Shown here: one piece after another, positions 1 to 64,000 of the stretch
Position numbering within the stretch: position 1 is the first letter of the stretch
How the letters are laid out: each line of letters opens with the position of its first letter
Assembly: GCA_946699065.1 (NCBI GenBank)
Contig: CAMPDV010001270.1
Span: 54,713-118,712, forward strand
Origin: Loxodes magnus
Lineage: Eukaryota > Ciliophora > Karyorelictea > Loxodida > Loxodidae
Reading direction: 5' to 3'
DNA length: 64,000 nucleotides
The notes under the pieces: model-generated
Told to the model about the DNA's origin: nothing
What the model saw: the letters and a program-made list of their open reading frames with translations, nothing else
Database searches by the model: none
Program-made: the position numbers and the translations under genes

Positions 1-3000
1 GAATCTCGAATTTTTAATTAAATATACTTGTCTTTTTGAAAAGAATAGTTATTAAGTCGTCAGTAGACCCTTCATGCAAATATTAATACTGCTAACGAGA
101 ATTCTTAAGAAAGTTAGGCTTATCTCTTCCTAACTTATCCACCTTTTCCTTTGGTGGCATTTATTATGAGAGATTACTTGCAATGTAGTATACACTACAC
201 CAAATGTTCAATGGTTTTCCTGACAACTGCCGACAACCATTTTTTTTTAAATATAAATATGATTATGGAAATTTAACAAATTATAACTATTAACAAAAAA
301 CATATTATAAATCAATTGATCTATGAAAATAATATTTGTATATATATATTCGATGAGAAATGATTAAAAAAAATATATATAAATTAAACAAAAAATGTTT
401 TATAAAATCACATAAAAATTTTTAAAACTTATATATTATTAGAATAAGAATGAAAATACTATATTTATAACCACGTCATCTTTTAAAAAAATAATATTCT
501 TATTAAACTTAACAATAACTTCCCAATGAACTAGAAAAAAAACATGAAATGCTTCTTAAATATTCAAAACTTTAATAATATAGAATAAGCTTAAAATATA
601 AAAAATAACCAAATGTAACGAAAAGTTGAAGAAATTACAACTGAAAAAAAAGAATTAAAATGAACAGATAGTTAAAGTAATGCTTAACCTAAATTAAGAA
701 TTTATAAATACTAATAACTGACTAATTAAATCAAAATCGAACTATTAACTAAAAAAAGAGCATTAAAACTTTACACTTGTTAGAAAAAATATAATGCTTT
801 TTGAAGTACTTCATAAGATCAAACTAACAACACTTAAAGCATGTAAATAAATCAGATAGAAATTAATATAAGACCACAAAAAATAGAAATTAAGCAAAAA
901 TTATAAACTCAAATGGCTATAATAGAATAAAAATTGAAACAACGATGATTGAAAAAGAAATTATCAGAAATCTTAAAAGCAAAAAGAAATAAATTAAATA
1001 AAAAAATTAAATCTGTTTTAGAGGATAAAGGCATATAAATCGACGACATAAGAAAGTTATAAATGAAAAGAAGAAAAAAACTAGAAGTTTAAAAGTAATC
1101 TATAAAGAACCTAGTTTAGAAATAAAAAACCGATTAAGATCTAAAAATAAAAAAAATAAAAAAAACAAAAAAAAACTATAAATTTTGAAGAAAGAGTTTA
1201 TGAATGAATGAATTAACCAATCAATTAATTTACGTGGTTTCATCATTGATATTTTGACCACAAATTAAGAGAAAATCAAAAGTAAGAATATTCTTGGAAA
1301 TTATCCTATCAGACCAGAATTTTCTAAATTTTTATTCCAATAGATTCATTATATCCTAATCTGAATAATTAGATTCAATCTCCATCATTAGGTCTTTTTA
1401 AAACAGTTAAATTCTATTTCTATCTATTACTTTTACAACTCTTTCATTTGTCTTTAGATAGTTAAGCTATCTTGTAGTCTTTTCTGAGGGCATCGCAAGT
1501 TCCTTTCTACATTTTCTTAGAATTGCTATAAAGTTGCTAAATCATATTTTTATTTTTGTCCTCTTGATAAATTATTATAAATTCAAATATGCTCGATGGA
1601 TCCTGCTCTGTAGTTTTTACTCATTTTTTTCTAATAAGGAAGAATTTTTTAAATATAACCCCATTTTCTTTTCTCTTATATAGCTTTCAGAAAATTTTTA
1701 ATGTGATAATCTATTTCTTTGCTTTTGATTACTTGTAGAGCTCGTATCAGATTTTCGAATTTGTAATTTCCTCATACTATTTCTTCAAGCCTGAGTTTAA
1801 GAAGGCTTATTTTTATTAGTTATTACTGATAATTACGTTCGTGATATTTTCTATTAACTATTCTCTTTCTTCTTTGTATTATCTGCAATCTTCTATTGTA
1901 TGGATCTCATCTACCTTTCTATAATTGTAGAATTAAAATGCTTAACTCTCTATTAAATTTTTTTCTTTCTTTTCATTGTTTATTCTGCTCCATTGCATTT
2001 GGCCCGTAGTCTAAATAAGTATCATATTTCCTGTTTTCTGTATTTGTTGAATCTTAGGAAGTTTGGTATTCATTGTATGAATTGTTCCATTAATTCACTT
2101 CTAATTTTTTGCAGGTGATTATATTCTACATTCGTGTGATGGAATTTACATCATTGCGGAACTTTATCGCTTTTTATCATTAATTTTTCATCTATTCCTT
2201 TTCATTTTTCTTGTATTATTATTTCGTCATTGAGCTGTAGTGCCTCCATTACCTTACTTGAGTTATGTTTCAAATATATAGTTATTCCTCTTTGTTAATT
2301 GACATATTCATCCATCCAATGTTGATTCTTAGTTTAGGAGCAATTTTCTTCTGAACATTATCATACGTTATCACATGTAATTTTGTAGTTTAAGTAAATC
2401 CAGTTAATTCTCCAGGGTTTCGATTTTAAGCGCAAAAAGGTCCTTCTATTACAGCTCTTAATGATCTAAGCTGCATGATTTCCAATTAATTAATTAATTG
2501 ATTAATTAAAATATAATAGTTTCAATATTTAAGAATATTGAGACATAGTTGCAATAGATATAGTTTAGACTATAAATATTACAAATATTTTGAAAGATAA
2601 AAGTTTGTAAATTTCAAACAGTTTCTTCTTGTTCTTTCACTATCATATATTTTTATTTATTTTCTTGATTAAATTTTTCTTTTTTTCCTTCTAGAAACTC
2701 TTCTAACAACTCATCTTGTAGTTTAAACATTTCAAGACGCTTTTTTAGTAATTTGGAATTAAAATTTTTGATTAATTTGTCTATCTTAGAAATTATATTA
2801 TTTGAAAGATGCTTGCTTATATAGTTTTAGTCATAAAGAATTAGTTTCTTTATGTCTTTTTCTTTAAGAGCTTTATGAATTTCGAATTCCTCAATAATAT
2901 CTGCATAGTATTAGCATTCAAAAATATGATCAGTTTCATCAAAGTCTTAGCCACATAAGCAAATAATGCTATATCTAACGTTAATGTGATGATTACTGAG

Positions 3001-5572
3001 TTCTTATTGAAAATTATAAGAAAAATTTCTTAGTTTATAGATGGAAATAGTCTCTCTAATATAGTGTTTATTATATTTGTGTAAGTAATTTCAGGAAATA
3101 CACTTTAATTATTTTCTATTTAGTCTATAATTCTTTTTACTGTTGGCATAAGTGTATTTATAGAGAGACATTCCATTAAGAATTTATGCTTTATTTTTGA
3201 TTCCTTGAGTTTATAAAAATCCATATTATTCTAAACATGTAACATGTCAAAATTATACAAATCGATACATTTCTTTATATGCTTCTAGTTATGTAAATTA
3301 AATTTAATGCATTTTTCTAATAAAAAGCAGTGTCTGATTAAGGATTTTCTTTGCTGTATTATATTAATTTTTAATAAAAGTGCATTAACTTTTGAGTTAC
3401 CTTATGTGTAAAAGGAAGCCAGTTTAGATCAATAAAGCATGAATCATTGAATATAAATTCTTAAGATCTAAACGCCTATCTTGAAATAAGCCTTTACGAT
3501 TTTGCTATCTTGCTTTTTATTCCTTTAATTCCAGAAATAGTAGCTCACGGAGTAATATCACTTCCATATTAAACTTTAGGCAAAATAAAAGTTCTATAAA
3601 GAATTTTTAAGCTGAGAGGGGATACTAAAACATATTTAGAAAGTATTGCAGTAGCTTTTTAACTAGCTACTCTGTGTTTGGTAGCTATTTCTGTACAATG
3701 TAATTTGTAATTTTATTTTATTCTTAACTAATATTCTAAGTAGGTAACTTCATCTTTTTAAGCAATTGAAATTCCATTGAGCTTTAGAGTAATAAAAGGT
3801 TAGCTTTCTTTTCATTTATTTTTTTTCAAGAATTCTATTACTTCACATTTATCTACATTAATTGTAAGTTTTACTCAATCAAAAACTGTAAATGTAGCTT
3901 GCAATAATTTTTAGGCATTTTTCTAGGAAGAGGATATTTGGATTAATTCATCAGCAAAGGCTCGTACTACGAAAGTTTTAGATAATATTTGAAATCCTAA
4001 TTTCTTCTGATTATCTTCTAAATATCTTATAACAATATCATAGTATAAAATTGCAAGTACAGGTGAATAACTATTTCCTTATAGTAATCCATTGCTATAT
4101 TTAATTGTTCTTTTAAGATATCCATCAATTATAAACTTAGCATCAACATTATCATAAAAAGATTCTAGTGCTTATTAGGTCAAAGGTAACCTAAGTCTTC
4201 TAAGATTATCAAAAAGTAATTTCCTAGATATGCTATCAAACATTTTTTCTACATCTATTAAAGTAGCAATTAATTACTTTTTATAAGATCATCTGCGATG
4301 CAAGTCTATAATTTACTAAATAGTTCAAATTTGCTAAGTAGTGGAGCGTTTACGAATAAATCCAAATTAGGCTGGATATAAAATGTTTCTTTCATAAATA
4401 TAATTTTAAAGTCGTTATGCTAGCGCTTTATCATAAATTTTAAGTAGACAGTTCAATAAAGCGATAGGTCGTCAATTACATCAATTATTTTTGTTTCCCT
4501 TTTTGAAAATCGGAAGAATGCCTATTTTTTTCATTGCATTAGGTATTTTAAATGTTCTAAGTATGTTATTAATGAAACTTGTAATAATTTAATGCAAATC
4601 TTAATCTCCATATTTAATAAGCTCAGCTTTAGACCCTCATTACCTGCAGCTTTATTATTTGCAAGCTAAGATATAATTTTTTTAATTTAAAATCATGTAA
4701 AAAGAGGCATATTTTATAAATAACTTAATTCCTAATTTAAGATAAAAGATTTATTTCTAAATATTCCATCTATTTTTCTATTTGAGAAGTAAAAATCTAT
4801 CTTACTTATTTTCGAATGTTCATCAAAAACGTTGGTTTCTCGATTTTCAATAAACTGCTGTTTATATTTAAAGTTAAAATTCATCTAATTAAGAATTTTT
4901 AGGTTTATTAGATTCTTAACTTGTTTAAGCATTATTTAAGCATTTTGTTAAGATCTTTATTTTTTCCTTAGCTTTTTATTTTTTTTCATTTCCAAAATTT
5001 GTGAAGATAATGCTTATAAGATTAAATTTTAAGCTAGTAAAGTTTGATAACTTCTTAATTATGTCATCCATACAAAGCTAATGCGTTCTAATATGCAATA
5101 TTATCCTCTTTTACTTGAACAAATAACATACTTTAGTAACTTGACAATTGATAATAGTTTTTCTTTAATTTTAAGATCTAAGCGCAATCTCAGCATCATA
5201 ACTAATAAGATTGCAGATGAATTGATACTAGGTTTCAACATCTTTTTAATCAAGTTACTAGAATTTATAAAATTATCCCAAAAATAGCTTAATAATAGTT
5301 TCTCGTGTTCAGATCCTATAATTTAGAAATTTTAAAGAGTAATCGTTATTGTTAATCTTATTCACTTCTTTTTAAATTATAATTAAATGTAATACTTAGT
5401 AGAAAATTATCAATATACAAATTCGAATCTTGGATAATTTTATAGTCAACGAAATCATCAGAATTTAAATGTTAAGTTGCCAAGAAGTAGTAATTACAAT
5501 AGCATTAATTATTCGCTCTATGAATAAATGTGTTGGACTCATTATCATTTAAAATTATTAATTGATATTTCA
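1..5572 (-). mobile_element. LINE-type retrotransposon, copy 1 (5'-truncated, 3' end cut by window)
   Basis: Read on the minus strand, the element starts at about 5572 inside the endonuclease domain. It then carries the reverse transcriptase and a C-terminal zinc-knuckle-like region, a non-coding stretch (about 1230-240), and a 3' UTR (240-1). The 3' UTR is a diverged version of the 410-bp element found elsewhere. In the right-hand copy this 3' UTR ends in the shared hairpin and a TTTAT-type tail. The minus-strand 5' boundary abuts a 410-bp element in the opposite orientation. No target-site duplication was identified by eye. Confidence 0.8.
1750..5571 (-). pseudogene. LINE ORF2 relic: APE endonuclease tail, reverse transcriptase, C-terminal H/C motif
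   Basis: Translated with TAA/TAG=Q and TGA=W. The first about 100 residues resemble the end of an APE-type endonuclease ('TFIHRANNQ'). RT blocks follow: 'NNKAAGNEGLK' (about 4640), 'KKIGILPIFKKGN' (about 4500), 'LIDVEKMFDSI' with the first catalytic Asp (4223-4270), 'GLLQGNSYSPVLA' (about 4053-4095) and 'RAFADELI' (about 3943-3963). Here the usual second Asp of the [YF]ADD box is Glu. 'DEIHTIEDCRQY' near 1880-1915 matches the His/Cys C-terminal motif of LINEs. At least one frame break, just after 'NEGLK', is shared with the right copy, so both descend from an already broken element. Confidence 0.78.
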
Positions 5573-5993
5573 TAAAATGGATGTCGGCCGCGTCAAATAA
5601 GATAGTAGGTAATCTGGTTCAGAGTATACTGCATTACGAGTAATCTCGCACTTTATGCCACCACGGGGAAGGGTGAATAAGCTCCGTTGAGACATACCTA
5701 ACTTACCCCGAGGGTTTTCTCTAGCAGTATGAAAGTTTGACTGACGGGCCTTCTTATTACCGACTTAATAACTTCTTTTATTTGGACCTTATTCAAGAAG
5801 GCTGAAGCATTTGACTCAAGATTTAAGAATATATTTTAATAAGAAGATTCCCCATTTGGAGAAGCTGACATGACTCATCGGACCTCTAGAATTTTAACAA
5901 GAAACATGAGAACATTTTTCTTAATATTAAATATTAATATTGAAAGAGCTGCGCGCCAATGAGGTGCTACGCGTTCTATAATTATTTTTATTT
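5573..5993 (+). mobile_element. 410-bp structured short element, copy 1
   Basis: Starts at TGGATGTCGGCCGCG and ends in the shared 3' hairpin (5942-5982), then TATAATT and TTTATTTATTTA. Inside are two adjacent perfect or near-perfect hairpins: the GCAGT/ACTGC type around GTAT, and TGCGAG/CTCGCA around TAAT. Copies lie at 43561, 46838 and 63579 (+) and at 21960 (-). The LINE 3' UTR is a diverged homologue. No conserved reading frame was seen, so it looks like a SINE or a truncated LINE 3' end. Confidence 0.85.
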
Positions 5994-6639
5994 ATTTATC
6001 TGTTATCTTTTATATTTTAATCTTGAGTTCTTTTACTTCTTTTACTTCATTTAGGAGTATTTCATTTTATTTTTAAACTTAAAGAGTATCTTAAATATTC
6101 ATAATATTATTTACTGTTTTTAACTGGTTAGAGAATGAATTATCAAAAGTATCTTACTATGTAGAGGATATTTTTGATACGAGTGTTGAGACTGAGGTAC
6201 CAATCTAATTTTTTTTATCTTTAAATATATTTTTGAATCTTTAGAATTCTTGTTAGTTAATTTCCAGTTCTTAAGGAATTTCGAAGTAATTTTAACGGAA
6301 TTCGAAGGATCTTGTTAACTGGAGATTTACTACAACTATTTAGTAAAGCTCTTAACAATTTTATAATATTCTTAACGGATTTTAGTTGAAATGAATCAGG
6401 ATAAATTTTTAGAAAGTAGTCGAGCATCTGCCTATGCTCATTTAATTAGATAGCAGCTTCTTTATTTTTAGGTAAAGAAGAGTCGTCAAGATTTTAATCC
6501 CGCGATATTTAGAATTCATTAATTTTTTTATGTTTCCAATTTATTTAAAGAGTTATTTCCTATAGCTTCCTCTATGAATGGAATACACTCGCTTCCATAA
6601 CCAAATATTTGATTTATAAAGAATTTTATTATTATAGAT
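5994..6639. other. Intergenic, AT-rich
   Basis: Nothing recognisable on either strand. It may include the C-terminal tail of the RT relic that follows, which is read on the minus strand. Confidence 0.5.
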
Positions 6640-7680
6640 GCATTATATAGAGTGATTCTTTTAAAAATTATTAATTTGCTTAAAATTCATGCTTGGGTTT
6701 TCTGGCATTGTTAGATTCTTGGCTCCAGATGTTTTTAATATGAAATATTTTCTTATATCCAATGACCTAAATACTTAAATTCCTTCACTTTCTCTATTAC
6801 TATACCTCTTATTGTGATTATCTCTTAATTTTGTCATGCATTACCATTTCATACCATTCATTTTGTTTTGTCCACAATATATAAATTATATAGTTATGTT
6901 AATTATTATAGTATATCAGTCATATCATCTAGTTAATCTGGATGAATAATGGTACAATATCATCAGCATATGCTAGAACACCTACATATCTTACTTCTGT
7001 TCCCTATTCAGTTTCAGTCTGTGTTGTAATAACAACTTCTTTTTCCTTTAGTTAATTTAATAACTAATTTAATATTATATTATATTGAATAATCTTGGAG
7101 GAGCAGACACATCCTTATTTTACTCCGTTTAAAGTTTCAAATTCTTCAGAGATAAGATCTCTTATTCTTAATCTTACTCTCTCCTCTTTATATATGTCTG
7201 CTAGGAATTTATTTCTCCTTGCGTTACTACGATCTTATTCAGTATTTTTCATAAATAGCATCTAATTACTGAATCAAATGCTTTTTTAATATAAATAAAA
7301 AAGACGATAGTCTCTTGTCTGTTATAATATAGCCATTCAAGTAATGTTCTTAGATTGAATTCTTGATGAGAGCATGATTTACATGACAAAATCGAAATGC
7401 AAAACAACATAACATCTTTACAAGTAAAGATTGAATAATTTCAATAGTATGAGATCTATGATTTTAAAAAAGGTTAATCATAAGTGATATGTAACGATAG
7501 CAATAGGATCATCTGAGTTTCTTATTTTGTGCATAATTTTAATGTAGGATTCTTATCTGTTTTGTATTTTCCGCTATTGAATTATACTTTAAATAAATCT
7601 TCAGTATCTTTTAATAAACTAATCCTACGGATCGAATAAATCGTAATTAAATTAAGACTGGCCATGAAACTTTTCGTAAG
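6640..7680 (-). pseudogene. Second, distinct LINE reverse transcriptase relic
   Basis: Minus-strand blocks in order are 'SDDPIAI' (NYRPI-like region, about 7510), 'VFFIYIKKAFDSVI' (about 7250-7310), 'LNGVKQGCVCSS' (about 7100), 'GVLAYADDIVPL' (about 6955-6990) and 'KVKEFKYLGHWI' (about 6760). These are the standard RT motifs, with a canonical YADD box. The sequence differs clearly from the FADE-type LINE of this window (KAFDSV versus KMFDSI), so it belongs to another lineage. Frame changes between blocks indicate decay. No endonuclease part was recognised. Confidence 0.75.
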
Positions 7681-8119
7681 CTTACTTTTCAAAGAAAATT
7701 TTTATTTCTTCAATATAAACAAATAGTATATTTTTATAAAGTCTTTTCAGGCATGGTATTAATTGATTATTTCATAGAATTAATAAATATCTAATATATT
7801 TTTAATTCTTTATCTTTTTCAGTGCTCAAACAGTAAACTTCTGTTGCACTGTGAAAACTCGATCTTATTTTCAATAAATCTTTCGTATTTAATTGAGATA
7901 CATAGTCAAGCAATTATAAGTAAGTTTTTCAATGAAATTGCTTCAAGTGTTTCAAATAAACTTCTCGATACATAAGAAAATCAGAGTGAAGGAAAGCATT
8001 TTGAAAAAACAACATGTAATATTGTAAGTTTGCGTGTGTCAAAGAGCTTTTTCAGAATAAATGTTAAAAGATTTAAAAATATTTTTATTTATTCTTGTTT
8101 ACCGTAAAAGCCGAGCAGT

Positions 8120-8209
8120 AACATAACTAGTGTGATCACTCATGGTCTTACTGGTACCTGTCCTGACGTCCCATAGTCTCACCGTCTAATCAGAACTTCC
8201 CGATACTAT
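8120..8209 (-). repeat. Stray WD40 repeat unit
   Basis: About 90 bp almost identical to one 123-bp WD40 unit of the gene at 54897-57457. It includes the stretch encoding 'DVRTGTSKTMSGH'-like residues. Differences from the gene are a handful of substitutions. It lies alone between unrelated sequences, about 47 kb from the array. Confidence 0.85.
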
Positions 8210-9279
8210 AAAAAACGATATGAAGAAAAGATCTCTGTATACAAGAGCGCAATTTAGAAAACGATTTCTGTATTTTTCAAATACGACATTTTATCTCCAA
8301 TTAGTTATAAGAACCTTTGCAGAACTTTCATTTTACCCAAAGTAGAATATGAAAGCAATATAAAACCTTGAGCGGTAATGTTAGGAATTCAAAGAATTAT
8401 TAGAAAAATTACTTGATAACAAAGATTTATATCAAGATTAGCTTTAAAATCTTCTTAATTTACCTATAATGAATCTTGCTTATTGATTTAAATTGACTTC
8501 CATTTATCCACCCTTCAAAATAAAAATTTATGCGTTTTTCTGAAAAATAACTCGATTCAGCTAGAAAAATCCTAATTAGATAAAGCATTTTTACTTAAAA
8601 AATGCAATAATTTTAATCTCCCTTCATGAAATATACAGATAAAAGCTTAAAAATATGATTTAGATATTTAAAGAACTTATGATTTCAAATAGTTTAGTAA
8701 GCATCTCACTATTTAAATCTAAAATAATTCTTCTATTAATGCCTATAAAGAAATGCAATTATGTCAACAGCAAAAAGATTTATTGATTAAATAGAAAATA
8801 ATTAAAATATTTTCCCTTTAGTAGCATACACCAAATACAATAGACATCTAATTCAAGAAACCATTTCACTATAAACTAAGGAATTACACTTATAATTTTT
8901 AATATTATCTGAATCAAAGATATATCAAATTTAATTCGATAAACTTTGTTTATGCAGATAAGAATTTGATATATTTGAGCAAATTTTCCAATATAATCGT
9001 TATGTAAACATTTTTAAGAATTTTAGCAAGCATAAAATAGATACTGGAAAAGATAGTAGAAGACTAATTTTATATACGTAAAACTATATTAATTAATGGT
9101 TACAAAAAATAAGATGGTTAAAAGAGGACAAGTACATAAAAATATTCCATCTATAATTATTTAGAAGAAGATTAAAGATTTTTAAAGACTAGAGTGAAGG
9201 AGAAATAAATATTACTAAAAGAAACCAATAAAAGATTTAATGAACTAATCAAATCCTTATCAAGATGAGAGAGTCATGA
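8210..9279 (+). pseudogene. Possible decayed or intron-split coiled-coil gene
   Basis: No known domain. Two frames give strongly helical, charged translations: 'ELLEKLLDNKDLYQDQ' around 8380-8440, and further on 'LEEDQRFLKTRVKEKQILL' around 9155-9215, with the frame ending at TGA 9277-9279 or reading through it. The frame changes near 8475. An intron or a frameshift could explain this. The call rests on amino-acid patterning only, which is weak in a genome where almost every frame is open. Confidence 0.3.
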
Positions 9280-9981
9280 TTGAAAACTTAAAAACTTTTA
9301 AACTTGGCTTTGATTACATGGTTATTTGCCAATAATAATGCAATTACGTCTCAATATTTGAAACATTGAAACTCTTATAGTTTATTATTTTTATTATTAA
9401 GTTCATTTATGTTTTTATGATTTTAGAGTTTATATATAAAATATTTATTTTTGCTAATTTAGATTATTTTTATTTGCTTGAAAAGATACTAATCATTTAT
9501 AAAAATAGTTATGTGTATGCATTTTTTACTTGATGACAAGGAAATTAAAAAAGTTTATAATTATATTTGTATAAAAATTATAATTATTTATTTAATTATT
9601 TAAGTTTTTTAAGTTTTATGTTTGTGGAATTACATTAAAATGATTAAAACTTAAGATAATTTTGTTAGGTTAAAAATAAAATACAGTAAAAGCAAAAAAA
9701 ATAATTTAGATTAAATAATTAACTTTTTTAAGTTGTTCTAGTATGTTATTTCTTTAATCTTCATATACGAAGGATGTTAATATAGTTATAATTAAAACTA
9801 TTTTAGTAGTTTTAATATCTTTAATTTTAAGTAACTATTTTATTTATGTTGATAATATTATAGTAATCTATGTTCATTAAAATAAGCTTATATAATTATT
9901 TAAAATTATTATGCTGCAATTTTGAGAAGATATCAATGCATATGTATATATTAAATTAAAAGTGTTAAAATAATTAAAAAA
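9280..9981. other. AT-rich upstream region of the membrane WD40 gene
   Basis: No repeat or gene seen. The AT content is extreme, as in the other intergenic stretches. It must contain the promoter of the gene starting at 9982, but no element can be named. Confidence 0.5.
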
Positions 9982-11751
9982 ATGAAAAATAGTTAGGAAA
10001 ATAGCTATGAAGGAGATTATGAATAATTATTTGACTATGGTAATAGAGTGCAAAGAACTTAATAACTAGAATCAAAATGGAAAATAGTTAAGGTTTGTTT
10101 AGTTATTATATTCATCATCTTGCTGGTATAAGTCTTTTTTTAGTTTACCATAGTAAATGCAAATGGGAATATCAGTTAGATTTAGGCTGGTTGAGCAAAT
10201 TAGTATATATTAAACAGTTTGGACAATACATAAAAGAATCTTTCAAGTTTAATAAATACGACAAAAGAATAATGTGAGATTACAATTTAAGTAAACTAAT
10301 AGTAAGTAAAGAACATGACTTAGGACAATTAATATTTAATAAGAAGTTTGAAAGAGCAGATAGTTTAAGAAATTTAAGTGAGTTTAGAGAATATGACGAG
10401 TCAAATATGTTATTAATTTAGTTAAGTCAAGTAATTAGTTAATAGTTTAGACATATTCGAGGTGAATCTTACAACGATATTAAATAAAGTTTCTTAGGAG
10501 AGCAATAAGAGTTAAGCAACTTTCGTAGACTAAAAGTAAGTAAATAACTTAACTATAAATGAGTCAAGAGAGTAAGATTTAAATAATTCTGACACATTAA
10601 CGAATAATACTTAAATTTTAACAAGGTTTTAACTAAACTACGACAAAAGTAAAGGTGTTTCTTTAACATTTTTAGACTAAATAATCACTGGTCATACTTC
10701 GGCTGTTTTCTCTGTAGTTATATCAAATGACCTGAATTGAATTGTATCTGGCTCGTACTATCCTGAAAATTCAATCAAGATCTGGAATTTCCAGACTAGT
10801 TACCTTCAAAGAACTTTAACGGGACATACTTCTTCAGTTTAATCTGTAGTTGTCTCCCCAGACTCTAACTACATTGTATCAGCATCTTCAGATAAAACGA
10901 TAAAGATCTGGGATCTCCAGACTGGTACCCTTCTAAAAACTTTGAAAGGACATAATTATGCCGTTTTGTCGGTAGCAATCTCCCTTGACTAGAAATGAAT
11001 CATATCGGCATCTTGAGATAAAACAATAAAGATCTGGGATTTCCAGACAGGTACCCTCCTAAGAACTTTGATTGGACATACGAATTTAGTTTTATCGGTA
11101 GTTATCTCCCCGGATTAGAAATGAATCATATCAGCATCTGTAGATACAACGATCAAAATCTGGAATTTCCAAACTGGTCAGCTTAATTGAACTCTTTCTG
11201 GGCATTCAAACGAAGTTTGATCGGTAATTATGTCTTTGGATAATAGGTATTTAATATCGGGTTCGTGAGACAAATCGATTAAAATATGGGATTTCTCGAC
11301 TGGTTAGTGTATTCGTACTTTTGTAGGTCATATAAATGGTGTATGAAGTATTCAGTTAAGTAATGATTCAAATATTATATTTTCTGGTTCACAGAATAAT
11401 ACAATCAAGATAAGTAATTTTAATTCGGGTGAGTGTATCTAGACTCTTTAAGGACATACATCAATAATTAGGTCTATAGCATTGAGTAGTGACAATAGAT
11501 GGCTAGTATCTGGAGCAGATGACACTACGGTGAGAAAGTGGAGGATAATGAGTTTAGAGTTGAGGAACTTATTTACTAATTTAATTTTACGATTAAAGAG
11601 AATAGATATTAAGTTTGATGAAGTAATTTAAATAAATGTTTAATAGGGGTTAATAAAGTTTAAGAGGTTATTAAGTTTTTACTAAAGGTTAATGTATTTA
11701 TGCTTATGTTTTTTTAGTTGTAAAAAAATTTAATATTAAAATAAAGGTTGA
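9982..11751 (+). CDS. Membrane-anchored WD40 repeat protein (589 aa)
   Basis: One uninterrupted frame from ATG 9982 to TGA 11749-11751, with TAA/TAG=Q and TGA=W. Residues 1-34 are polar. About 35-58 is one hydrophobic helix ('[16 protein letters not shown]'). About 60-230 is a Gln/Asn-rich helical stalk with about ten N-x-S/T sequons. About 235-525 holds seven WD40 repeats ('[19 protein letters not shown]', '[13 protein letters not shown]'), then a basic tail. A single N-terminal helix and sequon-rich stalk suggest a type II membrane protein with the propeller outside the cytosol or in the lumen; this orientation is inferred. Several conserved Trp are TGA, for example 'SAS-W-DKTIKIW' and 'EV-W-SVIMS'. 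The partner and role are unknown. Confidence 0.9.
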
Positions 11752-12340
11752 TAGAGTAAATAATATTTATTGGATTTCAAATTATCAAAATTTGTATGTA
11801 AATTTAAAATTTGGTATGCTAAATATATTTTTAAGTACTTATAATATTACCTATAGATAGTTAAGTTTTATTTTATCAGAAAATTTATTTTTGATTAATT
11901 TATTTTTTAATTTAAATTTTTTAAAATTAAAAAACCAAATAACATTTTAAGTCTGTTTAAATTATTTTTTAATCAAATTTGCACTAAAAAGGAAATTTTT
12001 TGTGAAGGACTTGCAAAGCTAATTTTTAATTATATTTTTTATTTAAAAATTTTCATATTTTTTGCGTTTAAAAATTCCTTTTAGTGTTTCATTTAATTTT
12101 TAGTGTGCTATTTTAAATTAAATATTGCTATAAGCTTATAATTTTAAGTCATGCTTTTTCTATTAATTTTTGAAAAGCATTATTTCAATATTTGAAAACA
12201 ATTATTTTAGTAAATTCATCTTATTATTTTATTTATATGCAAATATTATTTTTTATGATTAAAAAATCTCTTTTTTCTGATATAAGTAATTTTTTTGTCT
12301 AATCTTTCGTAATATAAAAGCATGATTTAAAAATAATTTT
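11752..12340. other. AT-rich 3' flank
   Basis: Contains the 3' UTR of the WD40 gene and low-complexity A/T runs. Nothing else is recognisable. Confidence 0.5.
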
Positions 12341-12659
12341 TTATAATTAAAAAGATGGTTGGAGCTGAGAATGACCTTCGTGACAACACTTTCTGGTTTT
12401 ATGGCTAGGAACAAGTTCCTTTCCTGTCGCTGAGAAAGTCCCTGGTCAGAGTCATTTTCTGAAGGGAACACTGTCTTTGAGATTATCCGCTCTTAGTAGA
12501 GGCTTGAAGCCTGGCTGCTCATATCGATGGAGCTCCCTAGCAGCTGTGCCTGGAGCACGACAGGATATCCCCGTTATTCCATAAAAGGAGAGCGTCGGGT
12601 CGTGCAATCGGAAAGGAGTTTCCGGTCCAAAAACTTTTTTAGTTGAAATTAATTAATTA
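12341..12659 (+). mobile_element. Short coding element B, copy 1
   Basis: A GC-richer 320-bp island with three relatives: 13863-14108, 32905-33232 and 52716-52955, all on the minus strand. In this orientation it opens with a conserved frame ('MVGAENDLRDNTFWFYG'). It later carries 'SWQGLE..WLL..MELP' and 'TGYPRY', and ends at TTTTAGTTGAAATTAATTAATTA, an AATT-type tail. A one-base insertion relative to the 32.9-kb copy shifts the frame near 12420. The protein is not recognised. Conservative residue changes between copies say the frame was once under selection. Confidence 0.72.
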
Positions 12660-13862
12660 GTAATTAAATAAATAATTTTTTTTGGTTCAGATATTACCAC
12701 TAGAGGGTATTTTACTGACTGACTAAAATTTGGAAAATCGGGATTAAGAAAGTAATAAAAGAAAAAAGGAGAGATAAGAATATATAAAGAATGAAATTGT
12801 GAAAAATGTATTTTTGTTTTTGCTCAGAATTTAACACTATAGGAAAATTTTGGGATGAAACAAATTTGAAAAATGTACAGGTTTATATAAGAGTGGTAAA
12901 ATTTTTTAATAAGTTTTGGGGAAATGATTCCAAAAATAAATTAACATAAAAAAAGTTAAAAAATTTCTTTCTCTGAATTATAAAATTTTCAAAATAGAAG
13001 AAAACGAGGTATAATACTTCTGTTTTATAATTATTTTAGAATAAATTTAAAAAATATAAAAAATATAAATAATTAATTAAATATTGATCTAAATAATTAA
13101 ACTAAATTAAATTGATTTAAATAAAACTAAAATTAAATTACTAAAATTAAATAATAGATACAAAAGAATTAAGTTTTTCAAAAATGAAAAAATTGCTAAT
13201 TCAGATAAATAAAATGCAAATAAAATGACATATAAGAAAGATCAAAGTAAAAGGCCTATCTTATAAGCTTTTTTTGATTCATAAAAATCTATCATTATAT
13301 TAAATATTTAAAAAAAAGCCAATTTTTAGAATCATTAAAAAAGAAAATAAAATTCTTAAAAAAATTTGGTTCTAATAAATTGAGAAATTTTTTTAATATA
13401 CTGAAGTTAAGTATAAAGTGAAATTATTGCAAAAAAAAGTTAACTCTAAAAAATTAATTGAAATTTGAATCTGGATTCTCTGTTTACAGAAAAAAAGTAA
13501 AATTCTATTTAAGAACTTATTTTTAAATTATATGAAACCATAAAAAACTTAGAAATTATTAATCATAATAGTTTTATGTTTAAGAAACCAATTCAATACA
13601 TTTGTTAATAAACTATATATAATATTTATAAGTAAATTCAAAATAGAAAAATTTTGAAACACAAAAATGAAAAGAGAATAAAAGATATAAAATACTATTA
13701 TTTAGAAAAAACTAAAAAGAGATATATCATTTTGTTAAAATAAATTAAGTTAATAAAGATAATAAAAAAACAAAGTAAGACTTTATTATATCAACTATAA
13801 GTCTACATTTTAAATTATAAATCCAATTTTAAGCCAAAAAAATTACTTCGAAATTATCTTTA
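12660..13862. other. A-rich intergenic region with one repeat
   Basis: About 12800-12870 on the minus strand contains a motif ('CCTATAGTGTTAAA-TTCTGAGCAAAAA') also found, on the plus strand, near 53870-53935 and 54285-54360. The remainder is A-rich with no supported gene. Confidence 0.55.
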
Positions 13863-14108
13863 ATTTTAACTACAAGAGTTTTGGGGCTGGAAACTCCTTT
13901 TCAGTTAGACGAACCGACGCTCTCTTTTTAAGGAATAACGAGGATATCCTGTTGTGTTCCGGCCAGATCTGCTAGTGAGCTCCATCACTATGAGCACCCA
14001 AACTTTTAGCCCCTACCAAGAGTTGATAAACTTGAAGATACTGTAGTCATAAAATCAGAAAGTTTAGTCAAGAAGGCCAATCCCAGTTTCCATCATCTTT
14101 TTAATTGT
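13863..14108 (-). mobile_element. Short coding element B, copy 2
   Basis: Homologous to 12341-12659 but shorter. On the minus strand it reads 'TFWFYD' (the Trp is TGA here, TGG in the other copies), 'SWQGLKVWVLIVMEL' and 'TGYPRYSLKRE'. The TGA/TGG exchange at one codon is direct within-window support for TGA as Trp. Confidence 0.72.
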
Positions 14109-14389
14109 TCTCTAATTATCTTTAATAATTTCTATATTCAATTTTTACAAAACAAAACATTTTAAGAAAAAAATCATTATTAAAAATATATCTATTAATT
14201 AGCTTGACTTTTATTTCGTCAAATTATAAAATTAAGAATTTAGATAAAGATTTGAAAGAACGAAAAAATAAAAAAAAATTGATTCAATCAAACATCATAT
14301 GAAAGATTATAATAAAATAAGAAGAAAACTAAAATAGTCTCATAAAAATCTCAAAGTTAAGTAATAAAAATACAAAATTAAGTGTTTGA

Positions 14390-15215
14390 CGTTCTTTGAG
14401 GCATTTCAACCTCTTTCCCGCCAGCCTCTAGATTGCTTTATAGGTTTAATATAAAAGTCTGAAAATCTCTACAACTCTTCTCCTTGCCATGCATGTTGTT
14501 CTTTCACCTAGATGCAAGATGTCTTTTTTCTTGTAAATTTCTCCAAATTTGTTACAGTATAATCTTTCTCTTTTTCTTGATAACTTCATTTGTTATTGCT
14601 TCTTCCTTTTGTTCTCCAACTACTTCTAATAGTTTCAATATTCTTAATTGAAATTGGGAAATTTCTAGCATCTTTTACACAGATGCTATTGAGAGTTAAA
14701 ATAGTAGCATCTTTTTGCTAGTCGTTTAGGTTTAAATCTTGAGCTATTTTCACCTTCAATTATCATTGGATCATTCCTTTATTCTTTCAATCCATTTAAA
14801 GCTGCAATTTGTACTGATTTTCTTCTATTTTGCTGATCAGTTCTTTCTGCTTCTATTGTTAGTTTTAAGATTAACTGCTCTAGTTTTGTGATATATTTCA
14901 AAATGTTAAGGTCTCTTTCTTAGGTCATGAGTCTCGATTCTATTTCCTCTGCAAGTTCAAGTTTTTCCATTAACTTCTTATTGTCTTTCTTCAACTTTTT
15001 GACCTCTTCCTGGAGGTCTAGCATCACTTTAATCAGCTAATCATAGCTTATTTACTATTATGTGGTGATGATCGAGACTTTCGAGCGCATAATACTCTTA
15101 GCCTATTTCCTAGGCTTTTCTTCAGAGGCGGGAGATTCATCCTGATGGGTGACCTTTTTGTTACCCTTTTCCTGGTCCTAGCCTTTCTAGGATAACTCCT
15201 TCTTTTTATTACATC
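14390..15215 (-). pseudogene. ORF1-like retroelement gene: coiled coil plus degenerate zinc knuckle
   Basis: The minus-strand frame gives a charged N-terminus ('SEEKPRKQAKSIM'), a long coiled coil ('LIKVMLDLQEEVKKLKKDN' and onward), and 'KRCYYFNSQQHLCKRCQ'. The last fits a C-x2-C-x4-H-x4-C zinc knuckle in which the second Cys is Phe. The frame breaks downstream of it. The 3' end reads CAAACACTTAATTTTG, as in the 22.8- and 34.9-kb copies. No start ATG was found. Such proteins are typical nucleic-acid-binding ORF1 proteins of LINEs. No RT lies downstream on this strand. The LINE at 16464 points away. Confidence 0.7.
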
Positions 15216-16460
15216 TTTTTATATTTCTCAAAGTTAAGTAAATCTAAAAATTTAATTAATAAAGGAACTGTTTATTTCTCTTAAAAAGGATCAAAGTAAT
15301 AAAACTTTATTTAGTTGAAAAATAAAAAAAATAAATACGAAGACCTTTTCTTAAATCATTATGATCTAAATATTATGAAAAACAATTAAATAAATATCTC
15401 AAAACTATATAAAAAACACTGTAAAAAATTGCTAAAAAATAACTTTTTTACGTTCTGTTTCAAAAATCAGAGAAAATCTACAACAAATAAATTTGCTGTT
15501 TGCTTAGATTAAAAAGTATTAAATAAAAAGAAATCTGAAATAAAAATGTAAGAATTTTTTAAAAAAAGGGAACAAATTTAAAATTAGGAAGCAAATATAA
15601 AATAAGAAAGATAGCTATCAGTATTAAAAAGATCAATAAAACATTGAGTTATCAGTGTTAAGAAGTTCGAACAAGTAAGATAAAAGGATTAAAAATAAAG
15701 TAAAATGTAGATAAAAAATAATAAGATTGTTTGAAAATGAGACTTAAAGAGGTCAATAAAGAATAGAGTTATCAATATTAAGAAGTTCGAAAAAAAAGAA
15801 TGATAAGATTTCACCTTAAAATTCATTTAAAGTATGTAAACACTTGAGATAAAAATAGAAGAGTTTTAAAAACTTAATTAAAATTTGAAAACAGATATAT
15901 TTAATTATTCTACTAAAAGATGAAAAAAAGATTAATAAAACTAAACAGATTCGATCGATGCTATTTATCAGAATTAAACCTTATCTTCCAATATTAATCT
16001 TAATATTCTTAAAAGGAAATATGAAGAAGAAGATAAAATAATTCCACCAGCAAAACGTATGAGTAAACATAATAATAAAAAAGAGTGTGGTTAAATAATA
16101 TGTTATTTCAATCTAACTAGTCTATAACTTTAAAAGTTTATTAAATCAGAAACTTGAAGACGTCAATAGTACGAAATGTGCAATATATAAGGTAGATATG
16201 TCACAGTTACTTAAGATTTAGAATAAGGTACATGTGATAGTGTGAAAAGTAAAATTGATATACATATAAAGCTTCTTAAAAAATATACTACGTAAGTACT
16301 ATATATTTTGATACAATATTTTCATTAACATCCTGAGTATGGAAAAAGATTAGCACATATTTAGATTAACCAATAAGGATAGAAAAATATTTGTATTTAC
16401 GAAAGTGAACTACCTGCAGGATCGGAAAAAATTAGAAAGGATTAATAAATTTAAAAAATA
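15216..16460. other. A-rich region with a short direct duplication
   Basis: Two units of about 60 bp near 15640-15700 and 15755-15815 share 'GAGTTATCA.TRTTAAGAAGTTCGAA'. No gene is supported. The region separates the minus-strand ORF1 gene from the plus-strand LINE. Confidence 0.5.
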
Positions 16461-16463
16461 AAG

Positions 16464-19260
16464 ATGGGACATATAAATATTAATGGAATAGCTAGTAAAT
16501 GCTTGAATATTGAAGAATTTATCAGAAATAACCGAATAGATTTTTTATCTATAAACGAGACCTAATAAAAAGATGAATTCCTCCAATATTGATAAATGGA
16601 TTTAAAACATATTTTATGAACTCAGGAAAAGGAGGAGGTGTATGTCTAATTGTAGGAGAAGAATTTAATAATACAGAAATACATATATAAGTTGAAAAAG
16701 AAATAAATAGATTCATAACAATTTAGCTGGATAATATTTTAATCACATCTTGTTACATGCCTGATAGTGGAAAAAGTTAAGATGTTAAAGATTTAGCGTA
16801 TGAACAACAAATATATTGCTGAATGTATATAATGATAATCCACATATACTAATGGGAGATTTAAATACTCTTTTATAAGGTTTCGTGATAATCCTGAAAA
16901 TACTTATGATAATACTATTAGACTATTAGAATTTTTATTATAAAACGATCTTGAGATAGTGAATAATAGCAACATTAATACATGTATTCACAAAGGAACA
17001 GGAAAAACGTATTGTAATGATTATATCATTATAAACAACCATTTGAACGTTAATTAGTTTGCAAGATTCACTGCTCATAATAATAGTTTATTTTCTGATC
17101 ATATTCCAATCACTGTTGACTTTACCAATAATTCTATAGTCTATTTGGAAAAAATAATTCAGAGAAAATATAAAATAAATAGGTTATAAGATGCAATAGA
17201 TAGGTAAAAATATTAAGAATCTTTCCTACAAACTTATCTAGAATTCTATTTAATAGATTAATATAATCTTGAAGATTAATATGAATGCATCAAAAGTAAT
17301 ATTTAAGACAATGCTGATTAAACATTAGGTTCGTTTATTCCAGACTCAAATTATAACAAACTTCCTCGAGATCTCACAAAGAAATATATAAATGCAAAAA
17401 GAGCTAAATGAGATATAAGGACGCTCATAGAAAATTTGGAAGAATAAACTAGCAAGTAACTATCTTCATGAGGCAGCAAAACGACTTTGGAAAGACTTCA
17501 AGTATAATCTATGAAAATTAAAAAAAATAAAGCAAAAAAGAAATTTCTACTTCTTAATGGAGATTCTAAGGGAATGTTTTCACAAGCTAAGAAAATTCTA
17601 AATCCTATGAAGAGAAATACTATGAACTTTAATTAAGAAATAAAAAAAATTAATTGATTCATGGGAAAATTGTATTTTTAACAAGCATTCTAAGCTAGCT
17701 CAATAATAGATAAGTCTTAGTAATTAAAAAATAGATAAAATATACGATAATATTTAAGAAATTAAAGATTATCCACTCTCATATTTATAAAGATTTGATT
17801 TTTTTACCATACAAGAAATATAAGAAATTATAATGAAATTCCAAATGGAAAATCAGCTGGTCCAGATGGAATAAAAGGTGAACTTCTGAAATATGGTGGA
17901 TAATATTTGTTAATAATTCTTCATTCTTTTCTGAATAATATGCTAAGACTTGGAAGAATCCCTTAGGAATTAAACACATCAGTGATAATTCCAATATTTA
18001 AAAAGAAAAGAAGATGATAGGAAAAACTGACAACCTATTTCTCTTATTAATACTATTCTAAAACAATATGATAAAGCTTTAACATAAATACTAAACAATC
18101 TGATTTATTAGAGAAATTTGATTCACCCTTCATAAATGGGATTTATGAAAAACAGATATACAACTTAATAAATTTGAATAATATAACAAATAATTGATAG
18201 CTATCGGAAATGTGATAAAGGCAAGACTAAATTGATAGCAACACTGATAGACGTTGAAAAAATGTTTGACTCAATAGAAAGAAGGTTTTTTTTTTATTAA
18301 CTTAAGAGAATAAAACTACCACTTGGAATAATAATAACCTTAGAATCGTTTTATAAAAATCTAAATTCTTCATTTATCATAGATGGAAAGAACACAAGAA
18401 CTTTATAATAAAACAATGAAGTTATGTAAGGAAATTCGCATTGACCAGTTTTAGCATTATTATATTATGAAGTAGTAATTAGATATTTAGAAAGTAAAAG
18501 TACCTAATTGGGATTTAAATGCCAGGATTCAAATATTATCTTCGCTTGTAGAGGATGAACAGATCATCTTATTCTTTTTTCCAAATCTGTAAAGTAGATG
18601 TAGAATCTAATAAATGAAAAAAATAAAGTTTTTGCATGAACACATTTAAAGATCGATGTTAACAAATCTGAAGGCAACTATCTTCGAAAGAAGAATCAGA
18701 AATAATAAATTTTAAATTTATGATTAGGAAATTAACAAATGGCTTAAAAAGAAACAGTAACATATTTAGGAATTATTCTACATCAAAAGAAGAGCTTGAA
18801 TCTCCATTGCAAAGAAGTTGCATTCAAATATATAGCTGCAATGAAGATTGCTGTTTTTAACTGATGAGATATAAGAACGTAACTCCTTGACATTTAAAAA
18901 CTTTATGTAGACTTTTTACATTACATAAAGCAGAATATGGAGAAGATTTAGTACCATGAAGTATAAAAAAAAAGAAACTGAAGTTCTGAAAAGAATTGAA
19001 TCAAGCATGAGATTAATTTCAAGAAAGACTTTTTAAGTAGTAACTTCATCATTTAATGAATCATGTTATATTGAACTGAATTGATTACCTTTTAAGCACG
19101 TTATGGATTTAAAATTCTTGAGATTCTACAATAAAATTAAATAAAAATTGATTGATTTTCCAAGATCAAAGATAGGCTCTCTTTTCATTTATATAAGGAA
19201 AAATGGACTTGAAAATCACGATTAAACGTAGAATCTATCAAATCTTTATAAAATCGATCT
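16464..19260 (+). pseudogene. LINE ORF2 relic: APE endonuclease and reverse transcriptase
   Basis: Starts at ATG 16464 with 'MGHININGIASK' and 'RIDFLSINET', the first APE-type endonuclease block. 'PHILMGDLNT' (about 16840) and 'LFSDHIPITVDF' (about 17095) are the GDxN and SDH catalytic blocks. RT blocks are 'NGKSAGPDGIKGELLKYGG' (about 17845), 'SVIIPIFKKK' (about 17980), 'LIATLIDVEKMFDSIE' (about 18235), 'MQGNSHWPVLALLYYEVV' (about 18425), and 'TVTYLGIILHQKK' (about 18750). It belongs to the same family as the 6-kb LINE. Several frameshifts, including one in the catalytic FADE region, make it dead. Confidence 0.82.
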
Positions 19261-20115
19261 GCAGATATAATAGAATAATGCAAAACTTAAAACTTTTACA
19301 AAACAAATAAGAGAAAAATATAACTAATATTTCTATAAAAATGTAACTAAAAAGTTTACTAGAATGAAAAAATCTAAAAAGACCAAAAAAATTTTTGTTA
19401 ATCTTTTAAGATTTACAAAAAAACGTGCTCGAATTTAAGCAATAAATAGAAAAAAAAACCAATAAATAAAAAGCTTGAACTGAAACTGAAAAATTTCGAA
19501 AAAAAAACATTAAAATCGTCTCAATATCTGAAATCCATATTATAAATATGAATAGATAAATTTTCAAGATAATCGAAATTGAATTTAAGTTTATAATAAA
19601 AGAATGAATAATAGAATAAAAATAAATAAAATTTAAAGGTGGTAGTCTTATGAACCAAAAAAAAGTAAAACCAATAAAAATATTCGAATCTGAAAAATTT
19701 TCTCATCTCACGAAATATAAAAATATCTATAAGAAAAAATAAATCTTAAAAAAAGTAAGTGAAAAAAAAGTAAGAAAAATCAAAAAGCAAAGAAGAGAAA
19801 AAAAATTGATTAAACAGAAGATAATAAAAAAAGATTTGAATAAAAAGTTGAAAACTCATCAATCTTTTAAAAAAATGATCAGTGTAAATAAACAAAAATT
19901 TGAAATCTTATTTATTTTTAGACAAAAATAAATGTTACCTAATATAATTTGAAAATGATTTTAAAATATTAGAGCATTTTAAATATGCTTACAAAACTTT
20001 TTATTTCAAGTTTATAGGAACTTTACAAGTTACTAAAATGTTTGCTGTTTTTAAAAATAACATCCTTATAGATACTTTTGATCATATAAAGTAAAATAAT
20101 TTAGCACTAAAAAGA
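19261..20115. other. Intergenic, A-rich
   Basis: Low-complexity A/T-rich sequence. No RNA gene or domain is recognisable. Confidence 0.5.
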
Positions 20116-20119
20116 TTTT

Positions 20120-20185
20120 ATTCAAATTTATTAAGTGGTTGGGATATTCGACTCTCACCTGAAAGGATCGAGTTCAAATCATAAA
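20120..20185 (+). pseudogene. tRNA-Glu(CTC)-like relic
   Basis: The segment AGTGGTTGGGATATTCGACTCTCACCTGAA resembles the D-loop and anticodon arm of eukaryotic tRNA-Glu. The anticodon stem TTCGA/CTGAA has four of five pairs around the loop CTCTCAC (anticodon CTC). A B-box-like GAGTTCAAATC follows. The acceptor, D and T stems do not pair convincingly, so it is at best a decayed tRNA. Confidence 0.4.
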
Positions 20186-20206
20186 ATTATTGTTAACTAA
20201 TAAAAA

Positions 20207-20279
20207 CGCCCAACGTGGGGCTCGAACCCACGACCACCAGATTAAGAGTCTGACGCTCTACCGACTGAGCTAGCCGGGC
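20207..20279 (-). tRNA. tRNA-Lys (anticodon CTT)
   Basis: A full cloverleaf on the minus strand: acceptor GCCCGGC with GTTGGGC (two G-U), D stem GCTC/GAGC, anticodon stem TCAGA/TCTGG with loop CTCTTAA (anticodon CTT), five-base variable loop, and T stem GTGGG/CCCAC with loop TTCGAGC. The discriminator is G. TTTTT follows directly, a normal RNA polymerase III terminator. No intron. Confidence 0.96.
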
Positions 20280-20519
20280 TTATTCTTTATAACTCATCTT
20301 TCTTAAATAGATACTTTTTTTATTCTCAATATTTTTTAAATTATATCATTTATGTTCAAACCTAGAAATTCTAATTTTACGATATTAAAAATTTCTTACT
20401 TAAAGGCAATATTTTCTAAACTAAATTGTATCTTTTTAAACCAGTTTTTACAACATAATTTACTAAAAATTCATCTAATACATTCTATAGAAAACATATG
20501 TACTTATTTTTAACCAAAA

Positions 20520-21165
20520 CTTTTTTACTTTTTAGGAGTATCTTTCTCGAAATGAAGCTTTAATAGAAGAACGACTGTAGTGTTAATCCAATCTAGTTTA
20601 TTCGAAGAAGTTCCAATAGAGACTGGAGTAACAAAGACTAATATCAAGAAAACTAAAAAATGATTGAATGAAAATATAAAAAATGAAGTTATAAAAATAG
20701 AAAAAATAGAAAACTACATTTTTTAGGAGCAAAAATAATAAATAGGTGCTGATATTACAATTTTTCAAAACATCTAATAATACGCTGCTTTGGATTCAAA
20801 AGGCTAAAAAGACAAGAGAAGGAAGAACTTGAAGATAAATTATTACATTTTCAATAAATAGCAATAGAATCTACAAAAAAGATAGTAGAACAGAAGAATC
20901 CTTTGTTAGATGGATAGGAAAGTAAAAGTCATCCATATAATTGAAAATGGTAAAGAAATATAATCTCTATAAAACTGAACACTGTAGCTTTCGAAAATCC
21001 ATAGAAAGTAAACAATTCTTAATTGCTTGATGATAATAATATTAATAATAAAGATTGAAAAAGAACAAAAAATCATGTAAACAAATAATAAAAGCTGGCA
21101 TAAAGAGAATGTAATTAAAATTGTTATAAAATATTAAAAAAAATTAAATAACAATTAAATAATAA
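20520..21165 (+). CDS. Possible coding region, unrecognised
   Basis: In one frame from about 20520 the translation is well patterned ('SSLFEEVPIETGVTKTNIK', then 'KKWLNENIKNEVIKIEKIE'). After about 20800 another frame looks better ('EKEELEDKLLHFQQIAIES'). TTTACTTTTTAG just before 20535 could be a 3' splice site. A split or broken gene would explain this. There is no domain match, so confidence is low. Confidence 0.27.
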
Positions 21166-21176
21166 TAAATAAATTG

Positions 21177-21500
21177 TATTATAGAGCGTGTAGCACTCTC
21201 AATGGTGCACAGCTCTTTAAATCAATTTTAGTTGCTTTAATAAAAATTTCTCATTAGAAGTTTCTTCCATTGCTTCACACCCTTACAAATTCCACCTTCT
21301 AATAGGGCCTGGTCAGAGTGATGCCCCAAGAAACCTAATAGTCTGGATTCTTTCATCAACCATCACTCAATGCCTCCAGTTATTTCCTGTTTGACTACTG
21401 CCAAGATTCTTGCACAGTTCGTTGCTCCTGAAGTACTTCCTGGTACTTGAGTTTAAATCAGTCTCAGTTGAAGGATTATTCCTCCCTATTTAAAAATATA
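21177..21500 (-). mobile_element. Short coding element type E2, copy 1
   Basis: On the minus strand it starts near 21500 after TAAATAGGGAGG. It encodes 'REEQSFNWDWFKLKYQE' and 'QESWQQSNRKQLEAL', and ends in the shared hairpin (21177-21218) followed by TATAATACAATTTATTTATT. The copy at 46497-46830 keeps 'EQS.NW' with the Trp as TGA in both, and 'QESWQ', so the body is protein-coding. The hairpin here has GTG/CAC where most copies have GCG/CGC, a paired change. The protein is not recognised. Confidence 0.72.
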
Positions 21501-21532
21501 TATATAATAATAAATAATAAATAAATAAAAGT

Positions 21533-21960
21533 GATTATAGAGCGCGTGGTACCTCATTGGCGCGCAGCTCTTTCAATATTAATATTTAATATTAAGAAAA
21601 ATGTTCTCAAAAGCTTCGATTTCATTCTATTCGTCCAAAGAATCACTTCATCTTCTCCAAATGGGGAATCTTCTTATTAAAAATTATTCTAAAATCTTGA
21701 GTCAAATGCTTCAGTCTTCTTGAATAAGGTCCAAATAAGAGATAGTTATTAAGTCGGTAATTAGAAGGCCCGTCAGTCAAGCTTTCATACTGCAAGAGAG
21801 AACCCTCGGAGTAAGTTAGGTATGTCTCAACGGAGCTTATCCACCCTTCCCCATGGTGGTATCTAGTGCGAGATTACTCGCAATGCAGTATACACTGCAC
21901 CAGATTGCCTACTAGTTTGGCTGACGCGGCCGACATAATTTTATAAATATATAATAATAG
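21533..21960 (-). mobile_element. 410-bp structured short element, copy 2 (inverted)
   Basis: Full-length reverse-orientation copy. Its 3' hairpin (21533-21573) and tail TATAATCACTTTTATTTATTTA run straight into the start of the E2 element at 21500. The two therefore lie head to tail on the minus strand, with the tail of one acting as the insertion site of the next. Confidence 0.85.
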
Positions 21961-22800
21961 ATGTTTAAAAGGCAAACAAACAAAATTTATCAATTAAACT
22001 TAAATTTGTTCATATTATAAAATAAAAACATACTTAGATTTATTTTCTAAATAAATTCCCTTTTGCAAAGTTATTTAATGATTTAATTAAACTTATCTTA
22101 TTATCAAAATATTTGTTTAGTCATTAATTTTTCAATATATAGCTATAAAGCAAAATAAATTTTTATTTATCTTTTCGAAATAAGTAAGAAAATTAAAATT
22201 TCAATTTTCTTTCGAAAATTTTTTTATTACGAGATAAAATTGAAATTCTATTATCAAAATAATATTTATATTTTTCTTATTTTCAGATCGTTTTTCAAGA
22301 AAGCTTAAAAATTTAATATTTTAGCTAAAGTAGATTTATTTTAAGTGCACTTTTTAATTTTACTGTTTCCTATTAAATTTTTTCCTTATTAATTTCACTT
22401 ATAGATAAACTATCAAAGCTTTTCTCCTTACTTAATAAAGTATAATTGTTTTGAAATAAATTAGATAGCTTAAAAAATTACAACTAGTGAAAGATTTATT
22501 TTCCTTATTTTGCTTACATTTTTTAATTAAACCATTAAAATACTTATAACTAGTTTTAAACCTAATGAGAAAAGATATAAGAAATATTTCTAAATCAGTT
22601 GAGATTTATTTTTCTAAAGATATTTATGACTAAAACATTAATTAAAATACCTTTAAATGCTAATGTTTTTATTTACTTTTATAATCAAACGCAAAATTCG
22701 CATTTTTTTCTCTTATTCATTTTAAAATTTATAAGCTTAATTATATATTTTGTAATATACACATATGCATTTAATAATAATAATAATATACTAAATTAAA
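21961..22800. other. Intergenic, AT-rich
   Basis: Nothing supported. The right end (22780-22800) is the ATT-rich 3' tail of the following minus-strand ORF1 element. Confidence 0.5.
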
Positions 22801-22802
22801 GC

Positions 22803-23600
22803 GTTCGTATCTCCCGGGATTTTAAACCTTTCAATACATACCTCCAGATTTCGTTCTTTGAGGTTTAAAATTAAAGTTTGGGACTCCCAGTTTTTTTGGA
22901 GTTCTAGCACTCCCTTGAAAAAGCACTCTTCTAAATATTCTTCCATCCTTGCCTACATAAATTCTTGACAGTTCTCTCCAAATTTCTTCACAGTTTCTTC
23001 TCTGTTTATCCAAATATATCTTGCATATTTTTTTATGTGGAATCTTGATTTGCACAGGTAGCACAGCTTGACGATCCTTCTGGGAGGAGTTATCTCTATG
23101 AGTTTTATGTATTCTAGTTCCATTTTATTTTCAGTTAAGGTTTAAGATTAAATTATTTTTCTCCCAAAAGTTTCACTTCGATTTCCTGTTTCATTAATCT
23201 TTCTTCATTATTTTAACTTTTCTATAATAATTTTTGGTTTTCTTTCTTTAATACTAAAATTTCTTCTTATAGGTTACAGATATATTTCATAAGTTATTCT
23301 ATTATTGGCTATTCATCATTTTTCTATTTCTACATTATTTTTTAGTTACCACTTTTCATGTAGTTACTTGATCGTGGCTATGGGAGTAAAAAATCTCGCT
23401 TGCTTTAATTAGTTTCTGTTGATTTAATTTCTTATTCAATTTAAGATTATTTTTATTTTTCAAAATTTGGGAGTTAAAGAGTCTAAGAAAATTATTATGT
23501 TATTAAAGAAAAAGTAATAGAAGAAGAATTAGAAGTATCTAGCTTTCTTTCCTTTTTCTATGGAGCTGGAAAAAACCCTTTTTTGAGACCTTCTGCCATT
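22803..23600 (-). pseudogene. ORF1-like retroelement gene with one frameshift
   Basis: The minus frame runs from ATG 23599 ('MAEGLKKGFFPAP') through a coiled coil ('LMKYICNLQEEILVLKKEN', aligned with the 14.4-kb copy) to 'KLCYLCKSRFH'. After a run of A the frame must change to give 'KKICKIYLDKQRRN' and 'EEIWRELSRIYVGKDGRIF', ending at TGA 22831-22833. The knuckle would read C-x2-C-x4-H-x4-C across the break. Total length, 769 nt, is one base off a multiple of three, consistent with a single indel. The 3' end CGAACGCTTTAATT plus an ATT tail is shared with the 34.9-kb copy. Confidence 0.75.
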
Positions 23601-25197
23601 TTATTTTTTTATATGCATTTAATTTGATTTTAAAAGCTGTTTAATTACAACTTTATCATACAAGCATACAATTTTTTAAAGTTAAACTAATTTGCCTTTA
23701 ATTAGATAATTTATGAAAATGATATAACTTTAAAATTAGTTTGCTTATTTATCTAAATAAATAGATAGATATTTCATATTTTTTGAGCTTATTTTAAGGC
23801 GACTATTTTTATATATTTATTAATATTTAGTCAGACAATATCATCTAAATTTTAAGTATATTAATTGAAGGATTTTCATAAATTTATTTGTTTAAATTAC
23901 GAAAATATCTCTTTTAAGTATAAGGTTAAATATGAATAAGCTGTTCTTAGTTAAACTTAACTACTTATCAGATAATTTATACAAGCTCATTGCTTTATTT
24001 TATTTGAATGTTTCTCTCTAAAGACACTAGTCATAGAAACCAAAATAATTAAATTTTTATTTAAATGCTATAAAACATTTTATCAGTTATGTTCCTTATT
24101 CATTCGTTAATATATTACTCTTTGTAGAATTAAAGGGAAATCTATTCTTTATGTAAGATTAAAGTAAAATTGAAGAAACTTATATAAAAATGCTAGCAAT
24201 TTATTCTTTAAAAGCATAATTCTAAAAATATAGTTGGCTTCTTTTAAGTTTTAAAATATTTAGCTTAGTATAAAAATACATAGAAATATACTTATAATAA
24301 GCTCCATTCAAACCTTTATAAATTTTATCATACTTTAACAAACAAAATTGGGTTTCATTCGATCGTTTTTTATTCACTATTACTTGATTTTTATTCTTAA
24401 AAAGCAAGTTTGCTTTTGCGCTTTTTTTATTTATTTCCTTAGATTCCTAAAGATATATTGTTTTAAGTTTCTTAGAAATCTAGAAAATTTTAGCCTAATT
24501 TTAAAAATAGCTTTAAGCTTCGCTCAGTTATTTAAAACGTCTTTAAAAAATGATATAAAGACTTATTTTGATTGTTCCTTTAAGATAGAATTAATAAGCT
24601 ATTAGTAGATTTTAGAATATTCGAGAGTAATAATTTATATCGAAAATTGCATTTTCATTGTAATTTTGATTTGTATTTAAATAGAGTCAAAAATAAAATA
24701 AATTTAATAGAAATTTGAAGTTTCTCTAAGTAAAAAAGGAAATGATAGCTAATTTAAGCTCTATTCTTAGAATCATTAAGCAATTAACTTACAAAATCCA
24801 TAAAAGCTTTAACAATAGCTATCTCCAATGTAATACCAATATATAAAATGTTTATACTTGCTATTTATATAACACTTCTCTGATTATTATAAACTACTAA
24901 AAACACTTTAAATTTCTTTATTTATAAGTAACCATTAACAAATTTAAGATACAGTTATAATAACAAATTTTATCATTCTTTATCCCTTTATCTTTAAGAG
25001 TTTTTTTTTTTATAGTCTAATCTACTCTAGCTATCTATAAGGGGACAAACTTACTTGTTATTTAGATTTATCTTATAAGGTTTTCTCTTATGTATTGAAT
25101 TAACTAGGTAAGCAATGCTTATTTCATTTTAACTTATTCTATTATCGTTTCTTTATTTATAGCTTAAACTTATTTTTCTTTATAAATCATTTTAAAT
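23601..25197. other. Intergenic, AT-rich
   Basis: No supported gene, RNA or repeat. The last part must hold the promoter of the gene at 25198. Confidence 0.5.
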
Positions 25198-25758
25198 ATG
25201 GGCCAAGTACACCCTACCAAATCTAAAAAAATCAATCCTACTGAAGGGTAACGCCTAGTACTAGCATTTTACGGATAAGCTTGTTGTGGCTAGTCGAATG
25301 GATTTGAAGAAAGAGATTTGTAGTAAATACCACAATAATTGAGCGAAAAAGGAATAACAGACTAGTAATGAAAGTAATGGATAGAACTTTATGATAGAGA
25401 TGTAAAGCCTCATAGTAATAATTGTTGTTGTGTTTTTTGGATAGTAATTGCTTGGACATTTGTTATTCCAGGATTTTTTATTCCATGTTGTCCTTGAGGC
25501 AACTGTAGTAAGTATAATCAAGGAATGAAACAGTGGATGCATACAATTAATGAATAACTTCCACCAGAAATGTATGTCAAAGCTTAAACAATGGTAGCAT
25601 CAAGAAATGATACAACTATAGAAGTTTCAACTCTTTCGTTTGCTTTAACATCCGAGGAATCTGAAAAATTGAAAAAGGAGCCTATAAGAGTGAATGAATG
25701 TTCATGTTGTGATTGTTGTCATACATACTGTCCATCGGAGAATTCTCTAGTGATTTGA
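25198..25758 (+). CDS. Small Cys-rich membrane-associated protein (186 aa)
   Basis: The frame runs from ATG 25198 to TGA 25756-25758 with no indel. Internal TAA/TAG read as Gln and two internal TGA as Trp ('DQQWKQW', 'CCPWGNC'). Residues 40-70 are polar and helical. About 76-98 is a hydrophobic segment bounded by CCC and CC ('VFWIVIAWTFVIPGFF'). The C-terminus has a Cys cluster at 168-178 ('CSCCDCCHTYC'). The Cys pairs next to a hydrophobic segment suggest palmitoylation or metal binding at a membrane. The order of features faintly recalls Golga7/Erf4-type proteins, but this is only an impression. It is isolated, with no operon-like neighbours. Confidence 0.8.
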
Positions 25759-28700
25759 AAAAAACATTTAGGAATTTATGACATACTTTACCTAATTATC
25801 TTTCCTAGAGTTATATTTTTAATATTTTAAGAATCATAAAGTAAATAAATCATTTTCTACGATAACAAAAATGTGTTATTTATTTAAAGTCATTTAGATA
25901 ATAAATTATATATAAGATAATTTGAACTATGCTTTAAGAATTGTTAAGCTAAATTTTTTGCTATGAATTTAGTTTTAAAATTCAAAACTTTGTCAAACCT
26001 ATTTTCGCTAGAAAAAGTAAAGAAATATAAAAAGTCGAAGTGGAAGAAATATAAACTTAAATAGAAGTTTATTCTTTAAAGTTCCTAACTAAAATATAAA
26101 GAAACTAGATCTCTTAAATTATTGGTATAATTATCTCTCTTTATAAAATTATCTATCTATTCTAGTTCATATATCTACAAGATTGTTTAAATTAGATAAA
26201 TTAAAATTAAAAATTATGATATTGTTATTCATTTACCAGATACTTACAATGTAAAAAGCTAAATTCCTTTGTATTATCTATGAAATATAAAAATCAAGAC
26301 TTTAATTTCATACTTGAGTTTTGAGAAATATGGTAAAGCTATGGAACTTCTTCTTAAGAAAATGCTATTTTGAATTCTTAGATAAAGTTACCTTCTTCTT
26401 TTTCTCATAGTTCATAAATTTTTATTTAAGAGTCATTGTTAAGAAAATAATTTATTCAGAATTAGTTAAAAATAATCCCTAAAATGAGAAACTAAAATAT
26501 TAATAGTTCATTAGGAAAGAATATATAATACAAGTATAAAGAACTAGAAGTTAAAGTTCATTAAGAAGAACTTAATATGAAGCATAGTACAATAAGCAAT
26601 TAATTGTTGGACTTATGATTTAAGAAATAAATAATAACTATTTTAACTAAAATTCCTATTTTATAAATTTGAACTAGATTTTTAGTGTAACTAACCTTAT
26701 ATTTATTAATATAATTATATACATTGTTACAATTGATAATTATTCTAAATATCAATTATCTATTTTGGATTTATATAAAATGCTTGATAAATAAATGTTA
26801 AAGTCAAATTATAAGAATAAATTAATAGCCCAGATAAGCAAAATGTATCATCAAGAAATTTTTGTAGGTTTTCACATTAAAATAGTATATTAATATCTAA
26901 TTATTAGCTAGCAACTGTATAGGTATATTTGCAATTATTAAGTTCCTTAAGACACACATCTAATAATCTCTAATTTAATAGTTAATATTGCTCTAAAAAT
27001 ATAAATAAACTAAATTAAATTATTATTAACAGAGTATACTCAAAATAACTATGAATTTAATTAATAAGCATATAAGCATTTCAGTTAAATCATCTCTAAA
27101 TATAAAAGCTAAATGTATGGTTATGATTTAGGTTTGACATAGCAACCATTTAAAGTTTTGCTTTATGCCATTCATAAATATCTTTTATGACTATAACATT
27201 AAATTATTAGCCAAAATAGAGTTTTTATATTAGTGTAATTAAATATTATCATTCTCTCTTTTCTTATTTAATCATTTTTTTCTTTCTATAAAATCTCATA
27301 GCATTTCACTATTCTATCTGCTTCCAATGATATAAATATAAAAATTTACTTATTAAATTAAATATTATCGATGACTAGAATAAAAAGCATAAATATACTG
27401 AATATTCAAGAAAGATATATAAACTTATGAGTCTTTTTACATAGAAAAACTAAACTTTATTTACTATATTTTAGATTAATAATTAGCAAATAAAAGAAAA
27501 ATTATGCTAGGTAGAAATAAAAGAAACTGAAATATTTGTATTTTAAACTTTAAAAATATAGCTAAACTTATTCTTTTAATATAATTTAAGCTTAATATTT
27601 TAACAAAAAATAAATATGCTTATAAAAAATAAAATACTAATATTTCGCTTAGAGTTAAAAATTGTATTAAATATGACTATCTAATAAAGGAAAATAGTCG
27701 TTTGAAGATATATCAAAAAATTTTGTTAAGATTGGTTTGGTAGCAGTTTAAAGTAATTGAAGCAAATTTTGAAAAGATGTTGAAAATATTTATTTATATA
27801 CTAAAGATAATCAAATTATAAAAGTAAAAGAAACTAAAATTAATATTTCATTATCAAATTTTGAAACTTATTGCTTATTAAAAGTGATCTAGAAAGGAAA
27901 ATTACGAAAATTCAATAAAAAAAATAAAAAAGGGAAATATAATTGAAATAGATATCATTAAGTAGTGTAATATACCTTAAATTTAGTTTAAAATCCTGTT
28001 GTCTATTTTAATTTATAATATCTATAAAATCTTATAAATACTAGACTTTTAACCAAACATTATTGTGAGATAAATATTACAAAATTAGTATATGAAAGAA
28101 CTAATATATACAAGAAATATCCAAAAGTTTAATAAATAATTTGATAGCTATTTTAGTAAATAAATCTTAATCTAAATAAGTAATATTCATTTTAAATAAT
28201 AGAATAGTTAGTTATAATAGTTTTTTGCTAGATTTTACTCAAATAATAGTAAAAAAGATATATACTAAATAATTTTTAGTCAACTATAATAAAATAAACT
28301 TTTAAGTTATGCTAAAAATGTTTAATATTTAGTTATAATAAAAGTTTAGTTTATATGATATAACTACCCAGTAATACATATCATATAAAAGTAAGATAAT
28401 TGCAGTCTATTTTATTTAAGTTTTCAAATATACCTTAAAAATAAAAAAGGATTGATGATAATTAGAAAAGCTAATACTTAGTATATATTTATAACTTGGT
28501 CGAGATTTAAAGGAAAATAAAATTCAAATATTTATCAATTGCAACTGTAAAATAGAGCTGATATATCTTCTATTAATGAAACTAAATAGTGTTAAAGTTT
28601 CATTCTAATATAGATTTGCAGATATAGATTTTACTTTTAAATTTGTAATAAAACCACAAAACTGTGGAATTTGCCTTTTTACTAAAGATGAACTGGTTTT

Positions 28701-29589
28701 TGATTAAATTGACTTGTTTTTAGGAATAAGTTAACTGATTTTTTCTTATTGAAGCTAAATTTTTAAATTTTGCAGCATATTACTTGCTGATAGTTGAAAA
28801 ACCTATATCTTTTAAAGAATAATCACTTAAATTTAGAATTTATCCTTAGAGTATCAGAAGATTAAGGATCTATATTAATGGAAAATGTTAATACTCTTGT
28901 TATGGCTATAGTAGTAATGATGAGCAATGAATTGGATAATTTCTTAAGATACCGAGATTTTGTTTAAGAATAAGAAACAAAATAGCTAATGATGCAAATT
29001 TAAATCTTTTAGAACTATGCTATCTAAACTATTCTGTAATTACTAATTCTCCCATTTTCATCATTCTATTCTTTAACTTTAATACTTTACTCATTAGTGA
29101 AGTGGATATTGAATCATTATCCAATTCTATTATAGTTACATACTTAAACATCAATAGTAAACCTCGAATGCTTGCTCCTAGAGTTAATTTTAAAATCTAT
29201 AATCTTAAAATATGACTATAAGGGTAGGTAGATTATAAGGCAAAATCTATTAGATGTTTAGCTGCTTTTTGAAGTAAATGGAGAAGAAAACTTAGGAGAT
29301 TACTAAATTACATTATTCAAACTCTGTATTATAACTAAAATCGTGTTCTTGGAAAATTCCTTAAATTACTAACTATAATAAACTTCCATATAATAAATAG
29401 CTTTAATGCAGCTAAACTAGATAAATGGAATAATAGAAAGAAATTATATAACTGGGGAGGGAAAACTAGAACTAGTATAAGGACAAAAGTTTAATAGACA
29501 TAAACATAATTACTGCTGCTATGAGAAAAATAGGATTAAAAAGGCAGAGAAGTAATTAACTAATATGCTTACAAATTTTTTAGCGAACA
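25759..29589. other. Long AT-rich region, possible LINE remains at the right
   Basis: No gene can be supported from about 25.8 to 28.9 kb. From 28.9 to 29.5 kb one plus-strand frame is open and could be remains of the endonuclease part of the LINE scrap that follows, but no catalytic block is recognisable. Confidence 0.45.
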
Positions 29590-29890
29590 AGTAAAATTCT
29601 AAATCCAAGGAAAATAAACTGTATGAACATGAATCAAGAAAAATTAACTTAGTTTGTTAATAGATGGGAAAGTAATGTATTTCAACAACAACAACAAAAT
29701 TAATGAAGAAGAACATTAAATAAGCAACTTAAGGATTTATAGAATTTTAATAAGTTGCATCTTTGCTAAAGAATATTAAGCTTCCTATTTGAAAATACTA
29801 GATCTTATTAAATTTAAGAAGTTTAAGGAACTATAAAGAGATTGGCCAATAATAAATCATCTGGAGCAGATGTCATAATACATAACTTAT
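29590..29890 (+). pseudogene. LINE ORF2 scrap
   Basis: Plus-strand blocks align with the LINE at 17570-17870. 'KILNPRKINCMNMNQE' corresponds to 'KILNPMKRNTMNFNQE', and 'LANNKSSGAD' corresponds to the first RT block ('LANNKAAGNEG' in the 6-kb copies). The segment between them is shortened and frame-shifted. No downstream RT blocks are seen. Confidence 0.6.
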
Positions 29891-30224
29891 CAATTATTTT
29901 AGCATGGGATTTTATTTATATATTACATCATGTTAACTTTATAGTCAGAAATAGTTTTGAAAAAAAGGTAGGTAAAATCAAAGTACCTACTTTCAATCCT
30001 TATAGATATAGAATGGATGTTTTACACTATTAATAGGATATTGTTGTTTAATCATTCACATAGATAATAGCTACTTCATATCCTTATAAATTACTTCAAG
30101 TCGTTTTGACATAATTAGATAATATATTTGACTTAAACGGTACATTTTCAAAAAGTGTATATATATAATTAATTAAAGTGGACTACTATCATTAGGTTAA
30201 CCACTATTTAATTGTTCAATACCG

Positions 30225-30512
30225 ATAAATAGATATCTCTTGAAAATGGAGTCATAGCAGGTTGCATCTCTTGAACTATCAAGGCAGTCTTCACTTGTCA
30301 CCCAATAACTATTTCAGGTTATTTTAGCAGAAGATCATTCCGTTCCTAGGTTCCGAGGATAAGCCAAAGTAGTGGAAAACCTAGTTGATTACGGATACTT
30401 AATTTCCCAACCTCTGGTGATACTATCCTTTTCTTCACTCTTCGATTATGGTTCTAGTTCCTTTGGAGGTTCCACCCACTAAACCAAACTAAAGTTTGGG
30501 AACCTCCATCTT
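30225..30512 (-). mobile_element. Short coding element C (relative of E4)
   Basis: A GC-richer island. Its minus strand encodes 'SPEVGKLSIRNQLGFPLLW', then 'GTQERNDLLL'. It aligns with the E4 bodies at 41622-42145 and 51722-52055 ('SSEVGEVKYPQSTLCLPLLW', 'ETQDS'). The shared core also appears as DNA (CGGATACTTAATTTCCCAAC versus GGGTACTTAACTTCCCCAAC). No 3' hairpin was found here. Confidence 0.6.
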
Positions 30513-32354
30513 AAAAGGAAATTATGTATAATACAGTAATGGAGTATTATAAGGATGTTACCATGGTAATGAAATTGGTATTAACTTCTATGATAATGTT
30601 ATCATATGTTAGTAAACTTAATTCTTATCTTACCAATAAATTAAATTATATTATATATAAATACTATATAGTTTTGTTTCACTTCTTTATAGCAAGAAGA
30701 TATATATAAGTATATATAATACCCTATAATACAGAGATTAAGAGCCTTTATGTTTATAAGGGAAACTAAAATTAATCTCATTAAATGTTATGTATAAAAG
30801 AAGCGCTTTGTTATTATAATTTTAGTTACTTAAAGAATAGAATCAATACAATTATAGTACTTAGCTAGATTATAATATATAAGTCTTTAATTTACAATGC
30901 TTATAACAGTTCTAGTAACTTGCTAGCTTACACTTCTATCTTTATTATTAGGATTGAAATTAATTTTCAAATAGTCCTTAAAAGTGTATATTAGACTATT
31001 GGTAGTAAATTGAATATTATTAAGAATCTTACCAGGTTTGCTTATAAAATTTAAATATATAGGCCCAATAGCAGGTATAGGAAAGTTAGGTATAATAGCT
31101 AGTAAATAGTTTAAATTAATGTAAGGGTCAAAATACCAAAAACTATATAGTTACTAAAAAAGAGCCTATAAGTATAAGGGACACTAGAAACTGGGGATGG
31201 AACTAATATCTAAGAGCAGCATTAAGAGATATATGAAATTTAGTAAAGAATAGCATTAGATTAGTTAGTTAAGTATTCAATCTAGACCAAAATTATCCAT
31301 GGATATCTATTTTAATTTTTACATGTTTGCAAGCAGAATACCTTTCAAAAGTATCTAAGTGATATAAGGGAATTTACACCAATATGTTTATAAAGGATAA
31401 TTTTTTATGTCTAGGAGTAAGTTGAGAAAAATAGGATAAATCAAAGAGTAAGATAAGAAGGTAGAAAGTTTTATAAAATTAAGGTAAAAAGCATATATAA
31501 TATGATAGTTATATTCATAAATATGGTGCCAAGTATATCCTAATTAACAAGTCAATAAACAAGTTAAATTGAAATTGAATAATTAAATTTCCTAATATTT
31601 TAATTGAATTAGAATGTAAAGCTAGTTAACTAACCTACATAAACTGATAAAGAAATCAACTAATAAAATTAAAAAAGCAAAGCGTAAAATATACAAAGGA
31701 ATTAGGATCTAACAAGGTAAATGTATAAATAGCTCGCTTAAGTTAAAATTAATAAATAAAATAAATTCTCAATAGATTAATAATTTCAGTCTAAATATAC
31801 CTACATTATAAGTTTCTAATATGATGCATATTTAATATCTTCTGAATAGGCTTTGAAAAGAAAAATTATTATATATATCATACTCTATTTATATATCATT
31901 TAGTATTCTTAGTATACACTTAGAGAATAATCTTAATCAACTTTATGTGGAGAGATTCAAATTGATTTTCTGCTTTTTTGTATGAATTTATTCAAAAAGC
32001 CTCGAGATTAAGCTCAAGCATTTACTACGCATTCATCAATTTTAGTTTTCACAAACTTGCTTAAATTTAAATCCTTCATAGAATATTTAAAGGGTAAGCT
32101 TCATTTTATTATGGCTTTAACTATTCCCTTCACTTAAATAACTGACAATCTTCTTTTCTCAATCAGAGATATAAAAGCATAGAAAAGAGGGAAATAAAAA
32201 CGACAAATGAAGCATAAAAATCAGGTTATCTGATTCTTATATCAAGCGAGATATAAGAGGTGAGATTTAAGTAGATGGAGATTAAATAATTTTCATAAGT
32301 TAAATAGAATTAAATGGTATAAAGGCTAAATTTAAAGGAAGCTTAATTAGACAT
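30513..32354. other. Intergenic, AT-rich
   Basis: Low-complexity sequence. No supported feature until the thioredoxin-like relic. Confidence 0.5.
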
Positions 32355-32902
32355 TTATAAAAATTGTTGAACTCACTCTTGGAAACTTGTTTGTGGAAAA
32401 GTCCAAATATGGATCATTGAACTTAGTTATTTGGAGTGAAATTAGAGCTAAAATCCAAAATGTGTGGCTATTTTTTTCACGACCGGGGATAATGGTGCAT
32501 GTAGGTAATTTGACTAAAAGATGGTAAATTTCTACAATAAGGTGAATGAGAGCAATTTAAACCTTGAGCTTATTACTGTTGTGACTGATTAAAATGAACA
32601 TGAATGGAATAAAGCTTATGAGCATCATACTAGGCTTGCTATTCAAATAGCTGATAGTAGAATTAACGCTTTGATATAAAAGTTCGAAGTCTCAGAATTT
32701 CCATCAATCATTGTGCTGAGTAATACTAACAGGGAAAAAGTACATAATGGAAAAGTCGACGTAGATGAAAAAGGGCCTCTCCCTGAAGTTATTAACAAGT
32801 GAATTGCATTGGCAAGCGGTGAGCCTTAAGTTCTTGAGGGTGAGATTTAGACTAAAAATTTAATAGAGGAAATCCGTGATAAAAAGCTCTAAGCTATTGA
32901 AA
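32355..32902 (+). pseudogene. Nucleoredoxin/tryparedoxin-like protein, truncated and frameshifted
   Basis: One frame gives 'VELTLGNLFVEKSKYGSLN' and 'IRAKIQNVWLFF'. After a run of seven T another gives 'TTGDNGACRQFDQKMVNFYN', 'RINALIQKFEVSEFPSIIVL' and 'DEKGPLPEVINKWI'. This matches the order of nucleoredoxin/tryparedoxin domains: strand, WCxxC-R-F-x-P-K, 'ALxxKFxVxxxPTLVVL'. The active-site WCGPC is DNGAC, so the first redox Cys is Asn and the Trp is Asp. One missing T would explain the break. No start codon was found, and element B (minus strand) interrupts the 3' end. The gene is probably dead. Confidence 0.72.
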
Positions 32903-32904
32903 AT

Positions 32905-33232
32905 AATTAATTAATTTCAACTAAAAAAGTTTTTGGACCGGCAACTCCTTTCCGACTGCACGACCCGACGCTCTCCTTTTTATGGAATAACGGGGATATC
33001 CTGTTGTGCTCCAGACACAGCTGTTAGGGAGCTCCATCGCTATGAGCAGCCAGACTTCAAGCCCCTACCAAGAGCGGGTAATCTCAAAGACAGTGTTCCC
33101 TTCAGAAAATGACTATGGCCAGGGACTTTCTCAGCACAGGAAAGGAACTTGTTCCTAGCCATAAAACCAGAAAGTGTTGTCACGAAGGTCATTCTCAGCT
33201 CCCACCATCTTTTGAATTATAACTGTTTATTT
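32905..33232 (-). mobile_element. Short coding element B, copy 3 (longest intact frame)
   Basis: The minus strand runs in one frame from 'MVGAENDLRDNTFWFYG' through 'FSEGNTVFEITRSWQGLEV' and 'WLLIAMELPNSCVW' to 'TGYPRYSIKRR', ending at TTAGTTGAAATTAATTAATTA. It sits directly at the broken 3' end of the nucleoredoxin-like relic, so it probably inserted into that gene. Confidence 0.75.
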
Positions 33233-34423
33233 CTAATAATTCTAACTAAATTATGACTAAATAATTAAAACATTAAAGCTTTACTATAAAATCAAGTTTA
33301 GTTTACATTTTAAAATTATTTGCTTTCAATAGTTACTGCTATAAAAAGAAGGAGAGAGTTGCTAAATTATTTATAATGCCAAATTAATTGAAAAAGACCA
33401 AATAAGAATATTAACATGCCAATTTTTACTAAATTCACCAAAGAAAAGAAGACAAACACTGATATCTTTTATCTATTTAAACTGAATACCTTCATAAAGT
33501 AAAAAAACATTAGGATGAAAACAGAGTAAGAAAATTCACTTTAAATGATAATTTGAGAAACCGGGCCAAAGAATAAACCTTCGGAAATAATAAAAATCAA
33601 ATATCTAAATCTATTTTAACGTTTAATTAGAATTATCATAGAACTGGAAAAAGTTTTGGAATATCTTTCGTATGACATCAAATTCTCATACTATTAGTGC
33701 AAATAGTAGCATTTTTCTTTATTTCTATGGAGAAGTTCAAAATTAATTAGAAAATAATTAGAAAATAAATTTATTAATAAAATAGCAACAAAGAGAAGGA
33801 GATTTAATAAAGGAAAGAATAGATAAAGTCAATAAGCAGAGTAAAGAAAAAAGAATCATTTTTGCAATAAAGGCATCGTAACTCCAAAAAGTTCAACTAA
33901 GCGATATCAATAAAAATTCAAAAATTTAAAAAAACTAAAAAAATTAAAAAGAAATGCTGCATATGTAGTAGCATATAGCACTCTAGAGAAAATTCAGACT
34001 AATAAATAATACGTAAGAATAATTGAAAAATCCTACTACATTTACCCTACATATAATGAGAAATTTTGAAGGAAAAAGCTAAATCTATAGAAAAAACATA
34101 ATCTATCAAGTGAAATGATTAAAATTAAGAAATAAAGATACCTTTTTACTACTCAGGAGAGAGAATTTTTGAATAAGTAATTTATTTTCCTTAAAACTTT
34201 AATTTTATTTGAATTGATCATTATTTTACTGCATTGATGCTATTTTTAATTTAATTATTTAGATCCTTAATTTTTAAGTGTAAAAAAGATTTTCTAATTT
34301 TTCCATTTCGAGGAAAATAATAAATATTTTCTATCTTTTTTAATTAAGTATAACTTCTTATCTTAAGTTATACAATTCATAATTTCTTTAATTAGCTAGC
34401 ATTTATTTCATTAAATAAATAAA
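33233..34423. other. A-rich region with a possible zinc-knuckle scrap
   Basis: A plus-strand 'KKCCICSSIQHSREN' near 33950-34000, preceded by a Lys/Gln-rich helical stretch, could be a decayed ORF1 knuckle (C-x2-C-x4-H, last Cys missing). Support is weak. The rest shows nothing. Confidence 0.35.
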
Positions 34424-34600
34424 ATTAAAGAGCGCATAGTACCTCACTGGTGCGGGATTCTTTTAAAGATTTTTAAAGTTAAAAAATCCTTTGCTGAAGT
34501 CTTCCAAAGTGCTAGCATTCCCTTGTGAGCTTTGTCTTCTATAGTGCCGCGATTGGAATACTCCTCCATATTTATTTATATAAAATAAATTTATAAATTT
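34424..34600 (-). mobile_element. Short coding element type E2, copy 2 (internally shortened)
   Basis: On the minus strand it shares GAATGCTAGCACTTTGGAAG and flanks with the E2 copy at 46497-46830. It ends in a hairpin (34426-34462) and a TTTAATTTTATTTATTTAATG tail. Only about 135 bp of body remains. Confidence 0.6.
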
Positions 34601-34924
34601 TGATATAATATATTTAAGCTAGTAACTAAGTGATATGTATTTAATTATAAATGAATATGCTAGCTAGTGTTTAGTGTAATTGTAAATAAAGTTGAAGAAA
34701 GAATGCTTATTAAAGTTTCAATAAAGATGTTTAAACTTAGAATAATAAAAATAATTATTATTTAGCTTAGTTGTTTAAGTAGTTTCTTTTATAAGAATTA
34801 ATAACTTATTAGAATAATTAAAATAAATCATGATAGAACAATTCTATATAGCTGTGTATGATTATATTTATATATTATAAGCATAAATTATTATTTTTTA
34901 TAATAATAATAACAATATACTTAA

Positions 34925-35260
34925 TTAAAGTGTTTGTGGCTTTGAGGTATTTCAACTTCATTTCCACTGACATCCAGTGATCGCTCCTGGATGCTTAAAA
35001 ACAAGTTCGGGTCATCCAGTTTTTTCGGAGTTCTGGAACTCGAATGGAAAATTCTTCTTCTGTAAATTCTTCCTTCCATCGTCATGTAAATTCTTGTTAA
35101 TTCTCTTCAAACTTCTTCGCTGTTTTTCTTCATCTTTTCCTTGTATATCTTGCAACTCTTGAATCTATGGAATCTTGATTAGCACAAGTAACATTTCTTG
35201 AGAATCCTTCTAAAATTGGTTGGTTCTATTTACCTATCATCTTCTACTTCCATTTTTTTT
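34925..35260 (-). pseudogene. ORF1-like retroelement fragment with intact CCHC knuckle
   Basis: The minus strand encodes 'KKCYLCQSRFHRFKSCKIY', an exact C-x2-C-x4-H-x4-C zinc knuckle. 'EEVWRELTRIYMTMEGRIY' and 'SRTPKKLDDPNLF' follow, matching the 22.8-kb copy residue by residue. It lacks the N-terminal coiled coil, so it is 5'-truncated. The 3' end CAAACACTTTAATTAAGTA plus a TTATTATT tail is shared with 22.8 kb. Confidence 0.75.
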
Positions 35261-35744
35261 AATTATATTATTATTTTTATTTAATTTATAATCTAAATTA
35301 ATAAAATAGGTTTTGGGTAAAATGCTTTTAATACAACTTAACTATATTAGTTTTAAAAATTATGTTCTATTACAATTTTAAATATCAAATTAGACCAATA
35401 AATATTTTACTAGTCATTTTAAACTTAATTATCTTTTTATTCTTATACTCAAAATTCTCAGTTCAATACAAGTCAAATATAACATTTTCTGTATTTTATT
35501 TTTAGATAAATAATTTAATTTAGAATACATTAGAATTTTATATTTTGTGAACTTATTAAAAAATATATCTTTCTATAATTAATTTTCAGCCTTTTTTTAA
35601 TAAAAGTTAGTTAAAGTGATTTAATAATTTAAATATAAGAAACTATCTATAAGATTGCTTTAAATATTAAGAATACAAATAAAATTATTTTACTTAACTT
35701 AGTTCAATTAAATGTTTTTGATTTTTGATTTTAAGTTCCCCTTG
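35261..35744. other. Intergenic, AT-rich
   Basis: No supported feature. Confidence 0.5.
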
Positions 35745-36020
35745 ATTTAACTTTATGTCATAGCAAACTAATTTATTTTAAAACGTGAAAATTGGTTTTG
35801 TGAATTAATGCTGTCCTACTATATTGCGTGAGCAGTGTGTTTTAATATTTTCAAAATCGTAAACCTCTACTTATTTAAGCCAACCTCCTGCACTTCTGAT
35901 AAAGCAATTATTCAAACTCTTAACATAATCTAAAGAGCAAGAATCTGATTTAGGTAGTTCTTAAGTTTATTTTTCTCATTGGTTGCGAAATAAATTCAAA
36001 GATAAAACTTCTTTGCTTGA
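35745..36020 (-). pseudogene. Duplicated coding fragment, copy 1, unrecognised
   Basis: About 260 bp homologous to 50118-50405 in the same orientation. The minus-strand frames align: 'QILALQIMLRVWIIALSEV' versus 'QVLAPPNTLRVWTIVLYEL', then 'GLNKQRFTILKILKHTA' versus 'GLNKQKYMVLKVLQHIA', and 'QQDSINS' in both. The differences are mostly conservative, so this was coding. The protein is not recognised. This copy lacks a 20-bp segment present in the other. Confidence 0.55.
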
Positions 36021-36827
36021 TTCAGTGTAATAATTATCTATCTAAGTATTAAATAAAGTATATAAAACAGTCAATTTATACTAGTCTCTTATTTTACTAT
36101 TTTCTTAATTATATATCTAGTTTTCTATTCATAAATGAAATCTTACATTTAGAAATCCCATTAATATAACCTCATCATTTTTATCACTTTTTGCATTCAT
36201 AAATTTTGCGGAAAATATAAATTATTTTTTTCACTGTAATAATCATTTATTATAGAATTATTCTACTTAGGTTTAATTATTTTGATAAAAATCCATTTTA
36301 TAGTAATTTATCTGAATTAGCTTTTTCTATAGCTTATTGTTTTAATATATACAATTTAGATTTTTCATTTCGGTTATAATTTTTCTTTATTCTGTATAAA
36401 TATTTTTATAGCAACTCTTATTTTAAATATAGAGTATTATAATGTTTCTAGAAATAGTATAAATATAAATATTTATTCAACTATTTTAAGTAAAAATTAA
36501 AATCTTATTTCTTAGATTGCTTAATTAAATTCAAGATATAATTATAAAAGTGTTCAAATCTATTTAAATTTTATCAGTCTTCCTTTAAAATTTAATAATA
36601 TATTAAAATATAATTTTTATAAATTTTTTATTGTATTTTTTATTTTAAGCTCCATTCAAATAATGCTTTTATTTCACTTTTTTAAAATTGACGTTTTTAA
36701 TATAATTTTCTTATCAATTTCTTTAATATTTATTTTTTAATTAACTTTTGTTATTTTATTTTGTTATAATAATTTTAAATATTTTTGTCGCTTTTAAGAT
36801 TTAGAAATTGTATAAATAAATAAATTG
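36021..36827. other. Intergenic, AT-rich
   Basis: Nothing supported. Confidence 0.5.
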
Positions 36828-37200
36828 GATTATAGAGCGCGTAGCACTCTCGTTGGTGCGCAACTCTTTAAATTAATTTTAATTAATGTCGAAAAATAAA
36901 ATTTTATTGATTTCTCTATCCTTGTTTTCTCTTCTTGCAGTACGTCCTTGTAATTTTTCTTTCCAAAGCATATGCTGCAATATGCAATTACGGGTACATT
37001 TCCCCGACTTATGATGAAGAAAGTTACCTCCTGGCATTCAGAGTTCTCCAGCTTGTCACATCTTCCTTCTCTTGTTATTTGTTTCTCTTCCTCCGATTTA
37101 TCCTCCGCCCGCGCTCATTGTTTAGTTGCCTTACTAGACTTCCAAACAGCATCCAAAGGAAAGAGCTTTTCATCCTATTTTAAAATATAATATAATAAAA
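36828..37200 (-). mobile_element. Short coding element type E3, copy 1
   Basis: The minus strand holds one open frame of about 110 residues: 'EKQITREGRCDKLENSECQ', 'FFIISRGNVPVIAYCSICFG', 'KDVLQEEKTRIEKSIKFYF'. It ends in the shared hairpin (36829-36870) and CAATTTATTTATTTATA. The copy at 41238-41620 differs mainly by conservative changes (Ser-Ile to Asn-Leu, Lys to Arg), so the frame was selected. Cys pairs suggest a small zinc-binding fold, which is inferred. Reading continues through the hairpin as 'LKSCAPTRVLRAL'. Confidence 0.75.
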
Positions 37201-38038
37201 ACTGAGTTTTTTTAGTCTTTTAGATACATAATTTTTCTCTTTGAAAGATAAAAATTGCATAACTTATTTATCTATATTTGCAATTCTCTAATTTTTATTC
37301 TTTTATTATACTAATAATTTTTTTCTATATTTATTCTATTTCAACGCCTTTTCCCTATAATTTTCTCTATTTAAGATTAAAAATTTAATCTCTTTCGTTA
37401 ATAACTTTATTTATCTATGTTTTGTTTCGATTAGAAGATATCAATATATTTATATTACAATAAAAGATTTTAATTCTCTTAATAGCTATAAAAATTTTAT
37501 TGCTATTATACTAAAATTTTTATCTATAGATATTTTAGATGTCTTTATAGGATTTAATTAGAGTGAATTTTAATTATTTGCAAATTAACTAAGAAGTTAA
37601 TCTAAGCATTTTATTTAACTCTAATATTTATCAATTATAGTTTTTGTCTCTCCTCAATAAATCGATTTTTCAAATTCGTTTCCGTTTTATTACATTTTTC
37701 CTTAAAGTTCTTATTTCATATTCCTGTTTGTCTTATAAATGATTACTTTAATTTATCATCATGCAACTAATTTTTTCCTGATAAACTTTCATAAGCATTA
37801 TGTTTAAGCTAATATTATGCATATTTCAATTTTTTATTTTCACTTGGAAAATATTTTAAGTTATCTTGCAATTACTTGACAAAAGTTATTTACAATCTGC
37901 TTAAAAAAAGGCAATTTTTTCAATTATTTATTTAAAATCTTCAAGGCTAAAATTTTATAATTCTAATAATTTTACATTTAAACGATACATTAACGTGGAT
38001 TTAATTTATAAGCTTTTTTAGATTAATAAACCTATAAA
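37201..38038. other. Intergenic, AT-rich
   Basis: Upstream of the kelch gene. No element can be named. Confidence 0.5.
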
Positions 38039-39139
38039 ATGATTTAAGAAGAAAATTAAATTCTTAAAGTATTACTCCTTAGAAAAATAATTAGAAGTAA
38101 ATTAGATTTAAGTAGAGAACTTATATTTTCCAAGTTTGGCATTGGTGTAGTAAAATACGAAATATGTCCTAACTTAAAAAAATAGAAAGAGTTTAAGAAT
38201 ATTTCCACTGTGTTAATCTGTAAAGCTATTAAGTAAAATTATTCGATAGAAAATTAAACTTTTTAACTGTAATAAATTGAAGTAAGTGAAACTGATAGCT
38301 TTTGTTCTTAAATAGAACAAATATATGATGTTAGTTTGCTTATATCAGGAGGATTAGAAAAAGGTTAAAATAGGTTTATAATTCATCGTGAATATTAATA
38401 AACTAAAAACTATCAAATGTAATTTCAAAGAAGTTTTCATAGAACTTGCTTTGATAAGAAATACCAGATTTATATAATTTCAGGAGTTACATATTTGAAT
38501 GATCAAGATGCTGATGTAGTAGAATGTGAAATTTTCGATTTTAGAACTAATCATTTTAAATCTATAAAATAGATCCAGTTTCCTGCTAATACTTTTGGAT
38601 GTGCATAGAATAATAGCAAAGTTTATATGTTTGGAGGAGATAGTAGAAATAATCATAAACTGATGGATATAATACAGTAATATGATGCTAAGAAAAACGA
38701 ATGAATTTTATACGAGCAAAAACTGACTAAAGAAGCTATGACAACAGCGATTTGAATCTAGTACCTTAATCATTTTTTTATTTACTCAAATGGATCTTTG
38801 ATAGAATCTTAAATTTTTGATTTAAAAGAAGTAATAACAAAAGGAAATTAATATACTGAAGGATGCTTTGATTACACTTAACCAGTTTTAAGTAGGAATA
38901 AAGCTTATTAGTATAACTGAGAATCTCGTTTGTTTTTTTATGATATTTTTACAGAAAGATGGGAGAAAAAATTAGATGATTAGAAGAACAATTGAAATTT
39001 TTAAATGAAGTTTAATTAACAACTAATAAAATTTTCAACTCTTAATTTTATATAATAATTTAATAATATAACTATAAATTGTTATTTCAGAAAAGGATTA
39101 AAAAATTAATCAAAAAGGTGGGCAGGGGTATATGTTTGA
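38039..39139 (+). CDS. Kelch-repeat protein (about 366 aa)
   Basis: The frame opens at ATG 38039 and reaches TGA 39137-39139 (exactly 366 codons before it). Earlier in-frame TGAs (for example near 38707) are read as Trp because one falls at the conserved Trp of a kelch motif ('YDAKKNEWILYEQ'). About 80 residues of helical N-terminus precede kelch-type blades: 'VSLLISGGLEK', 'IYIISGVTYLND', 'KVYMFGGDSRNN', 'FFIYSNGSLIESQIFDL', 'RLFFYDIFTERWEKK'. Kelch propellers bind proteins, often as ubiquitin-ligase adaptors; the partner is unknown. The exact C-terminus is uncertain because TGA is ambiguous. A paralogue relic faces it at 40640-41225. Confidence 0.83.
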
Positions 39140-39235
39140 ATCATAATTAAAAATCAATTATATCTTAACAAAAAATAATTATACAATATTCTTCCTATAT
39201 TTTTTATGTTTTTTTATTTATTTTAAAAAATTATA

Positions 39236-39465
39236 TTATAGAGTGCGTAGCACCACAGTGGCGCGCATCTCTTTTTAGAATGTTACTAGAATTAAAATAA
39301 ATAAATTTATTACTATAGTACTCATATTTTTTATTATTATAGTACTATATAAAATATGGATATAGTTCGTGGTCAGGAGAATTAGTAGGTAATTTGATAT
39401 AGTGTATACTGATTGTTACTAATCTCGCACCAGTTACCACCTATAGTGCCACTTTAAAATTAATA
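39236..39465. mobile_element. Composite of a 3' hairpin and a 410-bp element fragment
   Basis: 39236-39276 is the shared hairpin in minus orientation (AGAG/CTCT base, GCG/CGC). 39346-39465 is the first about 110 bp of a 410-bp element in plus orientation, diverged ('GTAGGTAATTTGATATAGTG'), with its 3' part missing. The hairpin lies just downstream of the kelch gene. Confidence 0.6.
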
Positions 39466-40264
39466 TGTTAGTTATTTTTATCTTTTTCCTTTAATTAGAT
39501 TTGAATATTTTAATAAAAATACAAAATTAATTGAGCTAAATAAATTGAAGTGTTTTATGCAATACTTATAACGAAAATTTGTAGATAATTAGTCAAAGTA
39601 GATAGAGGATAATTACATTCAATTAATATTAACTAAAAATAAAATTAAAAACATATAAAAAGAGTTCAAGAGAAATCATATAGACGGCGAAATATTATTT
39701 GGATTTTGTAATAAGAGAAGATTCGGATTAATAAAAATTTATATATATCATAGAAAATTAAAGTTAGAGTCATTTCAAATTAAAAAAAGAAAATCAAATT
39801 TTAAGAATTTATTTCTAAATGAAGATTAAAAGATAAAACTTTTTAAATTAAGTTAAAGTAGATCAAAATATTTAAAATTTAAGGAACGTAGCAATTTTAT
39901 AATTTTTGATTAGAATGAAATCAATAATAAAATTAAAGTTAATAAAAATAATATCTAATTAAGATAATAAATAAAATAACATGATAATCTGGCAAAATAA
40001 AAATTTTGAGATAATACGTGTGGTTAAGAGTGATAGTACATTTAAAAAAAGATTATTAAAGTAAGTATCATATTTAATAATTTCATTAAATATAAATAAT
40101 CATCATTTTATACTTCGCATTAAAATTAAAAAAAAATTAAAAAATCTTTCTATGAATCTAAATTGAGTATAGATTTATTTATGATGATTTATTTGTTCGT
40201 AGAAGAAAACTTATATATTATTATTACAGAAAGTATTTAAAGATAATATTAAATAATAAAATTT
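39466..40264. other. Intergenic, A-rich
   Basis: Nothing supported. Confidence 0.5.
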
Positions 40265-40420
40265 ATTAAAAAAGGGTAAAATTAAGTTTATAATCTTAGA
40301 GAAGAGCTTCACTTTTAACTTCTATTTGTTCCCGTTCTCTTCAGTTAGATTAGATTATAATTCTTGCTTTTTGACAAAGGAGTCAAGAGAGAATCATTTC
40401 TTAGGTGCCATTTTTTTATC
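40265..40420 (-). mobile_element. Internally deleted ORF1 element
   Basis: On the minus strand it begins ATGGCACCTAAGAAATGA, like ATGGCGCCTAAGAAATAA of the 48.8-kb ORF1 copy. About 100 bp later it ends with the same 3' terminus (GATTATAAACTTAATTTTA). The middle of the gene is missing, so it is a non-autonomous deletion derivative. Confidence 0.6.
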
Positions 40421-40639
40421 TATATATGTATTAATATAATAGTTACTAGATGTTAGTTATTTCTTTTAAAAATTTCACAAATGAAGTATTTACATTTTGC
40501 TATTTAAATGAAGTAATTTATTTATAGTTATCTAAAATATTTACAATATAACTAAAGTAGCAACTAACATCTAACTTAGTATTATTAAATTGTAAATTAA
40601 ATTAAATTAAAATTAAAAATGATATTTGTTTCATTCTCC

Positions 40640-41225
40640 TGGCTTTTTTATTCTTCCCAATTTCTTAACAAAATATCATAATAAAAAAATACTCTTCATC
40701 AGTATAATAAAAGATAATTTCTGCTCCAAATTGGTTAGGTATATTCATAATCTCCTTGTTCTTATTTTCTCCTCTTAGAATAATTTCTTTTAAATCAAAT
40801 ATTTAGGTTTATATACTTGAACCGTTTGCATAAATAAAAAAAACAATTAAATTAAAGAATTCAAACGGCAGTTGTCTTAGCTTCTTATGCTAATTTCTGT
40901 TGATTAGATTAATTCCTTTCTTTTAACTTCATATTACTATTCTATATCTTTATCTTTTTATTGTATCCAACTATGCCCTCTAAATGTGTAAGCTTTCTAA
41001 ATTCTTTATGCACATCCAAAAACACCAATAGGATCTAAAATTTAATTATTTTTTAATTTTAAAGAATTTAAATCGAATACTTCAATTCTTCTACACATAA
41101 CATCTGTCATATTTTGATGTATATCCTGAGATTATATAAAATTTATTTCTTTTATTGAATCTAGTGATATGAAAGCATCTTGAAAATTATATTTAATATT
41201 TCCAAGTTTCTTAGTTTACATTATG
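40640..41225 (-). pseudogene. Kelch-protein paralogue, decayed
   Basis: The minus strand gives 'RRIEVFDLNSLKLKNNQIL' and 'GVFGCAQRIQKAYTFRG'. These align with 'CEIFDFRTNHFKSIKQIQF' and 'NTFGCAQNNSKVYMFGG' of the gene at 38039. Further on, 'IQIFDLKEIILRG' matches 'SQIFDLKEVITKG', but in another frame. Frame changes and a lost kelch glycine doublet mark it as a pseudogene. It is inverted relative to its relative, about 1.5 kb away. Confidence 0.7.
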
Positions 41226-41237
41226 TATAAATAAATT

Positions 41238-41620
41238 GGATTATAGAGCGCGTAGCACTCTCCTTGGTGCGCAGCTCTTTAAATTTATTTTATTTAATGT
41301 TGAAAAAATAAAATTTTATTGGTTTCTCTATCCTTGTTTTCTCTTCTTGCAGTACGTCTCTTTAATTTTTCCTTCCAAAGCATAGGTTGCAATATGCAAT
41401 TACGGGTACATTTCCCCGACTTATGATGAAGAAAGTTTCCTCCTGGCATTCAGAGTTTTCCAGGTTGTCACATCTTCCTTCTCTTGCTATTTGTTTCTCT
41501 TCCTCCGATTTATCCTCCGTCCGCGCTCATTTTTTAGTCGCCTTGCTGGGCCTCCAAACAGCATCCGAAGTAAAGAGCTTTTCACCCTATTTAAATTATT
41601 TTTATATAATAATAAATAAA
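41238..41620 (-). mobile_element. Short coding element type E3, copy 2
   Basis: A full copy of the 36.8-kb element. The minus frame reads 'EKQIAREGRCDNLENSECQ', 'FFIISRGNVPVIAYCNLCFG', 'RDVLQEEKTRIEKPIKFYF'. It ends in the hairpin (41239-41280) and CAATTTATTTATACATAATG. Its 5' end lies in the TTTATTTATTATTATATAAA tail of the E4 element to the right, so the two form a head-to-tail pair on the minus strand. Confidence 0.75.
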
Positions 41621-41621
41621 T

Positions 41622-42145
41622 ATGATTATAGAGCGCGTAGCACTCTCGTTGTTGCGCAGCTCTTTTAAAAAAAAATGTTTCATACTGACAAGAATGTTTG
41701 TTACTGATAAAATTATCAGATACTGGTAGACCTTGTTCAATACTGGTATAATTATTCAGTACTGATAAAAATGTTCAATACTGATATAATTTTAGAATAC
41801 TCGTAATCTTTAATACTTGCTGGAGGTCCAAGGACATGGCAGGATTGTGTCTCATTGCATCACCAAAGCAGAGGACGACATGTGTCAATTATGGGTACTT
41901 AAATTCCCCAACCTCTGATGAAGCTCGCAATATTATTTCTTTTTCGTTCCAGTATTAAAAATAAACGAAACCAAGTCAAGCCAACGTCGAAGGTCTAAGA
42001 ATCTTATGTCTCGAGGCCAAACCAAAGCAGAGGAAGACATAAAGTCGATTATGGGTACTTAACTTCCCCAACCTCTGATGAAGATGACCTTGTTGTTCAC
42101 CTTTGAACAACTATGGCGGTTTTAAAGAATATATATAATAAATTA
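41622..42145 (-). mobile_element. Short element type E4, copy 1 (with internal duplication)
   Basis: The minus strand carries 'SSEVGEVKYPQSTLCLPLLW' and 'ETQDS', then a second, partly decayed copy of the same block ('SSEVGEFKYPQ', 'PLLWWCNETQ'). A stretch of ATACTGATA-type units follows (about 41680-41810) before the hairpin (41623-41664) and (TTTA)n tail. Element C at 30225 shares the coding block. Confidence 0.68.
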
Positions 42146-43560
42146 GCTTTGACCCTAAAGATTACTTCCTAATAAAACTAGACTATTCTTTTATTTTATT
42201 CAACTTATATGCCAAAATTGTCTTTTTCCCACTCTAAAATTTAGTTTTTCTTGAAATTATCATTTATTATCAAATAAGTTTACTTGGCATTTTCACTCAT
42301 TAATATAGTAAAAATATTTTTAAACTCCTTATATTTCTTTAAATTAGGACTTATTTCAAATATTACTATCCCCATACTAGTTTTATCAATTAATCTTAAT
42401 AAACTTTAGTTAAAAGAATTTCTAATATTTTCCATAGGAACAAAATTTAAAAAAATTAGTTTTCTTCCCAAGTCATTTTATAAAAAAATTCTTCCAAATT
42501 TGGGTAAATTTAAATCAAATAAATGCAGTATTGAAATTACAATCATTGTAATTAAAAAAATAAAGGAGATTATATAATGAAAACTCTTAATTGAATAGCA
42601 GTAAATAAGAGAAAAAGCTACCTAGAACTATAACTATAGATATAAAAATTTGCTATAAAGCTAGCTGTTTAAAATTATTTTAGAAGCTGTAATTTTATAA
42701 ATCTATTACTAAAATAAGTATTTATACTTATTTAGCTTTTAATTAAATTTAAAATTTAATTTCCAGCAGAAGGAGTAAATAGTGAGAAATAAAGGAAGCA
42801 TATTTAGAAAAATAGAATATTTATTATAATGAGATAAAATTAATATAAGTAAATAGAAGATAATAGGTAACTCAAAATACGTGTCATAATGATTTTTTAT
42901 TACAGTAATTTTCTCTCTACTAATGAATTGAACTAAGATATATGTATACAAATAATTTAATTTATATTTATTAAACTTACTAGAATTATAAATTATTGTG
43001 ATAGGTATATCAATTTATTTCTTTCTGTAATCAAATTAAAAAAGTAAATAGAAGTATCCAAATATAAAAGTAGTAATGAATGTTAAGATTTTAAATTACT
43101 TTATATTTGAATACTTAATTAACTAGGTTCAAATCTAGTTAAATATTTAATATTTTAGATTTTAAAATTATAAATAACTTTTTTTTTAACTGACTAAATA
43201 AAATAAATAATTTGATTAAAAAACGTATTATCAGTCTAATTTTATTTAAGTTCATTCTAATAAAAGAGTTAAATGCAACTATAAATTACTTATAGCAGTA
43301 ACATTTTATTTTAGTTTTTTTATAAAAAATCTGAATTTTGTTGATTTCAGTAATTTTTCTTTCTAGAAAATGAAATTTAATTTTAATAATTATTTAAATT
43401 ATTGAAATATATAATAAGGATAACAGAAATCTCTATTAAAATTAAATTAAGATACTTTTAAAATCTTAGTTGTAATTATTTTAACAGCAAACTTTATTAA
43501 TTTAGACGAAGTTAAATCTTTTAGTATCATGAAGTAAAAAATATTGATTTTTATTATATT
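42146..43560. other. Intergenic, AT-rich
   Basis: No supported gene or repeat. Confidence 0.5.
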
Positions 43561-43990
43561 ATAATATAAAATGGATGTTGGCCGCGTCAGAAAAACAAGT
43601 AGGTAATCTGGTGCAGTGTATATTGCATTGCGAGTAATCTTGCATTAGATGCCATCACGGGGGAGGGTGGATAGCTCCGTTGAGACATACCTAACTTACC
43701 CCGAGGGTTCTCTCTGACAGTATGAAAGTTTGACTAACGGGCCTTCTAATTACCGAATTAATAACTAATTCTTATTTGGACCTTATTCAAGAAGATTGAA
43801 GCATTTGACTCAAGATTTAAGAATAATTTTTAATAAGAAGATTCCCCATTTGGAGAAGCTGACATGACTCATCGGACCTCTAGAATTTAACAAGAAACAT
43901 GAGAACATTTTTCTTAATATTAAATATTAATATTGAAAGAGCTGCGCATCAATGAGGTACTACACACTCTATAATCATTTTTATTAATTA
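43561..43990 (+). mobile_element. 410-bp structured short element, copy 3
   Basis: Full length, from TGGATGTTGGCCGCG to the hairpin (43936-43975, TGCGCATCAATGAGGTACTAC) and TATAATCATTTTTATT. Both internal hairpins are partly altered (GTATATTGC, AATCTTGCA). Confidence 0.85.
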
Positions 43991-44347
43991 ATTTATCTTA
44001 AAATTTGCATTAATAGAACAAACTCTGTTAATTAAATTTCTTGTATTAAATATTTTCTATTTTTCTTTAATATAATAATTTTTTTATTTAGAAGACATAT
44101 TTAAGACAATGGTTTAGAGGAAAGGTATATCTTCATCAGAAATAGGGGAAAAGAAATGCTCATAATCAACTGTTGTTTTCCTTTGCTTTTGTTTTGAATA
44201 GTGATATAGCCTTTCATTGACCTTACGAAATCAAGAAGTGTTTAATTTTATCAGTATTTAACTCTTAAAGAACTGAGCATTATTTAAGGATTAAGTGCTC
44301 TATAATTTCAAATTATTTTTAGTCTTTAATTAAAATTATTTATAGGG

Positions 44348-45127
44348 ATGAGATAATCTTCTTCTCAAGGAAAAATAAACAACCTAGACATTAACTATTA
44401 AAAGAGATGCAACAAATTCACTAATTAAATAAGGAAATTAGCAGCAAGTCGATACATAAGAGGTAAATTTGCAATTAAAACAAATAGAAAAGAGACTCGA
44501 CCAATTTACCTTATATACATAATCAATAGTCCAATAGAATTATAGCAATTGAGATCTTATGGATATTGAAAAAGAGCAAACATTTATTTAAAATTATTAT
44601 CTGAAAATATATATTAAGAATTTGATGCTGCAAGAGGTAGGCAATTTAAGACAATGTTAATAGTCCAACAAAAGTTAAGAAAAGAGGAAAAAAAACTTTG
44701 AAGCAATTGAATCGAATAGATTGCACCAAAGAAGGTAAAATTAGAAGAAAAACATATAAAGGAATGGAATTACATGAATCAATAACAGAAGTAAATGACA
44801 TAATAATGAAGAAAATGCTAAAGGAGTTAAAGTAAGCAAAATTCTGAAAATTTAAAAAGATAACTATTATCAGAAGAAGATGAAAACAGAACTTAAGAGA
44901 AAGGATATAAAGAAATTTATCAACAAGTTCGGAAGCAGCACGAAGTTTTCATAGATAATAATACAATCACCCTTAAACTAAACCATGATAATCCTATTAA
45001 AGGAGGAATCACGTTAATCTATTATAATTATTATTAGTTAAAGTTAAAAGTTAAAAAACTTTGTTAAAGCCTTAGTAATCAGCCATCTGACCTATTCTAT
45101 CAGCTTGTCTCTATTAGTTTGTCTTGA
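44348..45127 (+). CDS. Possible Gln/Lys-rich protein, unrecognised
   Basis: A single frame from ATG 44348 to TGA 45125-45127 (259 aa) with TGA as Trp at two places. The N-terminal half is well patterned ('KFAIKTNRKETRPIYLIYI', 'LRSYGYWKRANIYLKLLSE', 'QKLRKEEKKLWSNWIEQ'). The second half is Gln/Glu-rich and possibly coiled coil. No domain is recognised. It lies between two 410-bp elements. Openness alone means little in this code, so the evidence is the residue pattern. Confidence 0.38.
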
Positions 45128-45161
45128 AATCCTACTAGACTTAGTTAGGCGGTGTAGCACT

Positions 45162-45815
45162 TCATTAGCGCACCATCCTTTAATATTCTGAATATTTTTA
45201 GTCTTGCATGTAGCGTTCCTAATTGTTTCTCCAAGGATTAAGATTTGAATTAAAGAATTTTTTGCTATAAATGTTTCCGCTTTATGTTGGATATATCCTA
45301 AATAGTTTTCTAAAAATATCTTATTTATTCTTTCTTTAAATTTCGCTTAGTTAGTAGCAGTATTTTCATTGGTGTTATTTATTGCACACGTAACATTTTA
45401 TTCTTCTTTTAAACTATTATTCCTGTAACACTTATTTAATTTAAATTTACTACTTATTTTAAATAAACGTTTACTGTTTATTTTAAATTGAGGCTTCATT
45501 TTCTATTTCCATAGAATCTGATTAATTCAGTTAAAACGAAAATGGCGTAACCTGAATTTATTATTAAATTTAAAGATTTCTTTGTTCCAGTTTGTCTTCT
45601 ATTTCTTATGATTATTAATATTGTTTCTCAAGTAAAGACGTTATTAGTTTTTCTAATTTTTCTACTTTATTAGTGAGGTATCTATTTTTAAACATAAACT
45701 CTTTTAATGACTTAGATAATATTTCTATTTGAGTTTGTGCCGGAAGTTTTTTTAGTTCTGGATTTCCAAGTGGTTAATGTTCGTCATATCAATCATATTT
45801 CTCACTTTCACTCAT
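45162..45815 (-). CDS. ORF1-like retroelement protein, intact frame (217 aa)
   Basis: The minus frame runs from ATG 45815 ('MSESEKYDWYDEHQPLGNP') to TGA 45162 without a break. After the N-terminus comes a coiled coil ('KSLKEFMFKNRYLTNKVEK'), a Gln-rich linker, and the knuckle 'KCYVCNKQHQWKYC' (C-x2-C-x3-H-x4-C, one residue shorter than usual before His). A basic C-terminus follows. The stop region overlaps a diverged hairpin (GGTG..CACC, about 45147-45175) of the shared 3' type, linking ORF1 genes with the hairpin elements. The role is RNA binding or chaperoning in retrotransposition, inferred from ORF1 families. Confidence 0.65.
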
Positions 45816-45934
45816 TGTAATTATTTTGCTTTTTTATTATTTAGAGAATTTTCCTGTTTAAATATTTGTTCAAAGTTCTGTTATTTCTTAAATCCATTTT
45901 ATTGGTAATAATATAATATAATAATATCCTTTAA

Positions 45935-46215
45935 GCAAGGACTAGGAAAATCATATACCAAATAGAGATTACTACCTTTAAAGAAAAGCCTAGGAAAGAG
46001 CTAAAAATATAATACCCTCAGAAATCTCTTATTTTACCATCAAGTAGTAAATAAGTTATGGTTAACTGAATAAAGTGGTACTGAACCTCCTGAAAAAGGT
46101 CAAAATGCCGTAGATAGATAATAAGAAACTATTGAAAAAATTTTAAGTAGCATAGAAAATAGAATCAGAAATCATGATCTAAGAAAGCGATCTTGGCACC
46201 TTCTGAAATTTTAAA
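45935..46215 (+). pseudogene. ORF1 N-terminal fragment
   Basis: Plus strand 'FKEKPRKELKIQYPQ' and the following DNA (AGTAGTAAATAAGTTATGGT, ACCTCCTGAAAAAGGTCAAA) match the N-terminal and coiled-coil start of the 14.4-kb ORF1 ('EEKPRKQAKSI', CTCCAGGAAGAGGTCAAAAA). It breaks off before the coiled coil. Confidence 0.55.
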
Positions 46216-46496
46216 AACTGAACAGTCAGTCATAGCAAAATAAATTGTAATATAAATATTTCTTTTATCAATATTATATAAATTATTTCTCATATATTTC
46301 TTTACCTAATTATTAAAAGCCTTTTTACTTTAAAATTTATGTAACTTTTTTAGTATTCAAACTTAATAAATCTAAAATTTGCTTAAAAATAAGATAAAAT
46401 ATAAAAAATCTTAAATTTTATAAATGATTTTAGTTATAAAAATTATGAATTACAGTTAAGAAGAAATAAAACAGAAAATTGCTATTATTATATTTA

Positions 46497-46830
46497 AATA
46501 GGAAGGAACAATCTTCCAACTGAAATTTACTTAAATTATGGTACCAGGAAAAAATCCATAGATGACGAAGAACCGAACAAGAATCTTGGTAGGAACTAAG
46601 AGAAGACAAGATTGAAGAGGTATCAAGTAACGTTAATAATGAAGATGTAAGATACTAAGGTCTCTTAGGGAGAATTCCAATAACAGCCCTATAGAAGATA
46701 CTACTCACAAAGAAATGCTAGCACAGTGGAAGACTTCAGAAAATAATTTTTTTAATTTTAAAAATCTTTATTAAAGAGTTGCGTGCCATTGATATGCTAC
46801 GTGCTCTCTAATCTTATTTATTTATTTATT
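46497..46830 (+). mobile_element. Short coding element type E2, copy 3
   Basis: Plus frame: 'RKEQSSNWNLLKLWYQEKI', 'TEQESWQELREDKIEEVSS'. It aligns with the 21.2-kb copy, including TGA-encoded Trp in 'NW'. It ends in the hairpin (46771-46814, TTGCGTGCCATTGATATGC) and TAATCTTATTTATTTATTTATT. The next 410-bp element begins in that tail, another head-to-tail pair. Confidence 0.72.
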
Positions 46831-46837
46831 ATCATTA

Positions 46838-47265
46838 TATATAAAATGGATGTCGACTGCGTCAGATAAATTAGTAGGTAATCTGGTGCAGTGTATACTG
46901 CATTGCGAGTAATCTCGCACTAGATGCCACAACGGGAAAGGGTGGATAAGCTCAGTTGAGACATAACTAACTTACCCCGAAGTTCTCTCTAGCAATATGA
47001 TAGTTTAACTGACAGACCTTCTAATTACCAATTTAATAATTAATTTTTATTTGGACCTTATTCAAGAAGACTGAAGTATTTGACTCAAGATTTAAGAATA
47101 ATTTTTAATAAGAATATTCCCAATTTGAAGAAGATGACATGACTCATTGGACACTCTAGAATTTTAACAAGAAACATGGGAATATTTTTCTTAATATTAA
47201 ATATTAATATTGAAAGAGCTGCGTTCCAATAAGGTGCTACATTCTCTATAATCATATTTATCCAT
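46838..47265 (+). mobile_element. 410-bp structured short element, copy 4
   Basis: Full length, starting TGGATGTCGACTGCG. The hairpins GTGCAGTGTATACTGCAT and TGCGAGTAATCTCGCA are perfect here. The 3' hairpin (47212-47252) is weakened (GCGTTCC, ACATTCTC). Confidence 0.85.
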
Positions 47266-48784
47266 TTTTATAATTATACCTTGAATCTAATCAGACAAAT
47301 AAAAACAAAAAACTGGAAATATTGACTTAAAAATAGTTAAATAAATAGCAACATTTCAATCAATTAAATTTCTCTAGATTTTATAATACTCTATAAGTAA
47401 AATGAATAATAATATAAAAATATAAATACAGAATAAGGAAAATTAAACTATAAAGATAACTCAAATAAATAAATCTAAAAAGTGATAAAAAGCTATTTTA
47501 ATTTATATATTCAAAAAATAAAATTTCAATTAAAAATGTTATAATTTAAATATAGTCACTTTTAATTACTTAAATCCACAACTTTAAATCTTAATTTTAT
47601 ATTTTTTGTTAATTTTATCAATAATAAAAGTGATTAAATAATTAAAATTAATACTTATAAAATATCTAAAAGATTTTAAATTTGATTAATGTATTGCAAA
47701 AATAAAAAGACTTATAAGAAAAATATTAAATAAGAAAATAGTATAATTTACTTTATATAATGTTTTTTAATTTAGTTATTACTTAAATAGGTATTATTAA
47801 TTTAATATTAATATAATGATATTAGTTGTTAAAGATCTGAAGTAAATATATTAAAGTCATGCTTTTATTATAGCATAAAATTAACTAACTAGGATTAGTT
47901 TATACTTATTACAAATGTATTTAAGTAGATTTTGTAAAAGTCATAAAATTTATAAATTTTTTCAATATCCAGTTTCTTGATTCAGTGTATGATCGTTCCT
48001 TAATATTAGAAAAAATAGAATGGAACATTTAACTTCTAAAAATGTATATAAGTAAAATAATTAATTATAAATATTTAAGCTAATAATATATCTAGCATTC
48101 ATATTTTTTCTCATCTATTAATAAAAAAAGTGATTCCTTATATATAAGAGAGTATATTATATAATAAAATGACTGAAAGTATTAATTAACTTTCATATTT
48201 GAAGATTTTAAATATAGATTCTAGCAAAAATATATCTAAAAATAAAAAAAGATTAATTAAACTTAAGTACTAATATATCTTATAACTTACAATTATCTAC
48301 TTTCATAAGTTATTGCTTAGATGCTTTTTTATAGAATAAATTAGTTTAAATTATTACTTTCTACTGTAAATGAAACCTTAGAAAATTTAAATTGTATTAA
48401 ATAATATATAAAAATTGTAAATAATCATAAGAATAAACTTAGTAAATTAATATAAAATTTAAAAATATAAGATTTGACAAGATTTATGATGGTTGGTATA
48501 AATATTAACTAAAAAGAGATGGAATAAAATACTGCTTTAAAATTGAATCTTTATTTTGAAAGGAAGATAATTTAATATGAATAGAATAATAAACCTAATT
48601 TACGTACCAATTTTCCTCTATTTTGTAAAGTACCAAACCTTAGTTAGTTAGAAATAATAGTTTAAGGAACCAAGGATTTGGAATTAAAAAATATATTTAA
48701 TTTTAATATGAATTATTTAAGATAATAATAAGATGATATGTGCTTAATGATTAAATTAAAAAACAATAAAAGATAAAATTAAGT
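47266..48784. other. Intergenic, A-rich
   Basis: Nothing supported. Confidence 0.5.
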
Positions 48785-49604
48785 TTATAGTTATAGAAGA
48801 TAGCTTCACAGACATCTTCCATTTGATCCCATTCTCTCTCAAATTAAAGGACTGTGTAGGACTTAGTTAGCCAACTATTCTTATCTCCCCGAAATAAATC
48901 TATCACTCTAGTTTCTTCTATAATTACTATTCTATTCATTAGTTCTTGAGTTATTGAACTTCTTCCTTTATATTAACCCTGCCCTAGTTGATCGAAATCA
49001 TAAAAATTATTCTATTATTTATTTCTTATTTATTCTTTCAATTTCTATTTTCTTTCAGCATTTTATCCATTGATGGTTCTTCTAGCATAAAAAGCGTAAA
49101 ATCTCTCTTCAAGAAAATTTCATCTTATTTGTATCTCATTATTATTGTTCAGGTTTAATTTAAATTGGGATGCTTGCTTACTAACTTATTATTTTTAAAT
49201 TACATCTTGTTATTATTCTTACTTAACTAAGAGTTATTTTATTTGATATTAGAACTAAGAAAATTGAAATTAAAACATTTACAGTATTTGTTCTATTATT
49301 TATTTTACCAATTCATATCTTTATACTATTTATTATTATGGTCTTTTAATAGCCTTATCTAGCATAGGAATATAATGTTCTATGCTTTGCAATATTATAT
49401 CTAAAGTTTCCTCCAGTTTTTCTATTTTTTTTAATTCCTTTAGTTCATTTTATTTATTATTTATTCTTTGCTGGACGGATTGAGCAAAAGATTCTTGAGA
49501 TTATTGTTTTGATTCGTTAAGGAAACTATTCCTTTGGTTCTCTTAATTATTCATATTTTTTATAAAAATTAGTTAAGAGAAATCTTTTATTTCTTAGGCG
49601 CCAT
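48785..49604 (-). pseudogene. ORF1-like retroelement gene, second 3'-end type
   Basis: The minus strand starts ATGGCGCCTAAG at 49604. The best pattern lies in the frame opening at ATG 49554 ('MNNQENQRNSFLNESKQQ'), with a coiled coil 'LKELKKIEKLEETLDIILQ' and 'IEHYIPMLDKAIKRP'. After a frame change it reads 'LRFLCQKNHQWIKCWKK', a knuckle with the first Cys replaced by Arg and the same x3 spacing as at 45.2 kb. The 3' end is TATAACTATAAACTTAATT, shared with the deleted copy at 40265. Confidence 0.62.
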
Positions 49605-50117
49605 TTTTCCAAATAATAAACAATCTCTTAAATAGTTTTATAATAATCCATGAAAATAATTCATACTTAAGTAACTGATAATTACTTGAGTTTAATTACT
49701 GAATAAGTTAAAGATAGAATATTTATTTAAAGTTTTAATTAAGTTATAAAATTAATTAAAAAACTATATTTTAGTTAAATCATTATGCTTCTGCTAACTT
49801 ATATCAATTAAAAGTATTTAGATTTATTATATTCTAGCTACCTAAATTAAAAGACAGGCCTATTACTTTTGACTAATCTTTTTGGACTTACTAATATTTT
49901 TATTCGTATATTTAAATATTCTTTTTAATCAGCTTTGAGATTATTCTCTACACTTTAGACTTTTTAAAGTTTTATAAAATATATGAGACTTTTTACAATT
50001 TTTGAAGGAGTTTTAAGCTTTGTTCAAAGTATATAAGAATGAAGGAATAGTTTAATATAATTTTATTTATTTAAATGCTTTAATTATATATATTTAAGTT
50101 CTCCTAGTGTCTTAGCT
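49605..50117. other. Intergenic, AT-rich
   Basis: Nothing supported. Confidence 0.5.
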
Positions 50118-50405
50118 TAATATCATAGCAAACTAATTCATTTTAAAACGTGAAAATATAAATCTTTAAGAATTCTCAATTGGTTTGCTGAATTAATGCT
50201 GTCCTACTAGATTTTTTAAGCAATGTGTTGTAATACTTTCAAAACCATATATTTCTACTTATTTAAGCCAGTTTCCTGCAACTCATATAAAACAATTGTT
50301 CAAACTCTTAACGTATTCGGAGGTGCAAGAACCTGTTTTTGGTAGTTTTTAGGGTTATTTTCTTCATCGGTTGCAAGTTAAATTTAAGGATAAAATCTAT
50401 CTGAT
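50118..50405 (-). pseudogene. Duplicated coding fragment, copy 2, unrecognised
   Basis: Homologue of 35745-36020. Minus frame: 'YQKQVLAPPNTLRVWTIVL', 'YELQETGLNKQKYMVLKVL', 'QHIAQKIQQDSINSANQ', ending near TGA after 'HVLKWISLL'. The Trp of 'RVW' is TGA in both copies. It may be the last exon of an unidentified gene, or a gene fragment. Confidence 0.55.
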
Positions 50406-51721
50406 TGTTTCAGCTCTTTAACCTCCAAAAATATACAAATTTCCTTTTTAATTGAATGATAAACCGAAAGTTTCAATAGACTATTAAAGATAAGCAATAT
50501 CCATCCTGTGTTTCCAAGTATTTAAATCGAAGACTTCATTATTTATTTATTTTTCACTTCCAATTATATAAATAAATCTCTTATTATCGAAAGAGTTCTA
50601 GAATACTTTCTAGAGTACTTAGCTTATCATTCTATGTTATCATTCTATGTTTACTATTTGCTAAATAAGTAAAATCTGTTTGCGAGTTGCAATTTTTCTT
50701 CTCCGCCTACTATTGAAAGTTTATAGTCATAAAGTTACTCTACATAACTCTAAGCATCTACCTTTTTCTTATATTAAAGTAAAGTTACTGCCTTTTAAGC
50801 TCTGAAGTTATAGGTAACTAAACTATAAGACTACTTTTAGAATATTGAGTAGCTTTGTTTCAGGTAAACTAGATTAGGTAAAATTCTGTATTAATAAACC
50901 ATCAAAGGGATCTTGTAAGACAATAATGCAACTTTGAAGTTAGCATTTACTCTTAGTAGTTTTCTTAATTATAATATAGGGATTAAAAACTATTATTTAG
51001 ATGCTTTTTCACTCATTTTATTTAAATTAAAGCTGACTTAAAATAAATCCACTAGACTTTAAATCTAGAATGCTATAATCAAGAGTGTGTTAAATGTATT
51101 AAGCTTTGATATATGTAATTACTTAATACCATAAATAAAACTGCCTTAGTTAATAGATTTTTAGCTCTAAATTAGTATTTAAATGTACCTGGTTAAATGC
51201 TAAAAGGTATTAATAAAGAAATAGGAATGCTTAAGTAATTTTATTAATATAAGTTAGTATAATAGAAGATATACATAGCTAAATAAGACTTAAGATAAAG
51301 AATGTATTAAAGTATTAATAGATATTAATCATATTAAATTAAGAAATAATCAAAGTATAATTCTAATAAACTAAACTAATTATAAGTATAATTAAGCTTC
51401 TTCATTCAAACCTCATTAATATTTTTAACATATTAGTCATTATTCTCTAAAGATCTTTATTTAAGCGATGCTTTTAGGGATAAATTTACTAAGAAAAATT
51501 TCTTTAGTAGAAAGAAGTGTGAGTAGATACTTTAAATTAAGCTATTTGCTTAAAATTTAGAATTTCTATAATTAGAAAGTTCTAATATATCAAAAAAATA
51601 AAAAATAGCTTGTAATTTGTGTGTTATTGAAAAAACTTAAAAGATTATATAGCAATATGTATATACTTGTCATACTTCTTAAATAATTTTAGAAATAAAA
51701 TAAATAAATAATAAATAAATT
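50406..51721. other. Intergenic, AT-rich
   Basis: Nothing supported. The left part could hold further exons of the fragment at 50118. Confidence 0.45.
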
Positions 51722-52055
51722 TGATTATAGAGCGCGTAGCGCTCTCGTTGGTGCGCAGCTCTTTAAAAAAATGTTTCATACTGACAAGAATGTTTGTTAC
51801 TGATAAAATTATCAGATACTGATAAACCTTGTTCAATACTGGTATAATTATTCAGTACTGATAAAAATGTTCAATACTGATATAATTTTAGAATACTCGT
51901 AATCTTTTCTACTTACTGGAGGTCCAAGGACATGGCAGGAATGTGTCTCATTGCATCACCAAAGCAGAGGACGACATGTGTCAACCTCTGATGAAAATGA
52001 CCTTGTTGTTCACCTTCGAACAACTATGGCGGTTTTAAAAAATAATATATAAATA
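51722..52055 (-). mobile_element. Short element type E4, copy 2
   Basis: Nearly identical to the right part of the 41.6-kb copy but lacking one of its two duplicated coding blocks. It includes the ATACTGATA-type region and the hairpin (51723-51764) with CAAATTTATTTATTATTTATT. Its 5' end lies in the tail of the next hairpin at 52064. Confidence 0.72.
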
Positions 52056-52063
52056 ATAAAAAT

Positions 52064-52110
52064 TGATTATAGTGGAAACACCTTCAATGGTTCTGCCACT
52101 GTTTGTTCTT
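52064..52110 (-). mobile_element. Variant 3' hairpin with a different lower stem
   Basis: On the minus strand: AGTGG-CAGAACC-ATTGAA-GGTGTTT-CCACT, then TATAATCAATTTTTATT. The layout, upper loop and TATAATC match the other hairpins, but the lower stem is AGTGG/CCACT instead of AGAGC/GCTCT. The body to the right (to about 52.7 kb) is T-rich and not recognised. Confidence 0.6.
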
Positions 52111-52715
52111 TTATATTATATGAGATTAAATTAACTTTTCCTTCGATCTTCTTTATTTCCTTTAGATTTTGTTTTTATCTTATTTTTTTTACTAATATCA
52201 AGTAAGCAATTGGATTAAGTAACTTCAAATTCTCTCTTTTTTTTCATATTGATTTATATCTTTTTCGTTTATTTTTTTTAATTTGAACTTAGTTAATTAT
52301 CTATATCAAAATGAAATTCTTTAAAAATTTTAATTTTCTTATATCAATCTTTTGTTTCAAGACTCCACCTTTTAATTGAAGATTGAACATTTTAATTCAC
52401 TTTTTAAATTTTATAATTTCCTATTTATCTACATGGACTATTTAAAATAATGCTGTGTTACTAAATATAGTAATAGGTGATTATATTAATACTAAACACA
52501 TTTTATCTGATTTAAATTGAGTTTGCAACTTTATAGCATGGAAATAATTATTGCTATCTTTTACTGAAATAAGTAATTTACTTATATATACTTTTTCATT
52601 CGTCTTAATTTTTAATCCTAATTGAGATTTATGAAGAGCACTAAGTGAATTTACATTAATTGTTTGTTTCCTATAACTACTAATAGAAATATATACTTAT
52701 ATTCAAATTATTTTT

Positions 52716-52955
52716 TTAATTAATTAATTTAATTTTAAACTAAAAGAGTTTTTGGAATGCAACTTCTTGCAGTTTAACGACCCTAACACTCCCTTCATGG
52801 GATAACGGGGATATCCTGTTGCTTTCGAAAAGCAGCTACCAGGGAGCTCCATCGCTATGAGCAGCCAGGCTTCAAGCCCCTACCAGGAGTGGATAATCAA
52901 AAGGAAGGCGTTCCCTTGCAAAGGTTGGCTTTGACCAGGGACTTTACTTCTTCAC
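52716..52955 (-). mobile_element. Short coding element B, copy 4
   Basis: Minus frame: 'HSWQGLEAWLLIAMELPGS' and 'KATGYPRYPMKGV', aligned with the 32.9-kb copy ('RSWQGLEVWLLIAMELPNS'). It ends TTTTAGTTTAAAATTAAATT plus AATT repeats. The 5' part is missing. Confidence 0.7.
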
Positions 52956-54400
52956 TTTTCAAAATACTAACTTCTTTCATCTCCAAGCATACTCCTTAAA
53001 ACTGCAACCCATCTTCTTTTCTTACTTTACTTCTTCACTTTATTTTTCATTTCATTTTTTTAACTTCTTTGTTTCGATTTTTCAAATTTTTGTTCTTCCT
53101 TTGACTGAATACTATCTTCTTTTCTTACTTGTTTCTTACTTTGCGTCAAATTTTATCTTTCTTTTTTTATCTTCAGACAACCTGATTCAAATTTATCTTC
53201 AGTTTTTTTTTATTATATTTAAGTTTGTTTCACTAGAAATTTTTGATTCACTTTTTTAATTGCTTTTGTTCATAAGATTAAAACTTCTCTTTAACATTTT
53301 TTTTAACTACTTATGTTGCTTATCTTATTCATATAAATACATTTTTTTCTATCTATTTTTTGTATCTTTTTTAATTTTGTTTTAAATTATTTTCATAATT
53401 ATTCTTCATGTGCTTTTTTGATTTAATTTTTTTTCGTATATAAAATTATTTTTGTATTTATTTTAATAATTGTTTTGCAATGATATTTTATATTCTATTG
53501 TATAGATTTACTTTTCCTCTATTTTTTTCAACGTACTTTTTTTAAAACTTTTCTGATTTTGGATATTTTATACGGAAAATCGCAACTTTCTTTCTCTTTT
53601 TTTTGTACGCTTTCCATTTAAAGCACTTTGTAAATCTTTTTTTTATTTATTAAAGTCTTCTATTTTTTTCAATTTTTAAAAGTTTTTTTTTTTTTTTTTT
53701 GTTTTGTTCTTTTTTTCTTTTTAGAAAGCTATTATTAACATAAATTAATTTTTGTAAGCTTTTTTTAGTTGTTTGTTTTAATTTTTTTCGATTCTGTTTT
53801 ATATGTTATAAATTTCTTTTAAATCCAAAATAATTTCTACTTATTCAAAATATTTTTAATTTTATTCCGTCCGAAAAAAGTCTTGCAGTGTAAAAAGCTG
53901 AGCAAAAAAACAAAATTAAATTTTTCACAGATTAATGCTTTACATACTTTTTTTCTTTTCATGAAGCTCTAAAAATCAAAAAAAATATCACAACCCAATT
54001 CAAAAAAATTTAAGCACAACACAAGAATTAAAAATATTAAAAACCAAAACCAAAACCAAAAGTTTTAAAATACAAAACTAAAAAAAATTGAAACCAATTC
54101 AAAATTTTCAAATCCAAGACTAAAATTTTCAAACCCAAATTCAAAAATTTTTAAAACCAAACCCAAAAAAAAATTTCTCGCTTTTTTATTCCCATTTTTT
54201 TCAAAAACCTTTTTACTTAAAACTTTTTCTTAAAAAAAATATTCCTTTCTGACCCTTTACTAATCCCGAAATCCCCCAGTTTGTTCCGTCCCAACTCAGC
54301 CCTATAGTGTAAAACGCTGAGCAAAAAAAGACTTTTTTATTTTTCGCAATTTTCAGGGCTTCTACCTTATGAACATTTTTATATGAAAGAATTTCAAATT
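52956..54400 (+). other. Strand-asymmetric T-rich then A-rich low-complexity region
   Basis: About 52960-53900 is strongly T-rich on the plus strand, including a run of more than 15 T near 53690. About 53950-54250 is A-rich with CCAAAA-type units. Two copies of a motif (GTGTAAAA-GCTGAGCAAAAA, after TTCCGTCC) lie near 53870-53935 and 54280-54360. A third is inverted at 12800-12870. No gene was seen. The facing T and A tracts could fold back on each other. Confidence 0.55.
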
Positions 54401-54896
54401 AGTACATTCAATTTTCCCTGTCGTAAAAACACATTATGCAACTTAAAATTATAATAATAAGATTAAAACAAACGTGACTAGATTTTATAAATAACTAACA
54501 AAAAATGCAACAACACGTTGTTCAAAAAAATTCTAATGCTGTACTATAAAATTTAAAACTTATTAATTCTAATACATACTCAAAAATTTTTCTAACACAA
54601 TAAAATTTAAAATTTTTTAACACTTGTACCTACTTCTAAAAATTTTCTAACACTAGAAAAAAAATAGCAATTGCTCTAAAAACTTTTTTTTATAAGTTTA
54701 AACTTTTGTTTAAAAAAAATATTAAGTTCAAAAAGACTTTAAAAAAATCATAAACATAGAAAAATTTTTATCTTTGAACTTTATAACAAAAAGTACTCCT
54801 TTAGAATTAAAAACTTAACAATTTTTTAAATTCTTAAATATAAAAAATTAATCAGTTTAACTACAAATAAATCACTTGATGCATCTCTATTTGTCC

Positions 54897-57457
54897 TCAG
54901 CACTCATAATAGTATTAACCATTACGCAATTCTAAAATCTTAATCCATAATCACCGTATAATTTGCTCCAGTCAGTCTAAATAATTAATAGTTGTTAGAA
55001 TTGAACTTACCTACTATTAGTTGATAGTGTCTACTCCGTTCAATAACCTTCCTAAGTTCCATCTTCTAATAACGTAATTACTCGCTGAACTTCCATAATT
55101 CCAATGACCTGTACTCGATACCAACCAATTGCTGTCCCTAGATAATGATAAACTTCCTGCATAGTCAGAATTATTTAAGACACATACACATTGCCCATTA
55201 TTGATATTTCATATTCTTATAGTCTTGTCATAAGATCCAGATAAGATATACTTGTTGTTGCTTGAGAATATTACCGATAAGACAACAGAGGTGTGTCCCG
55301 AAAAGACCTTGTTACATTATTATGTTCTTGAGTTCCATAAACGAATAGTTGAGTCATGCGATCCAGATATGATTAAGTTGGAATCACTAGATATAGCCAC
55401 AGATCATACATGACTAGTGTGACCACTCATGGTCTTACAGGTACCTGTCTTGACGTCCCATAGTCTCACCGTCTAATCTGCACTTCCCGATACGATGAAC
55501 TCTGAATCACTGGATATAGCCACAGCATATACATAAATCTGTGTGACCACTCATGGTCTTACAGGTACCTGTCTTGACGTCCCATAGTCTCACCGTATTA
55601 TCTCTACTTCCCGATACGATGAACTCTGAATCACTGGATATAGCCACAGAGAATACATAACTGTGTGACCACTCATGGTCTTACAGGTACCTGTGGTTAT
55701 GTTGTAGAGTCTTAGAGTATTATCAAATGATCCAGATACGATGAACTCTGAATCACTGGATATAGCCACAGCATATACATAACTAGTGTGACCACTCATG
55801 GTCTTACAGGTACCTGTCTTGACGTCCCATAGTCTCACCGTCTAATCATGACTTCCCGATACGATGAACTCTGAATCACTGGATATAGCCACAGATGTGA
55901 CGGATGCGGAGTGTCCAGTGTATATGTGCGGGTGCTCAGAAGAGATTGAGGTTAAGTTAGCGTTAGAGAAGTCGCAGTTAATGAACTTAGAGTTACGGAG
56001 GTTAGATTATGTGAAATTAGAGTTATTGAAATTACAGGAAGTGAATGTGGTGTCCGAGAGATCAGCATTAGATAGGTCGGTGATTGAGAAGTTCTAATTG
56101 TTGAACGCGAAGTTCATGTAAATTAACATTGTTAGCGAGTTTGAGGCTAACTATGTTACTCCCTATTGAGATTTACAAAGTTGCAGAATTTAATTTAATT
56201 TGTTTCGAATTTAGTTGTCGGTTATTTATGCTAATTTTAACAAGATTTAGCCTTAAGCGATTAATCCTGGCTTATTTAATGGATTGTTTTTAAAGTTTAT
56301 ATATTGAAATTCTCTTCTTTTATCTGGTTTAAGAACTAATTTAAACTTTCGAACATTAAATTTGAGAAATCTTATATTGCATACTTGATCAAGTTTTGTT
56401 ATTCTTAACATACTTAATTTACTTGGCTTTCATTCTTAAACTCATTCTAAAGATTTAATAATCTTTATTCCATTGCTTAAACTAACTCTCTGGCTTCGAC
56501 TATTTATCTCTCTTTTTATGATAGATCTAACTTAACTAGAGAATCTTTAACTTGAACTTATTAGTTTCTTTATTGTTAATCAATTACTTGGTCTTAATTT
56601 TGGTACTGGATATTTTAAGATTCTTAATTAACCATTTGTTCCTTTTTTTAAATATTTGCCTAACCTCTTTAGTGATCTATATGCTTTGCTACTTGACTAA
56701 GACCTCTTACTACTTTGAATTGCTTGAAAAACTTTTCAACTAACTACTCTGTCTTCTTCAACGTTAAGTATTTTCCGTTGACATTCTCTTTTAAATAGCT
56801 GAACAGATTGAACTAACATGACTAAATATTACATCTTAAAGTTTAAATGTCCATTTACTATCTCTAATCTCTCTTAAACTCAGCTATTTCATTTAGAATT
56901 TACTGAAATTATTCTTGAGCTTGACTATTTTGTCTTTATTTTAATTACTACTCCATTCTTTAAGCTTAAAATTATTAAACGTGATTTGAGTCTTTAAGCT
57001 AAGATAAACGCTATAATAGATTTTTGATTTTACTGTTGCTAATAGAAAACGAGTCTATTAAAGATTTAAATATTTCCTGAATTGATAACGACTGGATATG
57101 CTTCATAAACTATGTACTTTCCGAAATAACTTCTCTCACCATAAGTTAGTAATTCTATTTCTAAGTGTATTAATCCTGTAACCACTTGAACTACTCATTG
57201 ATTTGCACTTAATCAATTAATTCATTTTACTGTATTTGTATGTTTTATTAATCTAGTTCTTAAAATACATGCCCTTGAAACTATTCAGGATTGATGTTAA
57301 AAACTTGTTAATGAATTCGGCATTTGATTTCTTAAGTTAGTTTAAATAGGAAATTAAGACATTTCAAGCATGAATTACATCCACAAGGTAACACTTTATA
57401 TACTCGCTTGTCTTAGTCAAATTGTTTTTAACAGTTTGGACACTGAATGTTATCCAT
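54897..57457 (-). CDS. RING-type zinc finger / coiled coil / pentapeptide / WD40 protein
   Basis: Minus strand, from ATG 57457 to TGA 54897-54899. Residues 1-49 form a RING-like finger (C6, C9, C25, C27, C30, C33, C46, H49; 'LPCGCNSCLKC'). About 50-430 is Gln-rich and mostly coiled coil. Pentapeptide repeats follow ('NADLSDTTFTSCNFNNSNF', 'SNLRNSKFINCDFSNANL'), then seven WD40 blades ('GHTSYVYAVAISSDSEFIV', 'QTVRLWDVKTGTCKTMSGH'). RING proteins of this layout are candidate ubiquitin ligases whose propeller binds targets (inferred). The frame changes once at a possible 14-nt intron (56163-56176). Blades 2 to 4 contain one -1 and one +1 shift that cancel, from indels in near-identical repeats. 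With the intron removed the length is a multiple of three (about 848 aa). Confidence 0.82.
55419..55910 (-). repeat. Near-identical tandem WD40 units
   Basis: Four units in the RING-WD40 gene share most of their bases. The marker GTGACCACTCAT lies at 55419, 55543, 55665 and 55788, giving periods of 124, 122 and 123 bp. The 123-bp period equals 41 codons. The two off-size periods are the compensating frameshifts. High DNA identity points to recent duplication or conversion between blades. Confidence 0.9.
56163..56176 (-). other. Possible 14-nt intron
   Basis: GTAAATCTCAATAG on the minus strand has GT..AG ends. Removing it joins the upstream frame ('IKFCNF') to the pentapeptide frame. It also places Leu/Phe/Tyr at exact five-residue steps back to 'NF'. 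A 26-nt GT..AG alternative restores the frame but breaks the five-residue register. A plain indel is also possible. Confidence 0.45.
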
Positions 57458-57829
57458 TTATAAAGATTAAAAAAAATATTAGTATATAGAAACTAATTAT
57501 ATTGAAATAAAAATTGATAAAATATTTTTATTATTTAAAAAAAAGATTTAACTTAAATAAAATTTAAACTTTAAAAATAAAATTAAGATAGAATTTAAAC
57601 ACTTAAATTTTATTAAAAATACTTTAGTATTTCGAAATTAAAAAAATAAAAGTAAAATATAAATAATTAAAAGTCCAATTATAAGAAATAAAATAAGAAT
57701 CTCTGAAAATATTTAATTTAAGAAAAAAAATAAAGAAATATGATATCATAAAAAAATTAAACATGATATACATAATGATAATATTTTAATGACTTTAGTA
57801 CAAATCGATAAACAAAGATAAATAAAAAT
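57458..57829. other. AT-rich upstream region of the RING gene
   Basis: No repeat or gene. It must include the promoter of the minus-strand gene. No element can be named. Confidence 0.5.
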
Positions 57830-60800
57830 TATTATAGAGTGTGAAGCACTTCTTTTATGCGCAGCACTTTTATAATTAGTCTTTCATATTAAGAAAAATG
57901 TTTACGTGCTTCTTGTTATAATTTTATTATCATAATGAGATACGTCACCTTCAATAAATCGGAAATCTTTTTTTATTAAAGATGAATCTCGAATTTTTAA
58001 TTAAATATACTTGTCTTTTTGAAAAGAATAGTTATTAAGTCGTCAGTAGACCCTTCATGCAAATATTAATACTGCTAACGAGAATTCTTAAGAAAGTTAG
58101 GCTTATCTCTTCCTAACTTATCCACCCTTTCCTTTGGTGGCATTTATTATGAGAGATTACTTGCAATGTAGTATACACTACACCAAATGTTCAATGGCTT
58201 TTCCTGACAACTGCCGACAACCATTTTTTTTTTAAATATAAATATGATTATGGAAATTTAACAAATTATAACTATCAACAAAAAACATATTATAAATCAA
58301 TTGATCTATGAAAATAATATTTGTATATATATATTCGATGAGAAATGATTAAAAAATATATATATAAATTAAACAAAAAATGTTTTATAAAATCACATAA
58401 AAATTTTTAAAACTTATATATTATTAGAATAAGAATGAAAATACTATATTTATAACCACGTCATCTTTTAAAAAAATAATATTCTTATTAAACTTAACAA
58501 TAACTTCCTAATGAACTAGAAAAAAAACATGAAATGCTTCTTAAATATTCAAAACTTTAATAATATAGAATAAGCTTAAAATATAAAAAATAACCAAATG
58601 TAACGAAAAGTTGAAGAAATTACAACTGAAAAAAAAGAATTAAAATGAACAGATAGTTAAAGTAATGTTTAACCTAAATTAAGAATTTATAAATACTAAT
58701 AACTGACTAATTAAATCAAAATCGAACTATTAACTAAAAAAAGAGCATTAAAACTTTACACTTGTTAGAAAAATATAATGCTTTTTGAAGTACTTCATAA
58801 GATCAAACTAACAACACTTAAAGCATGTAAATAAATCAGATAGAAATTAATATAAGACCACAAAAAAAAAGAAATTAAGCAAAAATTATAAACTCAAATG
58901 GCTATAATAGAATAAAAATTGAAACAATGATGATTGAAAAAGAAATTATCAGAAATCTTAAAAGCAAAAAGAAATAAATTAAATAAAAAAATTAAATCTG
59001 TTTTAGAGGATAAAGGCATATAAATCGACGACATAAGAAAGTTATAAATGAAAAGAAGAAAAAAACTAGAAGTTTAAAAGTAATCTATAAAGAACCTAGT
59101 TTAGAAATAAAAAACCGATTAAGATCTAAAAATTAAAAAATTAAAAAAATTAAAAAAAACAAAAAAAAACTATAAATTTTGAAGAAAGAGTTTATGAATG
59201 AATGATTTAACCAATCAATTAATTTACGTGGTTTCATCATTGATATTTTGACCACAAATTAAGAGAAAATCAAAAGTAAGAGTATTCTTGGAAATTATCT
59301 TATCAGACCAGAATCTGCTTAGTTTTCTTCCATTTATTCTAAATTTTCTTCCAATAGATTCATTATATCCTGATCTGAATAATTAGATTCAATCTCCATC
59401 ATTAGGTCTTTTTAAAACAGTATAATTCTATTTCTATCTATTACTTTTCCAACTCTTTCATTTGTCTTTAGATAGTTAAGCTATCTGTAGTCTTTTCTGA
59501 GGGCATCGCAAGTTCCTTTTCACATTTTCTTAGAATTGCTATAAAGCTGCTAAATCATATTTTTATTTTTGTCCTCTTGATAAATTATTATAAATTCAAA
59601 TATGCTCGATGGATCCTGCTCTGTAGTTTTTACTCATTTTTTTCTAATAAGGAAGAATTTTTTAAATATAACCCCATTTTCTTTTCTCTTATATATCTCT
59701 CAGAAAATTTTTAATGTGAGAATCTATTTCTTTTTTTTGATTAATTGTAGAGTTCGTATCAGATTTTCGAATTTGTAATTTCCTCATACTATTTCTTCAA
59801 GCCTGAGTTTAAGAAGGCTTATTTTTATTAGTTATTACTGATAATTACGTTCGTGATATTTTCTATTAACTATTCTCTTTCTTCTTTGTATTATCTGCAA
59901 TCTTCTATTATATGGATCTCATCTACCTTTCTATAATTGTAGAATTAAAATGCTTAACTTTCTATTAGATTTTTTTCTTTCTTTTCATTGTTTATTCTGC
60001 TCCATTGCATTTGGCCCGTAGTCTAAATAAGTATCATATTTCCTGTTTTCTGTATTTGTTGAATCTTAGGAAGTTTGGTATTCATTGTATGAATTGTTCC
60101 ATTAATTCACTTCTAATTTTTTGCAGGTGATTATATTCTACATTCGTGTGATGGAATTTACATCATTGCGGAACTTTATCGCTTTTTATCATTAATTTTT
60201 CATCTATTCCTTTTCATTTTTCTTGTATTATTATTTCGTCATTGAGCTGTAGTGCCTCCATTACCTTACTTGAGTTATGTTTCAAATATATAGTTATTCC
60301 TCTTTGTTAATTGACATATTCATCCATCCAATGTTGATTCTTAGTTTAGGAGCAATTTTCTTCTGAACATTATCATACGCTATCACATGTAATTTTGTAG
60401 TTTAAGGAAAATCGGTTAATTCTCTAGGATTTCGTTTTATGCTCAAAAAGATCCATCTACTACAGCTCTTAATGATATAAGCTGCATGATTTCCAATTAA
60501 TTAATTAATTAAAATATAATAGTTTCAATATTTAAGAATATTGAGACATAGTTGCAATAGATATTGCTTAGACTATAAATATTACAAATATGTTGAAAGA
60601 TAAAAGTTTGCAAATGTCAATCAAGCTTCTTCTTGTTCTTTCACTATCATATATTTTTATTTATTTTCTTGATTAAATTTTTCTTTTTTTCCCTCTAGAA
60701 ACTCTTCTAACAACTCATCTTGTAGTTTAAACATTTTAAGACACTTTTTGAGTAATTTGGAATTAAAATTTTTGATTAATTTGTCTATTTTAGGAATTTG

Positions 60801-63578
60801 ATTTTTTGAAAGATGTTTGCTTATATAGTTTTAGTCATAAAGAATTAGTTTCTTTTTGTCTTTTTCTTTAAGAGCTTTACGACTTTCGAATTCCTCAATA
60901 ATATCTGCATAGTATTAGCATTCAAAAATATGATCAGTTTCATCAAAGTCTTAGCCACATAAGCAAATAATGCTATATCTAACGATAATGTGATGATTAC
61001 TGAGTTCTTATTGAAAATTATAAGAAAAATTTCTTAGTTTATAGATGGAAATAGTCTCTCTAATATAGTGTTTATTATATTTAGTGTAAGTAATTTCAGG
61101 AAATACACTTTAATTATTTTCTATTTAGTCTATAATTCTTTTTGCTGTTGGCATAAGTGTATTTATAGAGAGACATTCCATTAAGAATTTATGTTTTATT
61201 TTTTATTCCGTGAGTTTATAAAAATCCATATTATTCTAAACATGTGACATGTCAAAATTATACAAATTGATACATTTCTTTATATGTTTCTAGTATGGTA
61301 AATTAAATTTAGTGTCTTTTTCTAATAAAAAGTAGTGTCTGATTAAGGATTTTCTTTGCTGTAATATATTAATTTTTAATAAAAGTGCATTAACTTTTGA
61401 GTTACCTTATGTGTAAAAAGAAGCCAGTTTAGATCAATAAAGCATGAATCATTGAATGTAAATTCTTAAGATCTAAACGCCTATCTTGAAATAAGCCTTT
61501 ACAATTTTGCTATCTTGCCTTTTATTCCTCTAATTCCAGAAATAGTAGCTCACGGAGTAATATCACTTCCATATTAAACTTTAGGCAAAATAAAAGTTCT
61601 ATAAAGAATTTTTAAGCTGAGAGGGGATACTAAAACATATTTAGAAAGTATTACAGTAGTTTTTTAACTAGCTATTCTGTATTTGGTAGCTACTGCTGTA
61701 CAATGTAATTTGTAATTTTATTTTATTTTATTCCTAACTAATATCCTAAATGGTTAACTTCATCTTTTTAAGCAATTGGAATCCCATTGAGCTTTATAGT
61801 AATAGAAGGTTAGCTTTCTTTTCATTTATTTTTTCAAGAATTCTATTACTTCACATTTATCTACATTAATTGTAAGTTTTACTCAATCAAAACTGTAGAT
61901 GTAGCTTGTAATAATTTTTAAGCATTTTTCTAGAAAGAGGATATTTGGATTAATTCGTCAGCAAAGGCTCGTACTACGAAAGTTTTAGATAATATTTGAA
62001 ATCCTAATTTCTTCTGATTATCTTCTAAATATCTTATAACAATATCATAGTATAAAATTGCAAGTACAGGTGCATAACTACTTCCTTATAGTAATCCATT
62101 GCTATATTTAATTGTTCTTTTAAGATATCCATCAATTATAAACTTAGCATCAACATTATCATAAAAAGATTCTAGTGCTTATTAGGTCAAAGGTAACCTA
62201 AGTCTTCTAAGATTGTCAAAAAGTAATTTCCTAGATATGCTATCAAACATTTTTTCTACATCTATTAAAGTAGCAATTAATTACTTTTTATGAGATCATC
62301 TGCGATGCAAGTCTATAATTTACTAAATAGTTCAAATTTGCTAAGTAGAGGAGTGTTTACGAATAAATCCAAATTAGGCTGGATGTAAAATGTTTCTTTC
62401 ATAAATATAATTTTAAAGTCGTTATGCTAGCGCTTTATCATAAATTTTAAGTAGACAGTTCAATAAAGCGATAGGTTGTCAATTGCATCAATTATTTTTG
62501 TTTCCCTTTTTGAAAATCGGAAGAATGCCTATTTTTTTCATTGCATTAGGTATTTTAAATGTTCTAAGTATGTTATTAATGAAACTTGTAATAATTTAAT
62601 GCAAATCTTAATCTCCATATTTAATAAGCTCAGCTTTAGACCCTCATTACCTGCAGCTTTATTATTTGCAAGCTAAGATATAATTTTTTTAATTTAAAAT
62701 CATGTAAAAAGAGGCATATTTTATAAATAACTTAATTCCTAATTTAAGATAAAAGATTTATTTCTAAATATTCCATCTATTTTTCTATTTGAGAAGTAAA
62801 AATCTATCTTACTTATTTTCGAATGTTCATCAAAAACGTTGGTTTCTCGATTTTCAATAAACTGCTGTTTATATTTAAAGTTAAAATTCATCTAATTAAG
62901 AATTTTTGGGTTTATTAGATTCTTAACTTGTTTAAGCATTATTTAAGCATTTTGTTAAGATCTTTATTTTTTCCTTAGCTTTTTATTTTTTTTCATTTCC
63001 AAAGATTGTGAAGATAATGCTTATAAGATTAAATTTTAAGCTAGTAAAGTTTGATAACTTCTTAATTATGTCATCCATACAAAGCTAATGCGTTCTAATA
63101 TGCAATATTATCCTCTTTTACTTGAACAAATAACATACTTTAGTAACTTGACAATTGATAATAGTTTTTCTTTAATTTTAAGATCTAAGCGCAATCTCAG
63201 CATCATAACTAATAAGATTGCAGATGAATTGATACTAGGTTTCAACATCTTTTTAATCAAGTTACTAGAATTTATAAAATTATCCCAAAAATAGCTTAAT
63301 AATAGTTTCTCGTGTTCAGATCCTATAATTTAGAAATTTTAAAGAGTAATCGTTATTGTTAATCTTATTCACTTCTTTTTAAATTATAATTAAATGTAAT
63401 ACTTAGTAGAAAATTATCAATATACAAATTCGAATCTTGGATAATTTTATAGTCAACGAAATCATCAGAATTTAAATGTTAAGTTGCCAAGAAGTAGTAA
63501 TTACAATAGCATTAATTATTCGCTCTATGAATAAATGTGTTGGACTCATTATCATTTAAAATTATTAATTGATATTTC
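57830..63578 (-). mobile_element. LINE-type retrotransposon, copy 2 (complete 3' end)
   Basis: Same content as the left copy, but with the 3' end preserved. The 3' UTR (58225-57830 on the minus strand) is co-linear with the 410-bp elements (TGGTTGTCGGC at its start, GTAGTGTATACTAC inside). It ends in a hairpin (57830-57872) followed by TATAATAATTTTTATTTATC. The RT motifs lie about 57983 bases to the right of those listed for copy 1. The frame break after 'NEGLK' is the same. The 5' end is truncated within the endonuclease domain at about 63575. Confidence 0.82.
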
Positions 63579-64000
63579 ATAAAATGGATGTCGGCCGCGT
63601 CAAATAAGATAGTAGGTAATCTGGTTCAGAGTATACTGCATTACGAGTAATCTCGCACTTTATGCCACCACGGGGAAGGGTGGATAAGCTCCGTTGAGAC
63701 ATACCTAACTTACCCCGAGGGTTTTCTCTAGCAGTATGAAAGTTTGACTGACGGGCCTTCTTATTACCAACTTAATAACTTCTTTTATTTGACCTTATTC
63801 AAGAAGGCTGAAGCATTTAACTCAAGATTTAAGAATAGATTTTAATAAGAAGATTCCCCATTTGGAGAAGCTGACATGACTCATCGGGACCTCTAGAATT
63901 TTAACAAGAAACATGAGAACATTTTTCTTAATATTAAATATTAATATTGAAAGAGCTGCGCGCCAATGAGGTGCTACGCGTTCTATAATTATTTTTATTT
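57984..64000. repeat. Large direct repeat, right copy
   Basis: Counterpart of 1-5993, cut by the window end. About 150 bp of element sequence to the left (57830-57983) has no counterpart in view because the left copy is cut. Confidence 0.93.
63579..64000 (+). mobile_element. 410-bp structured short element, copy 5
   Basis: Counterpart of 5573-5993, with the hairpin at 63949-63989 and the start of the TTTATTT tail. It abuts the truncated 5' end of the LINE in opposite orientation, exactly as in the left copy. Confidence 0.85.

What the first reader, a model, noticed from the sequence alone, without database searches (positions are those of the whole stretch)
5942..63989. One 3' hairpin shared by many unrelated short elements
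About 16 copies of a roughly 40-nt hairpin (AGAGC..GCTCT lower stem, GCAC/GTGC-like upper stem), nearly always followed by TATAATC and TTTA repeats. They close at least four different bodies (410-bp, E2, E3, E4), an ORF1 gene and the LINE. This looks like a common 3' signal for one reverse transcriptase, as known for stringent LINE-SINE pairs. Here it is attached to several bodies, some of them coding.
Basis: partly seen in the sequence, partly recalled or inferred. Interest (0 to 1): 0.8.

Follow-up and report, generated by a model that had tools for sequence, protein, structure and literature searches.

The report
One LINE hairpin on many repeats
In what is very probably the genome of the ciliate Loxodes magnus, the small RNA hairpin at the end of a LINE retrotransposon also ends several unrelated short non-coding repeats present in thousands of copies, which probably hitch-hike on the LINE's copying enzyme; this is a known kind of LINE-SINE partnership, but with heads that lack the usual SINE promoter.

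Summary
The hairpin is real: 14 copies in the window, 2 look-alikes with other stem letters, and 10,731 genome sites by two patterns, controls 0. The hairpin follows the stop codon of a 5.5-kb EN-RT LINE in 19 of the 20 RT loci cut out. It also closes four unrelated bodies: E1 2214, E2 1698, E3 4771, E4 219 sites, which match the LINE only in its last 60-80 bp. One target motif precedes these copies, and a filled/empty-site set shows an E3 insertion. Stems covary across families. Not supported: coding bodies, and an ORF1 gene or a LINE closed by the hairpin inside the window. The bodies lack Pol III boxes, so they are SINE-like, not textbook SINEs. E2, E3 (twice) and E6 share a central domain, E6 with another hairpin. 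Verdict: a new variant of the known stringent LINE-SINE kind.

The parts
5577..6000 (+). E1 (410-bp) element, hairpin at 5943-5983
21516..21937 (-). E1 element, hairpin at 21573-21533; an E4 starts in its tail
43571..43996 (+). E1 element, hairpin at 43936-43976
46846..47263 (+). E1 element, hairpin at 47213-47253; sits in the tail of an E4
57816..58224 (-). diverged E1 element (72.5% to the E1 consensus), hairpin at 57870-57830
63584..64000 (+). E1 element, duplicate of 5577-6000; hairpin at 63950-63990
39234..39441 (-). rearranged E1: hairpin 39274-39234(-) preceded by an inverted E1 5' piece (39332-39441, + strand)
36812..37183 (-). E2 element, hairpin at 36869-36828
41227..41594 (-). E2 element, hairpin at 41280-41239; starts in the tail of an E3
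41611..42138 (-). E3 element with two copies of the structured central domain; hairpin at 41665-41624
51704..52040 (-). E3 element, internally deleted; hairpin at 51764-51723; starts in the tail after the 52102-52065 hairpin
21156..21493 (-). E4 element, hairpin at 21218-21177
46494..46834 (+). E4 element, hairpin at 46773-46813
34412..34564 (-). 5'-truncated E4, hairpin at 34463-34423
52065..52102 (-). hairpin of the same layout with stem AGTGG/CCACT, followed by ATAATC and an AT tail; its body not identified
30165..30520 (-). E6 element: own head, central domain, hairpin AGTGG/CCACT (30205-30177), TTAATTAATTA tail
6534..7380 (-). decayed LINE RT relic, no hairpin end
   Evidence: tblastx
1652..2500 (-). 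decayed LINE relic (RT and downstream), no hairpin end
   Evidence: tblastx

Best explanation
The hairpin is the 3' recognition signal of a stringent-type EN-RT LINE of Loxodes. SHOWN by sequence: it follows the LINE's stop codon by about 10 nt and is followed by a (TTTA)n tail; the same end sits on at least four unrelated bodies (E1-E4) with fixed starts and no coding constraint; these bodies share an insertion target motif; one E3 insertion is visible against unfilled paralogues. INFERRED: the LINE protein binds the stem-loop of any RNA that carries it, nicks TTATTA/TATA-like targets and primes reverse transcription from the tail, so E1-E4 are non-autonomous SINE-like passengers that acquired the LINE end; their RNAs are probably not Pol III transcripts. 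LINE lineages with other stem letters (AGTGC/GCACT, CGTGG/CCACG) and the E6 repeat (AGTGG/CCACT) suggest the same layout serves different LINE partners.
For: Hairpin at the LINE 3' end in 19 of 20 RT loci (the 20 are the best of 150 scored out of 3403 candidates; the 19 have 17 distinct 3' flanks), 10 nt after ...EEIDMY-TGA. Genome sites with up to 3 mismatches, controls 0: E2/E3-type hairpin 6972, E1-type 3759, LINE-type 3530, which overlaps the E1-type set by construction; bodies 2214, 1698, 4771, 219. LINE and E1-E4 consensuses match only at LINE 5412/5426-5491, apart from chance-level AT matches. Of 96 model hits in the window and 63 of the 83 loci then held, 91 cluster as E1 36, E3 34, E2 10, LINE 6, E4 5. 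Target TTATTA-n(0-2)-TATA within 45 nt upstream: E1 16 of 29, E3 19 of 30, E2 4 of 7, E4 2 of 4, LINE 1 of 3, against 1.0% of random and 3.5% of AT-matched windows. L077 carries an E3 in an E1 tail where its paralogues L076 and L078 lack it. Stem covariation over 17 hairpins: 6 of 11 pairs changed on both sides (7 of 500 shuffles reach it), covariation score reached by 0 of 500. A second LINE lineage (L084 type, 87 sites) has its own hairpin after its ORF; 7 of 7 sampled copies have LINE sequence upstream.
Against: No target-site duplication signal (E1 9.15 same-copy vs 8.84 swapped; E3 8.21 vs 8.18). One of 20 RT loci (L005) lacks the hairpin. The target motif was chosen after looking at the flanks, some copies are paralogues (L076-L078), and for the LINE itself it rests on 1 of 3 copies. 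Covariation within the 13 window rows alone was no better than shuffles; the 17 rows were picked by me, and 66 of 500 shuffles reach its count of further pair types. In the coding test the LINE's shared-variant columns (7/3/8, p=0.31) were not significant although its substitutions were. No RNA or enzyme data. Only one LINE family was read in full.
Confidence: 0.85

Rival explanations
1. All bodies are truncations or internal-deletion derivatives of one long LINE.
For: They share the LINE's last 60-80 bp.
Against: No E1-E4 similarity to the 5.5-kb LINE outside that end beyond chance-level AT matches; a fixed 5' start is found in 26 of 33 E1 and 29 of 32 E3 copies instead of variable truncation points.
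Confidence: 0.05
2. The bodies are small protein-coding mobile genes or retro-copied mRNAs that share a 3' UTR.
For: Under code 27 long frames are open, and E1 starts with ATG and has a TGA next to the hairpin, though in another frame.
Against: Nearly any sequence is open under this code. Substitutions by codon position are flat in E1-E4 (p 0.064-0.74) but biased in the LINE RT region (52/30/65, p=0.0017; 19 of 20 loci used); deletions are mostly not multiples of 3 (E1 7 of 55, E3 6 of 56, E2 0 of 17, E4 0 of 2 are); E1a/E1b consensuses differ by 1-, 4-, 1-nt indels and 16/18/17 substitutions by position.
Confidence: 0.05
3. Helitron-like DNA transposons, whose 3' ends also carry a hairpin and which make no target-site duplication (recalled).
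For: 3' hairpin, no target-site duplication found, AT-rich target.
Against: The same 3' end belongs to an EN-RT coding LINE; the hairpin is followed by TATAATC and TTTA repeats of variable number, not by CTRR; the Loxodes genome paper calls its helitron annotations likely spurious (PMC11441545 section 11).
Confidence: 0.03
4. A general host mRNA 3'-end or termination signal that LINE and repeats merely use.
For: The LINE 3' end is short, like host 3'-UTRs (mean 53, median 41 bp; PMC11441545 section 9).
Against: Of 96 model hits, 91 lie on five element families; of the 5 singletons one is an unassigned body (E5), one a rearranged E1, one an E2 cut by the locus edge, one cut off and one unresolved. 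The loci were mostly fetched by hairpin pattern, but the window was not, and its 14 all fall on E1-E4.
Confidence: 0.05

Closest known systems
Stringent-type LINE/SINE pairs (eel UnaL2 and its SINE, zebrafish ZfL2-1 and ZfL2-2; L2 clade)
   Same: 3' stem-loop followed by a short-repeat tail; ZfL2 elements with a deleted or swapped stem-loop did not retrotranspose (PMC4176376 section 13); SINEs share the partner's tail (PMC3747384 section 7 and passages).
   Different: Ciliate host; heads without Pol III boxes; at least four heads on one LINE end. Binding of this hairpin by the Loxodes RT is not tested. The LINE's clade was not determined.
ZenoSINE and Fritillar of heliconiine butterflies (partner Zenon LINE)
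   Same: LINE 3' tail fused to a head of unknown origin; more than one SINE with one LINE's tail (PMC6685494 passages).
   Different: Insects; the word hairpin does not occur in that main text.
SINEs with a conserved central domain (CORE and V superfamilies, recalled and seen in listings; HaSE1/HaSE2)
   Same: A central domain shared between families with different 3' ends (PMC3272025 abstract).
   Different: Here the heads are not tRNA or 5S derived by Rfam, and the domain looks like an RNA double helix with some compensatory changes.
[quoted passage not shown]
   Same: 5-6 kb, RVT_1 plus Exo_endo_phos_2, about 3,000 copies per family (PMC11441545 section 11); our LINE is 5.5 kb with both domains.
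   Different: That main text holds neither 'SINE' nor 'hairpin'; its supplements were not read. Which family our LINE is was not tested.

Membership tests
Stringent-type LINE (3' stem-loop) | EN and RT domains | tested here: met
   RVT_1 3.3e-37, Exo_endo_phos_2 3.3e-12 in L081
Stringent-type LINE (3' stem-loop) | conserved 3' stem-loop at the element's end with compensatory changes | tested here: met
   19 of 20 RT loci; covariation score 0 of 500 shuffles over 17 chosen rows; no signal in the 13 window rows alone
Stringent-type LINE (3' stem-loop) | RT requires the stem-loop | not testable with these tools
   needs a TPRT or cell assay
SINE | short, dispersed, high copy, non-coding | tested here: met
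   bodies of about 270-460 nt before the hairpin
SINE | 3' end shared with a LINE | tested here: met
SINE | head from tRNA, 5S or 7SL RNA | tested here: not met
   only a tRNA gene at 20207-20279 passes Rfam gathering in the window; only two hits below gathering score at lax threshold for E1 and E2/E3; E4 covered only
SINE | internal Pol III A and B boxes | tested here: not met
   best A+B fit of E1-E5 and LINE 5' end no better than shuffles (45-100 of 100 shuffles as good); window tRNA control 0 mismatches; a T-run of 5 or more in each of E1-E4
LINE-driven insertion (TPRT) | target-site duplication | tested here: inconclusive
   no signal above swapped flanks for E1 and E3; AT-rich flanks limit the test; the E2 row of that call is void and E4 had 3 copies
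Helitron | 3' CTRR end after a hairpin | tested here: not met
   the hairpin is followed by TATAATC and TTTA repeats on an EN-RT element
Helitron | rolling-circle helicase in an autonomous partner | not tested
   no helicase search was made

The most novel reading that the evidence does not exclude
Loxodes holds a superfamily of SINE-like elements without Pol III boxes, probably Pol II-made, built from exchangeable modules: private heads, a shared double-helix central domain (E2, twice in E3, E6, and a single diverged copy E5), and a 3' hairpin that fits one LINE lineage's reverse transcriptase. Families change LINE partner by swapping hairpins (AGAGC/GCUCU in E1-E4, AGUGG/CCACU in E6). They insert preferentially into each other's tails (8 of 69 full-length copies start within 90 nt of another element's hairpin, 4 of 58 outside the window), so an older copy may supply the target, or even the transcription, of the next.
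Probability: 0.3. Interest if true: 0.7.

Novelty: new variant of a known kind. Interest (0 to 1): 0.5.

Why it matters
It extends stem-loop LINE-SINE parasitism to a ciliate in which, by the genome paper's abstract, extensive DNA elimination was not found, and to bodies lacking the usual Pol III promoter. The related LINE lineages with different, covarying stems, one of which carried only LINE sequence in the sample (7 of 7, plus L084 itself), form a natural set for testing how a reverse transcriptase reads its RNA hairpin and how passengers change host LINE.

Tried and rejected
Truncation of one LINE: rejected for the family read in full. Coding bodies: rejected for E1-E4; the smaller E1 subfamily used rests on 4 copies, three of them (L076-L078) paralogues of one insertion. 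Window-only covariation: no better than shuffles, significant only after adding other families. Rfam at lax threshold: SCARNA7 at 12 bits and snoMe28S-Am2634 at 24.7 bits, both under their gathering scores of 65 and 50. Fold z-scores of bodies: E1 -2.58, E2 -0.24, E3 -1.48, E4 -1.84, not used as proof. Target-site duplications: none found. The RNAalifold run used T letters and was repeated with U. The first structure that I placed on the central domain was misaligned (56.3% paired, no signal); corrected (4 rows, 97.5% paired, 3 of 10 pairs changed on both sides, 10 of 500 shuffles reach the covariation score). With two E6 rows added the stem weakens: 94.4% paired, 2 of 9 pairs changed on both sides (109 of 500 shuffles reach that), score reached by 12 of 500, and one outer pair fails in both E6 rows. 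E5: its pattern finds only the one known copy, so it is tentative. Three of four E6 3' ends fetched (L090-L092) are duplicates of the window's E6 with the same flanks, so E6 rests on few independent copies (window, L048, L088, L093), and its hairpin is imperfect in the last three. L087 was fetched as a LINE 3' end but shows no recognisable one. In one search the E2 start was misplaced, so its row is void; the E2 row was void and was redone. Three hits below 16 bits and 11 hits at or below 20.1 bits were not counted.
Full report
WHERE WE ARE. The window is contig C1270:54713-118712 of a 705,730,643-base, 7,843-contig genome. The LINE RT reads sensibly only if TGA is Trp and TAA/TAG are Gln, which is the karyorelict code, table 27. 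The Loxodes magnus MAC assembly is 706 Mbp and uses that code (PMC11441545; outline with abstract, sections 8, 9, 11, 16, 25 and passages seen). I therefore take the genome to be L. magnus; the match is by size and code, not by name.

THE HAIRPIN. A covariance model of 13 window rows finds 14 copies in the window at 49.8-66.4 bits; the next match has 20.1 bits. Genome-wide, two patterns match 6972 and 3759 sites with up to 3 mismatches and 0 control matches. They differ by one base in loop length, and in the window and all loci held no site matched both (43 and 56 sites), so I add them to 10,731. A third, LINE-type pattern matches 3530 sites; it differs from the E1-type pattern by two letters, so those sets overlap.

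THE LINE. Of the 20 RT loci cut out (best of 150 scored out of 3403 candidates), 19 carry the hairpin about 1.3 kb after the RT domain. In these 19 the order is ...TGA, 10 nt, hairpin, TATAATC (one has TATAGTC), TTTA repeats; they have 17 distinct 3' flanks. The exception, L005, has the ORF end but other sequence after it. Three copies read in full are 5.5 kb and 96.4-97.1% alike, with a CCHC motif in ORF1 and a second one after the RT (my reading), Exo_endo_phos_2 and RVT_1. Nearest named solved relatives by sequence are L1 ORF2p and R2.

THE BODIES. Of 96 model hits in the window and 63 of the 83 loci then held (L021-L083; L001-L020 were searched), 91 cluster as E1 36, E3 34, E2 10, LINE 6, E4 5, and 5 are singletons. 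These loci were mostly fetched by exact E1-type or E2/E3-type hairpins, so the proportions are biased. Interior body patterns, which do not depend on the hairpin, match E1 2214, E2 1698, E3 4771, E4 219 sites (controls 0). Consensuses of E1-E4 match the LINE only at its positions 5412/5426-5491, apart from short chance-level AT matches. E1-E4 show no codon-position bias, while substitutions in the LINE RT region do (52/30/65, p=0.0017), although the LINE's shared-variant columns (7/3/8) do not. There are no Pol III boxes above chance, with the window's tRNA as positive control.

INSERTION. No target-site duplication is detectable. The motif TTATTA-n(0-2)-TATA, chosen after seeing the flanks, lies within 45 nt before 16 of 29 E1, 19 of 30 E3, 4 of 7 E2, 2 of 4 E4 and 1 of 3 LINE copies, against 3.5% of AT-matched windows. 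L077 holds an E3 in the tail of an E1 that stands without it in the paralogous L076 and L078. Eight of 69 full-length copies start within 90 nt of another element's hairpin, 4 of 58 outside the window; by my arithmetic about 0.14% would be expected from 10,731 sites. Seen the other way, 7 of 96 hairpins (3 of them in the window) are followed within 110 nt by an element start, against 1.5% of random windows in the same loci. One window hairpin (39274-39234) is preceded by an inverted E1 5' piece, as in 5' inversions of LINE inserts (recalled).

STRUCTURE. Across 17 hairpins from LINE and SINE-like families, picked by me, 87.3% of cells pair, 6 of 11 pairs change on both sides (7 of 500 shuffles reach that), and no shuffle reaches the covariation score. 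Other LINE lineages end in AGTGC/GCACT (L085) and CGTGG/CCACG (L084; 87 sites), right after their ORFs (the ORF ends are my reading). The L084-type end has LINE sequence upstream in L084 and in 6 of 6 further copies. E2, E3 (twice) and E5 share a domain whose two helices pair in 97.5% of cells; with two E6 rows it is 94.4%, 12 of 500 shuffles reach the covariation score, and one outer pair fails in both E6 rows, so the helix is likely but modestly supported. E6 (54 sites) has an AGTGG/CCACT-like hairpin and another tail.

MECHANISM AND STANDING. The best account is stem-loop recognition by the LINE protein with several passengers, as shown for ZfL2 LINEs (PMC4176376 abstract and section 13) and surveyed for 58 SINEs (PMC3747384 section 7 and passages). 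ZenoSINE and Fritillar already show a LINE tail on a head of unknown origin (PMC6685494 passages). I found nothing in print on SINEs of ciliates in these searches: 'Loxodes'+'SINE' (0 papers); 'Loxodes magnus'+'retrotransposon' (1, the genome paper); 'ciliate'+'short interspersed'+'non-LTR retrotransposon' (16 listed, none on ciliate SINEs by title); 'ciliate'+'SINEs'+'LINEs'+'micronuclear'+'retrotransposon' (1 review); 'karyorelict'+'stem-loop' (3, unrelated by title). Only open-licence papers are held, the papers listed were not opened, and the Loxodes supplements were not read.

Noticed in passing
window 1-5993 and 57984-64000: 97.1% identical direct repeat 58 kb apart. It extends at least 493 bp left of the window (94%), and the contig ends exactly at the window's end, so a tandem duplication or an assembly loop is possible.
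   Followed up: partly
window 22787-23124(-) and 34905-35260(-): A repeated short CCHC-like ORF (..CYLCKSRFH..), 71% alike over 314 bp, without the hairpin; no strong similarity to the LINE ORF1 in the tblastx.
   Followed up: partly
window 12327-12659, 13859-14044, 32904-33236, 52705-52945: Another dispersed repeat family, 75-94% alike, not tied to the hairpin.
   Followed up: no
window 55381-55894, 8121-8212, 10687-11307: Tandem repeats of 123-126 bp and a related piece; the translations look like WD40 repeats (my reading).
   Followed up: no
L005: LINE copy whose ORF end is present but whose hairpin is replaced by other sequence.
   Followed up: no
G000:C5131 and the start of G000:C20: RT matches repeat every ~2.5 kb in one orientation, and in C20 so do LINE-type hairpins: probably a tandem array of LINE 3' parts.
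   Followed up: no
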